From NCBI RefSeq assembly GCF_904066215.1, contig NZ_LR880474.1, positions 186,001-250,000 of the forward strand: 64,000 nt of DNA, in the 5' to 3' direction. The position numbers were made by a program, and so were the translations under genes. Below the pieces are notes generated by a model, which saw only the letters and a list, made by a program, of their open reading frames with translations, did not search any database and was not told where the DNA came from. This DNA is from Microbacterium sp. Nx66 (GTDB lineage: Bacteria; Actinomycetota; Actinomycetes; Actinomycetales; Microbacteriaceae). Below, piece by piece: positions 1 to 64,000 of this stretch. Each line of letters starts with the position of its first letter. The stretch's first letter is position 1.

Positions 1-781
1 CCGTCGGGGCGGTCCGCCACGAGATCTGCCCGGTCTCGGTGTTCAGGCCACGGAACGCCAGGCGGCCGATGTCTCCCGCCGCGTTGTGGATGCCGCGTCG
101 GGGACGGCCCCCGAGGATGAGGCCCATGGCGATGCGGTTGCCGACGGACAGGTAGATGACGTCGTCGACGAGCTGCGCGACGCCGAGGTGGTGCTCCGCG
201 ACGGCCGCGAGTCGCACGCCGTTGTCGACGGCCACGGGGCAGCCGAACGCCTGACGCAGCTGCGAGCCGATGTCGATGCCGGACCACTCCGGGATGACGA
301 CCGAGGTGGTGACCCGTCCGTCGTCGTCGACGATGCCGGGCAGGGAGACGCCGATCGCCCGCAGACCGGTCCGCGGCAGCGAGAGCGGGGCGAGAGTGCC
401 GCGGACGTCGTCGATCACCGCGGCGAGCTTGGCCGGGCCGTCCGGCTGCTCCGCGACGCCGGGGAACGCCCGCTGGGCGATGACCACGCCCGCGAGATCC
501 GCGACGACGACCCGCACGCTCGCGACCCCGATGTCCACGCCCACCACCACACCGGCCGCGGCGTGGAAGGAGTAGCGGCGGGCCGGGCGCCCCGCGCCCC
601 CGGCGTTCTGCGTGGGAGCGTCGACGAGGAGTCCGGAGTCGGAGAGCACCGCCACGGCGTTCTCCACGGAGGTGCGAGAGACCTCGAGCGAGCGGGAGAG
701 GTCGCTGACGGTCGCCGGCCCGGCGTCCCGCAGCCGGAGTGCGGACCGCGCCACGATCGAGAGCGGACTGGTCGCGCCCAT
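1..781 (-). CDS. ROK-family transcriptional repressor (C-terminus outside window)
   Basis: Only the first 260 residues are inside the window; ROK regulators usually run to about 380-400. Residues 15-55 form a winged helix-turn-helix. The ROK sugar-kinase-like domain starts near residue 78 with a GVDIG phosphate-binding motif (81-85). The ATG at 781 has a strong AGGAGGG ribosome site. The gene diverges from the sugar ABC transporter operon at 968, so it is probably the local sugar-responsive repressor of that operon. Family known; ligand not deducible. Confidence 0.9.
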   Translation of the reverse strand, partial: MGATSPLSIVARSALRLRDAGPATVSDLSRSLEVSRTSVENAVAVLSDSGLLVDAPTQNAGGAGRPARRYSFHAAAGVVVGVDIGVASVRVVVADLAGVVIAQRAFPGVAEQPDGPAKLAAVIDDVRGTLAPLSLPRTGLRAIGVSLPGIVDDDGRVTTSVVIPEWSGIDIGSQLRQAFGCPVAVDNGVRLAAVAEHHLGVAQLVDDVIYLSVGNRIAMGLILGGRPRRGIHNAAGDIGRLAFRGLNTETGQISWRTAPT

Positions 782-827
782 CGGGTCCCTCCTTCGTCTC
801 CGCCGTTGGTGCGATCAAATTAGCACA

Positions 828-882
828 CCCGATTCTCAGATCGGGGATTGTTGTTCACGGCCGAGAAACACGGCCGAAACAA
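828..882. promoter_or_regulatory. Candidate operator region between ROK gene and transporter operon
   Basis: A perfect 6-bp inverted repeat (CCCGAT at 828-833, ATCGGG at 840-845) is followed by two direct copies of a CACGGCCGA-type element framed by TTGTT and AACAA (850-882). The position, between divergent ROK and transporter genes, fits regulator binding. Inference from position and symmetry only. Confidence 0.35.
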
Positions 883-900
883 GGCTCTGAGAACTTGTGC

Positions 901-931
901 TTGACGAATTATCCAAAGCCAATGTCATAAT
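901..931 (+). promoter_or_regulatory. Predicted promoter of the sugar ABC operon
   Basis: TTGACG (901-906) and CATAAT (926-931) are separated by 19 bp in an AT-rich stretch. The first gene starts 36 bp downstream, with an AAAGGAG ribosome site. Confidence 0.55.
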
Positions 932-967
932 GAACCGTACTCAGCACGGTTTACGCAAAGGAGCACC

Positions 968-2209
968 ATGCGCGTCAGCAAGATCACCGGCGTCGTCGCG
1001 GGAGTCGCGGCCGCCACCCTGTTGGCCGGATGTTCGGCCGGCGGAGGCAACACCGCAGAGGGCGAGCAGGACATCACGGTCTGGCTCTACCCCGTCATCG
1101 CCGACGAGGCGATGCACAAGGACTTCTGGGACTCGACCATCGAGGCGTTCGAGAAGGAGAACGAGAACGTCAACGTGAAGTACGAGATCTTCCCGTGGGC
1201 GAACCGCGACGAGGCCCTGCAGACGGCGATCGCCGCCGGCAAGGGACCGGACGTCGTCTACCTCATCCCCGACCAGCTCGCGGCGTACCAGAAGTCGATC
1301 GCGCCGCTGAACGACCTGCTCAGCGAGGAGCGCCAGGGCGACCTGCTCCCCAACGTCAAGGAGTCGGTCACGCTCGGCGGCGACATCCTCGGTGCCCCGA
1401 TCCTCACCAGCGCGCAGCCCCTCATCTGCAACGCGGCCGCGTTCGAGGCCGCCGGCGTGACCGAGTACCCGGAGACCTGGGACGACATCGCCGAGATGGC
1501 CCCGGCCTTCGTCGACAAGGGCATGTACGCCCTCAACTACCCGGCGTCGGCCGAGAACACCCTCAACCTCACCTACTACCCGCTGCTCTGGCAGGCCGGC
1601 GGGGAGGTCTACACCGAGGACGGCGAGGTCGGCTTCGACAGCAAGGCCGGCGAAGAGGCGCTCACCTTCCTGACCGACCTGGCCGAGGAGGGCGCTCTCG
1701 ACCCGGAGGCCCTCACCACCAACGTCCCGCTGGAGCAGACCGCCATCGCCCAGGGCAAGGTCGCCTGCACCTGGAACAACGCCGTGACCGAGGTCGCGCC
1801 GTTCTGGGGCGAGGAGAACGTCAAGGTCCTCGCGCCGCTGACCGATGAGGAGTCCGTCGCCTACGGCACCGTCGGCTCGCTGTCCGTGCTCAAGGGCTCG
1901 AAGGCCCCCGAGGCCGCAGCCGCGTTCGCCGAGTTCGCGACCGGCGCCGACGTCGTCGAGCCGTACCTCAAGGCCGCCGGGTTCTTCTCGGCCCTCAGCA
2001 CCACCGAGCCGCTGTACGCCGACGACCCGCTCCTCGGCGAGGTCGAGAAGTACGTCCCCGACACCACGGTGGGCGAGCTCGACGCCAGCTCCCGTGCGCT
2101 CATGGGCGTGCTCTCGCCGGAGATCCAGGCCGCCCTGCTCGGCCAGAAGTCCCCGGCCGACGCCCTGAAGGACGCCGCGGCCGCCGCAGCCCCGCTGCTG
2201 CAGAAGTGA
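968..2209 (+). CDS. Sugar ABC transporter substrate-binding lipoprotein
   Basis: A 413-residue extracellular solute-binding protein of the carbohydrate (family 1) type. A lipoprotein signal ends with LLAG before Cys22, so the mature protein is anchored to the outer face of the membrane. The AAAGGAG ribosome site is well placed for this ATG. It is the first gene of an eight-gene run and is followed by two permeases. No ATPase is encoded nearby, so a shared MsiK-like ATPase is likely, as is common in actinobacteria. Substrate unknown; the downstream enzymes suggest a sugar acid or plant-derived oligosaccharide. Confidence 0.9.
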   Translation: MRVSKITGVVAGVAAATLLAGCSAGGGNTAEGEQDITVWLYPVIADEAMHKDFWDSTIEAFEKENENVNVKYEIFPWANRDEALQTAIAAGKGPDVVYLIPDQLAAYQKSIAPLNDLLSEERQGDLLPNVKESVTLGGDILGAPILTSAQPLICNAAAFEAAGVTEYPETWDDIAEMAPAFVDKGMYALNYPASAENTLNLTYYPLLWQAGGEVYTEDGEVGFDSKAGEEALTFLTDLAEEGALDPEALTTNVPLEQTAIAQGKVACTWNNAVTEVAPFWGEENVKVLAPLTDEESVAYGTVGSLSVLKGSKAPEAAAAFAEFATGADVVEPYLKAAGFFSALSTTEPLYADDPLLGEVEKYVPDTTVGELDASSRALMGVLSPEIQAALLGQKSPADALKDAAAAAAPLLQK

Positions 2210-2215
2210 CACCCC

Positions 2216-2246
2216 GGGGGCGTGCGGGTACCCGCCGCACGCCCCC
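2216..2246 (+). terminator. Hairpin between binding protein and permeases
   Basis: A perfect 12-bp GC stem (2216-2227 and 2235-2246) with a 7-nt loop, without a clear U-tract. Between a binding-protein gene and its permeases such hairpins usually act as a partial terminator or 3' mRNA stabiliser, giving excess binding protein. Confidence 0.6.
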
Positions 2247-2276
2247 TCTCTCCGCCCCCCACGTGAGGAATCGACA

Positions 2277-3182
2277 ATGACGACGGCCACCACGGCGCCG
2301 AAGCCCGCAGGACGGGTCGCCCGGGTGCTCGCCCGACGGGAAGCGCGCGTCGCATTCCTGTTCGTGCTCCCCGCCTTCCTGCTGTTCATCGCCTTCCGCT
2401 TCGGCCCGAGCATCGCGGGTGTGGCGCTGAGCTTCTTCGACTACGACATCTCCGGCGAGATCGCCTGGCGCGGCCTCGACCACTTCCAGCGCCTCGTCGC
2501 CGACCCGCTGTTCTGGCGGGCGCTGGGGACCACCCTCGTCTACACGGTCTTCGCCGTGCCGATCGCGCTCGTGCTGTCGACGATCATGGCCCTCGGCGTG
2601 CGCCGCGCCTTCCGCGGCGCCCGGTTCTTCCGCTCGATCTTCTTCCTCCCCGTCATCACCTCGCTCGTGCTGGCCGGCTCGATCTTCGTCTGGATCTTCT
2701 CCGCCAACGGTCCGTGGTCCGCCCTGATGACCCCGCTCGGCCTCGGCGGCTCCTGGCTCGGCAGCACGGTGCTCGTGATCCCCGCGATCGTCGTCGTCGG
2801 CGTCTGGTCCCGGTTCGGCTACGGGATGATGATCCTCATCGCCGCCCTGCAGGACGTGCCGCGCGAGCTGGAGGAGGCGGCGCTGGTCGACGGCGCGAAC
2901 GCCTGGCAGCGCTTCCGGTGGATCATCCTCCCGCACCTGCGCCCGACGTTCTTCTTCCTCGCGGTGATCGAGACGACCGCCGCCTTCCAGGTCTTCGACG
3001 TCATCTACGTGATGACCCAGGGCGGCCCGGCGAACGCCAGCTACTCGCTCGTCTACATGCTCTACGACCAGGGCTTCCGCTACTTCGACTACGGCTACGC
3101 GGCCGCGGTGGGCGTGGCCCTGTTCATCATGACCCTCGTGGTCGCCCTCATCCAGCGCCTCGTGATCGGAAAGCAGAAATGA
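2277..3182 (+). CDS. Sugar ABC transporter permease (MalF/UgpA type)
   Basis: A 301-residue inner-membrane permease with about six hydrophobic segments. The cytoplasmic EAA loop that docks the ATPase is visible as EEAALVDGA at residues 199-207. It is paired with the next permease, whose ATG overlaps this stop codon (ATGA), so translation is coupled. Confidence 0.92.
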   Translation: MTTATTAPKPAGRVARVLARREARVAFLFVLPAFLLFIAFRFGPSIAGVALSFFDYDISGEIAWRGLDHFQRLVADPLFWRALGTTLVYTVFAVPIALVLSTIMALGVRRAFRGARFFRSIFFLPVITSLVLAGSIFVWIFSANGPWSALMTPLGLGGSWLGSTVLVIPAIVVVGVWSRFGYGMMILIAALQDVPRELEEAALVDGANAWQRFRWIILPHLRPTFFFLAVIETTAAFQVFDVIYVMTQGGPANASYSLVYMLYDQGFRYFDYGYAAAVGVALFIMTLVVALIQRLVIGKQK

Positions 3183-4084
3183 CCGCCCTCCTGCAGCCGC
3201 CGACGCAGACGACGCCACCCGCGACGCGTCCCGCCGCGCGCAAGCGCCGCTCGTTCCGCGCGCTCGAGCCGACCGGCTGGGGCATCGCCGTCCGCTGGAT
3301 CTGGCTGAGTCTCGCCGGCATCCTCAGCTTCTTCCCCTTCTATGCGATGGTCGTGCTGAGCCTGAAGCCGGGCATGGTCGTCGAGCTGCCCGGCTCGCTG
3401 ATCCCCTGGAACGACATCTCCTTCGAGGCGTACGAGCAGGTGCTCGGCGGACAGAACATCCTCGTCTGGCTCTTCAACACGCTCGTCTACTCGCTCGTGT
3501 CGGTCGTGGCGGTGCTGTTCCTCTCCGCGCTCGCCGGATACGCCTTCGCCAAGAAGCGCTTCCGTGGCAAGGAGGTCATGTTCTGGTCGTTCCTGGCGAT
3601 GGTCATGGTGCCGTTCCACGTGACGCTGATCCCGACGTTCATCCTCATGGCGAACCTGGGCGGCATCGACACGTACTGGGGCCTCATCCTGCCGACGCTC
3701 GCGAACGCGCAGGCCGTCTTCCTCATGCGCCAGTTCATCCAGGGCCTTCCCGACGAGCTGTTCGAGGCCGCCCGCATCGACGGCGCCGGCGAGTTCCGCA
3801 TCTTCCTGCGGATCGTGCTGCCGCTGTGCAAGCCGATCCTCGCGACGCTCGGGATCTTCGTCTTCCTCTGGCACTGGAACGACTTCCTCTGGCCGCTCAT
3901 CATCGCCAAGTCCAACTCGATGTTCACGCTCACCGTGGGCATCTCGTCGCTGCAGCAGCAGGATGTGCCGCTCAGCACCATGCTCGCCGGCTCCGTCGTG
4001 GCGCTGCTGCCGATCTTCCTCGCGTACCTCATCGCTCAGCGGTACGTGCAGGAGGGCGTCACCGGCACCGGGATCAAGGGCTGA
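3179..4084 (+). CDS. Sugar ABC transporter permease (MalG/UgpE type)
   Basis: A 301-residue second permease of the importer. The start codon at 3179 overlaps the previous stop. Six hydrophobic segments follow a basic N-terminus. The EAA loop appears as EAARIDGA at residues 196-203 followed by the usual FLRIVLPL stretch. It forms the heterodimeric channel with the gene at 2277. Confidence 0.92.
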   Translation: MTALLQPPTQTTPPATRPAARKRRSFRALEPTGWGIAVRWIWLSLAGILSFFPFYAMVVLSLKPGMVVELPGSLIPWNDISFEAYEQVLGGQNILVWLFNTLVYSLVSVVAVLFLSALAGYAFAKKRFRGKEVMFWSFLAMVMVPFHVTLIPTFILMANLGGIDTYWGLILPTLANAQAVFLMRQFIQGLPDELFEAARIDGAGEFRIFLRIVLPLCKPILATLGIFVFLWHWNDFLWPLIIAKSNSMFTLTVGISSLQQQDVPLSTMLAGSVVALLPIFLAYLIAQRYVQEGVTGTGIKG

Positions 4085-4105
4085 GAAGAAGGGAACCGCA
4101 CCACC

Positions 4106-5140
4106 ATGACGCAGTACGCATTCGCCTCCGAGGCCGAGCTCGAGGAGGCGCTCGCCACCCCGAGCGAGGGGCTCGTGGCCGACCTCGCTCAGGGCTCCGG
4201 AGACCTCGTGATCCTCGGCGCCGGCGGCAAGATGGGCCCGACCCTGGCGATGCTCGCCCGGCGCGGCCTGGACGCCGCCGGCCGCACCGACGACGCGGTG
4301 TACGCGGTCTCCCGCTTCGGCGACGCCGCCATCCGCGAGCGCCTGGAGGCCGCGGGGGTGCGCGTCGTGCCGTTCGACCTCATCGAGAACGACGACCTCT
4401 CCGGTCTCCCCGATGCCCCGAACGTGGTGTTCATGGTGGGCGCGAAGTTCGGCGCCGCGACCAACGCCTCCTGGGCCTGGGAGGTCAACGCGGCTCTGCC
4501 CGACCGCATCGCCCGCCGCTACCGCGACAGCGCGATCTCGGTGCTCTCCACCGGGAACGTGTACCCGTTCGTCCCCGCCTCCTCCGGCGGCGCCGACGAG
4601 GAGACCACGCCCGCGCCGATCGGCGAGTACGCGCAGTCCTGCCTCGGACGGGAGCGCGTGTTCGAGTTCGGGGCGCAGGAGCGCGGCACCAAGGTCGCGA
4701 TCATCCGCCTGAACTACGCCGTCGACCTCCGCTACGGGGTGCTCGCCGACATCGGCAGCGCCGTGCACGCGGGGGAGCCGGTCTCGGTCGCCACCGCCAA
4801 CGTCAACGTGATCTGGCAGGGCTACGCGAACGAGGTCGTGCTGCGGAGCCTCGTGCACGCCTCCACCGGCCCCTTCGTGATCAACCTCACGGGACCGGAG
4901 CTGCTCAGCGTCTCCTCGATCGCCCACCGTTTCGGCGCCCTGTTCGAGCGGGAGGTCGAGATCGTGGACGAGCCGATGCCGACCGCGCTGCTCAGCGACG
5001 CCCGGCGCTGCATGGCCCTGTTCGGCTACCCGTCCGTCTCCGCCGAGGAGCTCATCCGCATGCAGGCCGGCTGGATCCGCGACGGACTGCCGATGATCGC
5101 CAAGCCCACCAAGTGGGCCGTGCGGGACGGGAAGTTCTGA
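4106..5140 (+). CDS. NAD-dependent epimerase/dehydratase family protein
   Basis: A 344-residue extended-SDR protein with an N-terminal dinucleotide-binding GAGGKMG (38-44) after a roughly 30-residue lead. The usual catalytic YxxxK is not obvious: the matching place reads Tyr175-AQS-Cys179, so the active-site Lys seems replaced. It may be a sugar-acid oxidoreductase with altered chemistry or a binding protein. It lies between the permeases and an aldolase-like gene and overlaps the next gene by one base (TGATG), so it belongs to the sugar operon. Confidence 0.75.
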   Translation: MTQYAFASEAELEEALATPSEGLVADLAQGSGDLVILGAGGKMGPTLAMLARRGLDAAGRTDDAVYAVSRFGDAAIRERLEAAGVRVVPFDLIENDDLSGLPDAPNVVFMVGAKFGAATNASWAWEVNAALPDRIARRYRDSAISVLSTGNVYPFVPASSGGADEETTPAPIGEYAQSCLGRERVFEFGAQERGTKVAIIRLNYAVDLRYGVLADIGSAVHAGEPVSVATANVNVIWQGYANEVVLRSLVHASTGPFVINLTGPELLSVSSIAHRFGALFEREVEIVDEPMPTALLSDARRCMALFGYPSVSAEELIRMQAGWIRDGLPMIAKPTKWAVRDGKF

Positions 5141-6225
5141 TGACCGACGCCGCTGCGCACACGGCGACCGTGCCGTCGCTGCGCCCTGAGGCCGCTGCGA
5201 CCCTGGCCCGCGGCGCCGTGATCCCGGCCCATCCGCTCGCCCTCACCGCCGAGCGCACGCTCGACGAGCGGCGGCAGCGGGCGCTGTCCCGCTACTACCT
5301 CGACGCCGGGGCCGGCGGCCTCGCCGTCGGCGTGCACACGACGCAGTTCGAGATCCGCGACCCGGAGCACGCGCTCTTCGAGCCGGTGCTCGCACTGGCC
5401 GCGGAGGAGATGGACGCCCGCGGCGACGCGACCCTCGTGCGCATCGCCGGAGTGGCGGGCGACACCGCGCAGGCGGTCGCCGAGGCGGAGCTCGCCCGCT
5501 CCCTCGGCTACGACGCCGTGCTGGTGAGTCCCCGCGTCGCGGGTGCGGACGAGCGTGCCCTGCTCGACCGCGCCCGCGCCGTCGGCGAGGTGCTGCCGCT
5601 GGTCGGCTTCTATCTGCAGACCGCGATCGGCGGGCCCGTGCTCGACCGCGAGTTCTGGCGGGAGTTCGCCGCGATCCCGTCCGTCGTCGCCGTGAAGGCG
5701 GCGCCCTTCGACCGTTATCGCACGCTGGAGCTCGTGCGCGGCGTGGCCGCCTCGGGGCGCGCCGACGAGATCGCGCTGTACACCGGCAACGACGACGCGA
5801 TCGTCGCCGACCTGCTCTCCGAGTTCCATGTCGACTCCCCGTCCGGGCGGCGCACCCTCCGGTTCGTCGGCGGGTTGCTGGGCCAGTGGGCCGTCGGCAC
5901 GCATGCGGCCGTCGCGCTGCTGGAGCGTGTGCACCGAGCCCTCGCGGGAGACGCGGAGGCCTACCGGGAGGTGGGACGCCGTGCCTCGGACATGGTGGAC
6001 GTGAATCAGGCCGTTTTCGATCCGGGCAACGACTTCCACGGGGTCATCGCCGGGGTGCACGAGATGCTCCGCCAGCAGGGCCTCCTCGAGGGCATCTGGT
6101 GCCTCGACCCGGCCGAGGGCCTCTCCCCGGGGCAGGCGGAGGAGATCGCTCGCGTCCGGCAGGCGTACCCGGAGCTCAACGACGACGCGTTCATCGCCGA
6201 GAACCTCGAGGCCTGGCTGCGATGA
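5140..6225 (+). CDS. Dihydrodipicolinate synthase-family aldolase
   Basis: A 361-residue TIM-barrel protein of the DHDPS/N-acetylneuraminate lyase superfamily. The Schiff-base lysine is probably Lys186 in VAVKAAPF and the partner tyrosine Tyr158 in LVGFYLQ. Genes of this kind in sugar operons usually split 2-keto-3-deoxy sugar acids to pyruvate and an aldehyde, or dehydrate a keto-acid. The neighbouring epimerase-like and 2-hydroxyacid dehydrogenase genes support such a role rather than lysine synthesis. It is longer than the usual ~300 residues because of an N-terminal and a C-terminal extension. Confidence 0.82.
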   Translation: MTDAAAHTATVPSLRPEAAATLARGAVIPAHPLALTAERTLDERRQRALSRYYLDAGAGGLAVGVHTTQFEIRDPEHALFEPVLALAAEEMDARGDATLVRIAGVAGDTAQAVAEAELARSLGYDAVLVSPRVAGADERALLDRARAVGEVLPLVGFYLQTAIGGPVLDREFWREFAAIPSVVAVKAAPFDRYRTLELVRGVAASGRADEIALYTGNDDAIVADLLSEFHVDSPSGRRTLRFVGGLLGQWAVGTHAAVALLERVHRALAGDAEAYREVGRRASDMVDVNQAVFDPGNDFHGVIAGVHEMLRQQGLLEGIWCLDPAEGLSPGQAEEIARVRQAYPELNDDAFIAENLEAWLR

Positions 6226-7235
6226 CCGCGGGGACGGGCGCACCGACCGTGGTCGCGGTCGTCTCGGCCGAGCTGTTCGCGGAGTTCTTCTCGATGGACG
6301 ACGCGGCGCGTCTGGAGGACGTCGCGGCGCGGCTCGGCGGGACGTTCGTGCGGGTGGACCGCCTCGCGGAGGCAGTGCTCGACGAGGCGCGCGTCGTGGT
6401 GACGAGCTGGGGCGTGGGTCCTTTCGACGACACCGTGCTCGCCACCCTCCCGAAGCTCGAGCTCATCGCGCACACCGGCGCCACGATCAAGCCCTTCGCC
6501 ACCGACGCGCTGTTCGACCGTGGCGTGCGGGTGACGCAGGCCGGGGCGGGGATGGCCCGGTCGGTGGCGGAGGTGTCGCTGACGTTCACGCTCGCCCTGC
6601 TGCACCGGGTGCCGGAGATGCACGACGCCCTGCGCGTCGGCGACGGCTGGTGGGACGCGGACGCCGTCGGGGTGCAGCACGAGATCCTCGGGGCGCCCAT
6701 CGCGGTCATCGGCGCCTCCCGGACCGGGCGGGCGTACCTCGAGCTGATCCGGGCGCTCAGCGCGCAGCCGCTGCTCGTCGACCCCACGCTCGACGCGGCC
6801 GAGGCGTCGTCCCTCGGGGCGGAGCTCGTGGCGCTCGACGACGCGCTCCGCCGCGCGCAGATCGTCGCCGTGCACGCCCCGACGCTGCCGGAGACGCACC
6901 ACCTGATCGGTGCGCGCGAACTCGCCCTGATGCCGGATGGCGCGGGCCTGGTGAACACGGCGCGTTCCTGGCTGGTCGACGAGGCCGCCCTGCTCGCCGA
7001 ACTCCAGCGCGGTCGGTTGAGCGCCGCGGTCGACGTGTTCGACGAGGAGCCGTTGCCCGTGGAGAGTCCCTTCCGCTCGGCCCCGCGGGTGCTGCTCACC
7101 CCGCACCGCGCGGCCGGGACCAGGGAGGGGCGGCTGCGGCAGGGGCGGATCGTGGCGGACGAGCTCGACGCCTTCGCCGCGGGGCAGCCCCTCGGACACG
7201 CCGTCCACCGCGACCAGCTCTCCTCGATGGCATGA
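6222..7235 (+). CDS. D-isomer-specific 2-hydroxyacid dehydrogenase
   Basis: A 337-residue NAD(P)-dependent cytosolic oxidoreductase. The Rossmann motif is a variant, GASRTG (164-169). Catalytic residues are visible as Arg248 (NTARSW), Glu276 (FDEEPLP) and His295 (LTPHRAA). It starts on an ATGA overlap with the aldolase gene. Likely role: reduction of a keto-acid or oxidation of a sugar acid in the same pathway. Confidence 0.85.
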   Translation: MTAGTGAPTVVAVVSAELFAEFFSMDDAARLEDVAARLGGTFVRVDRLAEAVLDEARVVVTSWGVGPFDDTVLATLPKLELIAHTGATIKPFATDALFDRGVRVTQAGAGMARSVAEVSLTFTLALLHRVPEMHDALRVGDGWWDADAVGVQHEILGAPIAVIGASRTGRAYLELIRALSAQPLLVDPTLDAAEASSLGAELVALDDALRRAQIVAVHAPTLPETHHLIGARELALMPDGAGLVNTARSWLVDEAALLAELQRGRLSAAVDVFDEEPLPVESPFRSAPRVLLTPHRAAGTREGRLRQGRIVADELDAFAAGQPLGHAVHRDQLSSMA

Positions 7236-8158
7236 GCGCCGTGCTCGTGCGGTCGGCGCGCGCGGAGGATCAGTCCGCCCTCGCTGCACTGTGGGCGGCC
7301 GCCTTCACGCCGCCCCTCGCGCCGGACCAGTGGCTGGTGGACGACGAGCGGCTGGATCACACGATCGTCGCCGCCGACGACGATGGCGTGTGCGGGTCGA
7401 TCTACGGGTTGCCGAAGCGCCTGCGGGAGTCGGACGGCGGCGTGGCGCAGGTGCACGCGATCGGCAGCGTCGCGGTCGCCGAGCGGGCTCGCGGTCGGGG
7501 ACTGGCCCGCCGGCTCGTGTCGGCCACCCTGGACGCGGCCGGTGACGCCGACTGGGCTCTGCTGTTCACCGGAACCCCCGAGGTGTACCGGTCGAGCGGC
7601 TTCACGACCTTCTCGATGCCCCGCACGATGGCCGGGCCGTGGGCGGCGTCGACGACGGCCGTGGAGCCCGCCTCGGTCGTGCGCGAGTCCGTGGGACTCG
7701 GCGTCCTCGGCCCGCTCCGCGAGGTCTACGAGCGTTCCCGCACCGCTGCGGTCGTGCTCGCTCCGGTGCGCAGCGACCGCGACTGGACGATGGCGGAGGT
7801 GCGGCTACGGGGCGCGACGCTGTACCGGCTCGCCGAGGCGGAGACGACCGTCGGCTACGCGGTGGCGGAGGTGCGCGACGGCGTCGGGCTGCTGCACGAG
7901 AGCGCGACCGATCCCACCGTGGCCGATCCTGCCGCGGTGCGTCGCACCCTGCTGGACGCCGTGGCCGCGGACTGGGCCGCGGCGGGCGTCCGCACCTGCG
8001 AGCTGGCCGCTCCCGCGCTCGCCGCGGAGGAACGCGCCGTCCGCGCGTTCGCTCCGGCGGCCGTGCGGCAGGACGACCGCACCGGGATGATCCGGCCGCT
8101 GCGCCGCGAGGCCCGGGTGGACGGCATCCGCCACTTCACGGCGGGCGACTACTTCTGA
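7232..8158 (+). CDS. GNAT family N-acetyltransferase
   Basis: A 308-residue protein with an N-terminal acetyl-CoA-binding GNAT domain (ARGRGLARRLV near residues 85-95) and a C-terminal half resembling Eis-like acetyltransferases. It is coupled by ATGA to the dehydrogenase gene. Its substrate and its place in sugar catabolism are unclear. Confidence 0.75.
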   Translation: MSAVLVRSARAEDQSALAALWAAAFTPPLAPDQWLVDDERLDHTIVAADDDGVCGSIYGLPKRLRESDGGVAQVHAIGSVAVAERARGRGLARRLVSATLDAAGDADWALLFTGTPEVYRSSGFTTFSMPRTMAGPWAASTTAVEPASVVRESVGLGVLGPLREVYERSRTAAVVLAPVRSDRDWTMAEVRLRGATLYRLAEAETTVGYAVAEVRDGVGLLHESATDPTVADPAAVRRTLLDAVAADWAAAGVRTCELAAPALAAEERAVRAFAPAAVRQDDRTGMIRPLRREARVDGIRHFTAGDYF

Positions 8159-8262
8159 GCATCCGCTCGGAGAGCGCTGGGGATCGGGGACTGATCGGTG
8201 ACCGCGATCCGGCCGAGGGCCGGACGCCTGACCGCGGCGAGGACGCCGCAAGGAGGATGAGC

Positions 8263-10416
8263 ATGACCCAGCTGGACACCACCACGGAGACCGCGGCGAT
8301 GCGCAGTCGACGGATGCTGCTCGCCGGTTTCGGCGCCGCCGCCCTGGGCGGGGTCGCCGCGATCGGCGCTCCCGCCGCCGCTCAGGCCGCGGGACCCGTC
8401 GTGCCGCAGGAGTCGTCGGGCTCGAAGAACGTCGCCCACGGAGGCCTCGCCACCGCTCTCGCGACGCGCAAGGCCAAGGACGGCGACCTCGTGCGCACGA
8501 GCGGCTACGCGACCCCTGGCGACGGCGGCGACGGGCTCTACCGCTTCGTGAAGAAGGACGCCCCCGCGACCAACGGCGGCACAGTGCTCGCGGGTCCCAA
8601 GGGCGGCGCCTGGGTGCTCGTGCACGACGGCACGGTCGACTTCCGGAAGTTCGGCATCATGGACGCCTCCGCGCCCGCCGACGACGCGCTCGACGCGATG
8701 GTGGGTGACGCCCGCGTGCGGCGCGTGGAGGCGCACACCGACCTCAACTTCGTCCGCCGCCATAAGTTCTCCCGGTCGAACATCGCCTTCGACTTCGGGA
8801 ATCACCTGATGACGACCGAGGGCATCGAGAACGCCGGGAAGGACGACCCCTTCGCGGCCGTCATGTTCTTCCGCGGCGAGGTGACCGACGCGGTGCAGGA
8901 GGCGAAGCTCGGGGAGGACGTGCCCGACCTCGCCGACATCTTCCCCGTCGCCGACTCCTCGTTCTTCGCGGTCGGGGAGTGGTACGCCGCCGAGGTCAAC
9001 GCGCTGTCGGGTCGCTGGGAGCGCGAGCTGCAGCGGCTGGTGCAGGTGACCCAGATCGTCGACGGTCGGCACATCCGCGTGAACTACAAGAACGGCTGGC
9101 CGCTCGGCAAGGACCGCACGATGACCTGGCGGCACGTGAAGCCGGTGCAGGACGTGACGGTGTCGAACCTGAAGTTCCTCGGCAAGGGGACGGACGAGTA
9201 CACGGGGTCGCACCCGCTGGCCTTCGAGTACGCGGTGCGCTGCGACGTGGACCACATCGACGGCACGGCGACCTTCTGGCCGCTGATCCAGCGCCGGTGG
9301 AACACCTACTTCACCACGGAGAGCTGCACGCTGAAGAACCCGACCTCCGTCACGTGGGGTGGAGCCGGCTACCTGACGCAGCAGATCTACTGCCTGTACG
9401 GGTACGTCGCCAACTGCCACACCGCCAACGCCCGGCACCTCAACGACTTCACCGCGAGCGCCTACTGCCTCGTGGAGAACTGCCACGGCGACGGCGACGA
9501 CCAGGGCCCCTTCGTCACGCACGGCCAGTACGAGCACGACCTCACCTACACGGGCAACTCCGGACTCATGACGTTCGCGAACTCCGGCGCCGCGTGGGGT
9601 TCGGCCGCGAAGCGCATCACCGTCCGCAAGCACGTGTGCTCGTGGTTCGTCGCGCGCGTGCGCATCACCGACCTGACGCTGGAGGACGTGCAGGTGATCG
9701 GCAAGCCATCGCTCTCAGGTTCCGGGATGCTGTGGATCAACGCGGACGGCGCGCAGCTGCGGGGCTGCACCGCGTCGGACACACTCGTCATCACCCAGGC
9801 CTCCGACAACTCCGCACGGCCGACCGTGATCGCCGACTCGCACTTCACGTTCGTCGCTCCCGGCGAGCTCACCAATGCGACGGTGAAGACGCCCGTGACC
9901 TTCGTCGACACGGTGCTCGACCGGGTGGGCGGCATGAAGATCAATGGGCCGGGGGCGGTCACCTTCCGCGGCTCGACCCTCACCGCGGCGGACGATGCCG
10001 CGCCCATCGCCTCGGCGACGGCGAAGCTGCGCGTCGAAGGCTCCACGCTCCGGAACGCCCGCATCGCGGCGGCATCGAAGGACCGTCAGGTCGTCGAGAT
10101 CGCGGGTTCCGAGGTCTCGGCGAAGGGTGGGACGACGGTGTCGCGGTCGGGCGCGGGCGAACTTCATCTGACGCTCTCCGACAGCACCTTCCGCGCGGAG
10201 GGGGCGACCACGCACGTCGCCGTGACGAGCGGCGCGACCCACTACCGCGCGGTCGGCAACCGGTTCGAGGGCGGCGCCCTGGAGCTCCGCGACGACGCGT
10301 TCGGGGCCGGCTCGACGCTGCTGCACACCGGCAACGTGGAGGCCGGCGTCACCCGCACGGCGTTCCCCGGCGAGGGCGACCGCGTCGTCGACACCGCCAA
10401 CCTCGTCGTCGGCTGA
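8263..10416 (+). CDS. Tat-exported right-handed beta-helix (pectate-lyase-like) protein
   Basis: A 717-residue secreted protein. ATG 8263 is preferred over ATG 8257, which abuts the AGGAGG site at 8251-8256. The N-terminus carries a twin-arginine signal (RSRRMLLAGFG) ending near AAQAA. Residues ~70-200 resemble the pectate_lyase_3/tail-spike N-terminal fold, and the rest is a long series of short beta-strand repeats rich in N, G and D. It ends the first sugar operon. A clear paralogue is at 19196, sharing runs such as GGAGYLTQQIY and CHGDGDDQG. Probably binds or cleaves an extracellular polysaccharide; activity unproven. Confidence 0.75.
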   Translation: MTQLDTTTETAAMRSRRMLLAGFGAAALGGVAAIGAPAAAQAAGPVVPQESSGSKNVAHGGLATALATRKAKDGDLVRTSGYATPGDGGDGLYRFVKKDAPATNGGTVLAGPKGGAWVLVHDGTVDFRKFGIMDASAPADDALDAMVGDARVRRVEAHTDLNFVRRHKFSRSNIAFDFGNHLMTTEGIENAGKDDPFAAVMFFRGEVTDAVQEAKLGEDVPDLADIFPVADSSFFAVGEWYAAEVNALSGRWERELQRLVQVTQIVDGRHIRVNYKNGWPLGKDRTMTWRHVKPVQDVTVSNLKFLGKGTDEYTGSHPLAFEYAVRCDVDHIDGTATFWPLIQRRWNTYFTTESCTLKNPTSVTWGGAGYLTQQIYCLYGYVANCHTANARHLNDFTASAYCLVENCHGDGDDQGPFVTHGQYEHDLTYTGNSGLMTFANSGAAWGSAAKRITVRKHVCSWFVARVRITDLTLEDVQVIGKPSLSGSGMLWINADGAQLRGCTASDTLVITQASDNSARPTVIADSHFTFVAPGELTNATVKTPVTFVDTVLDRVGGMKINGPGAVTFRGSTLTAADDAAPIASATAKLRVEGSTLRNARIAAASKDRQVVEIAGSEVSAKGGTTVSRSGAGELHLTLSDSTFRAEGATTHVAVTSGATHYRAVGNRFEGGALELRDDAFGAGSTLLHTGNVEAGVTRTAFPGEGDRVVDTANLVVG

Positions 10417-10420
10417 CCCG

Positions 10421-10510
10421 CCGGGCACGACTTCGGAGCTGCGGCGCGACCCGCCGCCTCCCCGGCCCCGCCTACGGCGTGTCGCCGGGGGTCTCCGAAG
10501 TCGTGCCCGG
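10421..10510. repeat. Family A palindromic repeat, copy 1
   Basis: Perfect 18-bp inverted arms (10421-10438 and 10493-10510) around a GC-rich core with the conserved string ACGGCGTGTCGCC. It is 90 bp long and about 90% identical to copy 2 by eye. It lies directly after the beta-helix gene and may also act as a terminator. Confidence 0.8.
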
Positions 10511-10521
10511 GCGGCGCAGCG

Positions 10522-10686
10522 GTGGGGCTGCTTGTCGCCGGTGTGCTCACCACGGGTGCCACGGTGGCGGCAGCAGGCGGACCGGCGCCCCAGTCGGTCC
10601 AGGCCGTCTGGAAGCCGATTCCGGCCGATGGCTCCGGGGGCAACCAGTCGGGTTGCGTCCTGCTGTCCGGATGCTTCGGCGGATGA
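10522..10686 (+). pseudogene. Possible small exported peptide, decayed start (54 codons)
   Basis: A reading frame from GTG 10522 encodes a short hydrophobic leader followed by PAPQSVQAVWKPIPADG and a cysteine-containing tail. No ribosome site is seen and the start abuts the family A repeat, so the N-terminus may be lost. It resembles the frame at 10695-10810 (GLLVxxVLxTG...APxxVQAxWK), so the two look like tandem paralogues. Confidence 0.35.
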
Positions 10687-10694
10687 GGGCCGCG

Positions 10695-10810
10695 ATGAAG
10701 GGCCTGTTGGTCACGGTCGTTCTCGCGACGGGGTGGTGGTCGCGGCAAGTGCGGCGCCGGCGCCCACGGTCGTCCAGGCCGACTGGAAGCGCACCATCAT
10801 GGCAGGGTGA
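10695..10810 (+). pseudogene. Frameshifted small exported peptide, paralogue of 10522
   Basis: ATG 10695 begins MKGLLVTVVLATG. Continuing in the +1 frame after the G4 run near 10730 gives VVVAASAAPAPTVVQADWK and a stop at 10810. The unshifted frame is arginine-rich and unnatural. One G is missing relative to an intact gene, or this is an assembly error. Confidence 0.35.
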
Positions 10811-10819
10811 GTTGATCCC

Positions 10820-10909
10820 CCGGGCATAACTCCGGAGATGCGGCGCGATCCGCCGCCGCCTCGGCCCCGCCTACGGCGTGTCGCCGGGGTTCTCCGGAGT
10901 TGTGCCCGG
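10820..10909. repeat. Family A palindromic repeat, copy 2
   Basis: Arms at 10820-10837 and 10892-10909 pair with one mismatch (a G-U pair in RNA). With copy 1 it brackets the two decayed peptide frames. Confidence 0.8.
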
Positions 10910-10950
10910 GCGGCGCCGGGGGCTGTCCGGGTTCAGCGGGACTGACCTCC

Positions 10951-11805
10951 TCAGGCCTCGGACACACCCACGAGCTCGGCGCTGCGCCGCCAGAGGGCCT
11001 CGGCGAGAGCGGGATCGTTCACCTGCGGGTTCACGCGGGTGCTGAGGACGCGCTCGTCGTAGTAGCCGCCGGAGATCCAGGTCTCGCCTGGCGTGCCCTC
11101 CAGGAACCAGCGCAGCGTCGCGCCACCGCGGTCGCTGCCGATGAGGACGAGGCGGCGCAGCGGGGTGCGGTAGACGAGGCGCATGATGCTCGACGACTCG
11201 GCGGCGAAGTTCGTCGCCACGGTGCCGGGGTGGAAGGCCACGGCGCTGAGCCCCTGCGCATGGAACTTCTCGTGCAGGCTCTTCGCCATCAGGACGTTGG
11301 CGAGCTTGGCGTCGCCGTAGGCCTTGTTCGGGGAGTATCGGCGGGTGTTGTCGAGATCGTCGACGTCGAGATGCCCGAAGAGGCGGTGGGCGACACTGGA
11401 GGTGTTCACGACCGCGCCGCGCGCGGCGAGGAGTTGCGGGAGCAGGAGGTTCGTCAGCAGGAACGGGGCGAGGTGGTTCACCTGCATGGTCTTCTCGTGC
11501 CCGTCGACGGTGGGGGTGCGGTCGCCGAAGATGCCGCCGGCGTTGTTGGCCAGCACGTCGATGCCCGCCGCGCCCACGGCGTCCGCGAGCTGCGCGGCGA
11601 GGGTGCGCACGTCGTCGAGGCGCGCGAAGTCGGCAGTGAACCACTCCGCGCCGGCCTCCTCCGCCACGGCCCGCATCTTGTCGGGTGAACGGCCCACGAG
11701 GAGCAGGCGGTGCGGGGATCCGGCGAGCTGGCGGGCGGTGGCGGCGCCGATCCCGTCCGAGGCTCCGGTGAGGACGATGGTGCGCGCGGCCACGGCGGCG
11801 CTCAC
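10951..11805 (-). CDS. Short-chain dehydrogenase/reductase
   Basis: A 284-residue SDR with cofactor motif TGASDGIG (13-20), NNAG (87-90) and catalytic Tyr163/Lys167 (YGDAK). The layout with RYSPNKAYGDAKLAN resembles retinol-dehydrogenase/WW-domain-oxidoreductase-like SDRs. It starts with GTG overlapping the stop of the upstream GntR regulator, so the two are co-translated and probably share regulation by the TGCTATAGCA motif. Substrate unknown. Confidence 0.88.
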   Translation of the reverse strand: MSAAVAARTIVLTGASDGIGAATARQLAGSPHRLLLVGRSPDKMRAVAEEAGAEWFTADFARLDDVRTLAAQLADAVGAAGIDVLANNAGGIFGDRTPTVDGHEKTMQVNHLAPFLLTNLLLPQLLAARGAVVNTSSVAHRLFGHLDVDDLDNTRRYSPNKAYGDAKLANVLMAKSLHEKFHAQGLSAVAFHPGTVATNFAAESSSIMRLVYRTPLRRLVLIGSDRGGATLRWFLEGTPGETWISGGYYDERVLSTRVNPQVNDPALAEALWRRSAELVGVSEA

Positions 11806-12452
11806 TCGGCCGACGGCGTGATGCGACGGACGGCCCTGGTCACGTGCTCGGCGATCACGGCGCGCGCCTGCTCCGGATCGCCGGTCGCGATGGCGTCGAC
11901 GATCTGCTGGTGACTGCGCACGTGCTCCTCCTGCTCGGCGGGGTCGAGCGCGGAGTTGGCCGCCTGGATGAACCCGGCGATCCGGCCGCGGAGCTGGGCG
12001 CTGAGCTCGTCGAGGAACCGGTGCTCGGCGAGGTCGGCGAGGGTCTCGTGGAAGAGGCGGTCCTGGCGCAGGACCTCGGCGACGTCGCCCGGCGCCGCAG
12101 CCGCCATCGCCTGGATGATGGCCTCCAGCCGGGCCGCCGACTCGTCGTTCCAGCGTTCCTGCACCCGGATCGCCATGAACTGCTCCAGCACGATGCGCAG
12201 GCTCGAGATCTCCTCCAGGTCCTGCGCGCTGAGCTGGGCGACGCGGGCGCCGCGGCGGGGCTCGCGGGTGATGAGGCGCTCCTCGGCGAGCCGGGTCAGG
12301 GCCTCGCGCACGGGGATGTGGCTGACACCGAGACGGTCGGCGAGCTTGCGCTCCACGAGGCGCTCGCCGGGGGCGAGTTCTCCGGAGTGGATCGCCGCCC
12401 GGAGCTCGTCCGTGACCTGCTCGGCGATGTTCTGATCCGACACGCTGCGCAT
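11802..12452 (-). CDS. GntR-family regulator, FCD subfamily
   Basis: A 216-residue regulator with an N-terminal winged HTH (residues ~10-75, containing LGVSHIPVREAL) and an all-helical FCD effector domain (~85-210) that typically binds small carboxylates through a metal site. The surrounding operons all carry a TGCTATAGCA palindrome at their promoters, including one near this gene's own promoter (12518-12527). It is the best candidate for the protein that reads that motif, probably as a repressor released by a sugar acid or keto-acid. Confidence 0.9.
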   Translation of the reverse strand: MRSVSDQNIAEQVTDELRAAIHSGELAPGERLVERKLADRLGVSHIPVREALTRLAEERLITREPRRGARVAQLSAQDLEEISSLRIVLEQFMAIRVQERWNDESAARLEAIIQAMAAAAPGDVAEVLRQDRLFHETLADLAEHRFLDELSAQLRGRIAGFIQAANSALDPAEQEEHVRSHQQIVDAIATGDPEQARAVIAEHVTRAVRRITPSAE

Positions 12453-12517
12453 CCGGGGCCCTTCTCGATCTCGCGCGGCCCGGTGCTCGTCGAGCGGGGG
12501 CTCCTTCGCTCGGTCGA

Positions 12518-12527
12518 TGCTATGGCA
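12518..12527. promoter_or_regulatory. TGCTATAGCA-type operator, site 1
   Basis: TGCTATGGCA, one mismatch from the perfect palindrome. It is about 65 bp upstream of the GntR start, where a minus-strand promoter for that gene would lie. Probable autoregulatory site. Confidence 0.55.
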
Positions 12528-12564
12528 TGAGGCCGGGACTGGACAGGATCCGCGCAGTGCTAGA

Positions 12565-12574
12565 TGCTATAGCA
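12565..12574. promoter_or_regulatory. TGCTATAGCA operator, site 2 (MFS gene)
   Basis: A perfect 10-bp palindrome preceded by a TGCTAGA half-site, as at 28053. Its TATAGC could be the -10 element, with transcription starting near 12580 and the MFS gene at 12605. Confidence 0.7.
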
Positions 12575-12604
12575 AAACCCGAAACCGATGACGAAGGAGT
12601 TGTC

Positions 12605-13966
12605 ATGTCCGGCAGAGAGACGCTCGCGCAGGCGCGCGCCGCGGAGGACGCGGTGGGAGCCGCCGCCATGAAGAAGGCGATCTGGAGGCTGGGTCCGTTC
12701 CTCGGACTGCTCTACCTCGTCGCCTACATCGACCGGAACAACGCGGGCTTCGCGAAGCTGGAGATGACCGCCGCCCTCCAGATCACCGAGGCTGCCTTCG
12801 GGTTCGCGGCGGGCATCTTCTTCATCGGCTACCTGCTGTTCGAGGTGCCGAGCAACCTGCTGCTGGAGAAGTTCGGCGCCCGCAAGTGGATCGCGCGCAT
12901 CATGATCTCGTGGGGCATCGTCGCCGCGCTGACCGCCTTCGTGCAGGACGCGACGCAGTTCGCGATCGCGCGCTTCATCCTCGGGATCGCGGAGGCCGGA
13001 TTCTTCCCCGGCGTGCTGCTCTACCTCACGCTGTGGTTCCCGCGGCAGTACCGCACGCAGGTGCTCGCCGTCTTCGTGCTCTCGAACCCGATCGCCAACG
13101 CGGTCGCCGCGCCGCTGTCCGGCTGGATGCTGGAGCTGCACGGGCTGTGGGGGCTCGAGGGCTGGCAGCTCGTCTTCCTACTGCAGGGCGTCCCGGCCGT
13201 GCTCCTCGCGTTCGTCGTGTTCTTCTGGCTCCCCGACCGCCCCCAGGACGCGCGCTGGCTGAACCCCGCCGAGCAGCGCTGGATCACCGACACGCTCGCC
13301 GCCGAGACCCAGGCGACCGAGCAGCGGCACGGACGTCTTCGTCTCGGCGAGGTCTTCCGCAACGGGCGCCTCTGGACGCTCATCGTGCTCTTCTTCGGTG
13401 TCGTGTTCGGTGCGTACGGGCTGGGGATGTGGCTGCCGACCATCGTGAAGAGCATGGGCGACTTCTCGAACTCCACCACCGGGTGGCTCGTGGCGCTGCC
13501 GAACCTGTGCGCCGCCCTCGTGATGCTGCCGTGGGAGCGCGCCGCCCGGAAGCAGGGCAACATCCCGCTGCAGATCGGCATCACGCTCAGCATCACCGCC
13601 CTGTCGCTCATCGCGGCGGTCGCGGCGCAGGGCACACCGGTGCTCGCGCTCGCGGCGCTGTGCGTCGGGATGTCGGCGCTCTTCTCGACCACCCCGCTGT
13701 TCTGGAGCCTGCCGCCGATGGTGCTCACCGGCACGGCGGCCGCGGCCGGCCTCGCCTTCATCAACTCGGTCGGCAACCTCGCCGGCTTCGCGGGACCCTA
13801 CGCGATCGGCTGGATCAGCGAGACCACGGGGTCGGCGGTGTGGGGCCTGCTCCTCATCTCGGGGCTCACGCTGCTCGGGGCGACGATCGCCTTCGTGCTC
13901 AGCCGCCGCACGGACTTCACGACGGCGCCCGACCTCGGCGTCGAGGCGTCCACCGCCCGGCGATGA
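12605..13966 (+). CDS. MFS transporter, ACS (anion:cation symporter) type
   Basis: A 453-residue membrane protein with about 12 hydrophobic segments. The segment-1 signature YLVAYIDRNNAGFAK and GIAEAGFFPG are characteristic of the ACS family, which imports organic anions such as hexuronates, galactarate or phthalate by proton symport. ATG 12605 has a GAAGGAG ribosome site. It sits just downstream of the GntR/FCD operator, so it is a probable importer of the acid handled by this regulon. Confidence 0.88.
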   Translation: MSGRETLAQARAAEDAVGAAAMKKAIWRLGPFLGLLYLVAYIDRNNAGFAKLEMTAALQITEAAFGFAAGIFFIGYLLFEVPSNLLLEKFGARKWIARIMISWGIVAALTAFVQDATQFAIARFILGIAEAGFFPGVLLYLTLWFPRQYRTQVLAVFVLSNPIANAVAAPLSGWMLELHGLWGLEGWQLVFLLQGVPAVLLAFVVFFWLPDRPQDARWLNPAEQRWITDTLAAETQATEQRHGRLRLGEVFRNGRLWTLIVLFFGVVFGAYGLGMWLPTIVKSMGDFSNSTTGWLVALPNLCAALVMLPWERAARKQGNIPLQIGITLSITALSLIAAVAAQGTPVLALAALCVGMSALFSTTPLFWSLPPMVLTGTAAAAGLAFINSVGNLAGFAGPYAIGWISETTGSAVWGLLLISGLTLLGATIAFVLSRRTDFTTAPDLGVEASTARR

Positions 13967-14015
13967 CCGGGCCGGGTCGGCGGTCGTGACGAGAACGTGA
14001 CCCCGCCGGCCCGGT
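13966..14015 (+). terminator. Hairpin after MFS gene
   Basis: A 10-bp perfect GC stem (ACCGGGCCGG at 13966-13975, CCGGCCCGGT at 14006-14015) immediately after the MFS stop and before the next operator. Confidence 0.5.
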
Positions 14016-14046
14016 TCGCTCTAGACGCCTCTCCGCTTTTGCTACA

Positions 14047-14056
14047 TGCTATAGCG
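14047..14056. promoter_or_regulatory. TGCTATAGCA-type operator, site 3 (oligopeptide-type ABC operon)
   Basis: TGCTATAGCG, one mismatch, preceded by a TGCTAC half-site. It is 43 bp upstream of the substrate-binding protein gene. Confidence 0.68.
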
Positions 14057-14098
14057 CAACACCCTTACCCGAAGCACCACCCGACCTTGGAGGCACCC

Positions 14099-15634
14099 AT
14101 GTCGCGTCGTCGTGTTCGGCTCGGCGGAGCAGCAGTGCTGCTGACCGCCGCGCTCATCACCGCTGGTTGCAGCACCTCATCCACCCCCGACGGCCAGGCG
14201 CAGGAGGGCGGCACGCTCACCGTCGCCGCCGCGCAGGGCATCCCGCAGCTCAATCCCGCCATCCGTACGTTCGCGTGGGAGGAGGTGCTGTTCCCGCTGC
14301 TGTGGAACGGCCTCACCACGACCGACGAGTCCGGCGAGGTCGTCGGCGATCTCGCCGAGAGCTGGGAGGCCTCCGATGACCAGAAGACCTGGACGTTCAC
14401 CCTCCGCGACGGGGTGACGTTCTCGAACGGTGAGGACTTCACCGCCGACGACGCCGTGGCCGCCTTCGACTACTACCTCGACCCGGAGACGGCGACGCAG
14501 GAGAAGAACAAGATCTCGATGGTCACCGACGTCGCCGCGCCGGACGAGAAGACCGTCGTGGTGACGCTGTCCGAGCCCATCGCGACCTTCCCCGCGGGCA
14601 TCGTCTGGGTGAAGATGATCGACGTCGACGCGCTCGACACGATCGACAAGGAGCCCATCGGCACCGGGCCGTACGTCGTGGACGCCTTCACGCCCGACGA
14701 CAGCCTCACCCTCGTCCCCAACCCGGAGTACTTCGGCGAGGCGCCGGCGCTCGACGAGATCACGATCGTGAAGGCCGCCGAGTCCACCGCCGCCGTCACC
14801 GGCCTCCGCTCCGGCGACATCGACGTGCTGTGGTCGGTGCCGCAGGGGGATGTGGCGGGTCTGGAGGGCGGCGACATCGCCCTGGTGAAGCCCGAGAACC
14901 CGAGCCAGTGGCCCTCGTGGGAGATCGACACGACCTCGCCGCCCTTCGACGACGTGCGCGCCCGGCAGGCCCTGGCCTACGCGATCGACCGCGAGGCCAT
15001 CCTCGACGCCGCCTACTACGGCCAGGGCACGGTCTCGCCGACGAACAACGCGCTCGGCGAGGTGAACCCGTGGTTCGGGGGCGAGCTGACCGACTACTCC
15101 TACGACCTGGACAAGGCGAAGGAGCTGTTCGCCGAGGCCGGGGTGACCGAGGGCAGCACGCTCACCTGGTGGGGCGTGGCCGGACAGTACCCGGAGTGGA
15201 ACACGAGCGGCGAGATCCTGCAGGCGAGCCTGAAGGAGATCGGCATCACGCTGAAGATCGACAACAACGACATCGGCACCTGGGTCGACGCGTTCTACCC
15301 CGCGGGCAAGAGCTACCCCGGGTACATCGTGCCGAACTTCCAGTCCACCCCGCCCGAGCCGGCCTACTCGCTGAACTTCTACCTGGAGGGGCGGTGCGAG
15401 TGCAACTGGGTCGACCCCGACTTCCAGACGGCGTTCGCCGACGCCGTCGCCGAGCCGGACGAGACCGCGCGGGCCGAGAAGTGGGGCACGGTGCAGACCA
15501 TCATCAACGAGCAGGTGCCGCTCATCGTGCCGCTGCAGTCGACGGTCGTCACCGCCACCAGCACGGCGGTCGACGGTGTGTGGGTCGAGGGCGGCGGACA
15601 GCTGCACCTCGAGGGCGCGCAGCTGAAGGGCTGA
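14099..15634 (+). CDS. Oligopeptide/oligosaccharide ABC transporter substrate-binding lipoprotein (SBP family 5)
   Basis: A 511-residue solute-binding protein. The lipoprotein signal ends before Cys24 (ITAGC). ATG 14099 has a GGAGG ribosome site; an upstream in-frame ATG at 13997 lacks one and would spoil the signal peptide. Family 5 proteins bind peptides, nickel or, in many polysaccharide-utilising bacteria, oligosaccharides. The flanking beta-helix, sugar-acid and enolase-superfamily genes favour an oligosaccharide ligand. First gene of a six-gene operon. Confidence 0.88.
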   Translation: MSRRRVRLGGAAVLLTAALITAGCSTSSTPDGQAQEGGTLTVAAAQGIPQLNPAIRTFAWEEVLFPLLWNGLTTTDESGEVVGDLAESWEASDDQKTWTFTLRDGVTFSNGEDFTADDAVAAFDYYLDPETATQEKNKISMVTDVAAPDEKTVVVTLSEPIATFPAGIVWVKMIDVDALDTIDKEPIGTGPYVVDAFTPDDSLTLVPNPEYFGEAPALDEITIVKAAESTAAVTGLRSGDIDVLWSVPQGDVAGLEGGDIALVKPENPSQWPSWEIDTTSPPFDDVRARQALAYAIDREAILDAAYYGQGTVSPTNNALGEVNPWFGGELTDYSYDLDKAKELFAEAGVTEGSTLTWWGVAGQYPEWNTSGEILQASLKEIGITLKIDNNDIGTWVDAFYPAGKSYPGYIVPNFQSTPPEPAYSLNFYLEGRCECNWVDPDFQTAFADAVAEPDETARAEKWGTVQTIINEQVPLIVPLQSTVVTATSTAVDGVWVEGGGQLHLEGAQLKG

Positions 15635-15635
15635 C

Positions 15636-16598
15636 GTGGTCCTCTCCGTCCTCCGGCGGGTGGCGATCAGCATCGCGATGCTGATCGCCACCTCGCTCCT
15701 CGTCTTCGTCGTGCTCCGGCTGCTGCCGGGCGACCCCGTCATCACCCGCCTCGGCTCGACGCCGGGCGTGGATGCCGAGACCATCGCCCGGCTCCGGGAG
15801 GAGGCCGGCCTCGACGCCCCCGTCATCGAGCAGTACCTGCGGTGGATCGGCGGCGTCTTCACGGGCGACTTCGGCCAGTCCTACTTCAACCAGTACTCGG
15901 TGACGGAGCTCATCGCGCAGCGCCTGCCCGCGACGCTGGAGCTCACGCTCATCGGGGTGCTGCTGGCCGTGCTCATCGCCACCCCGGCTGCCGTGTTCGC
16001 CTCACTGCGTCCGCTCGGCGTGGTCGACAGGGTGCTCACCGCGATCTCGACCGCGGGCATGGCCCTTCCGCAGTTCCTCATCGGCATCGTGCTCATCGTC
16101 GTGTTCGCCGTGCAGCTCAAGGTGCTGCCGGCCCGCGGCTACACGCCGTTCGCGGAGGACCCAGCCGAGAACCTCGTGCGCATGATCCTCCCCGGCCTCA
16201 CCCTCGCCTTCGCGGCGGCGCCGCTGCTCATGCGCTTCCTCCGGGCCTCGATGGTCGAGGTGCTGGACGCCCCCTACATCCGCACCGCGAAGGGCAAGGG
16301 ACAGTCGGCGAGTGGCGTCGTGCTCGGCCACGCGCTCCGCAACGCCCTGATCCCCGGACTCACCATGCTCGGCCTGATCGTCGGCTACACCCTGGGCGGC
16401 GTGGTGATCGTGGAGTACGTGTTCGGCGTCCCCGGACTCGGCTCGCTCGCGATCGACGCGGTCTTCAAGCGGGACTACGCGGTGCTGCAGTCGGTCGTGC
16501 TGCTGATCTCCGCGATGTTCATCCTCACCACGCTCATCGTCGACCTCCTCTACGGGGTGCTCGATCCGCGTCTTCGTGCAAGGAGCAGCCGTGGCTGA
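15636..16598 (+). CDS. ABC transporter permease, DppB type
   Basis: A 320-residue permease. The start is GTG 15636, one base after the previous stop. It has the family's N-terminal helix, the large periplasmic loop with LPGDPVITRLG, and six hydrophobic segments. It works with the DppC-type permease that follows. Confidence 0.9.
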   Translation: MVLSVLRRVAISIAMLIATSLLVFVVLRLLPGDPVITRLGSTPGVDAETIARLREEAGLDAPVIEQYLRWIGGVFTGDFGQSYFNQYSVTELIAQRLPATLELTLIGVLLAVLIATPAAVFASLRPLGVVDRVLTAISTAGMALPQFLIGIVLIVVFAVQLKVLPARGYTPFAEDPAENLVRMILPGLTLAFAAAPLLMRFLRASMVEVLDAPYIRTAKGKGQSASGVVLGHALRNALIPGLTMLGLIVGYTLGGVVIVEYVFGVPGLGSLAIDAVFKRDYAVLQSVVLLISAMFILTTLIVDLLYGVLDPRLRARSSRG

Positions 16599-17439
16599 CA
16601 CCCTCACCCTCGCGCTGCGCTCCGCGCGCCCCCGTCGGCGGTTCGCCGTCGCCTCCTGGATCCCGCTGGGGCTGCTGGCGATCATCGTCCTCGCCTGCGT
16701 GCTCGCCCCGCTCCTGGCCCCGTACGACCCCGCGGCCCAGTCGTCCGACCGGTTCGCCGGTCCCTCGGCCGCGCACCTCTTCGGGACCGACGAGCTGGGC
16801 CGCGACCTCTTCAGCCGCGTGCTCTACGGCGGCCAGCTCACCGTGTTCATCGCCGGGGGCGCGACGCTCGTGGCCATGGTCCTCGGGATCGCCTGGGGTA
16901 TGGCGGCGGCGTTCGGACGCGGCTGGGTCGATGAGATCCTCATGCGTCTCGCCGACACGGTCATGGCGATCCCGCAGATCCTGTTCGCGCTCGTCTTCAT
17001 CTCCGCGTTCGGCGCCGACCCCGTCAAGCTCGCCGTCATCATCGGGGTGCTCCTCACGCCGACCACCGCGCGGCTCGTGCGGTCGTCGGTGCTCAGCGAA
17101 CTGCAGGAGGACTACTTCACGGCCGCTGTGGCGTTCGGCTCGACCCGGCGCCGTCTGCTCTTCGCCGAGGTGCTGCCGAACGCCAAGGGGCCGATCGTCG
17201 TGCAGGCGGCCATCAACGCCGCCAACGCGATCCTCCTGGAGGCGTCGATGAGCTTCGTCGGGCTCGGCATCGCGCCGCCCGAGGCCACCTGGGGCACGCT
17301 CGTGCAGCAGGGCTACCAGAAGATGTACCAGTCCATCGGGTACGTGCTGTTCCCCGCCCTGTTCATCTTCGTCACCATCTGGCTGCTCAACGTGCTCGCC
17401 GACCAGTTCGGCGGCGATCGGAAGGGGAGGGGCCGATGA
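16591..17439 (+). CDS. ABC transporter permease, DppC type
   Basis: A 282-residue permease. GTG 16591 is chosen over in-frame GTG 16576 because AGGAG at 16581-16585 lies 5 nt upstream of it; this gives an 8-bp overlap with the DppB gene. It contains the HLFGTDELGRDLFSRVLYGG signature of DppC/OppC proteins and the membrane domain with an EAA-like loop. Confidence 0.9.
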   Translation: MADTLTLALRSARPRRRFAVASWIPLGLLAIIVLACVLAPLLAPYDPAAQSSDRFAGPSAAHLFGTDELGRDLFSRVLYGGQLTVFIAGGATLVAMVLGIAWGMAAAFGRGWVDEILMRLADTVMAIPQILFALVFISAFGADPVKLAVIIGVLLTPTTARLVRSSVLSELQEDYFTAAVAFGSTRRRLLFAEVLPNAKGPIVVQAAINAANAILLEASMSFVGLGIAPPEATWGTLVQQGYQKMYQSIGYVLFPALFIFVTIWLLNVLADQFGGDRKGRGR

Positions 17440-19199
17440 CCGACCTCACGCCCGTCCTGCAGGTGCAGGATCTCACCGTCTCCTACGGCGACGTCATGCC
17501 CGTCCAGGGCATCACGTTCGCGGTGCGGCCCGGTGAGCGCATCGGCCTCGTCGGCGAATCCGGCTCCGGCAAGTCGCTCACGGCGCTGTCGATCATGCGG
17601 CTGAACGACGGGGCGACCCTGGGCGGCAGCATCCGGCTGCGCGACCGCGAACTGCTCACGCTGAGCCCGCGGGAGATGACCCGCGTGCGCGGAGGCGAGA
17701 TCGCGATGGTCTATCAGGACCCGATGTCGTCGCTGAACCCGGTCCGCACGATCGGGCACCAGCTCGTGGAGGCGATCCGGCTGCACGACCGGGTCTCGGC
17801 GGCGGCCGCCCGCGCGCGGGCCGTCGAGCTGCTGACCGAGGTCGGGGTGCCGCTGCCCGAGGAGCGTCTGGGCCAGTACCCGCACGAGTTCTCCGGCGGG
17901 ATGCGGCAGCGCGTCATGATCGCGATGGCCATGTCCTCCCGGCCCGCCGTGCTCATCGCGGACGAGCCGACCACGGCCCTCGACGTGACGACGCAGTCCC
18001 GGATCATCGACCTCCTCGATCGGCTCGCGGAGGACCACGGGACCGCGGTCGTGCTCATCACGCACGACCTCGGCGTCGCCGCCGGGTTCTGCGAGCGCAT
18101 CCACGTGATGCGGCACGGGCGCGTGGTCGAGGAGGGGCCGGTCGACCGCATCTACACGGCCCCGGAGCATCCGTACACGCAGGCGCTGCTCGGCGCGGTC
18201 GTCGACCTCACGGTGGACGTGCAGCAGCCCATCCGCACCGCCGCGGAGGTGCTCGAACGCGGGACGGAGCCGCTCGCCGAGGCCGGGTCGATCAGCGCGG
18301 TGGATCGGGCGCGGGAGTCCGGCGACGTGCTGGTGGACGTGCAGGGCGTCTCGAAGGTGTTCACGCTCGGCTCCGGGCGCCGGGTGACCGCGGTCGACGA
18401 CGTGTCGTTCCAGATCCGGCGCGGCGAGACGGTCGGGCTCGTCGGCGAGTCGGGCTCCGGCAAGTCGACCGTGTCGAAGGCCGTGCTCGCGCTCGGCGGC
18501 ATCGACGGAGGCACGGTCGTCTTCGACGGGCAGCGCCCGCACGACCTCCGCGGCGAGGAGCTGCGGCGGCTGCGCAAGCGCATGCAGATGGTGTTCCAGG
18601 ACCCGTTCTCGGCCCTGAACCGGCGGCAGACCGTCGCGCAGATCATCGAGGCGCCGCTGCGCGCCCACGGCATCGGCACCCGGGCCTCCCGCGCCGAGAA
18701 GGTGCGCGAGACCATGCACCGCGTGCGTCTGGACGAGGAGTTCGCGCACCGGCTGCCGCGCTCGATGTCCGGCGGGCAGTGCCAGCGCGTGTCCATCGCC
18801 CGGTCGCTCGTGCTCGAGCCGGAGTTCCTCGTGCTCGACGAATCGGTGTCGGCGCTCGACGTGTCGATCCAGGCGCAGGTTCTCAATCTGCTGCGGGAGC
18901 TGCAGGCGGAGCTCGGCCTCACCTACCTCTTCATCAGCCACGACCTGGCGGTGATCCGGTACATGTCCTCGACGGTCGCCGTGATGCAGCAGGGCCGCAT
19001 CGTCGAGATCGGGGCGCGCGACGCGCTCTTCGCGAACCCGCAGCACGAGTACACGCGCGGGCTCATGGCGGCGATCCCCATCGCCGACCCGGTCCTCGAG
19101 CGCCGACGGCGCGCGGAGGCCGCGGCGCTCTGGCAGGCCCAGGGCGGGCAGACGGGCGCGGTCCCTGCCGCGCTCGCAGGACGAGGAGGACGACGATGA
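17436..19199 (+). CDS. Fused dipeptide-type ABC ATPase (DppD-DppF fusion)
   Basis: A 587-residue protein with two complete ATPase domains in one chain. Each has Walker A GESGSGKS, a FSGGMRQR or MSGGQCQR signature, a Walker B (LIADEP, LVLDES) and the family's C-terminal YTQALLGAV or YTRGLMAAI tail. One gene thus supplies both ATPases of the importer. The ATG overlaps the DppC stop and the stop overlaps the next start. Confidence 0.93.
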   Translation: MTDLTPVLQVQDLTVSYGDVMPVQGITFAVRPGERIGLVGESGSGKSLTALSIMRLNDGATLGGSIRLRDRELLTLSPREMTRVRGGEIAMVYQDPMSSLNPVRTIGHQLVEAIRLHDRVSAAAARARAVELLTEVGVPLPEERLGQYPHEFSGGMRQRVMIAMAMSSRPAVLIADEPTTALDVTTQSRIIDLLDRLAEDHGTAVVLITHDLGVAAGFCERIHVMRHGRVVEEGPVDRIYTAPEHPYTQALLGAVVDLTVDVQQPIRTAAEVLERGTEPLAEAGSISAVDRARESGDVLVDVQGVSKVFTLGSGRRVTAVDDVSFQIRRGETVGLVGESGSGKSTVSKAVLALGGIDGGTVVFDGQRPHDLRGEELRRLRKRMQMVFQDPFSALNRRQTVAQIIEAPLRAHGIGTRASRAEKVRETMHRVRLDEEFAHRLPRSMSGGQCQRVSIARSLVLEPEFLVLDESVSALDVSIQAQVLNLLRELQAELGLTYLFISHDLAVIRYMSSTVAVMQQGRIVEIGARDALFANPQHEYTRGLMAAIPIADPVLERRRRAEAAALWQAQGGQTGAVPAALAGRGGRR

Positions 19200-21412
19200 C
19201 CACCATGGATCAGGAGACGGGGCCCTCGACGGACGCCGCGGGCGCCGGCGCGGCGGTGCGGTCGACCGGCCGCCGCGCGCTCATGGCCGGGCTCGGCGCG
19301 GTCGCGCTCGGCACGGCGGGCGTTCTCGCGAGCACCGCACCGGCGCAGGCCGCGCCGGTCGCCGCCGGCGCCAAGGACGTCACGCGAGCGGAGTCCGTCG
19401 CCGACCTGGCCCGTCTCCGCGCCCGCAACGGCGAGGTGGCGGTCGTCGCCGGGTACCGGAAGCCCGGCGACGCCGGACTGCTCGTGTACGTGGGCAGCGA
19501 GAACGCGAAGACCAAGGTCAACGGCGGCACCGTGATCGCGGGGAAGCACGACACCCGGTGGGTGCTGCAGCACGACGGCACCGTCGACTTCCGGGTCTTC
19601 GGTATCACAGGACCGGAGAAGCCGGCCGACGATGCGCTCGCGGCGATGGTGAACGATCCCCGCATCCGCCGCATCGAGGCGAGCACCGACCTCCTGTTCC
19701 GGCGTCGGCATCGCTTCACCCGGTCGTACGTCGAGATCGACTTCGGCGGACACGTCATCACGACGGACGGCATCGAGAAGAACACCCACGACAACCCGTT
19801 CGGTGCCGTGATGTTCTTCACCGGAGTGCCGAAGGACGTCACGGTCGAGCACGCGCTGGCCGAGGCCTGGCCGGAGTTGACCGACGCGGTCGCCGTGCCG
19901 GACGCGTCCCGGTTCCCCGTGGACTCGTGGTGGGCGGTGCAGTGCGACCCCGTCGCCGGAGGAGGGGCTGATGAGCGCGAGCTGCAGCGGTTCGTGCAGG
20001 TGACGCAGCAGATCGACGGCACCCACATCCGCATCGATTACCTCAACGGCTGGCCGCTCGACACGGGGCGGAAGCTCATCTGGCGGCAGATGGCACCGGT
20101 CGCGGGCGTGCGGATCGCGAACATGCGGTTCCTCGGTGCCGGTCCCTTCGACGGTCCCACCGACGGCTCCTTCCCCGACTCTCGCGAGCTCACCGGCTCC
20201 CACCCGATCGCCTTCGAGTACGCGATCCACTGCGACGTCGCCGACGTGCACGCGAGCCGCACCTGGTGGCCCGTGATCATGCGGCGGTGGAACACGCACT
20301 TCACGACGGAGCGCTGCTCGGTCGAGAACCCGCCGACGGTGTTCTACGGCGGTGCGGGGTACCTGACGCAGCAGATCTACAGCCTCTACGGCCGGGTGAG
20401 CGACTGCACGTCGTCGAACGCCCGGCACCTGAACGACCTCACCGCCAGCGCCTACTGCCTCGTCGAGAACTGTCATGGCGACGGCGACGACCAGGGCGGC
20501 AATCCCTTCACCACGCACGGCCAGTACGAGCACGACCTCACCTTCATCGGCAACTCGGGGCTGATGGACATCGCCAACTCCGGCGCGCAGTGGGGCACGG
20601 CCGCCAAGCGCATCACGGTGCGCGATCACGTCTGCTCCTGGTTCGTCGCCGGGACGAAGATCAGCGATCTGACGCTGGAGAACGTACGCGTGATCGGCCG
20701 CTCGACCTTCGACCCGCAGGCGACCATGACCATCAACGCCGACGGTGCGCAGGTGCGAGGGTGCACCGCGGGACTGTTGGCGATCGGCCAGCGGTCGCAG
20801 CGCTCGTCGCGGCCGACCGTCATCCAGGACTCCACCTTTGCGCTGCCCAAGGATCAGGTGCTCGTGCAGACCCCGGTCACGGCTCCCGTCCGCTTCGTGG
20901 ACTGCACGATCACCGGGATCGACGGGGTCAAGGCGCGCGGGTCTGGGCCGGTCGAGTTCGTGGACTGTCGTCTCAGCGGCCCGGCGGCCGGCGCCCCGTT
21001 CGAGGTCGGCGCATCGAAGGTGACGATCCGCGGCGGATCCGTGCGCGACGTGCGCCTGACCGCGACAGCGGTGCGGGATCAGCTCATCGCTCTGGACGGG
21101 GTCGAGCTGTCCACGGAGCGCGCGGACGGGGCTCTGCTCAGCAGGGCCGCAGGCGCCGGCATCGTCACCTGGCGGGTGAGCGGGGTGACCTCGACAATGC
21201 CGAAGGGCGCTGCCCACCTCGACATCGGCGCGGGCGTCAATCACGCCCGCGTCACCGGCAGCCAGTTCGTCGGCGGACGACTGCGGCTGGCGAACGGTTT
21301 CGCCGAGCCGTCGACGCTGCTCTACAGCGACACCGTCGAACGCGGCGTCGAGACCGCACTGCCGGAAGCCGGACCGCGCGTCGTCATCGCGGACGTGCTG
21401 GCGAGCGCGTGA
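19196..21412 (+). CDS. Exported right-handed beta-helix protein, paralogue of 8263
   Basis: A 738-residue secreted protein. The start on an ATGA overlap has GAGGAGGA upstream. The Tat-like signal STGRRALMAGLG ends near AQAAPV. It matches the protein at 8263 along its whole length, with shared GGAGYLTQQIY, NARHLNDxTASAYCLVENC and HVCSWFVA. Placed in the importer operon, it probably processes or binds the oligosaccharide outside the cell. A lyase or glycosidase activity cannot be assigned from the sequence. Confidence 0.75.
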   Translation: MTTMDQETGPSTDAAGAGAAVRSTGRRALMAGLGAVALGTAGVLASTAPAQAAPVAAGAKDVTRAESVADLARLRARNGEVAVVAGYRKPGDAGLLVYVGSENAKTKVNGGTVIAGKHDTRWVLQHDGTVDFRVFGITGPEKPADDALAAMVNDPRIRRIEASTDLLFRRRHRFTRSYVEIDFGGHVITTDGIEKNTHDNPFGAVMFFTGVPKDVTVEHALAEAWPELTDAVAVPDASRFPVDSWWAVQCDPVAGGGADERELQRFVQVTQQIDGTHIRIDYLNGWPLDTGRKLIWRQMAPVAGVRIANMRFLGAGPFDGPTDGSFPDSRELTGSHPIAFEYAIHCDVADVHASRTWWPVIMRRWNTHFTTERCSVENPPTVFYGGAGYLTQQIYSLYGRVSDCTSSNARHLNDLTASAYCLVENCHGDGDDQGGNPFTTHGQYEHDLTFIGNSGLMDIANSGAQWGTAAKRITVRDHVCSWFVAGTKISDLTLENVRVIGRSTFDPQATMTINADGAQVRGCTAGLLAIGQRSQRSSRPTVIQDSTFALPKDQVLVQTPVTAPVRFVDCTITGIDGVKARGSGPVEFVDCRLSGPAAGAPFEVGASKVTIRGGSVRDVRLTATAVRDQLIALDGVELSTERADGALLSRAAGAGIVTWRVSGVTSTMPKGAAHLDIGAGVNHARVTGSQFVGGRLRLANGFAEPSTLLYSDTVERGVETALPEAGPRVVIADVLASA

Positions 21413-21446
21413 CGGACGGCATCATGGACATCAGGGAGGACCACGC

Positions 21447-22835
21447 GTGAACGACACCGCAGCGGCGACGCACCTCGGAGACCGCATCCGCATCCCCCGC
21501 ACACGGGCGCGCATCGGCGTCGCCCGGCGCGACATCACCCCGCCCGTCGGCATCCGCGCCAAGAACTGGGGACCGGCCGACTGGGAGCGCTCCGAGGGGG
21601 CGCACCGGCCGTTCGAGCTGACCGCGCTCACGGTAGTGGCCGCGGACGAGCGGCCGCGGGTGCTGCTCGCGGTGGACGGCACGTGGTGGCGTCGAGTGGC
21701 CGACGAGCAGGGCGTGCGCGGGGCGATCCTCGACGGTCTGGGCCTCGAGCCCGATCAGCTCATGCTCTCCCTCTCGCACACCCACGCGGGGGCCGTGCTG
21801 TGCGCCGCGGACGCGCATCTGCCGGGCGGCGAGCTCATCCCCGGGTACCTGGAGGCTCTCGCTGCCGCGGGTGTCGCGGCCGGGCGCGAGGCGCTGGAGA
21901 CCGCGCGACCGGGACTGATCGAGTGGACCACGGGCACCTGCACCCTCGCGGCGGAGCGGGAGCTCGACCTCGACGGCCGCGCGCTCGTCGGCTACAACCC
22001 GCAGGGCACCGCCGACGACACGGTGACGATCGGCCGGATCAGCATCGACGGAGAGGTGCGGGCGACGCTGGTGAACTACGCCTGTCATCCGACGACCCTG
22101 GCCTGGCAGAACCGGGAGGTGTCGCCGGACTACGTCGGCGCGATGCGCGAGATCGTGGAGGCCGCCACCGATGCACCGTGCCTGTTCGTGCAGGGGGCCT
22201 CGGGCGAGCTGGCCCCGCGGGAGCAGTACACCGGCGACGTCGCGGTGGCCGACCGGCACGGACGTTCACTCGGGCACGCGGTGCTCGCGGCGCTGGACGG
22301 GCTTCCGGTGCCGGGCGAGGAGCTGACGCTGGACGGGGTCGTGGAGTCGGGTGCTCCGCTCGCGATCTGGACCGGGACTCCGGCGGACGGCGGCGAGGAG
22401 GCGGCGGGAGTCGTCTCGTCGGTCGAGCTGCCGCTGCGCGACCTGCCCACCCTGGACGAGCTCGCCGAGGAGTGGAAGGACATCGACCCCCGGTCGCGGG
22501 AGGAGCGTCTCGGACGGGCCCGGAACCTCCGCGACGGCTACATCGAGGGGCCGACCGTGTCGCATCCGGTGTGGGCCTGGCGGCTCGGTGACGCCGTGAT
22601 CCTGGGGCATCCGGGCGAGGCGTATTCCCGGCTGCAGACGACACTGCGGGAGCGGTTCCCGGAGACGCCGATCGTGGTCATGAACCTCACGAACGGTCCG
22701 GGCTTCGTGTACCTCCCGACCCGCGAGGCCTACGACCGCGGTGCCTATCAGTCCTGGCAGACGCCCCTGGCCCCCGGTGCCCTGGAGCTCCTGGAGGCCC
22801 ATGCCGTGTCGTTGGTGGCCGGACTGCGGGGGTAG
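21447..22835 (+). CDS. Neutral/alkaline ceramidase-like hydrolase
   Basis: A 462-residue protein with features of the neutral/alkaline non-lysosomal ceramidase N-terminal superfamily: ARRDITPPVG near the start, a probable metal-binding SHTHAG (~110), NYACHPTTL (~213) and an EAYSRL segment in the last third. The start is GTG 21447 with AGGGAGGA. No signal peptide is seen, so it is probably cytosolic. Members in sugar loci often have unknown amide or ester substrates, so ceramide is not implied. Confidence 0.6.
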   Translation: MNDTAAATHLGDRIRIPRTRARIGVARRDITPPVGIRAKNWGPADWERSEGAHRPFELTALTVVAADERPRVLLAVDGTWWRRVADEQGVRGAILDGLGLEPDQLMLSLSHTHAGAVLCAADAHLPGGELIPGYLEALAAAGVAAGREALETARPGLIEWTTGTCTLAAERELDLDGRALVGYNPQGTADDTVTIGRISIDGEVRATLVNYACHPTTLAWQNREVSPDYVGAMREIVEAATDAPCLFVQGASGELAPREQYTGDVAVADRHGRSLGHAVLAALDGLPVPGEELTLDGVVESGAPLAIWTGTPADGGEEAAGVVSSVELPLRDLPTLDELAEEWKDIDPRSREERLGRARNLRDGYIEGPTVSHPVWAWRLGDAVILGHPGEAYSRLQTTLRERFPETPIVVMNLTNGPGFVYLPTREAYDRGAYQSWQTPLAPGALELLEAHAVSLVAGLRG

Positions 22836-22840
22836 CCCCT

Positions 22841-22899
22841 TTCGAATCGCCCACTTTGCTCCATATCCGGCCGAAATCGAACCAGTTGCGCGATTCGAA
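22841..22899. repeat. Family B palindromic repeat, copy 1 (59 bp)
   Basis: Inverted arms TTCGAATCGC (22841-22850) and GCGATTCGAA (22890-22899) around a CCGGCCGAAAT core. The second copy, of identical length, is at 26843. Confidence 0.75.
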
Positions 22900-22910
22900 C
22901 CGGATAGAGT

Positions 22911-22920
22911 TGCTATAGCA
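22911..22920. promoter_or_regulatory. TGCTATAGCA operator, site 4 (SDR/dehydratase operon)
   Basis: A perfect palindrome 23 bp upstream of the SDR start. If TATAGC is the -10 element, transcription starts near 22926 and leaves a short leader with a GAGGAGA ribosome site. Confidence 0.72.
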
Positions 22921-22943
22921 AATCCCCGAGGTAGAGGAGAGAC

Positions 22944-23702
22944 ATGACCGCGCGCCCCGTCGCCATCGTCACCGGAGGCTCGGCCGGCATCGGCTGGGAG
23001 ATCGGACAGCGACTCTCCGCGGACGGCTACCTCGTCGTCGCGACCGACCGAGTCCCCGGGCTCACCGCGGGTGAGAACCCCGCCGAGATCCTGTGGCGGG
23101 AGCTCGACGTCACCGACCACGCCGCCGTCGACCGGGTCTTCGGCGAGATCGAGGCGGAGCTCGGGCCCATCGAGGTGCTCGTGAACAACGCCGGGATCCA
23201 GCGGCACCGCGGGATCGAAGACCTCACGTGGGATGAGTGGTCCACGGTCGTCGACGTGAACCTGCACGGGGTGTTCTCCGCGCTCCAAGCTGCAGGGAAG
23301 CGGATGCTCGACCGGGGCGAGGGCCGCATCGTCAACATCTCGTCCATCTCCTCGCGAGGCTCCGCGGGGCGGGCGCCGTATGCCACGACCAAGGCCGCCG
23401 TCATCGGCCTCACCTCCACGGCCGGAGCGGAGTGGGCGTCGCGGGGCGTGCGCGTCAACGCCGTGGCGCCCGGCTACGTCGACACCGGGGTGTTCCGGCA
23501 GGGCGTCGAGCAGGGGACGCTGAGTCTCGACACGATCCTGTCCCGCATCCCCGCGAAGCGCCTGGCCGACGCGAGTGAGATCGCCGCGGCCGTGAGCTTC
23601 CTCGTGTCGGACCAGTCGCGCTACATGAACGGTCAGACGCTGTACGTCGACGGCGGCTTCATGGTGGACTACGGCGTGCCCCTCGCGAAGAAGCCCGAAT
23701 GA
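22944..23702 (+). CDS. SDR family oxidoreductase (FabG-like)
   Basis: A 252-residue classical SDR: TGGSAGIG (10-17), NNAG (81-84), Tyr146/Lys150 and PGYVDT. In an operon with an enolase-superfamily dehydratase it is a good candidate for a sugar dehydrogenase or 2-keto-3-deoxy-sugar-acid dehydrogenase. Its stop overlaps the dehydratase start. Confidence 0.9.
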   Translation: MTARPVAIVTGGSAGIGWEIGQRLSADGYLVVATDRVPGLTAGENPAEILWRELDVTDHAAVDRVFGEIEAELGPIEVLVNNAGIQRHRGIEDLTWDEWSTVVDVNLHGVFSALQAAGKRMLDRGEGRIVNISSISSRGSAGRAPYATTKAAVIGLTSTAGAEWASRGVRVNAVAPGYVDTGVFRQGVEQGTLSLDTILSRIPAKRLADASEIAAAVSFLVSDQSRYMNGQTLYVDGGFMVDYGVPLAKKPE

Positions 23703-24775
23703 CCACCGTCGCCCGGATCGACACGGCCACGGCGGTCCTCCCCCTTCCGGCACCGCTGCAGCTCGGTGCGATGACGGTCACGCGACGGGAGTATTCCGCG
23801 GTGCAGGTGACGGCGGACGACGGCACCACCGGGGTCTCCTACTGCCTATCGCGCGAGGCCCCGATGGCGGAGATCCTCGAGCGCCTGGTGGCTCCGCACG
23901 CAGTGGGGCTCGACGCCGACGACCCGGCGGCCGCGTGGGACCGGATGCTCCGCGGCAGTGCGATCGTCGGACGGGTGGGGCTCGTGCGGCGGGCGATCGG
24001 TCTCGTCGACATCGCCCTGTGGGACATCGCGGCCCGTCGTGCCGGCGTGCCGCTGTGGACCCTGCTCGGCACCGGTGACGCCCCGCGGGAGGGGATGCTC
24101 GTCGCCGCGTATCCCTCTCCGCAGCGGACGCCGCGGGAGGTCGCCGATGAGGTGCTCGCGCAGGCGGACGGCTGGGCGCAGGTGAAGATCTCCCGCATTC
24201 CCGATCCGGCATACATGCGCGAACTGCTCGCGATCCTCGGCGCCGAGCTGCCGTCCGCGACCGGTCTCGTCGTGGACGTGGGCTTCGGCTGGCCCGATGC
24301 GGAGGCTGCAGTGGCGGAGGTCGCGCAGTGGGGCGACCCGCGCCTGGCCTGGCTGGAGGACCCGCTGCTCCCCGAGGACGCGGCCGGCGTGGCCCGGATC
24401 CGCCGGGAGACCGGATTGCCGGTGGCGGTGGGCGACGAGGTGACGGACCCCGCCGTGCTCCGGGCTCTCGTGGAGGTCGGCGAGGTCGATGCCCTCCGCC
24501 TCGACGTCGTCGCGATCGGCGGCATCACGCCCGCCAGGGAACTCATCTCCTGGGCGGCAGAGCGCGGCGTCCCGGTGTCCGGACACGTGTACCCCGAGGT
24601 CACGGCGCACCTCGGCATCCAGGTGGAGACCTTCGCCCGCGGGGTGAATCCCTACGACCCCGCGCCCTCGTTCGTGACGGGCGGTCCGGAGTTCGCCGGG
24701 ACCGTGACGCCGCCTGCAGCTCCGGGGCTCGGCTTCGGCCTCGATCCCGCCGTCTTCCGATTCGAGAGGGACTGA
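23699..24775 (+). CDS. Mandelate racemase/muconate lactonizing enzyme family dehydratase
   Basis: A 358-residue enolase-superfamily enzyme. Visible active-site residues: Lys163 (KIS), metal ligands Asp193, Glu220 (WLEDP) and Glu247 (GDEV), and a His296/Asp269 dyad typical of the mandelate racemase subgroup. Such enzymes dehydrate sugar acids to 2-keto-3-deoxy acids. The second lysine of a KxK motif is replaced by serine, as in part of the subgroup. Flanking SDRs and a regulon-linked FAH hydrolase suggest an aldonate or deoxy-aldonate substrate; the exact sugar is not deducible. Confidence 0.85.
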   Translation: MTTVARIDTATAVLPLPAPLQLGAMTVTRREYSAVQVTADDGTTGVSYCLSREAPMAEILERLVAPHAVGLDADDPAAAWDRMLRGSAIVGRVGLVRRAIGLVDIALWDIAARRAGVPLWTLLGTGDAPREGMLVAAYPSPQRTPREVADEVLAQADGWAQVKISRIPDPAYMRELLAILGAELPSATGLVVDVGFGWPDAEAAVAEVAQWGDPRLAWLEDPLLPEDAAGVARIRRETGLPVAVGDEVTDPAVLRALVEVGEVDALRLDVVAIGGITPARELISWAAERGVPVSGHVYPEVTAHLGIQVETFARGVNPYDPAPSFVTGGPEFAGTVTPPAAPGLGFGLDPAVFRFERD

Positions 24776-24776
24776 C

Positions 24777-25580
24777 ATGACAGACTCCCCGCGTAGCGTG
24801 GTGGTGACCGGCAGCGGCAAGGGCATCGGGCGCGCGGTCGCCGAGCGGCTCACCGCCGACGGCTGGATCGTGGTCGGGCTCGAACGCTCGCCCGGCTCCG
24901 GGACCGTCGAGGACGGCATCGTCGCCGAGGTGGTGCTCGGCGACGCCTCCGACCGCACCGCCCATCAGCGCGCGGCCACCGCGGCACGCGCCAGGGCACC
25001 GCTGGCCGGCTGGGTGAACAACGCCGGCATCACGAAGCGCACGCCGCTGCACGAGCTCGACGAGACGGTCGTGCGCGAGATCGTCGACATCAACGGCTTC
25101 GGCTACCTCTGGGGCTGCTCGACGGCCGTGTCCGCGTTCCTCGATCAGGGCGAGGCGGGCGCGATCGTGAACATCGGGTCGATCCACGGTCGATCGAGCT
25201 TCGTGGACCACGCCGCCTACGAGTTCACGAAGGGCGGCATCGACGCCCTGAGCCGCAGCGTCGCGGTGACATATGGCGGATTGGGCATACGGGCGAACAC
25301 CGTCGCGCCGGGCGGCGTGCGCACTCCGCATCTGGAGGCACAGATCGCCAGGGCCGCCGACCCCGAGGCGGAGGAGCGGCTGCTCGCGGAGGGCCCGCCG
25401 ATGGGACGCATCGCCCGCGCGGAGGAGGTCGCCGCGGTGACGGCGTTCCTGCTCTCCGACGAGGCCCCCTACCTCTCCGGCCAGTCCATCGCGGTCGACG
25501 GAGCCTGGACCGCGTCGTTCGGGGACATCGCGCTCGATCCCGCGCTGCGGGAGCGGTTCGACGCGCCGCCCGCTCCCTGA
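24777..25580 (+). CDS. SDR family oxidoreductase
   Basis: A 267-residue SDR: TGSGKGIG (11-18), NNAG (81-84), Tyr148/Lys152. It starts one base after the dehydratase stop, so it is in the same operon. Candidate for oxidation of the 2-keto-3-deoxy acid, or of the sugar itself, as the partner of the SDR at 22944. Confidence 0.88.
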   Translation: MTDSPRSVVVTGSGKGIGRAVAERLTADGWIVVGLERSPGSGTVEDGIVAEVVLGDASDRTAHQRAATAARARAPLAGWVNNAGITKRTPLHELDETVVREIVDINGFGYLWGCSTAVSAFLDQGEAGAIVNIGSIHGRSSFVDHAAYEFTKGGIDALSRSVAVTYGGLGIRANTVAPGGVRTPHLEAQIARAADPEAEERLLAEGPPMGRIARAEEVAAVTAFLLSDEAPYLSGQSIAVDGAWTASFGDIALDPALRERFDAPPAP

Positions 25581-25640
25581 GCCCCACCACGCCGGTGTCC
25601 CTGGTCCGTGCGACGATCCGCTCGTCGACGGGAGAACGGG

Positions 25641-26837
25641 ATGCGCGGGGAAGCGACGGTTCTGCACGCCGACCTCGATGCGTTCTACGCCTCGGTCGAG
25701 CAGCGTGATGCGCCGGAGCTCCGCGGGCGCCCGGTGATCGTCGGCGGCGGGGTCGTGCTGGCCGCGAGCTATGAGGCGAAGGCACGGGGCGTCCGCACGG
25801 CGATGGGCGGCCGGCAGGCACGAGAGCTGTGCCCGGACGCCGTCGTCGTGCCGCCGCGGATGGAGGCCTACTCCGCGGCCAGCAAGGACGTCTTCCGCAT
25901 CTTCCGTGACACCACTCCGCTCGTGGAGGGTCTCTCGATCGACGAGGCGTTCCTCGAGGTCGGCGGTCTGCGTCGCATCGCCGGAACTCCCGAGGCCATC
26001 GCCGTGCGGCTGCGGGAGCGGGTGCGCGCCGAGGCGGGCCTGGCCATCTCGGTCGGCGTCGCCCGCACGAAGTTCCTCGCCAAGGTCGCGAGTGCGGTCA
26101 GCAAGCCCGACGGACTCCTCATCGTCGAGCCCGACCGGGAGGAGGAGTTCCTGCTGCCGCTTCCCGTCGAGCGGCTGTGGGGCGTCGGCGCCGTGACGGC
26201 GGAGAAGCTGCACCGGTACGGCATCCGCACGGTCGGCGAGCTCGCGGAGCTCGAGGCCGCGACGGCGGAGCGGATGCTCGGGAAGGCGACCGGAGCGCAC
26301 GTCCTTGCTCTCGCCCGCCTGCGGGATCCGCGCCCCGTGGACACGACGCGGCGCCGCGGGTCGATCGGGTCGCAGCGGGCGCTCGGGACCCGTCCCCGGT
26401 CGACCGACGAGCTCGACGTCATCCTCACCCAGATCGTCGACCGGCTCGCGCGGCGTCTCCGCGACGGCGGCCGCGTGTGCCGGACGGTCGTGCTGCGGCT
26501 GCGCTTCGGCGACTTCACGAAGGCCACCCGCTCGCGGTCGCTGCGAGCGCCGACCGACCGCACCGCCCTGCTGCTCGCCGTCGCCCGCACGCTCCTCGCC
26601 GCGGCGCAGCCCGAGATCAGCGGTCGCGGGCTCACTCTGCTCGGCCTCTCGTTCACCCAGCTCGATGCCGCGGACAGCGTCCCGCCCGAGCTGCCGATCG
26701 ACTGGGGCGACGAGTCCCGCCTCGATACCGTGCTCGACACGCTCCGTGACCGCTACGGCTCCGCCTCGGTCTCCCGCGCCGCCCACCTCGGCCGCGACCC
26801 CGGTTGGTCGTCCCCGGTGCTTCCGGAGCACCACTGA
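25641..26837 (+). CDS. dinB: DNA polymerase IV (Y-family)
   Basis: A 398-residue translesion polymerase. Catalytic acidic residues are visible: Asp11 in HADLDAFYASVEQ, and Asp101/Glu102 in SIDEAFLEV. The little-finger domain follows a helix-hairpin-helix region (LWGVGAVTAEKL). ATG 25641 has a GGGAGA ribosome site; an in-frame GTG at 25608 lacks one. It has no pathway link to its catabolic neighbours and is bracketed, with the SDR operon, by the two family B repeats. Confidence 0.93.
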   Translation: MRGEATVLHADLDAFYASVEQRDAPELRGRPVIVGGGVVLAASYEAKARGVRTAMGGRQARELCPDAVVVPPRMEAYSAASKDVFRIFRDTTPLVEGLSIDEAFLEVGGLRRIAGTPEAIAVRLRERVRAEAGLAISVGVARTKFLAKVASAVSKPDGLLIVEPDREEEFLLPLPVERLWGVGAVTAEKLHRYGIRTVGELAELEAATAERMLGKATGAHVLALARLRDPRPVDTTRRRGSIGSQRALGTRPRSTDELDVILTQIVDRLARRLRDGGRVCRTVVLRLRFGDFTKATRSRSLRAPTDRTALLLAVARTLLAAAQPEISGRGLTLLGLSFTQLDAADSVPPELPIDWGDESRLDTVLDTLRDRYGSASVSRAAHLGRDPGWSSPVLPEHH

Positions 26838-26842
26838 CCCCT

Positions 26843-26901
26843 TTCGAATCGCCTGACTGGTGCCATTTCGGCCGGAAATACAGCCGATCGGGCGATTCGA
26901 A
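26843..26901. repeat. Family B palindromic repeat, copy 2 (59 bp)
   Basis: Arms TTCGAATCGCC (26843-26853) and GGCGATTCGAA (26891-26901). It has the same length and core as the copy at 22841 and lies between the convergent ends of dinB and the NTF2-like gene. Confidence 0.75.
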
Positions 26902-26906
26902 GCGGG

Positions 26907-27257
26907 TCAGGCCTTGAGCATCGACGCCCGGGAGATCACGCCGTCGACCACGTCGAAGGTCGCGATGGTCTCCGTGGCGACGCCGGCGTTGATGACCTGC
27001 TCCTGCGCGACGACCCAGCGGGAGCCGAACAGGACGCTCGTGTCGATCACGCAGGAGAGCTCCGGGTTCTGCAGCCGCGGCTCGTAGAAGGCACGGATCG
27101 CGGCCGAGCCGACGAGGGGTTCCGGCGCGACCCCGGTGACCACGGCATCGTCGGCATATGTCGCGACGAAGGCGTCGAGGTCGTGCGCGTTGAAGGCGTC
27201 CAGCTGCGCCTGCACGGTGTCGAGAGCGGAACGGTCGAGGGTGGTGCGGTCAGTCAA
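26907..27257 (-). CDS. Nuclear transport factor 2-like (SnoaL-type) protein
   Basis: A 116-residue protein with the NTF2/SnoaL cone-fold pattern (LDAFNAHDLDAFVATYADDAVV near the start, IRAFYEP, a final beta hairpin). The start is a TTG at 27257 with GGAGGAG six bases upstream, overlapping the SDR stop by 8 bp. Members bind or transform small metabolites, and the operon with an SDR supports an enzymatic accessory role. Substrate unknown. Confidence 0.8.
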   Translation of the reverse strand: MTDRTTLDRSALDTVQAQLDAFNAHDLDAFVATYADDAVVTGVAPEPLVGSAAIRAFYEPRLQNPELSCVIDTSVLFGSRWVVAQEQVINAGVATETIATFDVVDGVISRASMLKA

Positions 27258-27999
27258 TGCGAACTCCTCCGTTGACGTCGTAGGTGGCTCCGGTGATGAA
27301 GCGGGCCCGCTCCGAGGCGAGCGACGCGATGATCCAGGCGACGTCCTCCGGCTGACCGAAGGCGCCGAGGGGGATGCCCGACTCGAGCTTCGCGCGGCCT
27401 TCACCCTGGAGCTGATCGGTGATCGCGCTGGCGACCGGTCCGGGGGTGACGGCGTTGACGCGGATGCCCTCGGCGGCGAGGTGCCGGGCGAAGCTGCGGG
27501 TGATCGCGAGGATCGCCCCCTTGCTGGCCGCGTAGTGGATGCCCGTCTGCAATGCGCCGACCTGCCCGGCGATCGAGGCGATGTTGATGACCGAGCGGTC
27601 GCCGTCGGCAGCCCGGAGCAGGGGGAGCGCCGCGCGGGTGAGCAGGAAGGTCCCGCGGGCGTTCGTCTCCAGGACGAAGTCCCACTCCTCGATGTCGATC
27701 TCGGGATACGGGGTGTACGGGCACACGCCGCCGTTGTTGACGAGGACGTGCAGGTCGCCCCAGGCGGCCGTGACCTCGGCGATGAGGGCGGCGATGGAGT
27801 CCGGTTCGCGGAGGTCGAGGCGCGACACGTGCACGTCCGGGGAACCGGCGGCACGGCACTCCTCCGCCACGCGGACGGCTTCGGCCTCGCGTCCGGCGTA
27901 GGTGATCCAGAGGGCGACGCCCTCGCGGGCGAGTTCGAGGGCGGCGGCGGTTCCGATGCCGGAACTGGCGCCCGTGACGAGTGCGCGGCGAACAGTCAT
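27250..27999 (-). CDS. SDR family oxidoreductase
   Basis: A 249-residue SDR: TGASSGIG (9-16), a variant NNGG (88-91), Tyr156/Lys160, and the C-terminal GATYDVNGG. Its promoter carries a TGCTATAGC motif, so it belongs to the GntR/FCD regulon and is divergent from the hydroxyacid dehydrogenase at 28077. Likely a sugar or keto-acid dehydrogenase. Confidence 0.9.
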   Translation of the reverse strand: MTVRRALVTGASSGIGTAAALELAREGVALWITYAGREAEAVRVAEECRAAGSPDVHVSRLDLREPDSIAALIAEVTAAWGDLHVLVNNGGVCPYTPYPEIDIEEWDFVLETNARGTFLLTRAALPLLRAADGDRSVINIASIAGQVGALQTGIHYAASKGAILAITRSFARHLAAEGIRVNAVTPGPVASAITDQLQGEGRAKLESGIPLGAFGQPEDVAWIIASLASERARFITGATYDVNGGVRID

Positions 28000-28006
28000 G
28001 CCTAAA

Positions 28007-28016
28007 CGCTATAGCA
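28007..28016. promoter_or_regulatory. TGCTATAGCA-type operator, site 5 (SDR, minus strand)
   Basis: TGCTATAGCG on the minus strand, eight bases upstream of the SDR start at 27999. Only a very short leader is possible if TATAGC is the -10 element. Confidence 0.65.
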
Positions 28017-28058
28017 AGAAGCGGTCTCGCGACAGCGGCTGTACGCGAGCTTGCTAGA

Positions 28059-28068
28059 TGCTATAGCA
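28059..28068. promoter_or_regulatory. TGCTATAGCA operator, site 6 (hydroxyacid dehydrogenase)
   Basis: A perfect palindrome within TTGCTAGATGCTATAGCA, the extended form also seen at 12561. It is nine bases upstream of the ATG at 28077, so the transcript would be almost leaderless. Confidence 0.72.
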
Positions 28069-28076
28069 TCGCATCC

Positions 28077-29051
28077 ATGACCGCGCCGCTCATCCTCGTC
28101 ACCGACTGCGACCTCCCGGGAATCGTCATCGAAGACACCCTCCGGGCCGCCGGCCTCCGTGCCGAACGGGCCGCCTCCGGGAGTCCGGACGACATCGCCG
28201 CCGCCGGAGCCGACGCCGAGGCGCTGGTCGTGCAGTGGGCGCGCATCGACGGCCCCCTCATGGACCGCCTGCCGAACCTCCGTTTCATCAGCCGGGTCGG
28301 CATCGGCTACGACATGATCGACGTCGAGGCCGCCACGGCCCGCGGCATCGCCGTCGCGAACACGCCGAGCTACTGCATCGAAGAGGTCGCCGCGCACACC
28401 GTCGCGATGATCATGACCCAGGCCCGCGGCCTCTCCGCCTACGACCGGGCCGTGCGCGACGGCGTCTGGAAGGCCGTCGACGCCCGGCCGCTCGCCGTGC
28501 GGCCGTCCTCCACCACCGTGTCGGTGCTCGGGTTCGGGCGCATCGGGTCGATCGTCGCCCGCGGGTGCCGGGCGCTCGGCTTCCGCGTGCTCGTCGCCGA
28601 CCCCTACGCTTCCGACGACGCCGTGCGCGACGCGGGCTGCGAGCCCGTCGACATCCCCTCGGCGATCGCCCGCGCCGACATCCTCACGCTGCACGTGCCG
28701 CTGACGGACGAGACCCGCCACCTGATCGACGCCGCGGCCCTGGCGACGATGAAGCGCGACGCCGTGATCGTGAACACCTGCCGCGGCCCGCTCATCGACG
28801 AGGACGCCCTGGCCGCGGCGCTCCGCGACGGGCGGCTCGCCGGTGCCGCCCTCGACGTCTTCGCGGAGGAGCCCCTCCCCGCGACCTCCCCGCTGCGCTC
28901 GCTCGACACCGTGCTCCTCACGCCGCACGCCGCCTGGTACTCCCCGGAGGCCCTGGCGGATCTTCCCGTGCACGCCGCCGAGAACGTGATCCGCTCGCTC
29001 GCCGGCGAGGCCGTACCCATCGTCAACCCGAGCTTCGCCGCCGCGCGCTGA
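28077..29051 (+). CDS. D-isomer-specific 2-hydroxyacid dehydrogenase (C-terminal-binding-protein-like)
   Basis: A 324-residue NAD-dependent dehydrogenase with GFGRIG (152-157) and catalytic Arg236 (NTCRGPLID), Glu265 and His284 (LTPHAAWY). ATG 28077 is chosen because the promoter/operator lies just upstream; the in-frame ATG at 27981 would read through it. It is paired with the FAH hydrolase, so it may process the hydroxy- or keto-acid fragments released by that enzyme. Confidence 0.88.
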   Translation: MTAPLILVTDCDLPGIVIEDTLRAAGLRAERAASGSPDDIAAAGADAEALVVQWARIDGPLMDRLPNLRFISRVGIGYDMIDVEAATARGIAVANTPSYCIEEVAAHTVAMIMTQARGLSAYDRAVRDGVWKAVDARPLAVRPSSTTVSVLGFGRIGSIVARGCRALGFRVLVADPYASDDAVRDAGCEPVDIPSAIARADILTLHVPLTDETRHLIDAAALATMKRDAVIVNTCRGPLIDEDALAAALRDGRLAGAALDVFAEEPLPATSPLRSLDTVLLTPHAAWYSPEALADLPVHAAENVIRSLAGEAVPIVNPSFAAAR

Positions 29052-29061
29052 GAGGACCCTC

Positions 29062-29919
29062 ATGGAACTGCTGCGACTCGGCGAGATCGGCCACGAGCGC
29101 CCCTACGTCCGCGATGACGAGGGCGTGGTGCGTGATCTCGGATCCCTGACCCGCGACATCGACGGCGCCTTCCTCGCCGCGGACGGCATCGCCCGCGTGC
29201 GGGCGGCGCTCGCGGATGGCTCGCTGCCGCAAGCGGAGACGACGGGACTGCGCGTCGGCGCCCCTGTGGCGCGGCCGACCGCCGTGATCTGCATCGGACA
29301 GAACTACGCGGCGCACGCGGCGGAGTCCGGCGCCGAGCCGCCCGCGCGCCCCGTGGTGTTCTTCAAGCACCCGAACACGGTCGTGGGCCCGGACGACGTC
29401 GTGCTCCTGCCGCCGGGCGCCGAGAAGGTCGACTGGGAGGTCGAGCTCGCGGTCGTCATCGGCCGCACGGCGCGGTATCTGCCCTCCGTCGAGGCCGCGC
29501 GCGACGTGATCGCCGGCTACACCATCTCGAACGACGTGTCCGAGCGGGCGTATCAGCTCGAGGTCTCCGGCGGACAGTGGTCGAAGGGGAAGTGCTCCGA
29601 GACGTTCAACCCCCTCGGCCCCGCGCTGGTGCCCGCCGACGAGGTCGACCCCCAGGTGCTGCGCCTGCGGTCCTTCGTGAACGGCGAGCCGCGGCAGGAC
29701 TCCTCCACCGCCGACATGATCTTCCCCGTGCTGCAGCTGGTGCACGAGCTCAGCCACTACCTCGTGCTCGAACCAGGAGACGTCATCAACACCGGCACCC
29801 CGCAGGGCGTCGCGCTGTCCGGGCGCTTCCCCTATCTGCAGGACGGCGACGAGATGACCATCGAGATCGAGCGGCTCGGCCGTCAGCACCAGCGCACGGA
29901 GCGGGTCCGGCTCGGGTGA
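29062..29919 (+). CDS. Fumarylacetoacetate hydrolase-family protein
   Basis: A 285-residue FAH-fold enzyme. The metal-site acids are visible as Glu126/Glu128 in VDWEVELAVVIG and Asp158 in SNDVSER, with the family's ICIGQNYAAHAAE and NTGTPQGVALS. The family includes hydrolases of 2,4-diketo-3-deoxy sugar acids that yield pyruvate plus lactate or glycolate. That role fits the SDR/dehydratase genes sharing the same operator. Other acylpyruvate hydrolase roles are possible. Confidence 0.88.
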   Translation: MELLRLGEIGHERPYVRDDEGVVRDLGSLTRDIDGAFLAADGIARVRAALADGSLPQAETTGLRVGAPVARPTAVICIGQNYAAHAAESGAEPPARPVVFFKHPNTVVGPDDVVLLPPGAEKVDWEVELAVVIGRTARYLPSVEAARDVIAGYTISNDVSERAYQLEVSGGQWSKGKCSETFNPLGPALVPADEVDPQVLRLRSFVNGEPRQDSSTADMIFPVLQLVHELSHYLVLEPGDVINTGTPQGVALSGRFPYLQDGDEMTIEIERLGRQHQRTERVRLG

Positions 29920-29927
29920 GGCCTGTG

Positions 29928-29970
29928 CCCGGGGCACGGTTCCTTTCGCTGAGTGCAACCGTGTCCCGGG
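29928..29970. terminator. Hairpin between convergent FAH and SMP-30 genes
   Basis: Arms CCCGGGGCACGGTT (29928-29941) and AACCGTGTCCCGGG (29957-29970) form a 14-bp stem with one mismatch and a 15-nt loop, just after the FAH stop. Likely terminator. Confidence 0.5.
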
Positions 29971-30000
29971 TAGAGGCCTCTCCCGGGCACCCCGCGGCCA

Positions 30001-30075
30001 CAGGCATCCGCGCCGGCTCAGGCGGGTGGAGGGGAAAGGCGCCTGATCTCGCGCGAGCGCCTGAACCCGCGCGAG
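30001..30075. repeat. Family C repeat, copy 1
   Basis: Begins CAGGCATCCGCGCC, has an internal TCAGGCG, and ends GCGCCTGAACCCGCGCG. It matches copies at 37704 and 37808. It fills the gap before the convergent SMP-30 gene, which ends at 30078. Confidence 0.65.
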
Positions 30076-30077
30076 GG

Positions 30078-30926
30078 TCAGCCGGCGAAGGGGAGGACCG
30101 GGAGGCCGTGCACCCCGGGACGCACCGCGAAGACCGACCCCGCGGCAGTGCCGTGATCGGGCGGCAGGCCCTGCGCGGAGGTCGTGATGAAGAGCGTGCC
30201 GAGGTCGTCGCCGCCGAACGTGCAGGCACTGACCTGGGGCACCGGCAGCACGATGTCCTCGCGCACGGCCCCGGACGGCTCGAACCCGCGCACACGGCTC
30301 CCGCCCCACAGCGCGACCCAGACGCTGCCGTCCGCGGCGACCGTGAGGCCGTCGGGCACGCCGTCGTCTTCGGGGATGTGCGCGAACACCCGGCGTCCGC
30401 GGAGGTCGCCCTCGGCCACGTCGAACACGTCGATCCGGCCGGTGTCGGTGTCCACGTAGTAGACGCGGCGGCCGTCGGGGGAGTAGCTGACCCCGTTGGA
30501 CGAGGTCACGCGGGGGAGCACCGTGGTCACGTCGAGCGCGGCGTCGATGCGCAGCACGGTCCCTGCACCCTCGGTGGAGTCCGTGGACATCGATCCGGCC
30601 AGGAGTCGCCCTCGCGGGTCGCAGCAGCCGTCGTTCATGCGCACCGCGCCGTCGTCGAGCAGGGTCGCGACGGGACGGGCCTCCGCGTCGGGGCCGTCGG
30701 CGAGGTACAGGGTACGCGCGCCCACCGCCACGAAGCCCCCGGACGTCCGCGGACGGAAGAACGCGAGGTACTCGTCGTCGACGTGCTGGCGGACGATATC
30801 GTCGCCGCGGAGGGTGAGCAGGTCGCCCGCGTCTCCGTCGACCCAGCGCAGCCCGCCCCACCCGGGCCACCAGACCGGGGCTTCGGCGTGGACGGCGACC
30901 GGGCCGGTCACGTTCTCGGGAGTCAT
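30078..30926 (-). CDS. SMP-30/gluconolactonase-family lactonase
   Basis: A 282-residue six-bladed beta-propeller. The divalent-metal ligands of the family are visible: Glu15, Asn98 (RMNDGCCDPRG), Asn144 (SSNGVSYSPDG) and Asp192 (PDGLTVAADG). It would open an aldonolactone made by a sugar dehydrogenase, the step just before the enolase-superfamily dehydratase. It lies next to, but has no visible copy of, the TGCTATAGCA operator, and is coupled (ATGA) to the membrane protein upstream. Confidence 0.88.
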   Translation of the reverse strand: MTPENVTGPVAVHAEAPVWWPGWGGLRWVDGDAGDLLTLRGDDIVRQHVDDEYLAFFRPRTSGGFVAVGARTLYLADGPDAEARPVATLLDDGAVRMNDGCCDPRGRLLAGSMSTDSTEGAGTVLRIDAALDVTTVLPRVTSSNGVSYSPDGRRVYYVDTDTGRIDVFDVAEGDLRGRRVFAHIPEDDGVPDGLTVAADGSVWVALWGGSRVRGFEPSGAVREDIVLPVPQVSACTFGGDDLGTLFITTSAQGLPPDHGTAAGSVFAVRPGVHGLPVLPFAG

Positions 30927-31744
30927 GCGCCCTCCGCCGTCCGCCGCGGGTCGGTCACGGGCAGCGGCTCCGGAACGGGGCCGTCATGATCCGCCGCTGC
31001 GGCACGGGCGGACGGAAGCTCCTTCGCCACCTGCTTCTCGAGCACGGTCACGGCCTCGTCGGAGAGCAGGATGAGGCCGTCGAGCTCCTCGCGCACCCGC
31101 TTGTACGCGATGTTCCGCTCGGACTGCGTCGCCGACTCGTCCACGGCGACCTTGAGGAGCTGCTGCGCACGGTCGAGGCGCTTGCGCTCGGCCTCGGTGA
31201 ACGTCGAGTCGCGCAGCCGACGGGCGTCCTTCTCCGCGATCTCGAACGCGACGGCGTAGTCGCCGACGGCCTGCAGGTACTCCGCGATCTGCTGCTCCGA
31301 GAGCGTCGCGTCGGCGGAGGCCGGACGCAGCGCGTCCGCGGTCTTCTTCGCGCGGAGGAAGGCGGCCGTCAGCGGCTGGCGGCCGTCGCTCATCGCGGGG
31401 AAGGCGATCAGCTTGGCGACGTCGAGCTCGTAGTCGAGCCAGCGCGCGGTGATCTCGTCGTGCTCGGCGAAGAGGCGGGCGAGCAGGTCGTCGGGCGCCA
31501 CCGACGCGGTCGTGTCGACCACGGTCGGACCCTGGCGCTTCGCCTGCCGTCCGGCCGCGCGCGCCTCGATCTCGGCCGTCTTCAGCTGCGCCTTCATACG
31601 CAGCGTCTCCAGCCGGCGCTCGTGCCGACGCTTGGAGCTGCGCTCCCAGGCCTTGGCGGCGCCGCCGGCCATGCCCATGATCGGGAAGATGAGCCACCAG
31701 TAGTCACCCGCGAAGTTCCAGAAGCCCCGGATGAACTCGTCCAT
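30923..31744 (-). CDS. Conserved membrane-anchored coiled-coil protein of unknown function
   Basis: 273 residues. One N-terminal membrane segment (about 9-27), then a strongly charged helical stretch with RRHERRLETLRMKAQLKTAE, likely a coiled coil facing the cytoplasm, then mostly helical sequence. No enzymatic motif recognised. A TAGGCT box 9 bases upstream of the ATG suggests a nearly leaderless transcript. Its stop overlaps the SMP-30 start; this may be positional rather than functional. Confidence 0.75.
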   Translation of the reverse strand: MDEFIRGFWNFAGDYWWLIFPIMGMAGGAAKAWERSSKRRHERRLETLRMKAQLKTAEIEARAAGRQAKRQGPTVVDTTASVAPDDLLARLFAEHDEITARWLDYELDVAKLIAFPAMSDGRQPLTAAFLRAKKTADALRPASADATLSEQQIAEYLQAVGDYAVAFEIAEKDARRLRDSTFTEAERKRLDRAQQLLKVAVDESATQSERNIAYKRVREELDGLILLSDEAVTVLEKQVAKELPSARAAAADHDGPVPEPLPVTDPRRTAEGA

Positions 31745-31809
31745 GATGGGTTCAGCCTACTGCGCGACGGCGGGTCGCCGGGGGCCGGCACGAGAGGGAG
31801 GGCGGCCGC

Positions 31810-32658
31810 ATGAAGAGCGTCGGCATCGTCGGGATCGAGAACAGCCACGCCACGGAGATCGTCCGCTTCCTCAACGTCGAGGCCCCGGACGTGCCCGTGC
31901 GGATCACGGCCCTCGTGGCAGGGGAGCCGGAACGCACGCGGGAACTGGCCGCGCTCGGGGGCATCGAACGCGTCGTCGACGACGCGGGCGCGCTCCTCGG
32001 CACGGTGGATGCGCTCATCGTGACCGCCCGCGACGGTGCCGATCATCGCGCCATCGCCGTCCCCTTCCTGGAAGCCGGGGTGCCGGTCTGGGTCGACAAG
32101 CCCCTCGCAGCAGCGGTCGCCGATGCCGACGCGATCCTCGCCGCCGCGCAGCGTGGGCGGGCGCTCGTCACCTCATCGTCCACGCTCCGCTGGCTCGCCG
32201 ACACCGCGGAGCTCACGGCGGAGGCGGGTCGCATCGGGGAGGTCCAGGCGGTCACCGTCACGGGGCCTGCCGATCCGGACAGCCCGTACAGCGGCATCTT
32301 CTTCTACGGCATCCACATCGCCGATCTCGCCCAGGTTCTGCGGCCCGGCATCGCGGAGGACGTCGAGGTGCAGTGCCTGCCGGCGGGTGTCGTCGCCCGC
32401 TACCGGGTCGGCGGGGTGCCCGTCACGCTGGAGTTCGTGCGGCCGGACGGCGACCGTCAGGTGCCGTTCCGGGCGACCGTCGTCGGCCGACGGGGCATCG
32501 CCAGCCGGGAGATCCCGATCGGCCCCGGGTACGTGCAGCCCGGCGTCCGTGCCTTCGCCCGGATGCTCGAGACCGGTGAGCCCCCGGTTCCCGCGTCCGA
32601 GATGCGCGCTCCGATCGCCGTGCTCGACCAGATCGCCGAGGTCCTCGTCTCCCGCTGA
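31810..32658 (+). CDS. Gfo/Idh/MocA-family oxidoreductase
   Basis: A 282-residue NAD(P)-dependent oxidoreductase, shorter than the usual 330-380. The nucleotide-binding loop is unusual (VGIVGIENSHATEI), and the family EKP motif appears as Asp96-Lys97-Pro98. A FYGIHIADL segment holds a candidate catalytic His. Probable sugar, inositol or sugar-acid dehydrogenase. It stands alone between the membrane protein and the phosphonate-type transporter. Confidence 0.8.
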   Translation: MKSVGIVGIENSHATEIVRFLNVEAPDVPVRITALVAGEPERTRELAALGGIERVVDDAGALLGTVDALIVTARDGADHRAIAVPFLEAGVPVWVDKPLAAAVADADAILAAAQRGRALVTSSSTLRWLADTAELTAEAGRIGEVQAVTVTGPADPDSPYSGIFFYGIHIADLAQVLRPGIAEDVEVQCLPAGVVARYRVGGVPVTLEFVRPDGDRQVPFRATVVGRRGIASREIPIGPGYVQPGVRAFARMLETGEPPVPASEMRAPIAVLDQIAEVLVSR

Positions 32659-32708
32659 CCCGGGCGGCGACACCATCCGTTCACCAAGGGTTCGGATACG
32701 GGTACGGC

Positions 32709-32765
32709 GGTCTCGTAATTCCCCGTCACCTTCGGGAGTTGGAATACCGATGGTCTCGGAATCCC
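32709..32765. promoter_or_regulatory. Direct repeats upstream of phosphonate-type transporter
   Basis: GGTCTCGTAATTCC (32709-32722) and GGTCTCGGAATCCC (32752-32765) are 43 bp apart in the 133-bp leader region. They may be binding sites for the TetR regulator at the end of the operon. Confidence 0.35.
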
Positions 32766-32791
32766 GGGGCCTCACCTCCCGAAAGGTCATC

Positions 32792-33694
32792 ATGCGCCGC
32801 TTCACCCTGCCCGCCGTCGGCCTCCTGGGCGTGGCCGCCCTCGCCCTCACCGGATGCCAGACCCCCACCGCCGATGCGGCCCCCGCCGACCCGGACGCCC
32901 CGATCACGATCGCGACCATCCCCGTCGGCGACGACCCTACGGCCGAGAACCCCATCGAGGTGTTCGGCGCGCTGCTGGAGGAGGCCACGGGCCGCGAGGT
33001 CGAGATCACCGACGTGCCCGACTACCTCAGCGTGGTGGAGGCCATCCGCGCCGACCACGTCGACATCGGGATCATGAGTGGATTCCCGTCCGCGCTCGCC
33101 GTGAACACCGGCGAGGTCGATGCCCTCGTCGCGTTCGAGGGCGACGGCAAGCCCGTATCCACCTGCGTCGTGCTCGCGGACTCGCCCGTGCAGACGCTCG
33201 AGGACCTCGCGGGGAAGACCGTCGCGTTCGCGGATCAGGCCTCCAGCTCCGGATACTTCATGCCGGTCTACATGCTGCACGAGGCCGGGTTGGAGCAGGG
33301 CGACGACTACGAGGCCATCTTCGCGGGCGGCCATGAGGGCAGCTTCGCGGCCCTGGAGCAGGGGCAGGTGGATGCCGCGTGCACCGCCGTCATGCTCACC
33401 GAGCTCGGCGCGCCGATGTTCCCCTTCGCGGACGGCGAGTGGCGCGCGGTCGGCGAGAGCCCGGCCATGGACGTCGCCGGCGCCGTCCTCGGCCGTCCCT
33501 CGCTCGACGCCGCGACACGCAAGGCCATCCAGGACGGTATCGCCGCCGTGTTCACCCCCGAGAACGCTGAGAAGCTGGGCGCCTTCGGGTCGTTCGCAGC
33601 CGCCCCGCAGACGGTCGACCCGGACGACAGCGCGTTCGAGTCCTTCGCCGAGATCGCGGCCGTCGCGGGCGTCGAGCTGAAGGACCTCCAGTGA
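32792..33694 (+). CDS. Phosphate/phosphite/phosphonate ABC transporter substrate-binding lipoprotein
   Basis: A 300-residue PhnD-type binding protein. The lipoprotein signal ends before Cys22 (LALTGC). The ATG has an AAAGG site; an upstream in-frame ATG at 32750 would delay the signal peptide. It contains the family's FADQASSSGYFMP and GGHEGSFAALEQGQVDA segments. First gene of a five-gene operon with a PhnC-type ATPase, a PhnE-type permease, a phosphatase and a TetR regulator. Confidence 0.88.
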   Translation: MRRFTLPAVGLLGVAALALTGCQTPTADAAPADPDAPITIATIPVGDDPTAENPIEVFGALLEEATGREVEITDVPDYLSVVEAIRADHVDIGIMSGFPSALAVNTGEVDALVAFEGDGKPVSTCVVLADSPVQTLEDLAGKTVAFADQASSSGYFMPVYMLHEAGLEQGDDYEAIFAGGHEGSFAALEQGQVDAACTAVMLTELGAPMFPFADGEWRAVGESPAMDVAGAVLGRPSLDAATRKAIQDGIAAVFTPENAEKLGAFGSFAAAPQTVDPDDSAFESFAEIAAVAGVELKDLQ

Positions 33695-34530
33695 CGGGCA
33701 TGAGCGCCGCCGTGGCTGCCCGGCACCAGGACGACGGGCGCACGCCGACGGCCGAGGTGCGCCAGGCGCTGCCGCTCGTCAGCGTCCGCGGTCTGCGCGT
33801 CGCCTACGACACCACGACGGTGCTCGACCGCGTCGATCTCGACCTCTTCCCCGGCGAGATGGTCGCGCTGCTGGGAGCGTCGGGCTCAGGGAAGTCGACG
33901 CTGATGAGGAGCCTCACCGGATTCGCGCCCATCGCCGCCGGATCCGCGCGGGTCGCCGGACACGACGTCACGAATCTGGCGCGCGGCGAGCTGCGCACGC
34001 TGCGGTCCGAGGTGGGGCAGGTCTTCCAGCAGTTCAACCTCATCCCGCGCCTCAGCGTCCTCACCAACGTGCTGACCGGGGCGCTGCACACCGCGGGACC
34101 CCTCAATCTCGTCGGCGGCTTCACGAGCGCGGATCGCCGCCGGGCCCTCGACCTGCTCGACCGTGTCGGGATCGCGCACAAGGCGGCGGCGCCGGCGCGG
34201 TCGCTGTCCGGCGGCCAGCAGCAGCGCGTGGCGATCGCCCGCGCGCTCATGCAGCGCCCGAAGCTGATCCTCGCCGACGAGCCGGTGGCCTCGCTCGACC
34301 CGAAGCTCGCCGACTCCGTGCTCGGACTGCTCCGCGAGATCGCGGTGCAGGACGGGATCCCGGTGCTCGTGAGCCTGCACGTGCTGCCGCTCGCCCTCGC
34401 GCACAGCGACCGCATCGTCGGTCTGCGGCACGGGGAGATGCTCGTCTCCGGCGTCACGTCGCAGCTGGACGTGGCCGCACTGGAGGCCCTGTACGACGAC
34501 GAGGAGCACGCCGATGACCACGACCGTTGA
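33691..34530 (+). CDS. Phosphonate-type ABC transporter ATPase (PhnC-like)
   Basis: A 279-residue ATPase: Walker A GASGSGKST (62-70), Q-loop VFQQFN, signature LSGGQQQR, Walker B LILADEP. The start is GTG 33691 on a GTGA overlap with the binding-protein stop; ATG 33700 is the alternative. It drives import through the PhnE-type permease that follows. Confidence 0.9.
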   Translation: MTGMSAAVAARHQDDGRTPTAEVRQALPLVSVRGLRVAYDTTTVLDRVDLDLFPGEMVALLGASGSGKSTLMRSLTGFAPIAAGSARVAGHDVTNLARGELRTLRSEVGQVFQQFNLIPRLSVLTNVLTGALHTAGPLNLVGGFTSADRRRALDLLDRVGIAHKAAAPARSLSGGQQQRVAIARALMQRPKLILADEPVASLDPKLADSVLGLLREIAVQDGIPVLVSLHVLPLALAHSDRIVGLRHGEMLVSGVTSQLDVAALEALYDDEEHADDHDR

Positions 34531-35353
34531 GCGCCAGGACCGGACCGTACGCCCCCAGCTCGAACCGGCGGAGCGCGCCCGGCTCGAGAGCGCCTTCCGC
34601 GTCCCCCGCGCCCGCTTCCTTCTCGGCATCCCGGTCGCGGCCCTTCTGCTGATCTGGTCCTTCGCCGGGGCGGGTTTCGACTTCGTGAAGCTCGGCGACG
34701 GGGCCGTCAACATGGGGGAGTTCCTGTCCCGGCTGTTCCCGCCAGACTTCTCGAAGATCGGCACCATCCTCGCGTTGCTGCTGGAGACGTTCCAGATGGC
34801 CGTCGTCGGCACGGTCCTCGGTGCGGTGCTGTCCCTGATCGTCGCGTTCGGGGCGACGTCCACCCTCGCGCCACGGTGGCTGTACTACCCGACGCGCTGG
34901 ATCATGAACATCATCCGCTCCGTGCCCGACCTCGTCTTCGCCCTGATGTTCGTCTCGGCGGTCGGACTGGGGCCCTTCGCCGGCATCCTCGCCATGACGC
35001 TCGGCTCCATCGGGTCGATCGGCAAGATCTTCGCGGAGGCCATGGAACAGGTCGACCGCGGTCCCGTCGTCGCGATGGAGGCGGTCGGCGCCTCCAAGCG
35101 TCAGGTCATCCAGTACGCGGTGCTCCCCCAGGCCGCACCCCTGCTCACCTCGTACACGCTGCTGTTGTTCGAGGGGAACGTCCGCGGCGCGACGATCCTC
35201 GGTCTCGTCGGCGCCGGCGGCATCGGCCTGGAGCTGACGACCGCCATGCGCATGTACGACTACGGCCACCTCAGCGCCATCATCCTCTGCATCATCGTGC
35301 TCGTCACGCTGATCGACCAGGGCAGTGCCCTCATCCGAAGGAGAATCACATGA
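34514..35353 (+). CDS. Phosphonate-type ABC transporter permease (PhnE-like)
   Basis: A 279-residue membrane permease with about six hydrophobic segments. The EAA-type loop is AMEAVGASKRQVIQYAVLPQ, and the C-terminus has the NVRGATILGLVGAGGIG motif characteristic of PhnE/MetI permeases. It overlaps the ATPase gene by 17 bp, and its own stop overlaps the phosphatase start. Confidence 0.9.
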   Translation: MTTTVERQDRTVRPQLEPAERARLESAFRVPRARFLLGIPVAALLLIWSFAGAGFDFVKLGDGAVNMGEFLSRLFPPDFSKIGTILALLLETFQMAVVGTVLGAVLSLIVAFGATSTLAPRWLYYPTRWIMNIIRSVPDLVFALMFVSAVGLGPFAGILAMTLGSIGSIGKIFAEAMEQVDRGPVVAMEAVGASKRQVIQYAVLPQAAPLLTSYTLLLFEGNVRGATILGLVGAGGIGLELTTAMRMYDYGHLSAIILCIIVLVTLIDQGSALIRRRIT

Positions 35354-36117
35354 CCACGATCGACACCGGTCTCATCCTCAGCGCGCCGGTCAACCTGCGC
35401 GACCTCGGCGGCATCGCCATCGACGGCGGGGTGCTCCGTCCGGGTCTGGCCATCCGTACCGACGACCTCGCCTATGTGACCGCGGAGGTCGCGGACGAGC
35501 TCCTCGCAGGCGGGCTGACGGCCATCATCGACCTGCGCTCGCCGCTCGAGGTCGCGGTCACCGGCCGCGGTCCCCTCGGCGAGCACCCGGTCGCGTACCA
35601 CCACCTCCCCCTGATCGCCGATGTCGGCGCATCGATGGATCGGGAGCACCCGGCGCTGACGCACGAGGCCATGGGGCTGATGTACCTGCGCATGGTGGAG
35701 GGCGCCGCGCCGCAGCTCGTGACCGCGCTCAACGTCATCGCGCACACCCCGGGAGCGACGGCGTTCCACTGTGCGGCGGGGCGCGACCGCACGGGAGTCC
35801 TCGCCGCGATGCTGCTGCTCGCCCTCGGGGCTGGGGACGACGACATCGTGGCCGACTACGCGCGCACCGGCGACAACATGGTCGCGATCATGGCCCGCAC
35901 CGCTCCGGTCATGGGGGCGATGTGGAAAGCGCTCGGCTTCGACCTCGACGCGCGGGACGCGTCGTCGGCGCTGCTGGAGGGGTCGATGGACGTGTCCATG
36001 CGCAGCCTCCTCGACACGCTCCGGGCTCAGCACGGCGACCCGCTGGCTCCGCTCCGCGCGGCCGGGCTGTCTGACGCGACCATCGTCCGGTTGCGCGAGC
36101 GGGCGCTCGGGGCATGA
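35350..36117 (+). CDS. Tyrosine-phosphatase-like phosphohydrolase
   Basis: A 255-residue protein of the bacterial tyrosine/serine phosphatase family. The P-loop HCAAGRDRTG gives nucleophile Cys141 and Arg147, Asp61 lies in IIDLRSP, and the N-terminal NLRDLGG is a family hallmark. It is translated from an ATGA overlap with the permease. Its fixed place in a phosphonate-type importer operon suggests it removes phosphate from the imported organophosphate rather than acting in signalling. That is inference. Confidence 0.85.
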   Translation: MTTIDTGLILSAPVNLRDLGGIAIDGGVLRPGLAIRTDDLAYVTAEVADELLAGGLTAIIDLRSPLEVAVTGRGPLGEHPVAYHHLPLIADVGASMDREHPALTHEAMGLMYLRMVEGAAPQLVTALNVIAHTPGATAFHCAAGRDRTGVLAAMLLLALGAGDDDIVADYARTGDNMVAIMARTAPVMGAMWKALGFDLDARDASSALLEGSMDVSMRSLLDTLRAQHGDPLAPLRAAGLSDATIVRLRERALGA

Positions 36118-36734
36118 CCGTCGTGACGCCTTCGGGCGTGGGGCGCCGCCGCCCCGGACGTCCGCGCGACGAGGACATCGATGCACAGATCGTCGCTGCC
36201 ACGCTGGACATCATCGATGCGGGCGAGGATGTGACGGTCGCGCGGGTCGTCGCCCGGAGCGGCGTGAGCCGGGCGGCGCTGTACCGGCGCTGGCCGTCAC
36301 TCACGACGCTGATCGCTGCGGCGCTCGACGTGGGCCGGGAGGTTCCGCCGGAGTACCCGATCGATGCCGACCTGCGCGAGATCCTCCTCACCGGCCTCGG
36401 GCTCGGCGCGGAGGGCGTGGCCCCGTCCGCGCCCGGCTATTCCGAGGAGCGGTTCCGTCAGCGCATCCGTCTCGTCATGTCCGATCGGGGTCTGCAGAAG
36501 GCCTACTGGGAGTCGCACGTCTCCCGCCGTCGGGTTCCGCTGCAGAACGCGCTGCGCGCCGGTGTTGTGCGCGGCGAGCTCCGGGCGGATCTCGACGTCG
36601 AGGCCTGCTTCGACGCGGTGGCCGGTGTCGCGTACTACCAGCTGGTCGTCCGCGGCGACCGCATCAGCGACCCGGCCGTCGTGGCTCGCCTGCGCGCCGC
36701 CATCGAGGTGATCTGGCGCGGCATGGTGGTCTGA
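36114..36734 (+). CDS. TetR-family transcriptional regulator
   Basis: A 206-residue regulator. The HTH spans about residues 25-70 (VARVVARSGVSRAALYRRWPS). The C-terminal helical ligand domain is of the TetR_C type with YYQLVVRGD. It is coupled by ATGA to the phosphatase gene, so it is the likely regulator of this transporter operon. Repeats at 32709-32765 are possible targets. Confidence 0.88.
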   Translation: MTVVTPSGVGRRRPGRPRDEDIDAQIVAATLDIIDAGEDVTVARVVARSGVSRAALYRRWPSLTTLIAAALDVGREVPPEYPIDADLREILLTGLGLGAEGVAPSAPGYSEERFRQRIRLVMSDRGLQKAYWESHVSRRRVPLQNALRAGVVRGELRADLDVEACFDAVAGVAYYQLVVRGDRISDPAVVARLRAAIEVIWRGMVV

Positions 36735-36759
36735 CGGCGACCCACGCGCGGTCCCGAGA

Positions 36760-36843
36760 GGCACAGCTTCGGAGATCCGGGCCGACACGCCGTCGACAGG
36801 TTCCGTTCGACGGCGTGTCGCCTGCGGTCTCCGAAGCTGTGCC
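36760..36843. repeat. Family A palindromic repeat, copy 3
   Basis: Outer arms of 16 bp (36760-36775 and 36828-36843) and perfect inner arms of 14 bp (36783-36796 and 36807-36820) make one long hairpin between convergent genes. It shares the ACGGCGTGTCGCC core and TCTCCGAAG arm with the copies near 10.4-10.9 kb. Confidence 0.75.
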
Positions 36844-36857
36844 CGGCCGACGCGGGT

Positions 36858-37295
36858 TCAGGCCTGCGTGAGGTCCTGCGCGAGCATGAGGATGATGCCG
36901 CTGGGGCCGCGGAGGTAGGTCAGTCGGTAGATGTCCCGGTAGTTCGCGACGCCGCGCAGGGGATGGAACCCGTGCCGCGCGGCGATGGCGAGGGAGGCGT
37001 CGATGTCGTCGACGGAGAAGGCGATCCGGTGCATGCCGATCTCGTTCGGCCTCGTCGGCTCCGTCTCGATCGCGTCCGGATGGATGTACTCGAAGAGCTC
37101 GATCTGCCCGCGCCCGTCCGGGGTCTGCAGCACGGCGATCCGCGCGTGGTTCCCGTCGAGTCCGACCGCGGTGGACGCCCACTCGCCGCTGACCTCGTCC
37201 CGTCCGACCACGGACAGCCCCAGGTCGGTGAAGAAGGCGATGGTGGCGTCGAGGTCGCGCACGGCGATCCCGATGTTCTCGAGGGCGATGGCCAT
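36858..37295 (-). CDS. VOC-family protein (glyoxalase/methylmalonyl-CoA-epimerase-like)
   Basis: 145 residues in two beta-alpha-beta-beta-beta modules. The opening IALENIGIAVRDLDATIAFF and RIAFSVDDIDASLA at the start of module two are typical of the vicinal-oxygen-chelate superfamily, with likely metal ligands near Glu75 and His94. A TAGCAT box seven bases upstream of the ATG suggests a nearly leaderless mRNA. Substrate unknown. Confidence 0.82.
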   Translation of the reverse strand: MAIALENIGIAVRDLDATIAFFTDLGLSVVGRDEVSGEWASTAVGLDGNHARIAVLQTPDGRGQIELFEYIHPDAIETEPTRPNEIGMHRIAFSVDDIDASLAIAARHGFHPLRGVANYRDIYRLTYLRGPSGIILMLAQDLTQA

Positions 37296-37316
37296 GCCCG
37301 CGATGCTACTCCGGCG

Positions 37317-37661
37317 TCAGCGACCGAGCTTCTCGGCGCAGGCCACGCAGTATTCCGCGAACGGCCGTACCTCCAGGCGCTCCGGCGGGATAGGCCTGCC
37401 GCAGTGCGCGCAGATGCCGTAGGTCCCGGCGTCCATCCGCATCAGCGCCTCGTCCACCTGGCGGAGCTCCGCCTGCGCCGCCTCGGCGAGCCCCGACAGT
37501 CGCGACCACTCCGACGAGAGCGTCACCCCCTCCGGGTCGTGCTCGTCGTCGTCGTTCGAGCCCTCGCGATCGTGCATGAGCTCCGCGAGGGTGGCCGCCG
37601 TCGCCGTGACGCGAGCCGCGGCCTCGGCGCGACGCTCTTCCAACAGCGCTCGCAGATCCAT
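37317..37661 (-). CDS. DksA/TraR-family C4 zinc-finger protein
   Basis: 114 residues. A coiled-coil N-terminal half is followed by a C4 zinc finger, CAHC then CVAC, with the GTYGICxxCGRPIPPERL signature. Proteins of this type are usually linked to RNA polymerase secondary-channel control in proteobacteria. In actinobacteria their role is less clear, and the acidic residues at the coiled-coil tip would need checking. It appears to be transcribed leaderless. Confidence 0.88.
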   Translation of the reverse strand: MDLRALLEERRAEAAARVTATAATLAELMHDREGSNDDDEHDPEGVTLSSEWSRLSGLAEAAQAELRQVDEALMRMDAGTYGICAHCGRPIPPERLEVRPFAEYCVACAEKLGR

Positions 37662-37667
37662 CCGCCC

Positions 37668-37673
37668 ACTCTA
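37668..37673 (-). promoter_or_regulatory. -10 element placing the DksA/TraR gene on a leaderless mRNA
   Basis: TAGAGT on the minus strand ends exactly six bases before the ATG at 37661, so the start codon would be +1. Confidence 0.5.
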
Positions 37674-37703
37674 GGCCCGGCGACACTCACGTCGTCGCGG
37701 GTC

Positions 37704-37757
37704 CAGGCGTCCGCGCCGATTCAGGCGACACAGGCAGCAAGTGCCTGAACTCCCGCG
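37704..37757. repeat. Family C repeat, copy 2
   Basis: CAGGCGTCCGCGCC, then TCAGGCGACA, then GTGCCTGAACTCCCGCG. It is nearly identical to the copy 104 bp downstream and related to the one at 30001. Confidence 0.7.
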
Positions 37758-37807
37758 CCTGCCTGTCCTCTCCTGAACGCCTGCGCCCGCGACGGCGCGC
37801 GCAGGGT

Positions 37808-37861
37808 CAGGCATCCGCGCGGCATCAGGCGACACCAGCAGCAGGTGCCTGAACCCGCGCG
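37808..37861. repeat. Family C repeat, copy 3
   Basis: CAGGCATCCGCGCG, then TCAGGCGACA, then GTGCCTGAACCCGCGCG, followed by a further half unit to 37879. It lies between the DksA/TraR promoter and the MMPL stop; no gene is seen in 37674-37889. Confidence 0.7.
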
Positions 37862-37889
37862 AACGCCTGAACCCGCGCGTGACCGCGAT

Positions 37890-40424
37890 TCAGCCGCGGG
37901 TGCGCGGAGCCTCTACGGTGGGCACGGAGTCGGTGTGCACGCTGGGGTGGTCCCGCTCCAGCGCCGCGCCCTCCATGTCGACGTTCGGGATGATGCGGTC
38001 GAGCCACTTCGGCAGCCACCAGGCCGAGCGTCCGAGCAGGTGCATGAGCGCGGGCATCAGCAGCATCCGCACGACAAACGCGTCGAGCAGCACGCCGAAC
38101 GCGAGGCCGAACCCGATGGACCGGATGATGGTCGACTCCGAGAACACGAACCCGCCGAACACCGACACCATGATGAGCGCGGCCGCGATGACCACCGAGC
38201 GCCCGGCTCGGAAGCCCTGGGCCACGGCATCGCGCGCGGAGGCGCCGTGCACATAGGCCTCCCGCATCCCCGAGGCGAGGAAGAGCTGGTAGTCCATGGC
38301 CAGTCCGAACAGGATGCCGACGAGGATCACCGGCAGGAAGCTCAGGATCGGACCGGTGCTGTGCAACCCGATGAGGTCGGCGCCCCACCCCCACTGGAAC
38401 ACCGCGACGATGAGCCCGTACGTCGCGAACAGCGACAGCACGAACCCTCCCGTGGCGATGAGCGGCACGAGCAGTGAGCGGAACACGACGATCATGATGA
38501 GCAGCGACAGTCCCACGACGACCACGAGGTACAGCGGCAGCACGCTCGCCAGGGCCTCGGAGATGTCGATGTTCGTGGCAGCCTGCCCGGCGACGCCGAG
38601 GGTGATGCCGCCGTCGATCTCGGGGAGACCTCGCAGATCCTGCACCAGTTTCTCGGTGGAGGCGCTGTTCGGGCCCTCGGCAGGAAGCACCTGGAAGGCG
38701 AGGAGCGTGTTGTCGTCCGACGTCGCGATGGGAGCGACCGCGACCACGTCGTCCTGCTCCGCGATCTTCTCGGCCACGGTCACCTGGGTGGCCAGCAGGT
38801 CGTCGTCGCTCACGGCGTCGTCGAGGGTCGCGGTCACCAGGAGCGGCCCGTTCGCACCCTCGCCGAACTGCTCGTCGACGGTCTGGAACGCGCGGTAGCT
38901 GGTGGAGTCGGCGGGTTCGCTCGACCCGTCCGGGAGGCCGAGGCGCATCGACATCGCGGGGATCGCGATCACGAGCAGCGCGATGACGCTGACGAGGGCG
39001 GTGACGACCGCGCGCAGCGTCGACATCCGGCGCACGGGCTTTCCGGCCGCGTGCTCCTGGCCGATGGTCGCCCGCGCCTTGCGGCCGAGCAGGCGGGTGC
39101 CGACGAGGCCGAGGATCGCCGGGGCGAGGGTCACGGCCACGAGCACGGCGACCGCGACGCAGACCGCGCCCACCGTGCCCATGAGGCCGAGGAACGGCAC
39201 GCCCGTCACGTTGAGCGCGAGGAGCGCGACGATGACCGTGGTCCCCGCGAACACCACCGCGGTCCCGGAGGTGCCGGTGGCCAGACCGATGGACTCGCGC
39301 ACGGGCGACCCGGCCAGCAGCTGCTTGCGGTGCCGGTTCACGATGAAGAGGGAGTAGTCGATGCCGACCGCCAGCCCCAGCATCACGCCGAGGACGGGAG
39401 TGACCGAGGCCATGTCGACGACGCCGGAGAACGCGAGCGACGCCGTGACGCCCACGCCGACGCCGACCACGGCCGTGACGATCGGAAGGGCCGCACCGAT
39501 CAGCGAGCCGAGCATGACGATGAGCACGACCGCGGCGAACGCGAGACCGATGGCTTCGCCGACGCCGAAGATCTCCGGCACACCCTGGGCGATGTCGGTG
39601 CCGAAGTCGACCGTGACGCCGTCGATCTCCTCGTCCTGGAAGTGGGCGATGGTGCTCTGCTTGGTCTCTTCGGCGAGTTCCAGGCGCGGGTCGACGAAGG
39701 AGACGTTGACGATCGCCGTGGAGCCGTCCTCCGAGACGACGCCGATGCCCTCCGAGAGGTTGAGAAGGGTCGTTCCGAGCTCCAGCTGCTCCGCACTGTC
39801 GGCGAGCTCGTCGCGGTTCGCGTCGATGGTGGCCTGCTGGGCCTCGAGCTGCGCGAGCCGGGCGTTCAGCTCCGCGAGCTGCGCGTCGAGCGCGGCAGTC
39901 TGCTCGGGCGGTGCACCGGCGGCGTTGGCCTGAGCCCGCGCTCCTTCGAGCTGGGTGATCCCGGTCTCGAGCTGGGCGCGGCCGTCGTCGAGCTGGGCCT
40001 GGCCGGCGTCGAGCTGCGCGCGGCCGTCGTCGAGCTGGGCCTGTCCGTCTGTCAACTCCTTCGCCTGCTCGTCCTGCTGCCGCTGGGCGTCGAACGGGTC
40101 GACGACGGAGGCGACGCCGTCGAGGTCCTCCGCGCTCGCGGCGAGGTCGGAGATCGCCTGCTTCTGCTCGTCGGTGAACGGCTCGCCGTCGTCCGTCCGG
40201 TAGACGACCGTCCCGGTGCCGCCGGCGGTGTCCGGCAACTTGTCGGCGAGCTGATCGGTGACCTCGCCGGACGCGGTGCCCGGGATGTCGAAGCTGTTGC
40301 TCAGCGTGCCGCCGAACGTGAGGAAGGCGCCGACGCCGAGCCCGAGGATGAGCACCCAGGAGACGATCACCGTCCATGCTTTGCGCGCAGCGAAAGAACC
40401 CAGACGGAACAGCAGTGAAGCCAC
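37890..40424 (-). CDS. MMPL-family RND-type transporter
   Basis: 844 residues from GTG 40424, which has AAGGAG five bases upstream; an ATG nine codons earlier lacks one. Two halves of six membrane segments each surround large extracytoplasmic domains. The first such domain holds an unusual run of heptads of the form LDDGRAQ or LDAGQAQ (about residues 124-165), then a longer coiled coil to ~215. Probably exports lipids or drugs. It is divergent from a TetR regulator at 40493, its likely repressor. Confidence 0.9.
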   Translation of the reverse strand: MASLLFRLGSFAARKAWTVIVSWVLILGLGVGAFLTFGGTLSNSFDIPGTASGEVTDQLADKLPDTAGGTGTVVYRTDDGEPFTDEQKQAISDLAASAEDLDGVASVVDPFDAQRQQDEQAKELTDGQAQLDDGRAQLDAGQAQLDDGRAQLETGITQLEGARAQANAAGAPPEQTAALDAQLAELNARLAQLEAQQATIDANRDELADSAEQLELGTTLLNLSEGIGVVSEDGSTAIVNVSFVDPRLELAEETKQSTIAHFQDEEIDGVTVDFGTDIAQGVPEIFGVGEAIGLAFAAVVLIVMLGSLIGAALPIVTAVVGVGVGVTASLAFSGVVDMASVTPVLGVMLGLAVGIDYSLFIVNRHRKQLLAGSPVRESIGLATGTSGTAVVFAGTTVIVALLALNVTGVPFLGLMGTVGAVCVAVAVLVAVTLAPAILGLVGTRLLGRKARATIGQEHAAGKPVRRMSTLRAVVTALVSVIALLVIAIPAMSMRLGLPDGSSEPADSTSYRAFQTVDEQFGEGANGPLLVTATLDDAVSDDDLLATQVTVAEKIAEQDDVVAVAPIATSDDNTLLAFQVLPAEGPNSASTEKLVQDLRGLPEIDGGITLGVAGQAATNIDISEALASVLPLYLVVVVGLSLLIMIVVFRSLLVPLIATGGFVLSLFATYGLIVAVFQWGWGADLIGLHSTGPILSFLPVILVGILFGLAMDYQLFLASGMREAYVHGASARDAVAQGFRAGRSVVIAAALIMVSVFGGFVFSESTIIRSIGFGLAFGVLLDAFVVRMLLMPALMHLLGRSAWWLPKWLDRIIPNVDMEGAALERDHPSVHTDSVPTVEAPRTRG

Positions 40425-40451
40425 GTGATCTCCTTCAGACGAAAAGAGCAT

Positions 40452-40465
40452 ACGGCACGTCTCGT
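40452..40465. promoter_or_regulatory. Candidate TetR operator between MMPL and TetR genes
   Basis: ACGGCACGTCTCGT is a palindrome of the form ACGnnACGTnnCGT, between the divergent starts at 40424 and 40493. Confidence 0.45.
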
Positions 40466-40480
40466 CTAGGGATCTGTGGC

Positions 40481-40486
40481 TATCCT
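40481..40486 (+). promoter_or_regulatory. -10 element of leaderless TetR gene
   Basis: TATCCT ends six bases before the ATG at 40493, so the A of ATG would be +1. No ribosome site is present. Confidence 0.5.
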
Positions 40487-40492
40487 GAACGC

Positions 40493-41065
40493 ATGGTGAA
40501 CGAGCATCGCAGCGGCCCCGTGCGCAGCACCGCGGCCCGCGAGGCGATCCTCGACGCGACGGCCCGGCTCTTCCACAATCAGGGGTACGACCGGCTCACG
40601 ATCGAGGGCATCGCCAAGGAGGCCAAGGTCGGCAAGCAGACCATCTACCGCTGGTGGCCGTCGCGGGGTGCGCTCATCGGGGAGTGCCTGGCCGAGGGGC
40701 GACTCATCCCCGTGGACTTCGTCGTTCCCGACACCGGAGACCTCTCCGCCGACGTGGAGACCTGGCTGCGGAGCGTGCTCTCCATCCTCGAGAAACCCCA
40801 GGGCGGTGTGCTGCTGCGGTCGCTCGTGGCTGCGGCGACCGAGGACGCCTCGGTCGGCGCGCACCTCGGGGAGAGCCTCGGGGTGGAGAAGTACCTGTCG
40901 GAGCGCCTCCGCGGGGGCATCCGGGACGGTCAGCTGCCGGAGGACGCCCCGGTCGAGCAGCTCGGCCGCGCGATCCTCGGGGCCATCATCGTGGAGTCCC
41001 TCGGCCGCGAGGCCCACGATCCGGGTTCCGTCGTCGCCCTGACCCGCTACCTCTTCGCCCGCTGA
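40493..41065 (+). CDS. TetR-family transcriptional regulator
   Basis: 190 residues. The HTH (about 20-62) contains IAKEAKVGKQTIYRWWPS, and the C-terminal domain is of the TetR_C type seen in regulators of exporters. It is divergent from the MMPL transporter and probably represses it and itself through the palindrome at 40452. It is related in sequence to the TetR at 51473, with a shared TIEGxAxEAxVxKQTIYRWWPS stretch. Confidence 0.88.
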   Translation: MVNEHRSGPVRSTAAREAILDATARLFHNQGYDRLTIEGIAKEAKVGKQTIYRWWPSRGALIGECLAEGRLIPVDFVVPDTGDLSADVETWLRSVLSILEKPQGGVLLRSLVAAATEDASVGAHLGESLGVEKYLSERLRGGIRDGQLPEDAPVEQLGRAILGAIIVESLGREAHDPGSVVALTRYLFAR

Positions 41066-41143
41066 GGTCGCGGATCCGCACGAGGTCGCATGGGTTCCTG
41101 GAATCCCTGCGGCCCGGGTGCGAATCTGCGACGTAACGCCAGG

Positions 41144-41287
41144 TCAGCCGAGGAGGATGGTGAGCACGGTCGCGCCGCCGCCACCGAGGATCAGTGCCAC
41201 GATGACGGTCCACGCGATGATGCGGATGCGCCGGTTGCGCTTCTCGCCGAGGTCGCCGTAGTCCTCGCTGAGGCCGTCGCCGCTCAT
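41144..41287 (-). CDS. Small single-pass membrane protein
   Basis: 47 residues: a charged N-terminus (EKRNRRIRI) and one C-terminal hydrophobic helix of about 20 residues ending at ILLG. Its ATG overlaps the purL stop (ATGA), which supports translation. No known function; possibly simply co-transcribed with purL. Confidence 0.65.
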   Translation of the reverse strand: MSGDGLSEDYGDLGEKRNRRIRIIAWTVIVALILGGGGATVLTILLG

Positions 41288-43614
41288 CAGGCCACCGGCT
41301 CCGTGACGGTCGGACCGAAGTACGACGGCAGCGTGGCCTGCGAGCGCTCGCGGAGCTCGGCGGCCGAGACGGTGAAGACGTCCTGCACCTCGAGCTGTGG
41401 CTCGCTGTCCGTGACGCCGATGCGGGCGACCGGGTAGCCGCGGCCCTCGCAGAGACCTCGGAACTTCACGTCGTCCTCGCGGGGGACGGTCACGAGCACG
41501 CGGCCGGTCGACTCGGAGAACAGGGCGGTCGCGGCGTCCACGCCATCGCGTTCGATGATTTCGTTCAGCCAGACGCGGGCACCGACGCCGAAGCGCATGA
41601 CACCCTCGGCCAGGGCCTGGGCGAGACCACCCTCCGAGAGGTCGTGCGCCGAGGAGATGAGCCACTCGTCACGGGCCGCGGCGAGTAGTCCGGCCAGGCG
41701 CTTCTCGCCCGCGAGGTCGACCTTCGGCGGGCGGCCGCCGAGGTGCTGGTGCACGACGTCGGCCCACGCGGAGCCGGACAGCTCGGTCGAAGTCGTGCCG
41801 AGCAGGTAGATGTTCTGCCCCTCGTCCTGCCAGCCGGACGGGATGCGGCGGGAGACGTCGTCGATGATGCCCAGCACGCCGACGAGCGGCGTCGGGTGGA
41901 TCGGCACGTCGCCGGTCTGGTTGTAGAACGAGACGTTACCGCCCGTGACCGGGGTGCCCAGCTCGTAGCAGCCGTCCGCGAGGCCGTCGACGGTCTGCCC
42001 GAACTGCCACATGACCTCGGGGTTCTCGGGGGAGCCGAAGTTCAGGCAGTCGGTGATGGCCGTCGGCACGGCGCCGGTGACGGCGACGTTCCGGTAGGCC
42101 TCGGCCAGCGCGAGCTGCGCGCCCGCATAGGGGTCGAGCTGGCAGTAGCGGCCATTGGCGTCCGTCGAGACCGCGAAGCCCAGGCCGGATTCCTCGTCCA
42201 CGCGGATCATGCCGGCGTCGTCGGGGAAGCTCAGGGCCGTGTTGCCGAGCACGTAGTAGTCGTACTGGTTCGTGATCCAGCTCGTGTCCGCGAGGTTCGG
42301 GGAGGCGACGAGGGCGAGGAACTGTTCGCGGAGCGTCTCCGGGTCGTTTGCCCGCGGCAGGTTCTCGGCGGCGTCCGCCTGCAGGGCGTCGATCCACGTC
42401 GGGTAGGCGACGGGACGGTCGTAGACGGGGCCGTCGACCGCGACGGTCGAGGGGTCGACGTCGACGATGCGCTCGCCCTGCCAGTCGATGATGAGGCGTC
42501 CGTCGCCGGTGACCTCGCCGAGCACGGAGGTCTCGACCTCCCACTTGTTCACGACGGCCAGGAAGGCGTCGAGCTTCTCGGGGGCGACGATCGCCATCAT
42601 GCGCTCCTGCGACTCCGACATGAGGATCTCCTCGGCCGTGAGCGTGGGGTCGCGCAGCAGCACGTTGTCGAGGGAGACCTTCATGCCGCTGTTGCCGTTG
42701 GCAGCGAGCTCGCTCGTCGCGCACGAGATGCCGGCGGCGCCGAGGTCCTGGATCGCCTCGACGAGCTCGCCGCGGTACAGCTCCAGGCAGCACTCGATGA
42801 GCACCTTCTCGGCGAACGGGTCTCCCACCTGCACCGCGGGGCGCTTCGTGGGGCCGCCGTCGGCGAACGTGTCGGAGGCCAGGATGCTCGCGCCGCCGAT
42901 GCCGTCGCCGCCGGTGCGGGCACCGAACAGGACGACCTTGTTGCCGACGCCGGTGGCGTTCGCGAGCTTGAGGTCTTCGTGGCGCAGCACGCCCACCGCG
43001 AGCGCGTTCACGAGCGGGTTGGCCTGGTAGACGCTGTCGAAGACGGTCTCGCCGCCGATGTTCGGAAGGCCCAGGCAGTTGCCGTAGAAGCTGATGCCGC
43101 TGGTCACGCCGTGCACGACGCGGGCGGTGTCCGGGTGGTCGATCGCGCCGAAGCGCAGGGCGTCCATGACCGCGACGGGGCGGGCGCCCATCGAGATGAT
43201 GTCGCGGACGATGCCGCCGACACCGGTCGCCGCGCCCTGGAAGGGCTCGATGAACGACGGGTGGTTGTGCGACTCGGCCTTGAAGGTGACGGCCCAGCCC
43301 TCGCCGACGTCGACGACGCCCGCGTTCTGGCCCATGCCGACCATCAGGCGTTCCTTCATCTCGTCGGAGACCTTCTGGCCGAAGCGGCGCAGGTAGTTCT
43401 TGCTCGACTTGTAGGAGCAGTGCTCCGACCACATCACCGAGTACATCGCCAGCTCGCCCGAGGTGGGGCGGCGGCCGAGGATCTCCTTGATGCGCGCGTA
43501 CTCGTCGTCCTTGAGCCCGAGGGCGCCGTACGGCTGCTCCTTCTCGGGCGTCGCGATCGCGTTCTCGACGGAGTCGGGGACGTGCTGGGGGGAAGGTGCA
43601 GGGGCGGTGGTCAC
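41287..43614 (-). CDS. purL: Phosphoribosylformylglycinamidine synthase subunit PurL
   Basis: A 775-residue small-type PurL, which acts with PurS and PurQ in purine synthesis (FGAR to FGAM). Visible signatures: [18 protein letters not shown] near the N-terminus, [24 protein letters not shown], and [13 protein letters not shown]. The start is GTG 43614, five bases after GGAG; GTG 43620 is less likely. purS and purQ are not in the window. Confidence 0.96.
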
Positions 43615-43723
43615 GCGCACTCCAAAGGAAGGGGCCGGCGGGGCGTGTTCAGTCTACCGGCGCGGTCGGGGCCGTTCTCTCGTGCGCGCAGTCGCACGGC
43701 GTCGGGGTGGGAAGGCGGCGGCG

Positions 43724-44104
43724 TCATGGCAGCTCGGCGAGGCTCAGGCCCTGTGCGCGTGCGGCGGCCGCCAGCTCACGGTCGAAGGTGAGGAGCGCAG
43801 TGACCACGTCGCCGAGTTCGAGCGCGGCGGCGAGGTGGAGAGCATCCAGAGTGCGGAGCCCTGAGCCTGCCTGGATGGCCGCGGTCAGCGTTTCGTCGTC
43901 GACGGAGACGAGCGCGACGCGGTCGAGGAGATCGACGACGGCTGCGCGGTCGAGGGAACGGCGGTCTGCGATCGCGTGCAGTTCCACGGCGAGGAGGCGC
44001 GAAGAGACGAACTCGCTGCCGTTCGCGAAGGCGCGGACGACCGCTTCCGACCCCTCTTCCTCGATGAGTGCCTTCGCGGCCGCTGAGGTGTCGAGGTAGA
44101 TCAC
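43724..44104 (-). CDS. PIN-domain ribonuclease toxin (VapC-like)
   Basis: 126 residues. The conserved PIN acids are in place: Asp5 (YLDTSA), Glu41 (AVELHA), Asp87 (TLDALHLA) and Asp108 (TFDREL). Such toxins cleave tRNA or other RNA when free of antitoxin. Translated from an ATGA overlap with the antitoxin gene. Confidence 0.9.
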   Translation of the reverse strand: MIYLDTSAAAKALIEEEGSEAVVRAFANGSEFVSSRLLAVELHAIADRRSLDRAAVVDLLDRVALVSVDDETLTAAIQAGSGLRTLDALHLAAALELGDVVTALLTFDRELAAAARAQGLSLAELP

Positions 44105-44355
44105 GACCGGTCGGCCCGAAGTTCGCCGAGGATCTCCGTCACGGACAGCGAGTCCGGCACGGGGGCGTGGCGGAGCGGACCGCTCGCGCGGGGCAGCGTC
44201 ACCCGCCCGTTGGCGATCATGCGAGTCCAGGCCGTCTCGGCGGGCGGCGACAACTCGGCGATCGGGCGCCCGCGGTCTGTCACCGTCAGGTGCTCGCCGG
44301 CGGTGACGCGCGCCAGCACCCGCGCGGTCTGCTGATTCAGTTCGGTCTTCGACAC
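44101..44355 (-). CDS. Phd/YefM-type antitoxin (VapB-like)
   Basis: 84 residues. The start is set at GTG 44355, nine bases after AGGAG; the in-frame ATG 44364 abuts the ribosome site and is too close. The N-terminus, TELNQQTARVLARVTAGEHLTVTDRGRPIAEL, is a Phd-type DNA-binding fold (here named only as the family pattern), and the C-terminus would wrap the PIN toxin. Overlapping palindromes upstream (44386-44404) are probable autoregulatory sites. Confidence 0.85.
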   Translation of the reverse strand: MSKTELNQQTARVLARVTAGEHLTVTDRGRPIAELSPPAETAWTRMIANGRVTLPRASGPLRHAPVPDSLSVTEILGELRADRS

Positions 44356-44385
44356 GGTGCCCATCTCCTCAGGGTAGATCCAAAG

Positions 44386-44404
44386 TAGTAGAACTACTAG
44401 TTCT
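44386..44404. promoter_or_regulatory. Overlapping palindromes upstream of antitoxin gene
   Basis: TAGTAG-AA-CTACTA (44386-44399) and AGAACTA-C-TAGTTCT (44390-44404) are both perfect and share bases. This AT-rich island sits just upstream of the antitoxin ribosome site, as expected for toxin-antitoxin autoregulation. Confidence 0.65.
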
Positions 44405-44502
44405 TGGATTCGTGGGTCCAGTGAACCATCGCTCGGCGACATTGCGAGGCCGGGCGGACGGAGCTCCCCGAACGTTCTGGATAACTCCCCTACAGGGCAG
44501 CG

Positions 44503-45453
44503 TCAGGAGGAGGAGTGCGCTGCCGCGAACCGCTGCGCCAGCATCCCCGCCGCCTCGCGCAGCGCCTCGGGCCCGACCACCGTGAACGGTGCGTCGAACC
44601 GGGCCACCGCGGCGAGCACACCCGTCCACGACCAGGAGCCGACCGTAAGGCGGCACGAGCCGTCCGACAGGGGCACCACCTCGCCGTCGCCGACCCACGG
44701 CATCACCTCCCGCGCGGGCAGGTCGAGGTCCACCTCGCCCGTGCACGGCCAGCGGTCCTCGGTCGTCGAGCCCTTGGCGCGCGCGGCGAGGAGTGTCTGC
44801 GCGTTCGCGGCGGGGAGAGGCCGCGGCGTGAAGGAGGGCCCGGTCGGCGTGCGGGGCCGCAGTCGATCGAGGCGGTACGTGCGCCAGTCGGCCGCGTCGA
44901 GGTCCCAGGCCAGCAGGTACCAGCGGCCTTCCCGCGCCACGACGGCATGGGGCTCCGTGCGCCGGGGCGGGCGGTCCCGTGCGGAGCCGTAGTCGAATCG
45001 GAGCACCTGTCGGTCGCGCACGGCCGCGCTCGCCGCCTCCAGCACGGCCGGGTCCACGCGGACCTCGGCGGGCGCTCCGGTGAAGCGGATGCCGTCGATC
45101 CGGTGGCGCAGGCGTGAGGGCATCACCTGGCGGACGGTCGCGAGAGCCCGCTGTGCGGCCTCGGTGACCTCGACCCCGGTCGCGCTCGCACTCTGCAGGG
45201 CCACGGCGATCGCCACCGCCTGCTCGTCGTCGAACAGGAGCGGCGGCATATCCGACCCCGCTTCGAGACGATAGCCGCCGTACGGGCCCTTGCTGGATCC
45301 GATGCGGTAGCCGAGCGCGCGCAGTCGATCGACGTCGCGGCGCACCGTCCTGGCTGTGACGCCGAGACGGTCGGCGAGTTCCCCGCCCGGCCAGTCCCGT
45401 GTCGCCTGCAGCAGGGACAGCAATGCGAGCATGCGCGAGGAGCCTCCGGTCAT
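44503..45453 (-). CDS. WYL-domain transcriptional regulator
   Basis: 316 residues. An N-terminal DeoR-like HTH (residues ~10-60, VTARTVRRDVDRLRALGYRI) is followed by a WYL domain with REGRWYLLAWDLDAADWRTYRLDRL. WYL domains sense ligands or nucleic acids. It is divergent from the VOC gene at 45553 and may control it. Confidence 0.88.
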   Translation of the reverse strand: MTGGSSRMLALLSLLQATRDWPGGELADRLGVTARTVRRDVDRLRALGYRIGSSKGPYGGYRLEAGSDMPPLLFDDEQAVAIAVALQSASATGVEVTEAAQRALATVRQVMPSRLRHRIDGIRFTGAPAEVRVDPAVLEAASAAVRDRQVLRFDYGSARDRPPRRTEPHAVVAREGRWYLLAWDLDAADWRTYRLDRLRPRTPTGPSFTPRPLPAANAQTLLAARAKGSTTEDRWPCTGEVDLDLPAREVMPWVGDGEVVPLSDGSCRLTVGSWSWTGVLAAVARFDAPFTVVGPEALREAAGMLAQRFAAAHSSS

Positions 45454-45552
45454 GGCTCCATTCTGTGTGGGGAAGCGGACAGGAACAGACCTCTACTGCT
45501 GTGAGGGTGGGGTCACACGGCCCGATCGGCGGGCCGGGACACGGAGGACACC

Positions 45553-45993
45553 ATGACTCTCACGACCACCACCCACCTCAACTTCCGCGGCACGGCTCGG
45601 GAGGCGCTCGACTTCTACGGGTCGGTCTTCGGCGGCGAGGTCACCGCGGCGACCTACGGGCAGTTCGGGATGCCGGAGCGGGTTCCCGGGTTCGACAAGG
45701 TCGTGTTCGGGCAGCTCGACGGACCCGTGCGGCTGATGGCGTACGACATCCCGGGTGCGGACGACACCGCTGCGCCCTCGGGAGCCACCCGCCGCGAGAA
45801 CGGGATGACGATCACCGACCGCTCCTTCTTCCAGTCGCTGCGGGCGGATTCCCTCGCGGAGCTTCAGCCCGTGTGGGATGCCCTCGCCGACGGCGCGACG
45901 GTGGTCGAGCCCCTCGCCGCTTCCGCGTGGTCGGCCGGCTTCGGCATGCTCACGGACCGCTTCGGCGTGACCTGGGTCCTCGACGTCGCCTGA
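45553..45993 (+). CDS. VOC-family protein (PhnB-like)
   Basis: 146 residues. LNFRGTAREALDFYGSVFGGEV at the start and FGMLTDRFGVTWVLD at the end match the PhnB/3-demethylubiquinone-like VOC subgroup often found next to WYL regulators. The ribosome site GGAGGA precedes the ATG. Function unknown. Confidence 0.85.
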   Translation: MTLTTTTHLNFRGTAREALDFYGSVFGGEVTAATYGQFGMPERVPGFDKVVFGQLDGPVRLMAYDIPGADDTAAPSGATRRENGMTITDRSFFQSLRADSLAELQPVWDALADGATVVEPLAASAWSAGFGMLTDRFGVTWVLDVA

Positions 45994-46012
45994 TCGCCGT
46001 CGGACACTCGAC

Positions 46013-46068
46013 CCGGCCCTGTGCGGTCGTCCCGGCCCTCTGCGGTCGTCCGCAGGGGGCCGGGATGC
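46013..46068. repeat. Family D repeat, unit 1
   Basis: Two tandem left arms of the form CCCGGCCCTNTGCGGTCGT, then CCGCAGGGGGCCGGG. The inner arm (46031-46045) pairs with 46050-46064 across a 4-nt loop. Located between 45993 and the small gene at 46270. Confidence 0.65.
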
Positions 46069-46113
46069 ACAGAACGGGGTGGCTCGACGAGCGGCGTGCC
46101 TCCTGTGCCCGAA

Positions 46114-46168
46114 CCGGTCCTTTGCGGTCGACCCGGCCCCTTGCGACCGTCCGCAGGGGGCCGGGATG
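46114..46168. repeat. Family D repeat, unit 2
   Basis: A second unit about 101 bp downstream with the same layout: a CCGGTCCTTTGCGGTCG arm, then CCCGGCCCCTTGCG, then CCGCAGGGGGCCGGGATGC. Only two units occur, with no constant spacers, so it is not a CRISPR. Confidence 0.65.
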
Positions 46169-46269
46169 CGCGTAAGGGGGTGGGTCGGCGCCTGCGGGCG
46201 ACACGACATGTCAAGGGCCTCTTCGCTGTCGGTCGCCTCACGTAGAAAGGAGGAGACGAAAGGCAGGGC

Positions 46270-46497
46270 ATGGCCGCAGGAGACATCGAGACGTTCTCGC
46301 GCAACGGCATCTGGTTCAACCGGATCCAGGGCGAGTCGCACACGCTGGGCAGCAGCTTCGAGTCGATGGAGGAGGCGGTGAAGGTCGGCCGCGGGGCGGC
46401 GACCGCGCGCCAGGTGCAGCACTTCGTCCGCACGGAGGAGGGGCCGTCGGAGGACGTGGCCCCGAACGAAGCGCACCCGCGCGACCTCATGTGGTGA
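46270..46497 (+). CDS. Small DUF2188-like protein
   Basis: 75 residues. The alternating pattern WFNRIQGESHTLGSSF...SMEEAVKVGRGAA resembles DUF2188, a small beta-beta-alpha protein of unknown role. It is followed eight bases later by the BKACE gene, so the two may be co-transcribed. Confidence 0.7.
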   Translation: MAAGDIETFSRNGIWFNRIQGESHTLGSSFESMEEAVKVGRGAATARQVQHFVRTEEGPSEDVAPNEAHPRDLMW

Positions 46498-46504
46498 GGC
46501 GCGG

Positions 46505-47227
46505 ATGATCCTGCAGGCCTGTGTGAACGGTGCCAGAGACGTCGCGGAGCACCCATGGCTGAGCGCCGACGAGACGGTGGTCGCTCAAGACGCCGCGGCG
46601 GCCGTCGATGCCGGGGCTGCGGAGATCCACGTGCACCCGAAGGATGCCGCCGGCCGCGACTCCCTCGCGCCCGAGGATGTGCAGCGGTGGCTCGGGGCCG
46701 TCCGCGCCGCGGCGCCGGGAGTGCCCGTGGGCGTGACGACCGGGGTCTGGGCGGAGCCCGACGTGTCACGCAGGCTCGAGGCCATCGAAGGCTGGACGGA
46801 GCTCCCCGACTATGCCTCCGTGAACTGGCACGAAGACGGGGCCGACGAAGTGGCCGTGGCGCTGGGTCGACGGGGCATCGGCGTGGAGGCGGGTATCTGG
46901 GACGCGGCGGGACTCGAGGCGTGGCGGGTCTCCCCGGTCCGCGGCGACTGCCTGCGCGTGCTCGTGGAGCTTCCGGCGGAGGCGGCCGACGTCGTCCGTT
47001 CGCACGCTGAAGGTCTGATCGCGCACGTGGCTCGCGAGGAGCCCGACCTGCCGATCCTGCTGCACGGGGAGGAGCTGTCGACCTGGCCCGCCCTCGACCT
47101 GGCCGCGGAGTTCGGCCTCGACACGCGGATCGGCCTGGAGGACACACTCCTCCTCCCGGACGGCTCCGAGGCTCCGAGCAATGCCGCCCTCGTCCGCGCC
47201 GCCCGCGCCCGCCTCCCGCGCCCCTAG
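46505..47227 (+). CDS. BKACE family protein (beta-keto acid cleavage enzyme, DUF849-type)
   Basis: 240 residues, shorter than the typical 270-310. The probable zinc ligands are His42 and His44 in EIHVHPKD, with another His in LLHGEE. BKACE enzymes cleave beta-keto acids with acetyl-CoA. The short form seen in actinobacteria may have different substrates. Confidence 0.75.
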   Translation: MILQACVNGARDVAEHPWLSADETVVAQDAAAAVDAGAAEIHVHPKDAAGRDSLAPEDVQRWLGAVRAAAPGVPVGVTTGVWAEPDVSRRLEAIEGWTELPDYASVNWHEDGADEVAVALGRRGIGVEAGIWDAAGLEAWRVSPVRGDCLRVLVELPAEAADVVRSHAEGLIAHVAREEPDLPILLHGEELSTWPALDLAAEFGLDTRIGLEDTLLLPDGSEAPSNAALVRAARARLPRP

Positions 47228-47256
47228 CCACGCCGCGTCCCTCCTTTCGCGTGAGA

Positions 47257-47302
47257 GTGCAGGAACGTCCCTTCGGCCACCGGATTCGGGGCGTTCTTGC
47301 AC
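47257..47302. repeat. Family E hairpin, copy 1
   Basis: Arms GTGCAGGAACGTCCC (47257-47271) and GGGGCGTTCTTGCAC (47288-47302) pair with two G-U positions. Related hairpins lie at 47592-47816. It may terminate the BKACE transcript. Confidence 0.6.
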
Positions 47303-47363
47303 TTCTGACCGCAACGAGGTGGCGATCCTCTGCTACCTACCGTCGCTGGAGCACGACCGCCCC

Positions 47364-47369
47364 TACGCT
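47364..47369 (+). promoter_or_regulatory. -10 element of leaderless small membrane protein gene
   Basis: TACGCT ends six bases before the ATG at 47376. Confidence 0.45.
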
Positions 47370-47375
47370 GGAGCG

Positions 47376-47540
47376 ATGTTCGCCGGTACCTCCGTCCTCT
47401 TCCTCCTCGTCTACCTGGTCGTCCCGCTTCTCGCGCTGCTGCTCCTGTGGCTGATCATCTACTCGGCGGTCCGGGCGGCGCTGACTGCGCATCGCCGCGC
47501 GCTTGCCGCCGAGCGCACCACCGCGCCGGATACTCTCTGA
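47376..47540 (+). CDS. Small membrane protein
   Basis: 54 residues dominated by one long hydrophobic helix (about residues 4-32), then a short basic/alanine tail. The ATG can serve as +1 of a leaderless mRNA, and a GGAG also lies upstream. Function unknown. Confidence 0.6.
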   Translation: MFAGTSVLFLLVYLVVPLLALLLLWLIIYSAVRAALTAHRRALAAERTTAPDTL

Positions 47541-47591
47541 CCCTTCGCCTCCAGCGATCTCGACGGCCTCATGCGTCGTCGCTGAAGTCCC

Positions 47592-47816
47592 GGTGCAGGC
47601 GCAGAACCGTTCCTCCCGTCGCCGGCTCGGGCACGTTTCTGCCCTTCTCTGCACCGGTTCCCGTCCGGGACCCCGGTGCGAGCGCAGAAAAATCCCTGAT
47701 CCTGATCTCGCCTCGACCGGAACGGTTTCGCACTCCCCACCGGGTGCATCCCATTCAGTGCCGACACGGGATCAGAAACGGCCCCAACGCCGCCCGCCCC
47801 GGAGCGTCTTCGCACT
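47592..47816. repeat. Cluster of three family E hairpins
   Basis: Three imperfect palindromes (47592-47655, 47676-47733, 47757-47816) share GTGC-type left ends, an AGAA element and a right end like CGTCTTCGCACT or CGTTTCTGC. They fill the 324-bp gap between the small membrane gene and the VOC gene. No convincing reading frame is seen there. Confidence 0.55.
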
Positions 47817-47864
47817 CTGCACCCGCGGGAGACCGCACGAACGGGCCGCACGAACACCCCGGAC

Positions 47865-48242
47865 TCACGCGGTGCTCCACCCACGCCAGTCGGGACGGTC
47901 CACGATGCAGAAGCGGTTCCCCTCGGGGTCTTCCATGATGATGTAGTCCGCGTCGTCGGGGCGGCCGTCCCAGTGCACCTCCCGCGCTCCGAGTCCGGCG
48001 AGGCGCTCCACCTCCGCGGACTGATCCTCCGCATAGATGTCGAGGTGGATGCGTGGCGGAAGCACACGCTCCGAGTGGTGTGCGTCGAGGGCGATGCAGG
48101 GTGCGTCGGCGTCGCGGGGTCTGAGCACGACCCAGTCGTCCTCCGCGGGGTCCCGTTCGACGTAGTCGAGGGCGGCCTTCCAGAACGCGGTCTGGGCCGG
48201 GAGGTCGTCCACGCGGATCACGATCGACACGATCTTCAACAT
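47865..48242 (-). CDS. VOC-family protein
   Basis: 125 residues starting at ATG 48242, matching the usual start LKIVSIVIRVDDLPAQTAFW. It contains HLDIYAEDQSAEVERL and IMEDPEGNRFCIVD, characteristic of the glyoxalase-like group with likely metal ligands at a His and a Glu of these segments. It follows the WYL regulator on the same strand and may be co-regulated. Substrate unknown. Confidence 0.85.
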   Translation of the reverse strand: MLKIVSIVIRVDDLPAQTAFWKAALDYVERDPAEDDWVVLRPRDADAPCIALDAHHSERVLPPRIHLDIYAEDQSAEVERLAGLGAREVHWDGRPDDADYIIMEDPEGNRFCIVDRPDWRGWSTA

Positions 48243-48300
48243 GCGGCGAGGGTACGGCGAGGGAAGGCGTCCGCGGAGGGGCTTGCGCCGCCGCGTGCGA

Positions 48301-49005
48301 TCAGCTTTCGGAACGGCCGAAGTCGCTCGTGAGCCACTCCTCGACCGATGCGAACGGGAACTCCCGGGGCGCGAACACCCCCGGCAGTGCCCGCACCTCC
48401 CGCATCCGGTCGAGCCGGAACAGCCGCCAGTCGTCGCGGTCGATGTCGAAGCCGACCACATACCACCGCCCTCCGCGGAAGATATGGCGATGCGGCGCGA
48501 TCACCCGCTCTGAAGCGCGATCGTGCTGGTCGGTATAGGTGAAAGCGACCCGAGCACCCTGAGCGACCGCGTCCGCGAGCGTCCCGACCGCAGCCCACTC
48601 CGCGGGCGCCGGCTCGGCCCGCAGGATCTGCGTGGACAGCGCCGTCGCCGCGGCCCGTCGCCGGAGGCCAGGCGGGAGGACCTGTTCGATCTTCCCGCGG
48701 GCGACGGCGGCGGCCGGGTCCTCCGGGCTCCACGCTTCGAGGACGAGCAACCCGGTGATGATCGTGGTGACGTCGTCGGCGTCCAGGAGCAACGGCGGAA
48801 TGCGCGTCCCCGGTCGCAGGCGGTAGGCCGCGCCGGGACCGGGGCGGGAGAGCACGTCGTAGCCGAGGTCGCGCAGGCGCTGCGCATCACGGCGGACCGT
48901 CCGCGGGCTCACCGCGAGGCGGGCGGCGAGGTCGGGCACGCTCCACTCGCCGCCGGTCTGCAGGAGGGACAGCAGATGGAGGGTGCGGTGCGAGGGGGCG
49001 TCCAC
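48301..49005 (-). CDS. WYL-domain transcriptional regulator
   Basis: 234 residues from GTG 49005. HTH at about 10-55 (LAVSPRTVRRDAQRLRDLGYDV), WYL domain in the second half (RGGRWYVVGFDIDRDDWRLFRLDRM). GGAG lies only two bases upstream of the GTG, so the start is less certain, but earlier in-frame starts run through the divergent promoter region. Probably controls the NAD(P)-binding protein gene at 49088. Confidence 0.85.
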   Translation of the reverse strand: MDAPSHRTLHLLSLLQTGGEWSVPDLAARLAVSPRTVRRDAQRLRDLGYDVLSRPGPGAAYRLRPGTRIPPLLLDADDVTTIITGLLVLEAWSPEDPAAAVARGKIEQVLPPGLRRRAAATALSTQILRAEPAPAEWAAVGTLADAVAQGARVAFTYTDQHDRASERVIAPHRHIFRGGRWYVVGFDIDRDDWRLFRLDRMREVRALPGVFAPREFPFASVEEWLTSDFGRSES

Positions 49006-49087
49006 GGCTCCATCATCGCGCGAGATGCGGCCGGAATCAGGCCGTATCCGTCCGTAGCGTGGAGCGACACCGACCGAGAGGACCCTC

Positions 49088-49957
49088 ATGCGCATCGCTG
49101 TCACCACCCCGAACGGCCACGTCGGGCACCACCTCACCCGGATGCTGATCCGCGCCGGTGTCCGTCCCCTACTGCTCACCAGGGACCCCGATCGCATCGC
49201 CGCCGACCTGCGCCCGTACGTCGACATCGCGCAGGCCGACTCGCAGGATCCCGAGGCGATCGTCGCCGCGACACGAGACGTCGATGCCCTGTACTGGGTG
49301 GATCCGTCGGCGTTCTCCGACGACCCGCTCGCCGACTACGCGCGTGCGACCGAGGCCCTGGTGCAGGCCGTCCGGGCGAACGGCGTCCGGCGGGTGGTGT
49401 TCCAGAGCAGCGTCGGGGCGGAGAAGCGGCACGGCGTCGGCGAGATCGACGGCCTGGCCGGCACGGAGGTCGCGCTCGACGCCCTCGACATCGACGTGAC
49501 GCATCTGCGCTGCGGCTACTTCTTCACCAACCTGCTGCTCGACGTCGAGTCACTGCGGGCAGGGACGCTCGCCACCGTGCTGCCGCTGGACTTACGGATG
49601 CCGTGGGTGGCGCCGCGCGACATCGCGGAGGTCGCCGCCCTCACGCTGCTGAACGGGGAGTGGAGGGGGCGGCGGGTGCAGGCCGTGCATGGACCCGCGG
49701 ACCTGAGCTGGGCTGAGGTCGCCGCGATCCTGACGCGCGAGCTCGGGCGAGAGGTGACCGTGCAGCGCATCGACGACGAGGAGATGCGCCAGGGGCTCCG
49801 CGCCGCCGGGATGCCGGAGGCGATGGCCGTGGCCGTGCTCGGGATGTCGACCGGGCTCCGCGACGGCTTCGTGGCGGAGCAGCCGCGGTCCGTCCTCTCG
49901 ACGACGCCGACGACCCTTCAAGCGTGGGTGCGCGAGGAGCTCGTCGGAGTGGTGTGA
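49088..49957 (+). CDS. NAD(P)-binding protein (NmrA/ergot-alkaloid reductase-like atypical SDR)
   Basis: 289 residues. The N-terminal dinucleotide loop is TPNGHVGHHL; VVFQSSVGAEKRHGVGEIDG and HLRCGYFFTNLL are typical of NmrA-like atypical SDRs. These act as redox sensors or quinone/enone reductases. It is divergent from a WYL regulator. Confidence 0.83.
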   Translation: MRIAVTTPNGHVGHHLTRMLIRAGVRPLLLTRDPDRIAADLRPYVDIAQADSQDPEAIVAATRDVDALYWVDPSAFSDDPLADYARATEALVQAVRANGVRRVVFQSSVGAEKRHGVGEIDGLAGTEVALDALDIDVTHLRCGYFFTNLLLDVESLRAGTLATVLPLDLRMPWVAPRDIAEVAALTLLNGEWRGRRVQAVHGPADLSWAEVAAILTRELGREVTVQRIDDEEMRQGLRAAGMPEAMAVAVLGMSTGLRDGFVAEQPRSVLSTTPTTLQAWVREELVGVV

Positions 49958-49988
49958 CCGGCGTCCTGCCGGAACCGGTCCCGTCCGG

Positions 49989-49994
49989 TATGGT
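49989..49994 (+). promoter_or_regulatory. -10 element of leaderless membrane protein gene
   Basis: TATGGT ends six bases before GTG 50001. Confidence 0.5.
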
Positions 49995-50000
49995 GCGGCC

Positions 50001-50333
50001 GTGGAGACCACATCCGAGGTGACGCCCGAGACCGATGACGACGCGCGGTCGGGGACCGCGCCCGAGACCGATGAGGTCGACCTCGCGGAGCGGCGACGGC
50101 TGGCCGTGAACAGCTTCGGATGGATCGCCGCGTGGGGTGTGTCGGTCGTGGCCCTGATCGTCGGCATCAGTCTCACGGGAGTCGGGACGGTCGAGCACAT
50201 CGTCGAGTACGACGACAGCTATGACGTCTTCACGCGAGAGGTCTGGCCCGCGGGTCTCGTGCTCCTCGGCGTGGGCGCGCTCGGCATCATCGCCACCGCC
50301 CTCGCCACCACGGTCCTCACGCAGAGGCGCTGA
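50001..50333 (+). CDS. Two-pass membrane protein of unknown function
   Basis: 110 residues from GTG 50001. An acidic, Thr/Glu-rich N-terminus (1-30) is followed by two hydrophobic helices (about 38-60 and 82-104). The start codon would be the first base of the mRNA. A strong terminator follows. No family recognised. Confidence 0.7.
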   Translation: METTSEVTPETDDDARSGTAPETDEVDLAERRRLAVNSFGWIAAWGVSVVALIVGISLTGVGTVEHIVEYDDSYDVFTREVWPAGLVLLGVGALGIIATALATTVLTQRR

Positions 50334-50346
50334 CCCCGGACGGAGA

Positions 50347-50377
50347 ACGCCCCCGCCGTTCGGGTCGGCGGGGGCGT
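50347..50377. terminator. Bidirectional terminator
   Basis: ACGCCCCCGCCG (50347-50358) and CGGCGGGGGCGT (50366-50377) make a perfect 12-bp stem with a 7-nt loop between convergent genes. Confidence 0.8.
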
Positions 50378-50395
50378 CGGTTCCATGGAGTCGCG

Positions 50396-51397
50396 TTACT
50401 GCACGGACCAGCCTCCGTCGGAGGCGAGGATGGCGCCGTTGATGTTCACGGCGTCATCCGAGAGCAGGAAGGTGATCGACGCGGCCAGGTGCTCGGCGGT
50501 CGCGACGGTCGGGATGGCCTGCTGGAACGGGGCGAGGCGGCCGGAGCCGTACTCGGACATGTTCGGGGGCATCGGGATGCCGGTGGCGACGCCGCCAGGG
50601 GCGACGGAGTTCACGCGGATACCCTTCGGCCCGTACATGAAAGCGGCGGACTTGGTGACCCCGATGATGCCGTGCTTGCTGGCCGTGTAGGCGTTGCCCG
50701 AGGCGTTGCCGCGCAGACCCGCCTCGCTCGACACGTTGAGGATCGCGCCGCGACCGGCCTTCTCCATGACGGGGATGACCGCGCGCATGAGCTTGAACGG
50801 CGCGGTGAGGTTGATCGCGATGACGCGGTCCCACACGGCATCCGGGGTCTCGCCCGCAGGGGAGAAGTCGTCGTTGATACCGGCGACGTTCGCGAGCCCG
50901 TCGATGCGGTCGCCCGCGGCGGCGAGCACGGCGTCGATCGCGTCCTGCTTCGTGAGGTCGCCCGCGACCGTGACGATGTCGGCATCCGGGAGCTCGGCCT
51001 TGAGGGCGTCGAGCTTCTCGGCCGCGATGTCGCTGGCGATCACGCGTCCGCCTTCGCGGGCGATGCGCGAGGCGGTGGCCTTGCCGATGCCGGAGGCGGC
51101 ACCCGTGACGATGACGGTCTTGCCGGCGAAGCGGCCCGCCGTGACCTTCTCGGTCCAGCCCTCGGCGGCGTCCTCCTCGGGGATCTCGCCGTTGTTCGCG
51201 GCGCGCACGAGGTCGTCGACGACCGACTGCGGGAGCTGGCCCTGGCTCATGGCGACGAGCTGCTGCAGGGGGAGTCCGAGCACGGGGGTCAGGAGCTGGG
51301 GGTCGGCGCCCGTCTGCTCGAACAGGCCCCGGATGAGCGGGCCGCCGGTGGGGTCGTTCATCCAGTCGCCGATGGTGGAGTGTGCGGTGAGGGCCAT
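50396..51397 (-). CDS. SDR family oxidoreductase with N-terminal extension
   Basis: 333 residues. About 90 extra residues precede the SDR core, which starts with TGAASGIG (98-105) and has AYTASKHG at the active site. The extension contains a helical segment and an acidic linker; its role is unknown. It is divergent from the TetR gene at 51473, with a palindrome in the shared promoter, so it is the likely regulated target. Substrate unknown. Confidence 0.87.
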   Translation of the reverse strand: MALTAHSTIGDWMNDPTGGPLIRGLFEQTGADPQLLTPVLGLPLQQLVAMSQGQLPQSVVDDLVRAANNGEIPEEDAAEGWTEKVTAGRFAGKTVIVTGAASGIGKATASRIAREGGRVIASDIAAEKLDALKAELPDADIVTVAGDLTKQDAIDAVLAAAGDRIDGLANVAGINDDFSPAGETPDAVWDRVIAINLTAPFKLMRAVIPVMEKAGRGAILNVSSEAGLRGNASGNAYTASKHGIIGVTKSAAFMYGPKGIRVNSVAPGGVATGIPMPPNMSEYGSGRLAPFQQAIPTVATAEHLAASITFLLSDDAVNINGAILASDGGWSVQ

Positions 51398-51446
51398 GCT
51401 CTTTCTCCTTGCTCGGGTTTCGCAACGGTGCGTCTACTTATGTTCC

Positions 51447-51466
51447 AGTGTACGCCTCTGTACGCT
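51447..51466. promoter_or_regulatory. TetR operator overlapping -10 element
   Basis: AGTGTACGCCTCTGTACGCT is an imperfect palindrome (one mismatch). Its right end, TACGCT (51461-51466), is the -10 of the leaderless TetR gene, so binding would block its own transcription. Confidence 0.55.
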
Positions 51467-51472
51467 CGAAAG

Positions 51473-52045
51473 GTGCCCCGTCCTCGCAGTGAAAAGGCCC
51501 GCCAGTCCGTGCTGGAGGCGATGCGTCGCGCGCTCGCCGCAGACGGGTACGAGGCCGTGACGATCGAGGGTCTTGCGGCTGAGGCGGAGGTGTCGAAGCA
51601 GACGATCTACCGGTGGTGGCCGTCGAAGGCCGCGATCCTCGGGGAAGCGCTGCTCGAAGGCGCGGTCCCTGGTGCGGATGTCGTCGTGCCGATGACGGAC
51701 GACCTCGGCGCGGACCTGCGCGCGTGGTTCACGGCGGTGTCCGCGGGACTGGCCCGACCCGAGGGTGTGTCGCTCGCGCGGGCCCTCATCGAGGTGACGG
51801 CGGCTGATCCGGAGCTGGGGCTGGTGTTGAACGGGCGGCTGGCGGCGCCGATCCGGGAGTGGGTCGCGGAGCGGGTGTCACGCGGACGCACGGACGGAGA
51901 CGTACGGGCGGACGTGGATGCCGCCGCGGTCGCCGACGAGTTCATCGCGATCGCCTCGTACTCCGCCCTGATCGGGCAGCCGTTGAGCGCGGAGCGGGTG
52001 GAGGAGACGGTGGTGCGCTTGCTGCAGGGGATCGCGGCGGGCTGA
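51473..52045 (+). CDS. TetR-family transcriptional regulator
   Basis: 190 residues from GTG 51473, the first base of a predicted leaderless mRNA (-10 TACGCT at 51461). HTH at about 20-60 with LAAEAEVSKQTIYRWWPS; helical C-terminal domain. Divergent from the SDR gene at 50396, its probable target. It shares its HTH sequence and leaderless layout with the TetR at 40493. Confidence 0.88.
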   Translation: MPRPRSEKARQSVLEAMRRALAADGYEAVTIEGLAAEAEVSKQTIYRWWPSKAAILGEALLEGAVPGADVVVPMTDDLGADLRAWFTAVSAGLARPEGVSLARALIEVTAADPELGLVLNGRLAAPIREWVAERVSRGRTDGDVRADVDAAAVADEFIAIASYSALIGQPLSAERVEETVVRLLQGIAAG

Positions 52046-52250
52046 GTCTCTCGCTGGATTGCTGTGCGGCGCGACGGTCGTGGTTCTCCATGCTGCACTC
52101 GTCGGATACCCCGAGTCGAGAATATCGCTTGTGACCTCATATGTATGGTTTCATGTGTCGCATGACACAGCGAACGCGATCCCGCGGCATCGTGTCGGGG
52201 CCGGCGGGCGTGTGGTGGCCGTGGGTGAGGAACTGCTAGAGGTGGACATC

Positions 52251-52508
52251 ATGCTTTTTGTCGCGGTGGGCGTGGCTCTTCTCCTCTGGGGGGCGTTGGT
52301 GGGGCGGGTCGGCAGGAAGCTCGGCACTCTTCTCGCCATCGTTCCCGTTCTGGTGTGGTTCGGGGTCCTTGCGTGGTTCGGCTCGTCGGGCAACCTCGAC
52401 AGCCCGGCCGGAGATGCGCTACCGGTGTACCTCGTGATCGGGCTCCTTGCCTTTACGATCGGCGTCAACCTCACCGATCGCTCCGTGTCCGGTAGCGGGG
52501 CCGAGTGA
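52251..52508 (+). CDS. Small three-pass membrane protein
   Basis: 85 residues with three hydrophobic segments (about 1-20, 26-47, 58-75). ATG 52251 is preceded by an AGAGGTGG ribosome-site-like stretch. Unknown function. The 205 bp upstream (52046-52250) are relatively AT-rich and contain a TCATG-TGTCG-CATGA inverted repeat (52151-52165) but no other convincing gene. Confidence 0.6.
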   Translation: MLFVAVGVALLLWGALVGRVGRKLGTLLAIVPVLVWFGVLAWFGSSGNLDSPAGDALPVYLVIGLLAFTIGVNLTDRSVSGSGAE

Positions 52509-52528
52509 GCAGAGCTGTAGACCCTTGG

Positions 52529-52738
52529 TCACTCTTTTCGGAGGAGGATGCTTCCGAAGCCGCGGAGCATGAGGCATGCGCCGAGCAGGCCGGTCAGAGC
52601 AGCAGGTGCGACGTTCCCAGTCGTGTGCTCCGCGTCTGAGATGTAGCCGTCAGCAATCGCCATGACGATGGCGAGGATGATGACGCCGGCACCGACGAAT
52701 CCCATGCTGACCATTGCTCGTCTCGTTTGTTGCTTCAC
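52529..52738 (-). CDS. Small two-pass membrane protein
   Basis: 69 residues from GTG 52738, five bases after AGGAG. Two hydrophobic segments (about 10-30 and 45-60) and a basic C-terminus. The ribosome site overlaps the stop codon of the 51-codon frame just upstream, suggesting coupling with the sigma-factor operon. Unknown function. Confidence 0.6.
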   Translation of the reverse strand: MKQQTRRAMVSMGFVGAGVIILAIVMAIADGYISDAEHTTGNVAPAALTGLLGACLMLRGFGSILLRKE

Positions 52739-52746
52739 AATCGCTC

Positions 52747-52902
52747 CTACGGGTTGCATCCTGCGGCCAAGACGTCGCTGTAACTTGCGTCAGGCCGCCA
52801 CGCGTCGAGGTTCCATGGCGCCTTGAACGAGGCGATGTCGGCGTGGCACCGAAGCTGGCTATAGAACTCGTTGCCCTCGTACGAGGGAGGGGCGCAGGTC
52901 AC
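52747..52902 (-). CDS. Possible 51-residue peptide coupled to sigma factor
   Basis: GTG 52902 overlaps the sigma-factor stop (GTGA). The frame has natural amino-acid composition, three Cys (VTCAPP, RCHAD, AGCNP) and several Trp/Tyr, with high-GC third positions. It looks like the C-terminal part of a larger secreted or membrane protein, so it may be a remnant rather than a complete gene. No family recognised. Confidence 0.4.
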   Translation of the reverse strand: MTCAPPSYEGNEFYSQLRCHADIASFKAPWNLDAWRPDASYSDVLAAGCNP

Positions 52903-54200
52903 GTCGACGCCGAGGCGATGTCGTCCGCGTGCTGGGAGTAAGACCGTCGCTCGCGTTCCGTCGGAGCGGCACGCGCGGCAGCGCGAAACGCGGAGCTCGC
53001 TTCTTCGACGCGCTTGAGGCGCTGCAGGAGATCTCCCCGAACCGCTGAGTAGAGGTGGTGTCCTCCCAGCGAGCTTTCGAGCGCCTCCGTCAGTGCGAGG
53101 GCTTCGGCCGGTCGTCCCGCGTTCGCGACGGCGACCGCACGGTTCAGGCGGACGAACGGCGACGCATCCACCTGTTCCAGCACCCCGTAGATGTCGGCGA
53201 TGCGGGCGTGGTCGATCTCGGTCCCCGGGGCGGGGCGGACGTATTCGGCCGCGACGGTGGCGCGGATGAGGTGTCGTCCGCCGTGGATGCCCGCCCGTGC
53301 CGCCTCCTCTACGGCGTTGTCGAGAAGCCGTAGCCCTTCGTCGATCTCGGAGACATCCCACAGTTCGCGATCCTGTTCATCGAACGGCACGGACAGGCCG
53401 TCGGGCGTCGTGCGTGCCGCGCGGCGGGAGTGCTGAAGGAGCAGGAGGGCGAGAAGGCCCGTGAACTCGAGTCGAGCCGGGGAGTCCGCGGGGAGCAGCT
53501 GCCGGCACAGCCGAGCAAGTCGAATGGCCTCGGCGCCGGGGTCGGGCTGGAGCGTCGGATCGGAGTAGCCGATGGTGAACAGGGCGGACAGGACCTCGCA
53601 GACGCTGGCACTTCGACTGTCGAGCTGCGCGGCATCCGGAACGCGGTACGGGATGTTCGCGTGCGCGATCTTGGCCCGCGCCCGCACGAGTCTCTTCTCC
53701 ATCGTCGCGGGTGCGACCGCGAAGATCCCGGCGAGCTGTTCGATCGACACGTTCAGGACAGTGCGGAGTGTCAGCGCCGCGCGGGCTTCCAAGGTCAACG
53801 CGGGGTGGCAGGCGGTGAAGATCAGCTTCAGCCGCTCGTCCCCGTGCGGGAACGCGTCGTCGTGGTCGTCGGCTTCTCGGGTGTTGTCGACGCCATCGTG
53901 CGGCTCGTGCTCCAGCCGGGTCACCGCCCGGCGCTCGGCGTCCGCGTGCCGGACGAGGTCGATTGCGCGGCGGCGCGCGACGGTCGTGACCCAGGCGGCG
54001 GGGTTCGCCGGAACCCCGTCGCCTGGCCACCGCTCGACCGCTCGCGTGAGAGCGTCCTGAACGGCGTCTTCCGCGAGGGTCCAGTCGTGGACTGTGCCGA
54101 TCACACTCGCGACCACGCGGCCGTACTCGATCGATGCCACGTGCCGAACGGCGGCCATGGCATCCGGAAGCGTGCCCGGCGGCCCTTCCGGCATGGTCAC
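52899..54200 (-). CDS. ECF42-type RNA polymerase sigma factor with C-terminal extension
   Basis: 433 residues, more than twice a normal ECF sigma. Region sigma-2 is at about 20-95 (DWTLAEDAVQDALTRAVERW), sigma-4 at ~120-180 (SIEQLAGIFAVAPATMEKRLVRAR). Residues ~190-425 form a helical, TPR-like DUF6596 domain (LNRAVAVANAGRPAEAL). ECF42 sigmas lack a classical anti-sigma and are encoded with DGPF/YCII proteins, as here. The start is GTG 54200; ATG 54194 is possible. Confidence 0.88.
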   Translation of the reverse strand: MTMPEGPPGTLPDAMAAVRHVASIEYGRVVASVIGTVHDWTLAEDAVQDALTRAVERWPGDGVPANPAAWVTTVARRRAIDLVRHADAERRAVTRLEHEPHDGVDNTREADDHDDAFPHGDERLKLIFTACHPALTLEARAALTLRTVLNVSIEQLAGIFAVAPATMEKRLVRARAKIAHANIPYRVPDAAQLDSRSASVCEVLSALFTIGYSDPTLQPDPGAEAIRLARLCRQLLPADSPARLEFTGLLALLLLQHSRRAARTTPDGLSVPFDEQDRELWDVSEIDEGLRLLDNAVEEAARAGIHGGRHLIRATVAAEYVRPAPGTEIDHARIADIYGVLEQVDASPFVRLNRAVAVANAGRPAEALALTEALESSLGGHHLYSAVRGDLLQRLKRVEEASSAFRAAARAAPTERERRSYSQHADDIASAST

Positions 54201-54204
54201 ATCG

Positions 54205-54537
54205 TCACCCGAGCGGCCACACGGGCCGCACCTCCACCAGGCCGAACCGGGCCATCGGGTGTGCGGCGGCGATCTCGATCGCGGCGTCGAGGTCGTCGGC
54301 GTCGATCACGTCGAACCCGGCGATCCATTCGCGGCTCTCGGTGAACGGTCCGTCGGCCACGATCCGCTCGCCGGCTCGGACGCGCACGGTCGTGGCGTCT
54401 TCGACGGGCCGCAGACGGTCGCCCAAGACGTAGGAGCCGCTGTCCTGCAGCGACGCCACCCACTCTCCGGCGTTGTCCTCGGCCTCGACGTAGGGCTCAG
54501 CGGTCGGGTCGGTGCAGATGAAAAGTACGTAGCGCAT
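54205..54537 (-). CDS. YCII-related DGPF-domain protein
   Basis: 110 residues. The signature DGPFTESREWIAGFDVID is the DGPF motif. It starts at ATG 54537 with GAGGAG and ends four bases before the sigma-factor start. ECF42 sigma factors typically sit beside, and activate, DGPF genes; the biochemical role of DGPF proteins is not settled. Confidence 0.9.
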   Translation of the reverse strand: MRYVLFICTDPTAEPYVEAEDNAGEWVASLQDSGSYVLGDRLRPVEDATTVRVRAGERIVADGPFTESREWIAGFDVIDADDLDAAIEIAAAHPMARFGLVEVRPVWPLG

Positions 54538-54786
54538 GTGTTCTCCTCAAGGTCTTTCTACATCTACTTACCCAGACGACGGACGACCACCAGCGCACAG
54601 GACACAGAACCGGGAAAAGGATCGCGTCGAAACACTGAACGCGAACGGGCGGGCCTCAGAAGTCGCCTTCGGCCACCTGGAAGCAGACCAGTCTCGACGA
54701 TGTTGTCGGCGCGCTGGTCGCCGGTGGCGCGTGGAGTTGAATGGATGAGGGCCGGCGCCACCTCCGCGACGGCAGCCCGGCTGGGA

Positions 54787-55056
54787 TCACGACATGGGTC
54801 CGGGCGGCGAGGAATGCCGGCTCGCGTTGCGATATCGCCTCATCATCGCGAAGTGCCACACGGCGGCGCCCGTCGCCGCAGTCGCTTCGAGCGCCGGAGC
54901 GAGCTGCGGCACAGAGTCCGCGCCTGCGAGCACCGCGACGAACCAGCCCCATACGCACAGGGTCGCGACGAGATGGCGGCGGGGGTGCGTGATCGTTGCG
55001 AACCACGTCGAATGCTCGACGACGAGCGGCTGCTCCGATCGCACGTCACGCACCAT
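54787..55056 (-). CDS. Two-pass membrane protein, paralogue of the frameshifted gene upstream
   Basis: 89 residues from ATG 55056 (MVRDVRSE); ATG 55071 is an alternative. The N-terminus and the GAAVWHFAMMRRY end of helix two match MRDVPR and GAAWYLHMMRRW of the neighbour, so the two are tandem paralogues. Two hydrophobic segments. The 54538-54786 region downstream shows no convincing gene. Confidence 0.55.
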   Translation of the reverse strand: MVRDVRSEQPLVVEHSTWFATITHPRRHLVATLCVWGWFVAVLAGADSVPQLAPALEATAATGAAVWHFAMMRRYRNASRHSSPPGPMS

Positions 55057-55286
55057 CGGGATTCCGGCCATTCGTCGCCCTTCGAGTTAGCCAACGCCTC
55101 ATCATGTGCAGGTACCACGCGGCACCGATCAGCGCGGTGATCACGAACAACCATGGTCCTGTAGGGGGGGTAGAGCACTGAGAGCACCGTGGCTGCTGCG
55201 ATCAGCAGGCCCATCGCGATTGTCAGCGCCCGTTCGCGCCCGCGCTCTGTGATCACTCCCCACCAGGTTCGCGGCACATCCCTCAT
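55046..55286 (-). pseudogene. Two-pass membrane protein gene with frameshift at C7/G7 run
   Basis: ATG 55286 has GGAGG nine bases upstream and reads MRDVPRTWWGVITERGR, then helix one to VLYPP. At the seven-base G run (55164-55170, plus strand) the frame breaks. One base fewer continues as PTGPWLFVITALIGAAW and MMRRWL to a stop at 55046. Real decay, phase variation or a homopolymer error in the assembly are all possible. Confidence 0.6.
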
Positions 55287-55447
55287 CTGCAGGGACCTCC
55301 ACGGTACGTGTCGACCCACCACACCAAGCCCGGAACCACATACGGCTGGGTGGCAGTGACCTGGATAGTGTCTGGGGCTGTGCTTTTGGCCGACGAACAT
55401 CGTGGCTCCCTTCTCGTGTAGCTCGGTGCGAGCGAAAGACGTATGCG

Positions 55448-56203
55448 TCAACGTCGCGAGATGCGTTGCAGGTCCGCATCGGTGACATCCTGAAAGCCGA
55501 TCGACACGGGCGCAAGGCGAGTGGTGCGTGCCTTGCCGCTGTCGTCCGTGTAGTCGATGGACGGGCTCATGACGCGGAAGTCGAAGTCTCCGTCGCACGC
55601 GAGTTCCGCTGTGACGCTGTGCGACCGGGAGTCCAGCGCGACCTCGTCTGCGTGGACGTCTGGTGAGCCCGTGTCGAAGCGCTGAACCGACGCCACAGCA
55701 TCAGGAACGGGGAAGTCGGCCGTCGTGCACCTCGACATCCCGACTACGTCCGCACCGGCGTCTTCCGAGGCGAAGTCGTCGGCCGGCGCGCCCCTCAGCG
55801 ACCAGCTGCCAACGGGAACCTGAGTGATCGTCGACGAGCCTGCGAAGACGAGGCCGACCGTGCGGAACGACAGCCCGGCGGCGGCAACGTCGACAGTGAA
55901 GGTGACGTTCCCGAGTATGACCCCGTTGGCGCCGTCTCCACGCATGACGGTGAAGTCGCCCGGCGGAATCGACAACTCGTCCGAAAGCACGATGCCGGTG
56001 AGGTCGGTCCAGATCGCGTCGTCGGGCTCGGCCACGAAGATCAGGTTGATCGGATAGGCCGCGTTGGTCGGCTGGACGATCATCGCGGATGTCCGTGCGA
56101 ACGAGGCGGTCGAATGTGGCGTTTCCCCCGGAGAGCAGGATGCCAGGGTCGCGAGGACGCTGAGGCAGAGCACCCCGACACTCCATCGCAGAAGGAGCGT
56201 CAC
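55448..56203 (-). CDS. Lipoprotein of unknown function
   Basis: 251 residues from GTG 56203, two bases from the previous stop. The lipoprotein signal ends TLAS before Cys23. The body is mostly predicted beta structure (PINLIFVAEPDD, ITQVPVGSWSLRG, HSVTAELACDGDFDF), compatible with an extracytoplasmic sandwich domain. It is translated right after the secreted protein at 56205, so the two probably act together at the cell surface. No family recognised. Confidence 0.65.
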   Translation of the reverse strand: MTLLLRWSVGVLCLSVLATLASCSPGETPHSTASFARTSAMIVQPTNAAYPINLIFVAEPDDAIWTDLTGIVLSDELSIPPGDFTVMRGDGANGVILGNVTFTVDVAAAGLSFRTVGLVFAGSSTITQVPVGSWSLRGAPADDFASEDAGADVVGMSRCTTADFPVPDAVASVQRFDTGSPDVHADEVALDSRSHSVTAELACDGDFDFRVMSPSIDYTDDSGKARTTRLAPVSIGFQDVTDADLQRISRR

Positions 56204-56204
56204 G

Positions 56205-56837
56205 TCAGCGGTAGTACACGACGAGGAACTGATCCTTGGTGGGGGAGTAAAGATCGCCGTAGGTCCAGGTCGACCCAGGGACGACCTTGCCGTTCTGGAA
56301 CCAGGTGGACTTGACCGCGTACCGATTGAAGTTGGATGCGAGCCCGAGCTTGGAGTACTTGCTGCTGTTGGCGCTGATGTTGACCGTGACACCGTAGGTC
56401 TTCGTGACGCTCGAGGAGACCCCGAGGTTGCTGGACGCCACGCCGGCGCTGACGCCCAATCCGGACGATATCGACGATGTGACGGTGGTGTCCTCCCGCC
56501 ACGAGTATCCGGTCGAACGCGCCCATGCGCCCGTGAGGTACTCGACGAACTTCTTCTGGACCAGCACGGGGCCGCTGACCTTCACGGCCTTCTTGACGGG
56601 AGCCCCACAGACGACGCAGCGGGGAGTGACGACGTTCGTGTGCCCGGATCCTTTCGTGTCGTCGGGTGGGATCGGTGAGGTCCCGGGAGTGCTGCTCAAT
56701 GTTGATGAGCTGTCGCCCTCCGCCGACTGTGCAGCCGAAGTGGCGGCAACGGCGGCTCCCGGCGATGCGACGAGCAGCGAAATCCCCGCGGCCAGCGCGA
56801 GTGCCGTCAGTGACACGCGCCTTCCGATAACGTGCAT
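56205..56837 (-). CDS. Secreted protein with Ser/Gly-rich amphipathic stretch
   Basis: 210 residues. Sec signal peptide to about residue 31 (AVAA). A Ser/Pro linker precedes a CVVC motif (Cys74, Cys77). Residues ~110-160 alternate Ser/Thr with hydrophobic residues (TSSISSGLGVSAGVASS, KTYGVTVNISANSS), a pattern seen in membrane-inserting beta-hairpins. The C-terminus ends in aromatic YYR. Ribosome site GAGGGGG. Unknown; paired with the lipoprotein gene. Confidence 0.65.
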   Translation of the reverse strand: MHVIGRRVSLTALALAAGISLLVASPGAAVAATSAAQSAEGDSSSTLSSTPGTSPIPPDDTKGSGHTNVVTPRCVVCGAPVKKAVKVSGPVLVQKKFVEYLTGAWARSTGYSWREDTTVTSSISSGLGVSAGVASSNLGVSSSVTKTYGVTVNISANSSKYSKLGLASNFNRYAVKSTWFQNGKVVPGSTWTYGDLYSPTKDQFLVVYYR

Positions 56838-56861
56838 GTTGTCCCCCTCAAGGTCGTAGCG

Positions 56862-56875
56862 ATCTGAAAACAGAT
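56862..56875. promoter_or_regulatory. Palindrome upstream of secreted-protein gene
   Basis: ATCTG-AAAA-CAGAT in an AT-rich stretch 25 bp upstream of the ATG at 56837. Candidate regulator site; no cognate regulator identified. Confidence 0.35.
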
Positions 56876-56937
56876 AACTCTCGTATGAGGACTATTGCAA
56901 TATATTCGAGGACCCCGCCGAGAAGCGGGCGGAGCGC

Positions 56938-56943
56938 TAGGAT
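56938..56943 (+). promoter_or_regulatory. -10 element of leaderless small gene
   Basis: TAGGAT ends six bases before ATG 56950. Confidence 0.5.
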
Positions 56944-56949
56944 CCAGGC

Positions 56950-57123
56950 ATGGATGCGTCGTTCTTCAGCTGGACCGGGTTCGCCATCACCGCAGCGGTC
57001 GCGGTCGTGATCCTCGTGCTCGCGTTCGTGCTCGTGCGCGGGGCGGCGCGAATGATCGCGCGTCGCCGGAGCCGTGGCCGGGGGCGCATGCCATCCGCAC
57101 CTCGCCGTCCGTCCGGACGTTGA
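56950..57123 (+). CDS. Small single-pass membrane protein (57 residues)
   Basis: MDASFFSWTGFAITAA begins a protein with one hydrophobic helix (about 11-32) followed by a very basic tail (RMIARRRSRGRGR). GC-rich third positions and an exactly placed -10 element support a real leaderless gene. Function unknown. It ends 13 bp before the stop of the convergent DUF4188 gene. Confidence 0.6.
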   Translation: MDASFFSWTGFAITAAVAVVILVLAFVLVRGAARMIARRRSRGRGRMPSAPRRPSGR

Positions 57124-57135
57124 GCGCGACCTGCC

Positions 57136-57654
57136 TCACGCCGTTGGCTTGTGCGCGGGCGCTGCCGCGGGGGCCCCTGTCTTTCCGTCCGTGAATCGCG
57201 CCTGCGCACGGTCGTGGCGTCGCGGTACGGGCACGTGTTCCGTCGCGGCCGCGAGGCCCATGCGCTTCGTCGAGACGTACACGCTCTCGGCGGTGTCGAC
57301 GAGGAAGGTCTCGTGCCAGACGCCGACCGCTCCCGGAGCCTTGCGGGCTGCGCGGTTGAAGGCGGACCACGCCGGACGATGCTGCTGGTCCGGGTTCGAG
57401 GCGTAGGCGTAGAGCTTGTCGACGGACGACCAGAACTGCACGACGTAGGGGCCGCCCGATCCGAGAAGGAGCTGGTAGCCGAGCAGTCCGGAGTCTGTCT
57501 CGGTACTGAGCTCGCGGAGCATGCGTGGCATGGCGACGAACGCCGGCAGCCACAGGTCGGGGCGCCACCGCCGGTTGATCTGCATCCCGATGTGGAACAC
57601 GACGAGCTCGCCCTCGTGGCGGTGGGTCATGCGGCCCGTGATGACTTTCGACAT
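57136..57654 (-). CDS. DUF4188 family protein
   Basis: 172 residues. The pattern VVFHIGMQINRRWRPDLWLPAFVAMPRMLREL and LLGYQLLLGSGGPYVVQFWSS is the DUF4188 (monooxygenase-like alpha/beta barrel) signature. GGAG lies five bases before the ATG. It is divergent from the MerR regulator, with two operator-like repeats between them, so it is very likely its target. Confidence 0.85.
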   Translation of the reverse strand: MSKVITGRMTHRHEGELVVFHIGMQINRRWRPDLWLPAFVAMPRMLRELSTETDSGLLGYQLLLGSGGPYVVQFWSSVDKLYAYASNPDQQHRPAWSAFNRAARKAPGAVGVWHETFLVDTAESVYVSTKRMGLAAATEHVPVPRRHDRAQARFTDGKTGAPAAAPAHKPTA

Positions 57655-57667
57655 GGCGACTCCTCGT

Positions 57668-57707
57668 ATGGATAGTGGTGCTATCCATAATGGATAGCGC
57701 TACTATC
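57668..57707. promoter_or_regulatory. Tandem inverted repeats between DUF4188 and MerR genes
   Basis: ATGGATAG-5nt-CTATCCAT (57668-57688) and GATAG-5nt-CTATC (57693-57707), centres 22 bp apart. They are probable MerR-dimer sites serving both promoters. Confidence 0.65.
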
Positions 57708-57724
57708 GAAGTCAAGAGGTGGCC

Positions 57725-58369
57725 ATGAGAATTTCTGAACTGTCAGCACAGACCGGCGTGACCGTGCCGACGATCAAGTACTACCTGCGCGAGGGGCTGC
57801 TGCCCGAGGGGGAGCGCACCTCCGCGACGCAGGCCCTGTACGGCGAGAAGCACGTCGAGCGGCTGCGCGTGATCCGGGCGCTGCTCGATGCGGGCGTGAG
57901 CATCGCTGAGACGCGACGGGTGGTCGCGGCGCTGGATGATCCGCCCGCGAACCCGCACGAGTTGCTGGGGACCGCGCATGCCGCGATCACCCCGCCGGTG
58001 GATGAGTCTTTGGACCTCGCTGGCGCCGAGGCGCTCGCCGCGCAGCTCGGGTGGAAGCCGGGGATGTGTGACCCCGCGGTGCTGCATGCGGTCTCGCGAG
58101 CGTTGCAGGGGCTGGAGCGCGTCGGGTTCACGGTGCCGGAGGCGGTGATGGCGGAGTACCTCGCGAGTGCGCGGCGGATCGCGGATGCGGAGATCGCGGG
58201 GGTGCCGGGTGAGTCTGCGGAAGCCGCGGTGCGGTACGTGGTGCTGGGGTCGGTGTTGGTGGAGCCGTTGCTGTTGGCGTTGCGGCGGGTGGCGCAGCAG
58301 GTGAGCTCGGGCGAGCGGTTTGGAGTGAAGTTCGACGAGTCCTCGACTAACCACTTGGCTTCAGTCTGA
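57725..58369 (+). CDS. MerR-family transcriptional regulator
   Basis: 214 residues from ATG 57725 (AGAGG ribosome site); GTG 57719 is the alternative. The MerR HTH is RISELSAQTGVTVPTIKYYLREGLLP, followed by a coiled-coil dimer region and a helical C-terminal domain with SSGERFGV near the end. It is divergent from the DUF4188 gene and probably controls it and itself through the repeats at 57668-57707. Confidence 0.9.
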   Translation: MRISELSAQTGVTVPTIKYYLREGLLPEGERTSATQALYGEKHVERLRVIRALLDAGVSIAETRRVVAALDDPPANPHELLGTAHAAITPPVDESLDLAGAEALAAQLGWKPGMCDPAVLHAVSRALQGLERVGFTVPEAVMAEYLASARRIADAEIAGVPGESAEAAVRYVVLGSVLVEPLLLALRRVAQQVSSGERFGVKFDESSTNHLASV

Positions 58370-58677
58370 TGGTGGTGTCTGCATCGAGCAGTGTCTGCAG
58401 TTGCTTGCGCGTCAGCCGATAGGCTGCGGACCTATGACTGCTTCCGAGGCGTGTAGCGGTCCGAAGGATCGAACGTCAACACGAGCGTTACGGATGTGCT
58501 GGAAGTCGGCCCACTGCGTTAACCGGTTCGCCCTCGAGAACCTCTGGCTCGTGACATGCCCGACGGAACCGAGCACGACCCCAGCGCCGCTAGGCTTGAC
58601 CGCACCCGGACCCGGCCGATGGTTCTGGATCATCCGCATCGAGTGACTCGATAAGCGTTCAGCCAGGGAGTGCAGAA
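58370..58677. other. 308-bp gap before the GTPase gene
   Basis: One plus-strand frame (ATG 58434 to 58646, ~70 codons) has no ribosome site or family resemblance and is not called. No tRNA, terminator or attachment repeat is evident. It marks the edge between ordinary genes and the accessory-looking block at 58.7-64 kb. Confidence 0.4.
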
Positions 58678-59340
58678 GTGCCGTTTCCGATCTTGGTTGT
58701 ACCCGTCGCGATAGCCGTTGTCGCCGTCAGCGGGGCCCTCATCACCGCGATACCGAAGATCTGGAAGATCCTCGACAAGCGCACGGTGGCGATTCTCGGC
58801 GCGCCGCAGACCGGCAAGACCGCCCTCATCAGGCTTCTCCGCGACTTCGGCGCTCCCGATGGAGCATTGCCGCACGCCGTGCCCGGCGGCGAGCGTGGTC
58901 GTTTTCCGCTCGAGATCAAAGGCAGGACGGTCGACTTCGCGGTCCCGCGAGACCTGCCCGGCAGCGATGGTCTCAATGTCGCCGGATGGAAGGACGCATT
59001 CGCGGACGCCGATCACGTCTGGTACCTCTTCCGAGCAGACCTCATCGCGAGCGGTGATCCTGAGGCGACGCAGATGATGAAGACCCACCTTGCACTGTTC
59101 AGCAGATGGCTCGGCGGGATGTCCGGCGACGCGCCGAAGATCCTGCTCGTCGGTACTTGGGCGGACGCGCATCCGGATCACGCTCGTCATCCCGCACGGG
59201 TCGCCCGAGAAGTGGAAGCCGCCGATGTCGTCAAGCTCGGGTCCGTCAAACTCGGTGGCGTTGCGGTCGTCGTCGGGAGCCTGGCCACGTCCAGAGACGC
59301 CGATAGGCTGCTCAAGGGGATCAAGAACCGTCTGCAGTAG
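58678..59340 (+). CDS. Membrane-anchored small GTPase-like protein
   Basis: 220 residues from GTG 58678 (AGGGAG site). An N-terminal membrane helix (about 5-25) precedes a P-loop NTPase domain: Walker A GAPQTGKT (41-48) and a late LLVGTWADAH that could be the base-recognition (G4-like) element. The domain is short and lacks a clear DxxG switch. It is paired with the unknown gene at 59375. Function unknown; resembles stand-alone GTPases in accessory loci. Confidence 0.65.
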   Translation: MPFPILVVPVAIAVVAVSGALITAIPKIWKILDKRTVAILGAPQTGKTALIRLLRDFGAPDGALPHAVPGGERGRFPLEIKGRTVDFAVPRDLPGSDGLNVAGWKDAFADADHVWYLFRADLIASGDPEATQMMKTHLALFSRWLGGMSGDAPKILLVGTWADAHPDHARHPARVAREVEAADVVKLGSVKLGGVAVVVGSLATSRDADRLLKGIKNRLQ

Positions 59341-59374
59341 TCGGCCCGCCCCGAACACAGAGGAGTGTGCCCGC

Positions 59375-60154
59375 GTGAAGGACATCGAGAACGGTAGATC
59401 TCCTCGATCGGTTCTGGTCGCCGAAGACGGTCTGTACTTGGACATCGCGGGAGACCCAGGCTCCGTGGCCCTGCTCGACGATCTCGATGCGATGGTCGTC
59501 CCGTATTCGGTGATGGCCGCGAGCAACGCGGCGCAGGTCAACGCTGTTCAGGAGATGCTCAGAGCCGTCGGCCAGCTCATTCCGGGAGCGCTGCTGATCA
59601 AGAACCCGTATGAGACCGACGTCTTCGAGTTCTCTGAGCATGCGCTCGAGTCGTTCGCCAGCGCGAAGTATCATCACCTCGCGAACGTCGCGAAACTTCT
59701 CGGTGCGAAAGAGGTGCAGTTCGAGGACGCGAAGATCGAGCGTCAGACCGCGGGGATCAGCGGTGGGATCAAGATGGTCATTCCCGGGTTCGGGGGCGGC
59801 GACACGGATGTCTCGAGAGAGGTGGCGCGCAAGCTCGATGATCGCCTGGAGGGTCGCTTGACCTTCGGCGGCAGCGAGCCGGATTCGGATGCTGCACTGG
59901 AATTCCTGCGCCTCCACAATCTGACGAACGATCAGCAATTGAGATCCCTCGTCGAGATGCGAACCGGCGCCAACCCGATTCAGGGATACAGGATGACGCT
60001 CAGTGGAACACGGGAGTCCGACGCCAACCTTCGGACTGCTCTGTCGATCGCCGAATCTGTGTCGGGCAAGAAGGGCGTCAGTATCGGAGCCGCGTTCACG
60101 CGTGAGGTCAAGTCGATCCGCAGCATCGAGATCACCACGAGCATCAAGTTCTGA
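59375..60154 (+). CDS. Unknown protein paired with the small GTPase
   Basis: 259 residues from GTG 59375; GAGGAG lies about ten bases upstream. No family recognised. An N-terminal alpha/beta stretch is followed by helices (SFASAKYHHLANVAKLLGAKEV) and a C-terminal half rich in alternating polar/hydrophobic strands (YRMTLSGTRESD, VSIGAAFTREVKS). No signal or membrane segment. Its position suggests a partner or effector of the GTPase. Confidence 0.6.
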   Translation: MKDIENGRSPRSVLVAEDGLYLDIAGDPGSVALLDDLDAMVVPYSVMAASNAAQVNAVQEMLRAVGQLIPGALLIKNPYETDVFEFSEHALESFASAKYHHLANVAKLLGAKEVQFEDAKIERQTAGISGGIKMVIPGFGGGDTDVSREVARKLDDRLEGRLTFGGSEPDSDAALEFLRLHNLTNDQQLRSLVEMRTGANPIQGYRMTLSGTRESDANLRTALSIAESVSGKKGVSIGAAFTREVKSIRSIEITTSIKF

Positions 60155-60163
60155 CCGCGCGCG

Positions 60164-62374
60164 TCAGCCACCGAGCAACAACGCGCTCGGTGCTCCCTTC
60201 CAGGTAACCACCAGCTCATCGCGGGCACGGCTCGCCGCGACGTACAGCAGCGAGCGGAAGCGCTTGTCGAGATCGGACTTCTCCTCGTCCGGCACACCCT
60301 TGTACGCGATCGTCGGCGGGAACGCGCCGTCCGAAACGTCGAACAACACCACGCGTGAGAACTCCATGCCCTTCGCATTGTGCATCGTCATGGCGACGGG
60401 TTGTCCGCCTGGGATGCGAGGCGAGTTCAGCAGTGCCACCGGTACGTCACGTTGCCCGAGCCCCTGCTGCACCTTCTTCGACGAGGCGTTCGAGACTGAC
60501 AGGATGGCGATGGTCTCCGGCTTCACGCCTTCGGCGATCCATCGCTTCAGGTCATCCGCGATCGCGTCGAATTGCGCGGAATCCGACTTCGACGGACGGG
60601 CGACCGGCTTGGGTCCGCTCCGTGACGAGCGATAGCCCGCGGTCGTCACGTCTTCTGCTTCGGCATCGGAGTACCCCACGCCGGACAGGATCTCCATCGC
60701 GTATCTCAGGTTCTCGAGAGTCGTGCGGTAGTTGAGCGTGAGGCGACGCGATCTGCCCTGCACGGCGATGCCGTAGTGTTTCAACACCGTCGGCTGCCCG
60801 TAGATCCGCTGATGCGTGTCGTCGGCGATGAAGAGGTCGTCAGGGCCCTCGGCCACGAGAGCACGCAGCAACTGCCACTTCGACGGAACGAGGTCCTGGG
60901 CTTCATCGATCAACACGTGATCAGCGAGAGGCTGCCCGTTCGACCGCAGCCATTCTGCCGAGACCGCAGCCACCTCGGCGAACGAGAGTGCTCCGGCGAT
61001 CCGGTGGTTCTTGCGTGCCTGCTCGATGACTGCCCAGACGGCGGCACGTCGACCACGGTCGAGCGCGACGCCGCGTCCCGGCCGTCGCACCAGCAGGTAG
61101 TCGTCGAGCTGGTGGATGCTGTGCGGCAGGACGACCTGCGTGTACTCACCCTCGAGGAAGGCTTCGGACCGCAGCGCGATCGGCAACTCACTGCCGGCCT
61201 CATGGATCGCCGACTTCCAGTCGATCTCCGCGGCGCTCGCCATACTGTCACGGGAAGACCCGATGACGGCGAGTGCCGCCTCGCCGAAGGCCGTGCCGCC
61301 GGCGATTGCGCGCACATCGGAAGCGATCTGGTCGACTCCACGGACAAGGATGCCCGGCTCTCCGAGTTTGGCCGCGAACGGCAGATCAGGATCGAGTCGT
61401 TCCAGGTCGCGGCGCAGGTTCTCGGCCAGCGCTCGCGTGAACGTCGTCAGCACGATCCGTGCGTGGGGATCCTTCCGCGCCAGGTGCCGAGTGCGGTGCA
61501 ACAGCACCACGGTCTTGCCGGTGCCCGCGCCTCCGGTGAGCCGGAACGATCCGTTGCGCGGACGCTCGGCGTACTCCCGCTGTTCCGGGTGCAGGAACAC
61601 GCGCCATGCGCCGAAGTCGCCGCCCTCGATGACGCGCCGCAGCTCTTCCGTGTCGTCGATGAAGGTGAACTGCATCTGGGCGGCGGGATGCCGCAGTGCT
61701 TCGACGAGCTTCGTGTCGTCGTCCGCACCCGGGTCGATGACGACGGGTTGGTCGAGCTTCAGCTCCTCCTTGATGAGGTGCAATGCGGTTCCGGCGCCCA
61801 TCGCGACGAGGACGTCGGCCTGCCAGGCGGTGTCCAGGTCGGACGCGAAGTCAAGCAGGGCGTCGTCGTCCGTGATTCGGAACGCCGCCTGCGCCGTCTC
61901 CTCGTCGAAACCGAACTCCTCTGTCAGGTCCGTGACGAAGAACCCGAGATCGGCGAGAAGCGCTGTGGCTTGAGCGGGGGCCTCCTCGCCGGTGGGAACG
62001 GCCGCTGCGGGAACCTCCGTCTCAGTCTCGTCGGCGGCGTCGAGTTCCTGCCGTAGGACGGCCAGACCGTTGACGGGGTTCATGCTCAGCGTCGTCGTCC
62101 GTGCGCGCTTGATGGCCTCGTCGTGATGCCACGTTCCGGCGTACACATAGACGGGCTCGTCGCCCGCGGGCTCCAGCTTGAAGAGCACCGCTCGCCAGTG
62201 GATGTCCACCCGACCCGTGCGCGCTCGCGCATCGCGCGGCTTCTGCATCGGCTCGATGTGGAGCCCCGGAACGGTGTCGTCGTCGCTGAGTTTGCCGAGG
62301 AAGGTGTAGATCTTGGCCTTCACGGCCTGATCATGCTTCGGGTCCTTCGCGGCCCCCCAGACGATCGTGGGCAT
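60164..62374 (-). CDS. UvrD/Rep-type helicase with N-terminal RelE-like domain
   Basis: 736 residues. Residues 1-105 resemble the RelE/ParE fold (GLHIEPMQKPRDARARTGRVDIHWRAVLF, then YAGTWHHDEAIKRA). A linker (~110-230) leads to a superfamily 1 helicase: Walker A GGAGTGKT (281-288), DEAQDL, DDTHQRIYG, LTLNYRTT, TMHNAKGMEF and LLYVAASRARDEL. It starts one base after the stop of the upstream large helicase gene, so the two are co-translated. Probable role in DNA processing, repair or defence. Confidence 0.88.
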   Translation of the reverse strand: MPTIVWGAAKDPKHDQAVKAKIYTFLGKLSDDDTVPGLHIEPMQKPRDARARTGRVDIHWRAVLFKLEPAGDEPVYVYAGTWHHDEAIKRARTTTLSMNPVNGLAVLRQELDAADETETEVPAAAVPTGEEAPAQATALLADLGFFVTDLTEEFGFDEETAQAAFRITDDDALLDFASDLDTAWQADVLVAMGAGTALHLIKEELKLDQPVVIDPGADDDTKLVEALRHPAAQMQFTFIDDTEELRRVIEGGDFGAWRVFLHPEQREYAERPRNGSFRLTGGAGTGKTVVLLHRTRHLARKDPHARIVLTTFTRALAENLRRDLERLDPDLPFAAKLGEPGILVRGVDQIASDVRAIAGGTAFGEAALAVIGSSRDSMASAAEIDWKSAIHEAGSELPIALRSEAFLEGEYTQVVLPHSIHQLDDYLLVRRPGRGVALDRGRRAAVWAVIEQARKNHRIAGALSFAEVAAVSAEWLRSNGQPLADHVLIDEAQDLVPSKWQLLRALVAEGPDDLFIADDTHQRIYGQPTVLKHYGIAVQGRSRRLTLNYRTTLENLRYAMEILSGVGYSDAEAEDVTTAGYRSSRSGPKPVARPSKSDSAQFDAIADDLKRWIAEGVKPETIAILSVSNASSKKVQQGLGQRDVPVALLNSPRIPGGQPVAMTMHNAKGMEFSRVVLFDVSDGAFPPTIAYKGVPDEEKSDLDKRFRSLLYVAASRARDELVVTWKGAPSALLLGG

Positions 62375-62375
62375 G

Positions 62376-64000
62376 TCAGTTCCTTCCTGCAGTGGCGAGA
62401 GCGCTCAGGACCGCATCCGCCTCGGGCTCCACCGTTGTCCATCCGAGTGAGGCGAGTGTCTTTCGATCGTCATCGTTCAGACCCCAGGCGGTCGCGACGC
62501 GCTCATCCTCCCAGACGAAAGAGAACGGGATGCCGTCGCCCAGCTCGAGTCCCATCCTCGGAATCGGGATGCCGGGGGCGGCGGCGAGTTCGGCGATCAG
62601 CGCCTTCTCGGACGAGGTCGCACCCTCGGCGAGGGTCTTCCACTCGATGCTGACGTCCGTGAGCGTGAGGTCGACGCGCCCGAGCGGGCTGTTCGCGACT
62701 GTGTCGGTTGCCGCATCAGCGACCTGCGAAAGCGCAAGAATCTCAACACCGCTGAGGTCTTGTCGCCAACCGATCACGTTCGACAGATGCAACCAGAGCC
62801 GCCATGCGTCCGCGAATCCTTCGGCGCCGACAGCGGCGTCGCGGTCGTCGATGATCAGGGCGAACTCCGATACGCCCCGGTCGCCCACTCGAGTCGCATA
62901 GACGAGAGCACCGCGATCCACGACCCATCTCATCGCGTCGTCGGAAGGCGAATCGGCTGTCCCGCGCAAGGTCGCGGCTGCGGCTTCCACGGGCGTGACG
63001 CCGGGTGCCACTGTGCCGGCGCTCCTCGTCATCATGGGGAGAGCGCGAGCGATCTTGTCGCGCCGCTTCGCCTCACCTGCAGGGTCTTGCATCCACTCCA
63101 TGAGCGTCGTCAACGGATCGGCGTGGAGTCGGTCGAGCTGCCCCAGAGGCAGTTGGTACATCGGTGCGACCTGCTCGGCGAAACCGGGATCGATCCAGTC
63201 GCGGGGGAGTGCGTCATCATCCTGCAGATCGGCCCATGTCACGGCGAGCACCCGGTGTCCGCCGTTGCGGGCGAGGGTGCGCTTCTCGGCATCTTCGGCG
63301 AGCTTGTTGTGCAGGATGCTGGCGTGGAATGCCTTCCCGTCGGTGTAGATCGCGATCGGCTCGGCTCCGCCTCCGTGCTGCTCCAGGACGAAGTCGGGCT
63401 TCGTGAACCCGAGCGACACCTGCGGACTCAGCTTCCAGATGCGCGAGTCGCCCGGGAAGCTGATCTGGACCTTATTGCCCCAGTCGCCGGGCTTCTCCTT
63501 GACGGTTCCGCCGAGCTTCTTAGCTCGTTCGATGAAGCGCTTGCGGAACAACTGTTCGATCACAGGTTCATCGAGCACGACTCCCGGGTCCTGTTCGACC
63601 GGCACGAAGGAGTGGGGTTCACCGTCGTCTCCCACGCGCAGCAGCTTCGCGAGCGCCTGCTCGGCGCTTGCCCGCGAGACGATGCTGGTGTTCCCGCCCG
63701 CATACGGTAACAGGCATCGGTGGCAGGCGGCGCGCTGCTCGCCGCGGCACTCGCAGTCGCGGACGATCCCCCATGCAGTCGACAGCAGCTCGAACATGCG
63801 GTCAGGATCGGCGAGTTCGGCGAGATAGCCGGTGCCTCCCGGCACCGCGTCGTGCACGAGCAGGGATTCCGCGGTGGTGTCGTCGCCGACGGGCTCGACC
63901 GTCGAGATGACGCGAAGGTGATCGGGGTCGCCGCCCATCATCTCGCGCAGACCGCGCATCAGCGCGGCCGCCAGGCTCGGCACGGCGAGCGAGTCGCCGA
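62376..64000 (-). CDS. C-terminal part of large helicase with DUF1998 and PD-(D/E)XK-like domain (5' end outside window)
   Basis: About 541 in-window residues. First comes the end of a DUF1998 module: LLVHDAVPGGTGYL, then a probable zinc site CEC-x7-CHRC with LLPYAG. Next, a nuclease-like region: KPDFVLEQ and IYTDGKAFHAS carry the D...DxK pattern of Vsr-type PD-(D/E)XK enzymes, followed by RTLARNGGHRVLAVTWADL. About 280 residues of unknown sequence end the protein. DUF1998 sits at the C-terminus of large DEAD/DEAH helicases of DISARM, Druantia and MrfA types. The helicase core would lie beyond 64000. Confidence 0.78.
   Translation of the reverse strand, partial: GDSLAVPSLAAALMRGLREMMGGDPDHLRVISTVEPVGDDTTAESLLVHDAVPGGTGYLAELADPDRMFELLSTAWGIVRDCECRGEQRAACHRCLLPYAGGNTSIVSRASAEQALAKLLRVGDDGEPHSFVPVEQDPGVVLDEPVIEQLFRKRFIERAKKLGGTVKEKPGDWGNKVQISFPGDSRIWKLSPQVSLGFTKPDFVLEQHGGGAEPIAIYTDGKAFHASILHNKLAEDAEKRTLARNGGHRVLAVTWADLQDDDALPRDWIDPGFAEQVAPMYQLPLGQLDRLHADPLTTLMEWMQDPAGEAKRRDKIARALPMMTRSAGTVAPGVTPVEAAAATLRGTADSPSDDAMRWVVDRGALVYATRVGDRGVSEFALIIDDRDAAVGAEGFADAWRLWLHLSNVIGWRQDLSGVEILALSQVADAATDTVANSPLGRVDLTLTDVSIEWKTLAEGATSSEKALIAELAAAPGIPIPRMGLELGDGIPFSFVWEDERVATAWGLNDDDRKTLASLGWTTVEPEADAVLSALATAGRN

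Follow-up and report, generated by a model that had tools for sequence, protein, structure and literature searches.

Which protein reads the short palindrome that recurs along a catabolic cluster of Microbacterium sp. Nx66, and to what effect? The palindrome occurs six times in the window (the whole 64,000-nucleotide stretch of DNA that was analyzed). We predict, with a probability of roughly 0.85, that the FCD-type GntR protein encoded at 11802-12452 uses all six as operators and represses by promoter occlusion.

A rare palindrome is concentrated in one cluster

Scanning the 64-kb window for the 10-bp palindrome TGCTATAGCA returned exact copies at 12565, 22911 and 28059, one-mismatch forms at 12518 (TGCTATGGCA), 14047 (TGCTATAGCG) and 28007 (CGCTATAGCA), and nothing further at zero or one mismatch. 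With up to two mismatches allowed there were 11 matches in the window compared to a mean of 3.95 in shuffled sequence, and 0 of 100 shuffles reached 11. Across the whole genome (3.46 Mb), all three exact copies of TGCTATAGCA and six of the seven sites with at most one mismatch lie inside the cluster, a concentration with a binomial probability of 5.8e-14 (at least six of seven sites in 15.55 kb of 3457 kb). The seventh site, a copy of TGCTATGGCA at C1:561818, adjoins a gene whose translation reads as TetR-type. All six cluster sites are non-coding, in a region (10951-30926) where only 769 of 19,976 bases are non-coding by our own gene starts. The reversed pattern, tried as a control, gave 1 exact and 145 one-mismatch genome matches and was set aside, as its CpG-rich composition makes it a poor one. 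A sequence-only reading of this DNA had described three perfect and three one-mismatch sites; that observation is real, stronger than it was claimed to be, and not what a randomly scattered motif would give.

The same reading had noted an extra TGCTA half-site at three of the sites, and it is indeed present at position -7 of the palindrome at 12558, 14040 and 28052. The extended pattern TGCTANNTGCTATNGC has three exact genome matches, which are these three sites, and the next match carries two mismatches.

Genes and operators of the cluster

Table 1. Features of the cluster, with positions in the window.
Feature	Position	Strand	Basis
SDR in the regulator operon, overlapping the regulator stop	10951..11805	-	Pfam adh_short
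FCD-type GntR regulator, 216 aa, proposed repressor	11802..12452	-	Pfam GntR and FCD over cut-off
Putative operator at the regulator's own promoter; TGCCATAGCA towards the gene	12518..12527	-	motif scan; operon-level site in 37/37 Microbacterium loci
Putative MFS operator: half-site 12558-12562, palindrome 12565-12574	12558..12574	+	motif scans
MFS transporter; best model of sugar-acid type, below cut-off	12605..13966	+	Pfam MFS_1; NCBIfam
Putative ABC-operon operator: half-site 14040-14044, palindrome 14047-14056	14040..14056	+	motif scans
ABC transporter genes: family 5 SBP, two permeases, double ATPase	14099..19199	+	profile matches
Secreted protein, twin-arginine-type leader (our reading), beta-helix C-terminal half; overlaps the ATPase gene end	19196..21412	+	translation; model
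462-aa protein	21447..22835	+	no Pfam, NCBIfam or PDB match
Putative SDR1-dehydratase-SDR2 operator; TAGAGT (TANNNT) directly upstream	22911..22920	+	motif scan
SDR1, enolase-superfamily dehydratase (23699-24775), SDR2	22944..25580	+	profile and structure-database matches
SDR3, followed by a SnoaL-like gene (26907-27260)	27250..27999	-	profile matches
Putative SDR3 operator, 7 nt before ATG, leaderless promoter	28007..28016	-	motif scan
Putative 2-hydroxyacid dehydrogenase operator: half-site 28052-28056, palindrome 28059-28068, 8 nt before ATG, leaderless promoter	28052..28068	+	motif scans
2-hydroxyacid dehydrogenase (28077-29051), FAH-fold hydrolase (29062-29919)	28077..29919	+	profile and PDB matches

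The sites precede the six operons that the sequence-only reading had named, but its wording that every operon has one goes too far: the SMP-30 lactonase gene at the cluster edge (30078-30926) has no palindrome site, and SMP-30 genes adjoining the hydrolase in relatives have one in 0/22 and 0/3 cases. That reading also took the lack of sites at dinB and purL as a sign of specificity. No further site exists in the window, but dinB (ORF from 25608) follows SDR2 on that strand with a gap of 27 bp and may be read through from that operon. Having no site of its own therefore does not place it outside the regulon, and we dropped it as evidence; purL was not located.

The L-2,4-diketo-3-deoxyrhamnonate hydrolase pathway is a non-phosphorylating deoxy-sugar route that, like this cluster, groups SDR dehydrogenases, a lactonase, an enolase-superfamily dehydratase and an FAH-fold hydrolase. 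Dehydrogenase, lactonase, dehydratase and hydrolase genes are clustered here as families, which is not a statement of their activities. The hydrolase matches PDB 8gsr (E 6.7e-56) and scores 255.6 bits against the diketo-deoxyrhamnonate hydrolase model NF053535, below its cut-off of 500; its chemistry is likely related to that enzyme. Neither the product of 18779-21412, a stretch that includes 19196-21412, nor that of 21447-22835 had a match in Pfam, NCBIfam or PDB. An AlphaFold model of the first is poor (pLDDT 55.6 overall, with a better C-terminal half); the fold most similar to it, that of a phage capsule depolymerase (E 4.2e-4, TM 0.15-0.16), points to a beta-helix and to nothing more specific.

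The palindrome follows the regulator across genomes

The window holds a single convincing GntR-type helix-turn-helix (E 1.3e-37; next match 0.037), in agreement with the earlier statement that the FCD regulator is its only GntR protein, and one site lies near this gene's own promoter as had been noted. The protein combines an N-terminal GntR winged helix with a C-terminal FCD domain, and a putative metal-ligand set of D131, H135, H181 and H203, assigned by matching it to the Atu1419 residues given in PMC7797058, is constant in 40/40 sequences.

Among 295 genomes of the genus, the exact palindrome occurs in 36 of 37 that carry the regulator versus 8 of 258 that do not (Fisher p 2.7e-37). Every one of the 39 orthologues found in named genomes, at 54-100% identity, has a site no more than 300 bp from its start, compared to none of 41 more distantly related FCD genes. 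The exact TGCTATAGCA sites in that comparison number 82, versus 6 for the next palindrome of the same GC content. In three Leifsonia and MAG loci the neighbors of the regulator differ and the site is kept, which indicates that the motif follows the regulator. Together these comparisons support the proposal that the FCD protein reads the sites.

Counting scorable operons only, a site was present at all GntR, MFS, SBP, SDR1, SDR3 and 2-hydroxyacid dehydrogenase operons in 37 Microbacterium loci, and at all GntR, SDR1, SDR3 and 2-hydroxyacid dehydrogenase operons in 13 loci of other genera. Relatives carry the one-mismatch forms at the corresponding promoters (TGCTATGGCA at the regulator's own, TGCTATAGCG at the SBP promoter), and this recurrence argues for function. 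As to the exceptions, genome G141 has the regulator and two one-mismatch sites in place of an exact one, and of the eight regulator-free genomes with an exact site three carry another FCD lineage and five are not accounted for. Exact sites in G060 (C20), G197 (C12:67899) and G210 (C9) fall outside the stretches inspected.

A probable variant DNA code

The palindrome reads CT...AG, with C3 and G8 where the GntR signature has G3 and C8. In Atu1419 of Agrobacterium fabrum, according to PMC7797058, Arg45 reads G3 of the palindrome ATGTATACAT, a contact called typical of the GntR family; here C3 is accompanied by a His45 in the recognition helix that is invariant in 40/40 sequences, so the Arg45-G3 contact is absent. 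For FCD genes more widely, residue 45 was placed with an HTH profile in lieu of strict HTH patterns, which overlooked many proteins. Where that residue is Arg, the palindromes with a TATA core found upstream have G3 at 9/9 sites. The host genome has 19 FCD matches, of which 18 could be placed in the profile (L242 could not), and only the one in the window has His45. In three further genomes a second FCD lineage, about 32% identical to the window's regulator, combines this palindrome with Pro45; that lineage was not found in the host genome.

TGCTATAGCA thereby departs from the GT...AC signature NyGTNxACNy. Exceptions to it, among them NanR and BioR, are named in PMC4494728, so that its absence does not remove the regulator from the family. 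What seems new is a C3 operator together with His in place of Arg45. We give about even odds to the broader idea of a distinct FCD-GntR code class that would dispense with the Arg45-G3 contact and read C3/G8, with His45 here and Pro45 in the second lineage, residue and base pair co-varying.

Promoter layout and alternative explanations

Three promoter layouts replace the earlier view of TATAGC as a universal -10 box. The first ATG follows the palindrome by 7-9 nt at 61 of 63 SDR3 and 2-hydroxyacid dehydrogenase sites, and at these two leaderless promoters the TANNNT element TAGCAT/TAGCGT, 6-7 nt ahead of the ATG, is at least as good a -10 as TATAGC. The SDR1 promoter has a conserved TANACT immediately before the palindrome. 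At the MFS and SBP promoters a T(G/A)GAC(A/G) box is conserved 19 bp upstream of the palindrome and the -10 candidates are weak; a -10 at 17 bp from this box would be a poor GATGCT/CATGCT. TATAGC is thus one reading and not always the -10, whereas occlusion fits all of the layouts seen. Because the sites overlap -10/+1, repression by promoter occlusion is likely.

The MFS and SBP arrangement resembles an activated promoter, and a regulator acting as activator or in a dual role would account for it. We consider this unlikely, as 0/6 sites lie upstream of a plausible -35, all overlap -10/+1, and the FCD proteins Atu1419 and HypR are described as repressors (PMC7797058, PMC6608401). The overlap with the -10 region and the fixed 7-9 nt to the ATG at two promoters would also suit a core element of the promoters, either a special -10 or a site for an alternative sigma factor, with no operator function, more so since pathway and regulator always occur together within the genus, the dehydratase being present in 34 of 295 genomes, all among the 37 with the regulator. 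Yet the palindrome is two-fold symmetric and shifts relative to the -10, it stays with the regulator among the altered neighbors in Leifsonia and a MAG, and it recurs with a second FCD lineage; we regard a core element as very unlikely.

A regulator encoded elsewhere, for example among the 18 other FCD matches, might bind the sites instead, and the second lineage indicates that another FCD protein can accompany this palindrome. That lineage was not found in the host, however, the motif tracks orthologues of the window's regulator, and His45 is peculiar to it among the host FCD genes placed, which leaves this the least likely of the explanations weighed.

For the window's regulator as repressor, we infer a mechanism in which a dimer would read TGCTATAGCA, which covers the -10 or start point of each promoter, and exclude RNA polymerase from the regulator gene as well as from the operons for transport and sugar-acid catabolism. 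An acid of the pathway, bound at the FCD-domain metal site, would then release it from DNA. Where the MFS, ABC and 2-hydroxyacid dehydrogenase promoters carry a direct TGCTA half-site 7 bp upstream, another subunit or dimer can probably bind.

Comparison with known systems

Atu1419, an FCD protein of the VanR subgroup, shares with the window's regulator a 10-bp TATA-core palindrome, several sites at its own and target promoters with one over a -10, and a three-His metal site, according to PMC7797058; it has Asn137 where Asp131 stands here, is a tetramer able to loop DNA, and differs in pathway and effector. In the GntR regulons of Suvorova et al. 2015 (PMC4494728), as here, a palindrome is accompanied by a weaker half-site box 7-12 nt from its center and divergent promoters have two sites, one per operon; TGCTA is absent from its main text, and its FadR-subfamily consensus TKGT/ACMA has a GT/AC pair that our operator does not.

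We found no report of TGCTATAGCA as an operator in the open-access literature searched. Judged by title, no paper returned for the exact motif concerns a bacterial operator, and those returned on rhamnose operons with GntR in Microbacterium or on the L-fucose/diketo route do not deal with this system. No paper combined the motif with GntR, and none turned up on a GntR repressor binding site in Cellulosimicrobium.

As a regulon the cluster belongs to a known kind, and its DNA code is a variant one. The sites, their rarity and placement, their link to the regulator and the conserved residues come from sequence comparison, and they provide a full regulator-operator-regulon assignment, open to testing, for a catabolic cluster that Microbacterium shares with other Actinobacteria. 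If the proposed code is true, a His45Arg change would shift preference from C3 (TGCTATAGCA) to G3 (NNGTATACNN), and the code would help to predict operators of uncharacterized FCD proteins from one residue. It would represent a natural specificity change in a very large regulator family, the base read by Arg45 in Atu1419 differing here along with that residue.

Six palindromes in one gene cluster

A sequence-only reading of this DNA had proposed a six-site cluster of the 10-bp palindrome TGCTATAGCA, and a genome-wide scan bore this out. With up to one mismatch allowed, six copies lie between window positions 12518 and 28068 and seven in the whole genome (3.46 Mb, two contigs), and all three exact genomic copies are inside the window. 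In a stretch of 19,976 bases, 769 are non-coding and contain all six sites; the binomial chance that at least six of seven genomic matches lie inside 15.55 kb is 5.8e-14. The seventh, TGCTATGGCA (L111:10001, G000:C1:561818), is flanked by a TetR-type gene and by TGGACAGACGTCCA, a near-palindrome in its own right, and is probably a chance match.

Features of the site-marked gene cluster (window positions)
Feature	Position	Description
FCD-type regulator	11802-12452 (-)	GntR and FCD domains; overlapping SDR gene next
TGCTATAGCA sites	12518, 12565, 14047, 22911, 28007, 28059	10-bp palindrome
Site-marked operon 1 (GntR)		Regulator/SDR
Site-marked operon 2 (MFS)		MFS transporter
Site-marked operon 3 (SBP)		ABC transporter (peptide/nickel type by family), then secreted beta-helix protein and 462-aa protein
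Secreted beta-helix protein	19196-21412
462-aa protein (21447 gene)	21447-22835
Site-marked operon 4 (SDR1)		SDR1, enolase-superfamily dehydratase, SDR2
Site-marked operon 5 (SDR3)		SDR3 and SnoaL-like protein
Site-marked operon 6 (2HADH)		2-hydroxyacid dehydrogenase and FAH-fold hydrolase
SMP-30 lactonase gene	30078-30926	Next after operon 6
60-bp element, TTTCGAATCGC-N39-GCGATTCGAA	22840-22899	Intergenic; directly behind the 21447 gene
60-bp element, second copy	26842-26901	Intergenic; between convergent dinB and SnoaL-like genes

We scored conservation operon by operon, counting scorable operons in 37 Microbacterium loci (the window and L075-L110) and 13 loci of other genera. Sites precede GntR (37/37), MFS (15/15), SBP (15/15), SDR1 (33/33), SDR3 (32/32) and 2HADH (33/33) in Microbacterium, and GntR (13/13), SDR1 (11/11), SDR3 (8/8) and 2HADH (8/8) in other genera. 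The proposal of a site before every operon stood for the six operon kinds at all scorable loci and failed for the SMP-30 gene (0/22 in Microbacterium, 0/3 in other genera). In the same count dinB had a site in 4/20; the beta-helix gene (13/23 and 12/21, respectively) and the 21447 gene (27/33 and 11/11) have counts partly lowered because match boundaries split operons. One-mismatch forms repeat at the same promoters in relatives. This suggests that affinity differs by degrees between sites and is perhaps lower at the gene of the regulator itself.

The regulator protein is 100% identical to one in Microbacterium sp. LCT-H2, which marks the genome as Microbacterium-like. The surrounding gene set resembles the non-phosphorylating deoxy-sugar route, whose last enzyme is a 2,4-diketo-3-deoxy acid hydrolase; the enzymes are known here by family, and the window's FAH-fold hydrolase scores under the cut-off of its curated model. 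In one relative (G255:C1:3976679-3977571) the dehydratase gene is remote from the regulator and gives two overlapping matches in different frames, either a pseudogene or a sequencing error. The beta-helix and 21447 genes trail the ABC genes after an overlap and then a 34-bp gap. Loci of Cellulosimicrobium and Oerskovia contain the beta-helix protein twice; it has no match in Pfam or NCBIfam and is possibly a new polysaccharide-cleaving family. Pfam, NCBIfam and PDB sequences gave no match for the 462-aa protein, which stays beside the regulator and is 63-65% identical in three other-genus loci. The 60-bp element has 12 genomic copies, all 60 bp long in a search that permitted 46-71 bp, and may serve as a terminator in both directions or belong to the REP-like repeats.

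Co-occurrence of palindrome and regulator

Calling presence at E<=1e-40, we found the regulator in 37/295 same-genus genomes and the exact palindrome somewhere in 44/295: 36/37 genomes with the regulator versus 8/258 without (Fisher p 2.7e-37, which overstates independence, the genomes being related). In G141, the sole exception, the interval from the 2HADH gene to the regulator gene contains CGCTATAGCA and TGCCATAGCA. Among named genomes, the best 80 of 208 relatives comprised 41 loci at <=43% identity and 39 at 54-100% (Microbacterium and kin, Cellulosimicrobium, Oerskovia, Isoptericola, Leifsonia and one record labelled Sphaerisporangium), many of the latter being genomes already in the 295-genome comparison. 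Within these 80, a site with <=1 mismatch lay <=300 bp upstream of 39/39 orthologues (27 exact) versus 0/41 distant FCD genes; exact sites numbered 82 versus 0 and those with <=1 mismatch 143 versus 4, and the next commonest same-GC palindrome at the orthologue loci occurred 6 times. An order-wide search returned three orthologues (58-59% identity) with exact sites, all records also in the named-genome scan, and no site at <=1 mismatch at 24 other FCD loci (33-41%, ~3.6 kb each).

Regulator and pathway are inseparable within the genus, since the dehydratase gene occurs in 34/295 genomes, every one among the 37 carriers. At two Leifsonia loci (L181, L183) and one MAG locus (L182) the regulator's neighbours differ from the window's; in Leifsonia a divergent Gfo/Idh/MocA-type gene (identity from translation) adjoins it, and the window's enzymes match at just 33-42%, away from the regulator. 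All three loci keep an exact site 170-186 bp upstream of the regulator start despite the changed neighbours, so the motif goes with the regulator rather than the pathway. Together, the genome counts, the locus counts and these three loci support the proposal that the FCD regulator would read the sites.

Another FCD lineage (E<=1e-55; Pro45), ~32% identical to the window's regulator, occurs in 3/295 same-genus genomes (G087, G169, G288). Its carriers match exactly three of the eight regulator-less genomes with an exact site; the remaining five are not carriers, nor did we find the lineage in the genome of the window. TGCTATAGCA lies near it at L145:10001, L227:2242 and L228:2896. In two genomes the palindrome is inside ATTTGCTATAGCAAAT in the promoter between the second-lineage gene and a divergent gene, and in the third it stands ahead of a transporter-like gene ~0.8 kb beyond the regulator (gene names by reading). 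Neighbours include AtuA- and RraA-type genes by the look of their translation, and G288 has a further exact site elsewhere.

Residue 45 and operator base 3

The FCD protein Atu1419 has a 10-bp palindrome that overlaps a -10; its published account (PMC7797058) describes Arg45 contacting G3 and binding abolished when G3 was changed. In contrast, the window's lineage pairs His45 (40/40 regulator sequences) with C3. We searched the DNA preceding FCD genes for all 10-mers that have a TATA core and <=1 mismatched pair; the asymmetric own-promoter form escapes this search. Base 3 was C in 38/38 sites at His45 orthologues and 2/2 at the Pro45 lineage, and G in 9/9 at Arg45 genes, in a small sample whose orthologue sites are not independent. 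Residue 45 in 65 distant FCD proteins is Arg (55), Gln (8), Ala (1) or Pro (1). Most of these Arg45 genes lacked an upstream TATA-core palindrome and none was found at the Gln45 and Ala45 genes or at the one Pro45 gene of this set, so the proposed rule rests on the His45, Pro45-lineage and Arg45 sites.

Placement at promoters

At SDR3 and 2HADH sites the first ATG lies 7-9 nt past the palindrome in 61/63, leaving no space for a ribosome-binding site; we infer that these promoters would be leaderless, with the -10 within the palindrome as TAGC(A/G)T or TATAGC. SDR1 sites have a conserved TANACT immediately upstream, which would place the operator over the start point. The earlier assignment of TATAGC as the -10 thus may hold at SDR3 and 2HADH, where TAGC(A/G)T is the alternative, and is disfavoured at SDR1. 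MFS and SBP have a T(G/A)GAC(A/G) box 19 bp upstream of the palindrome. An extra TGCTA at -7 marks MFS (13/14), SBP (15/15) and 2HADH (29/32) sites and is absent from GntR (0/35), SDR1 (0/23), SDR3 (0/31) and 21447-gene (0/8) sites. Its mirror image is on 6/35 sites assigned to GntR, at least some of which are MFS-type sites seen from the opposite side. For the GntR family, PMC4494728 describes additional boxes at a distance of 7-12 nt from the centre. Every layout observed fits the proposed promoter occlusion by a putative repressor.

Our comparisons support reading the TGCTATAGCA cluster as the local regulon of an FCD-GntR protein. Regulons of this kind are known, and the operator code here is a variant; the putative repressor would occlude promoters via its TGCTATAGCA sites, that of its own gene included, and so be autoregulated.
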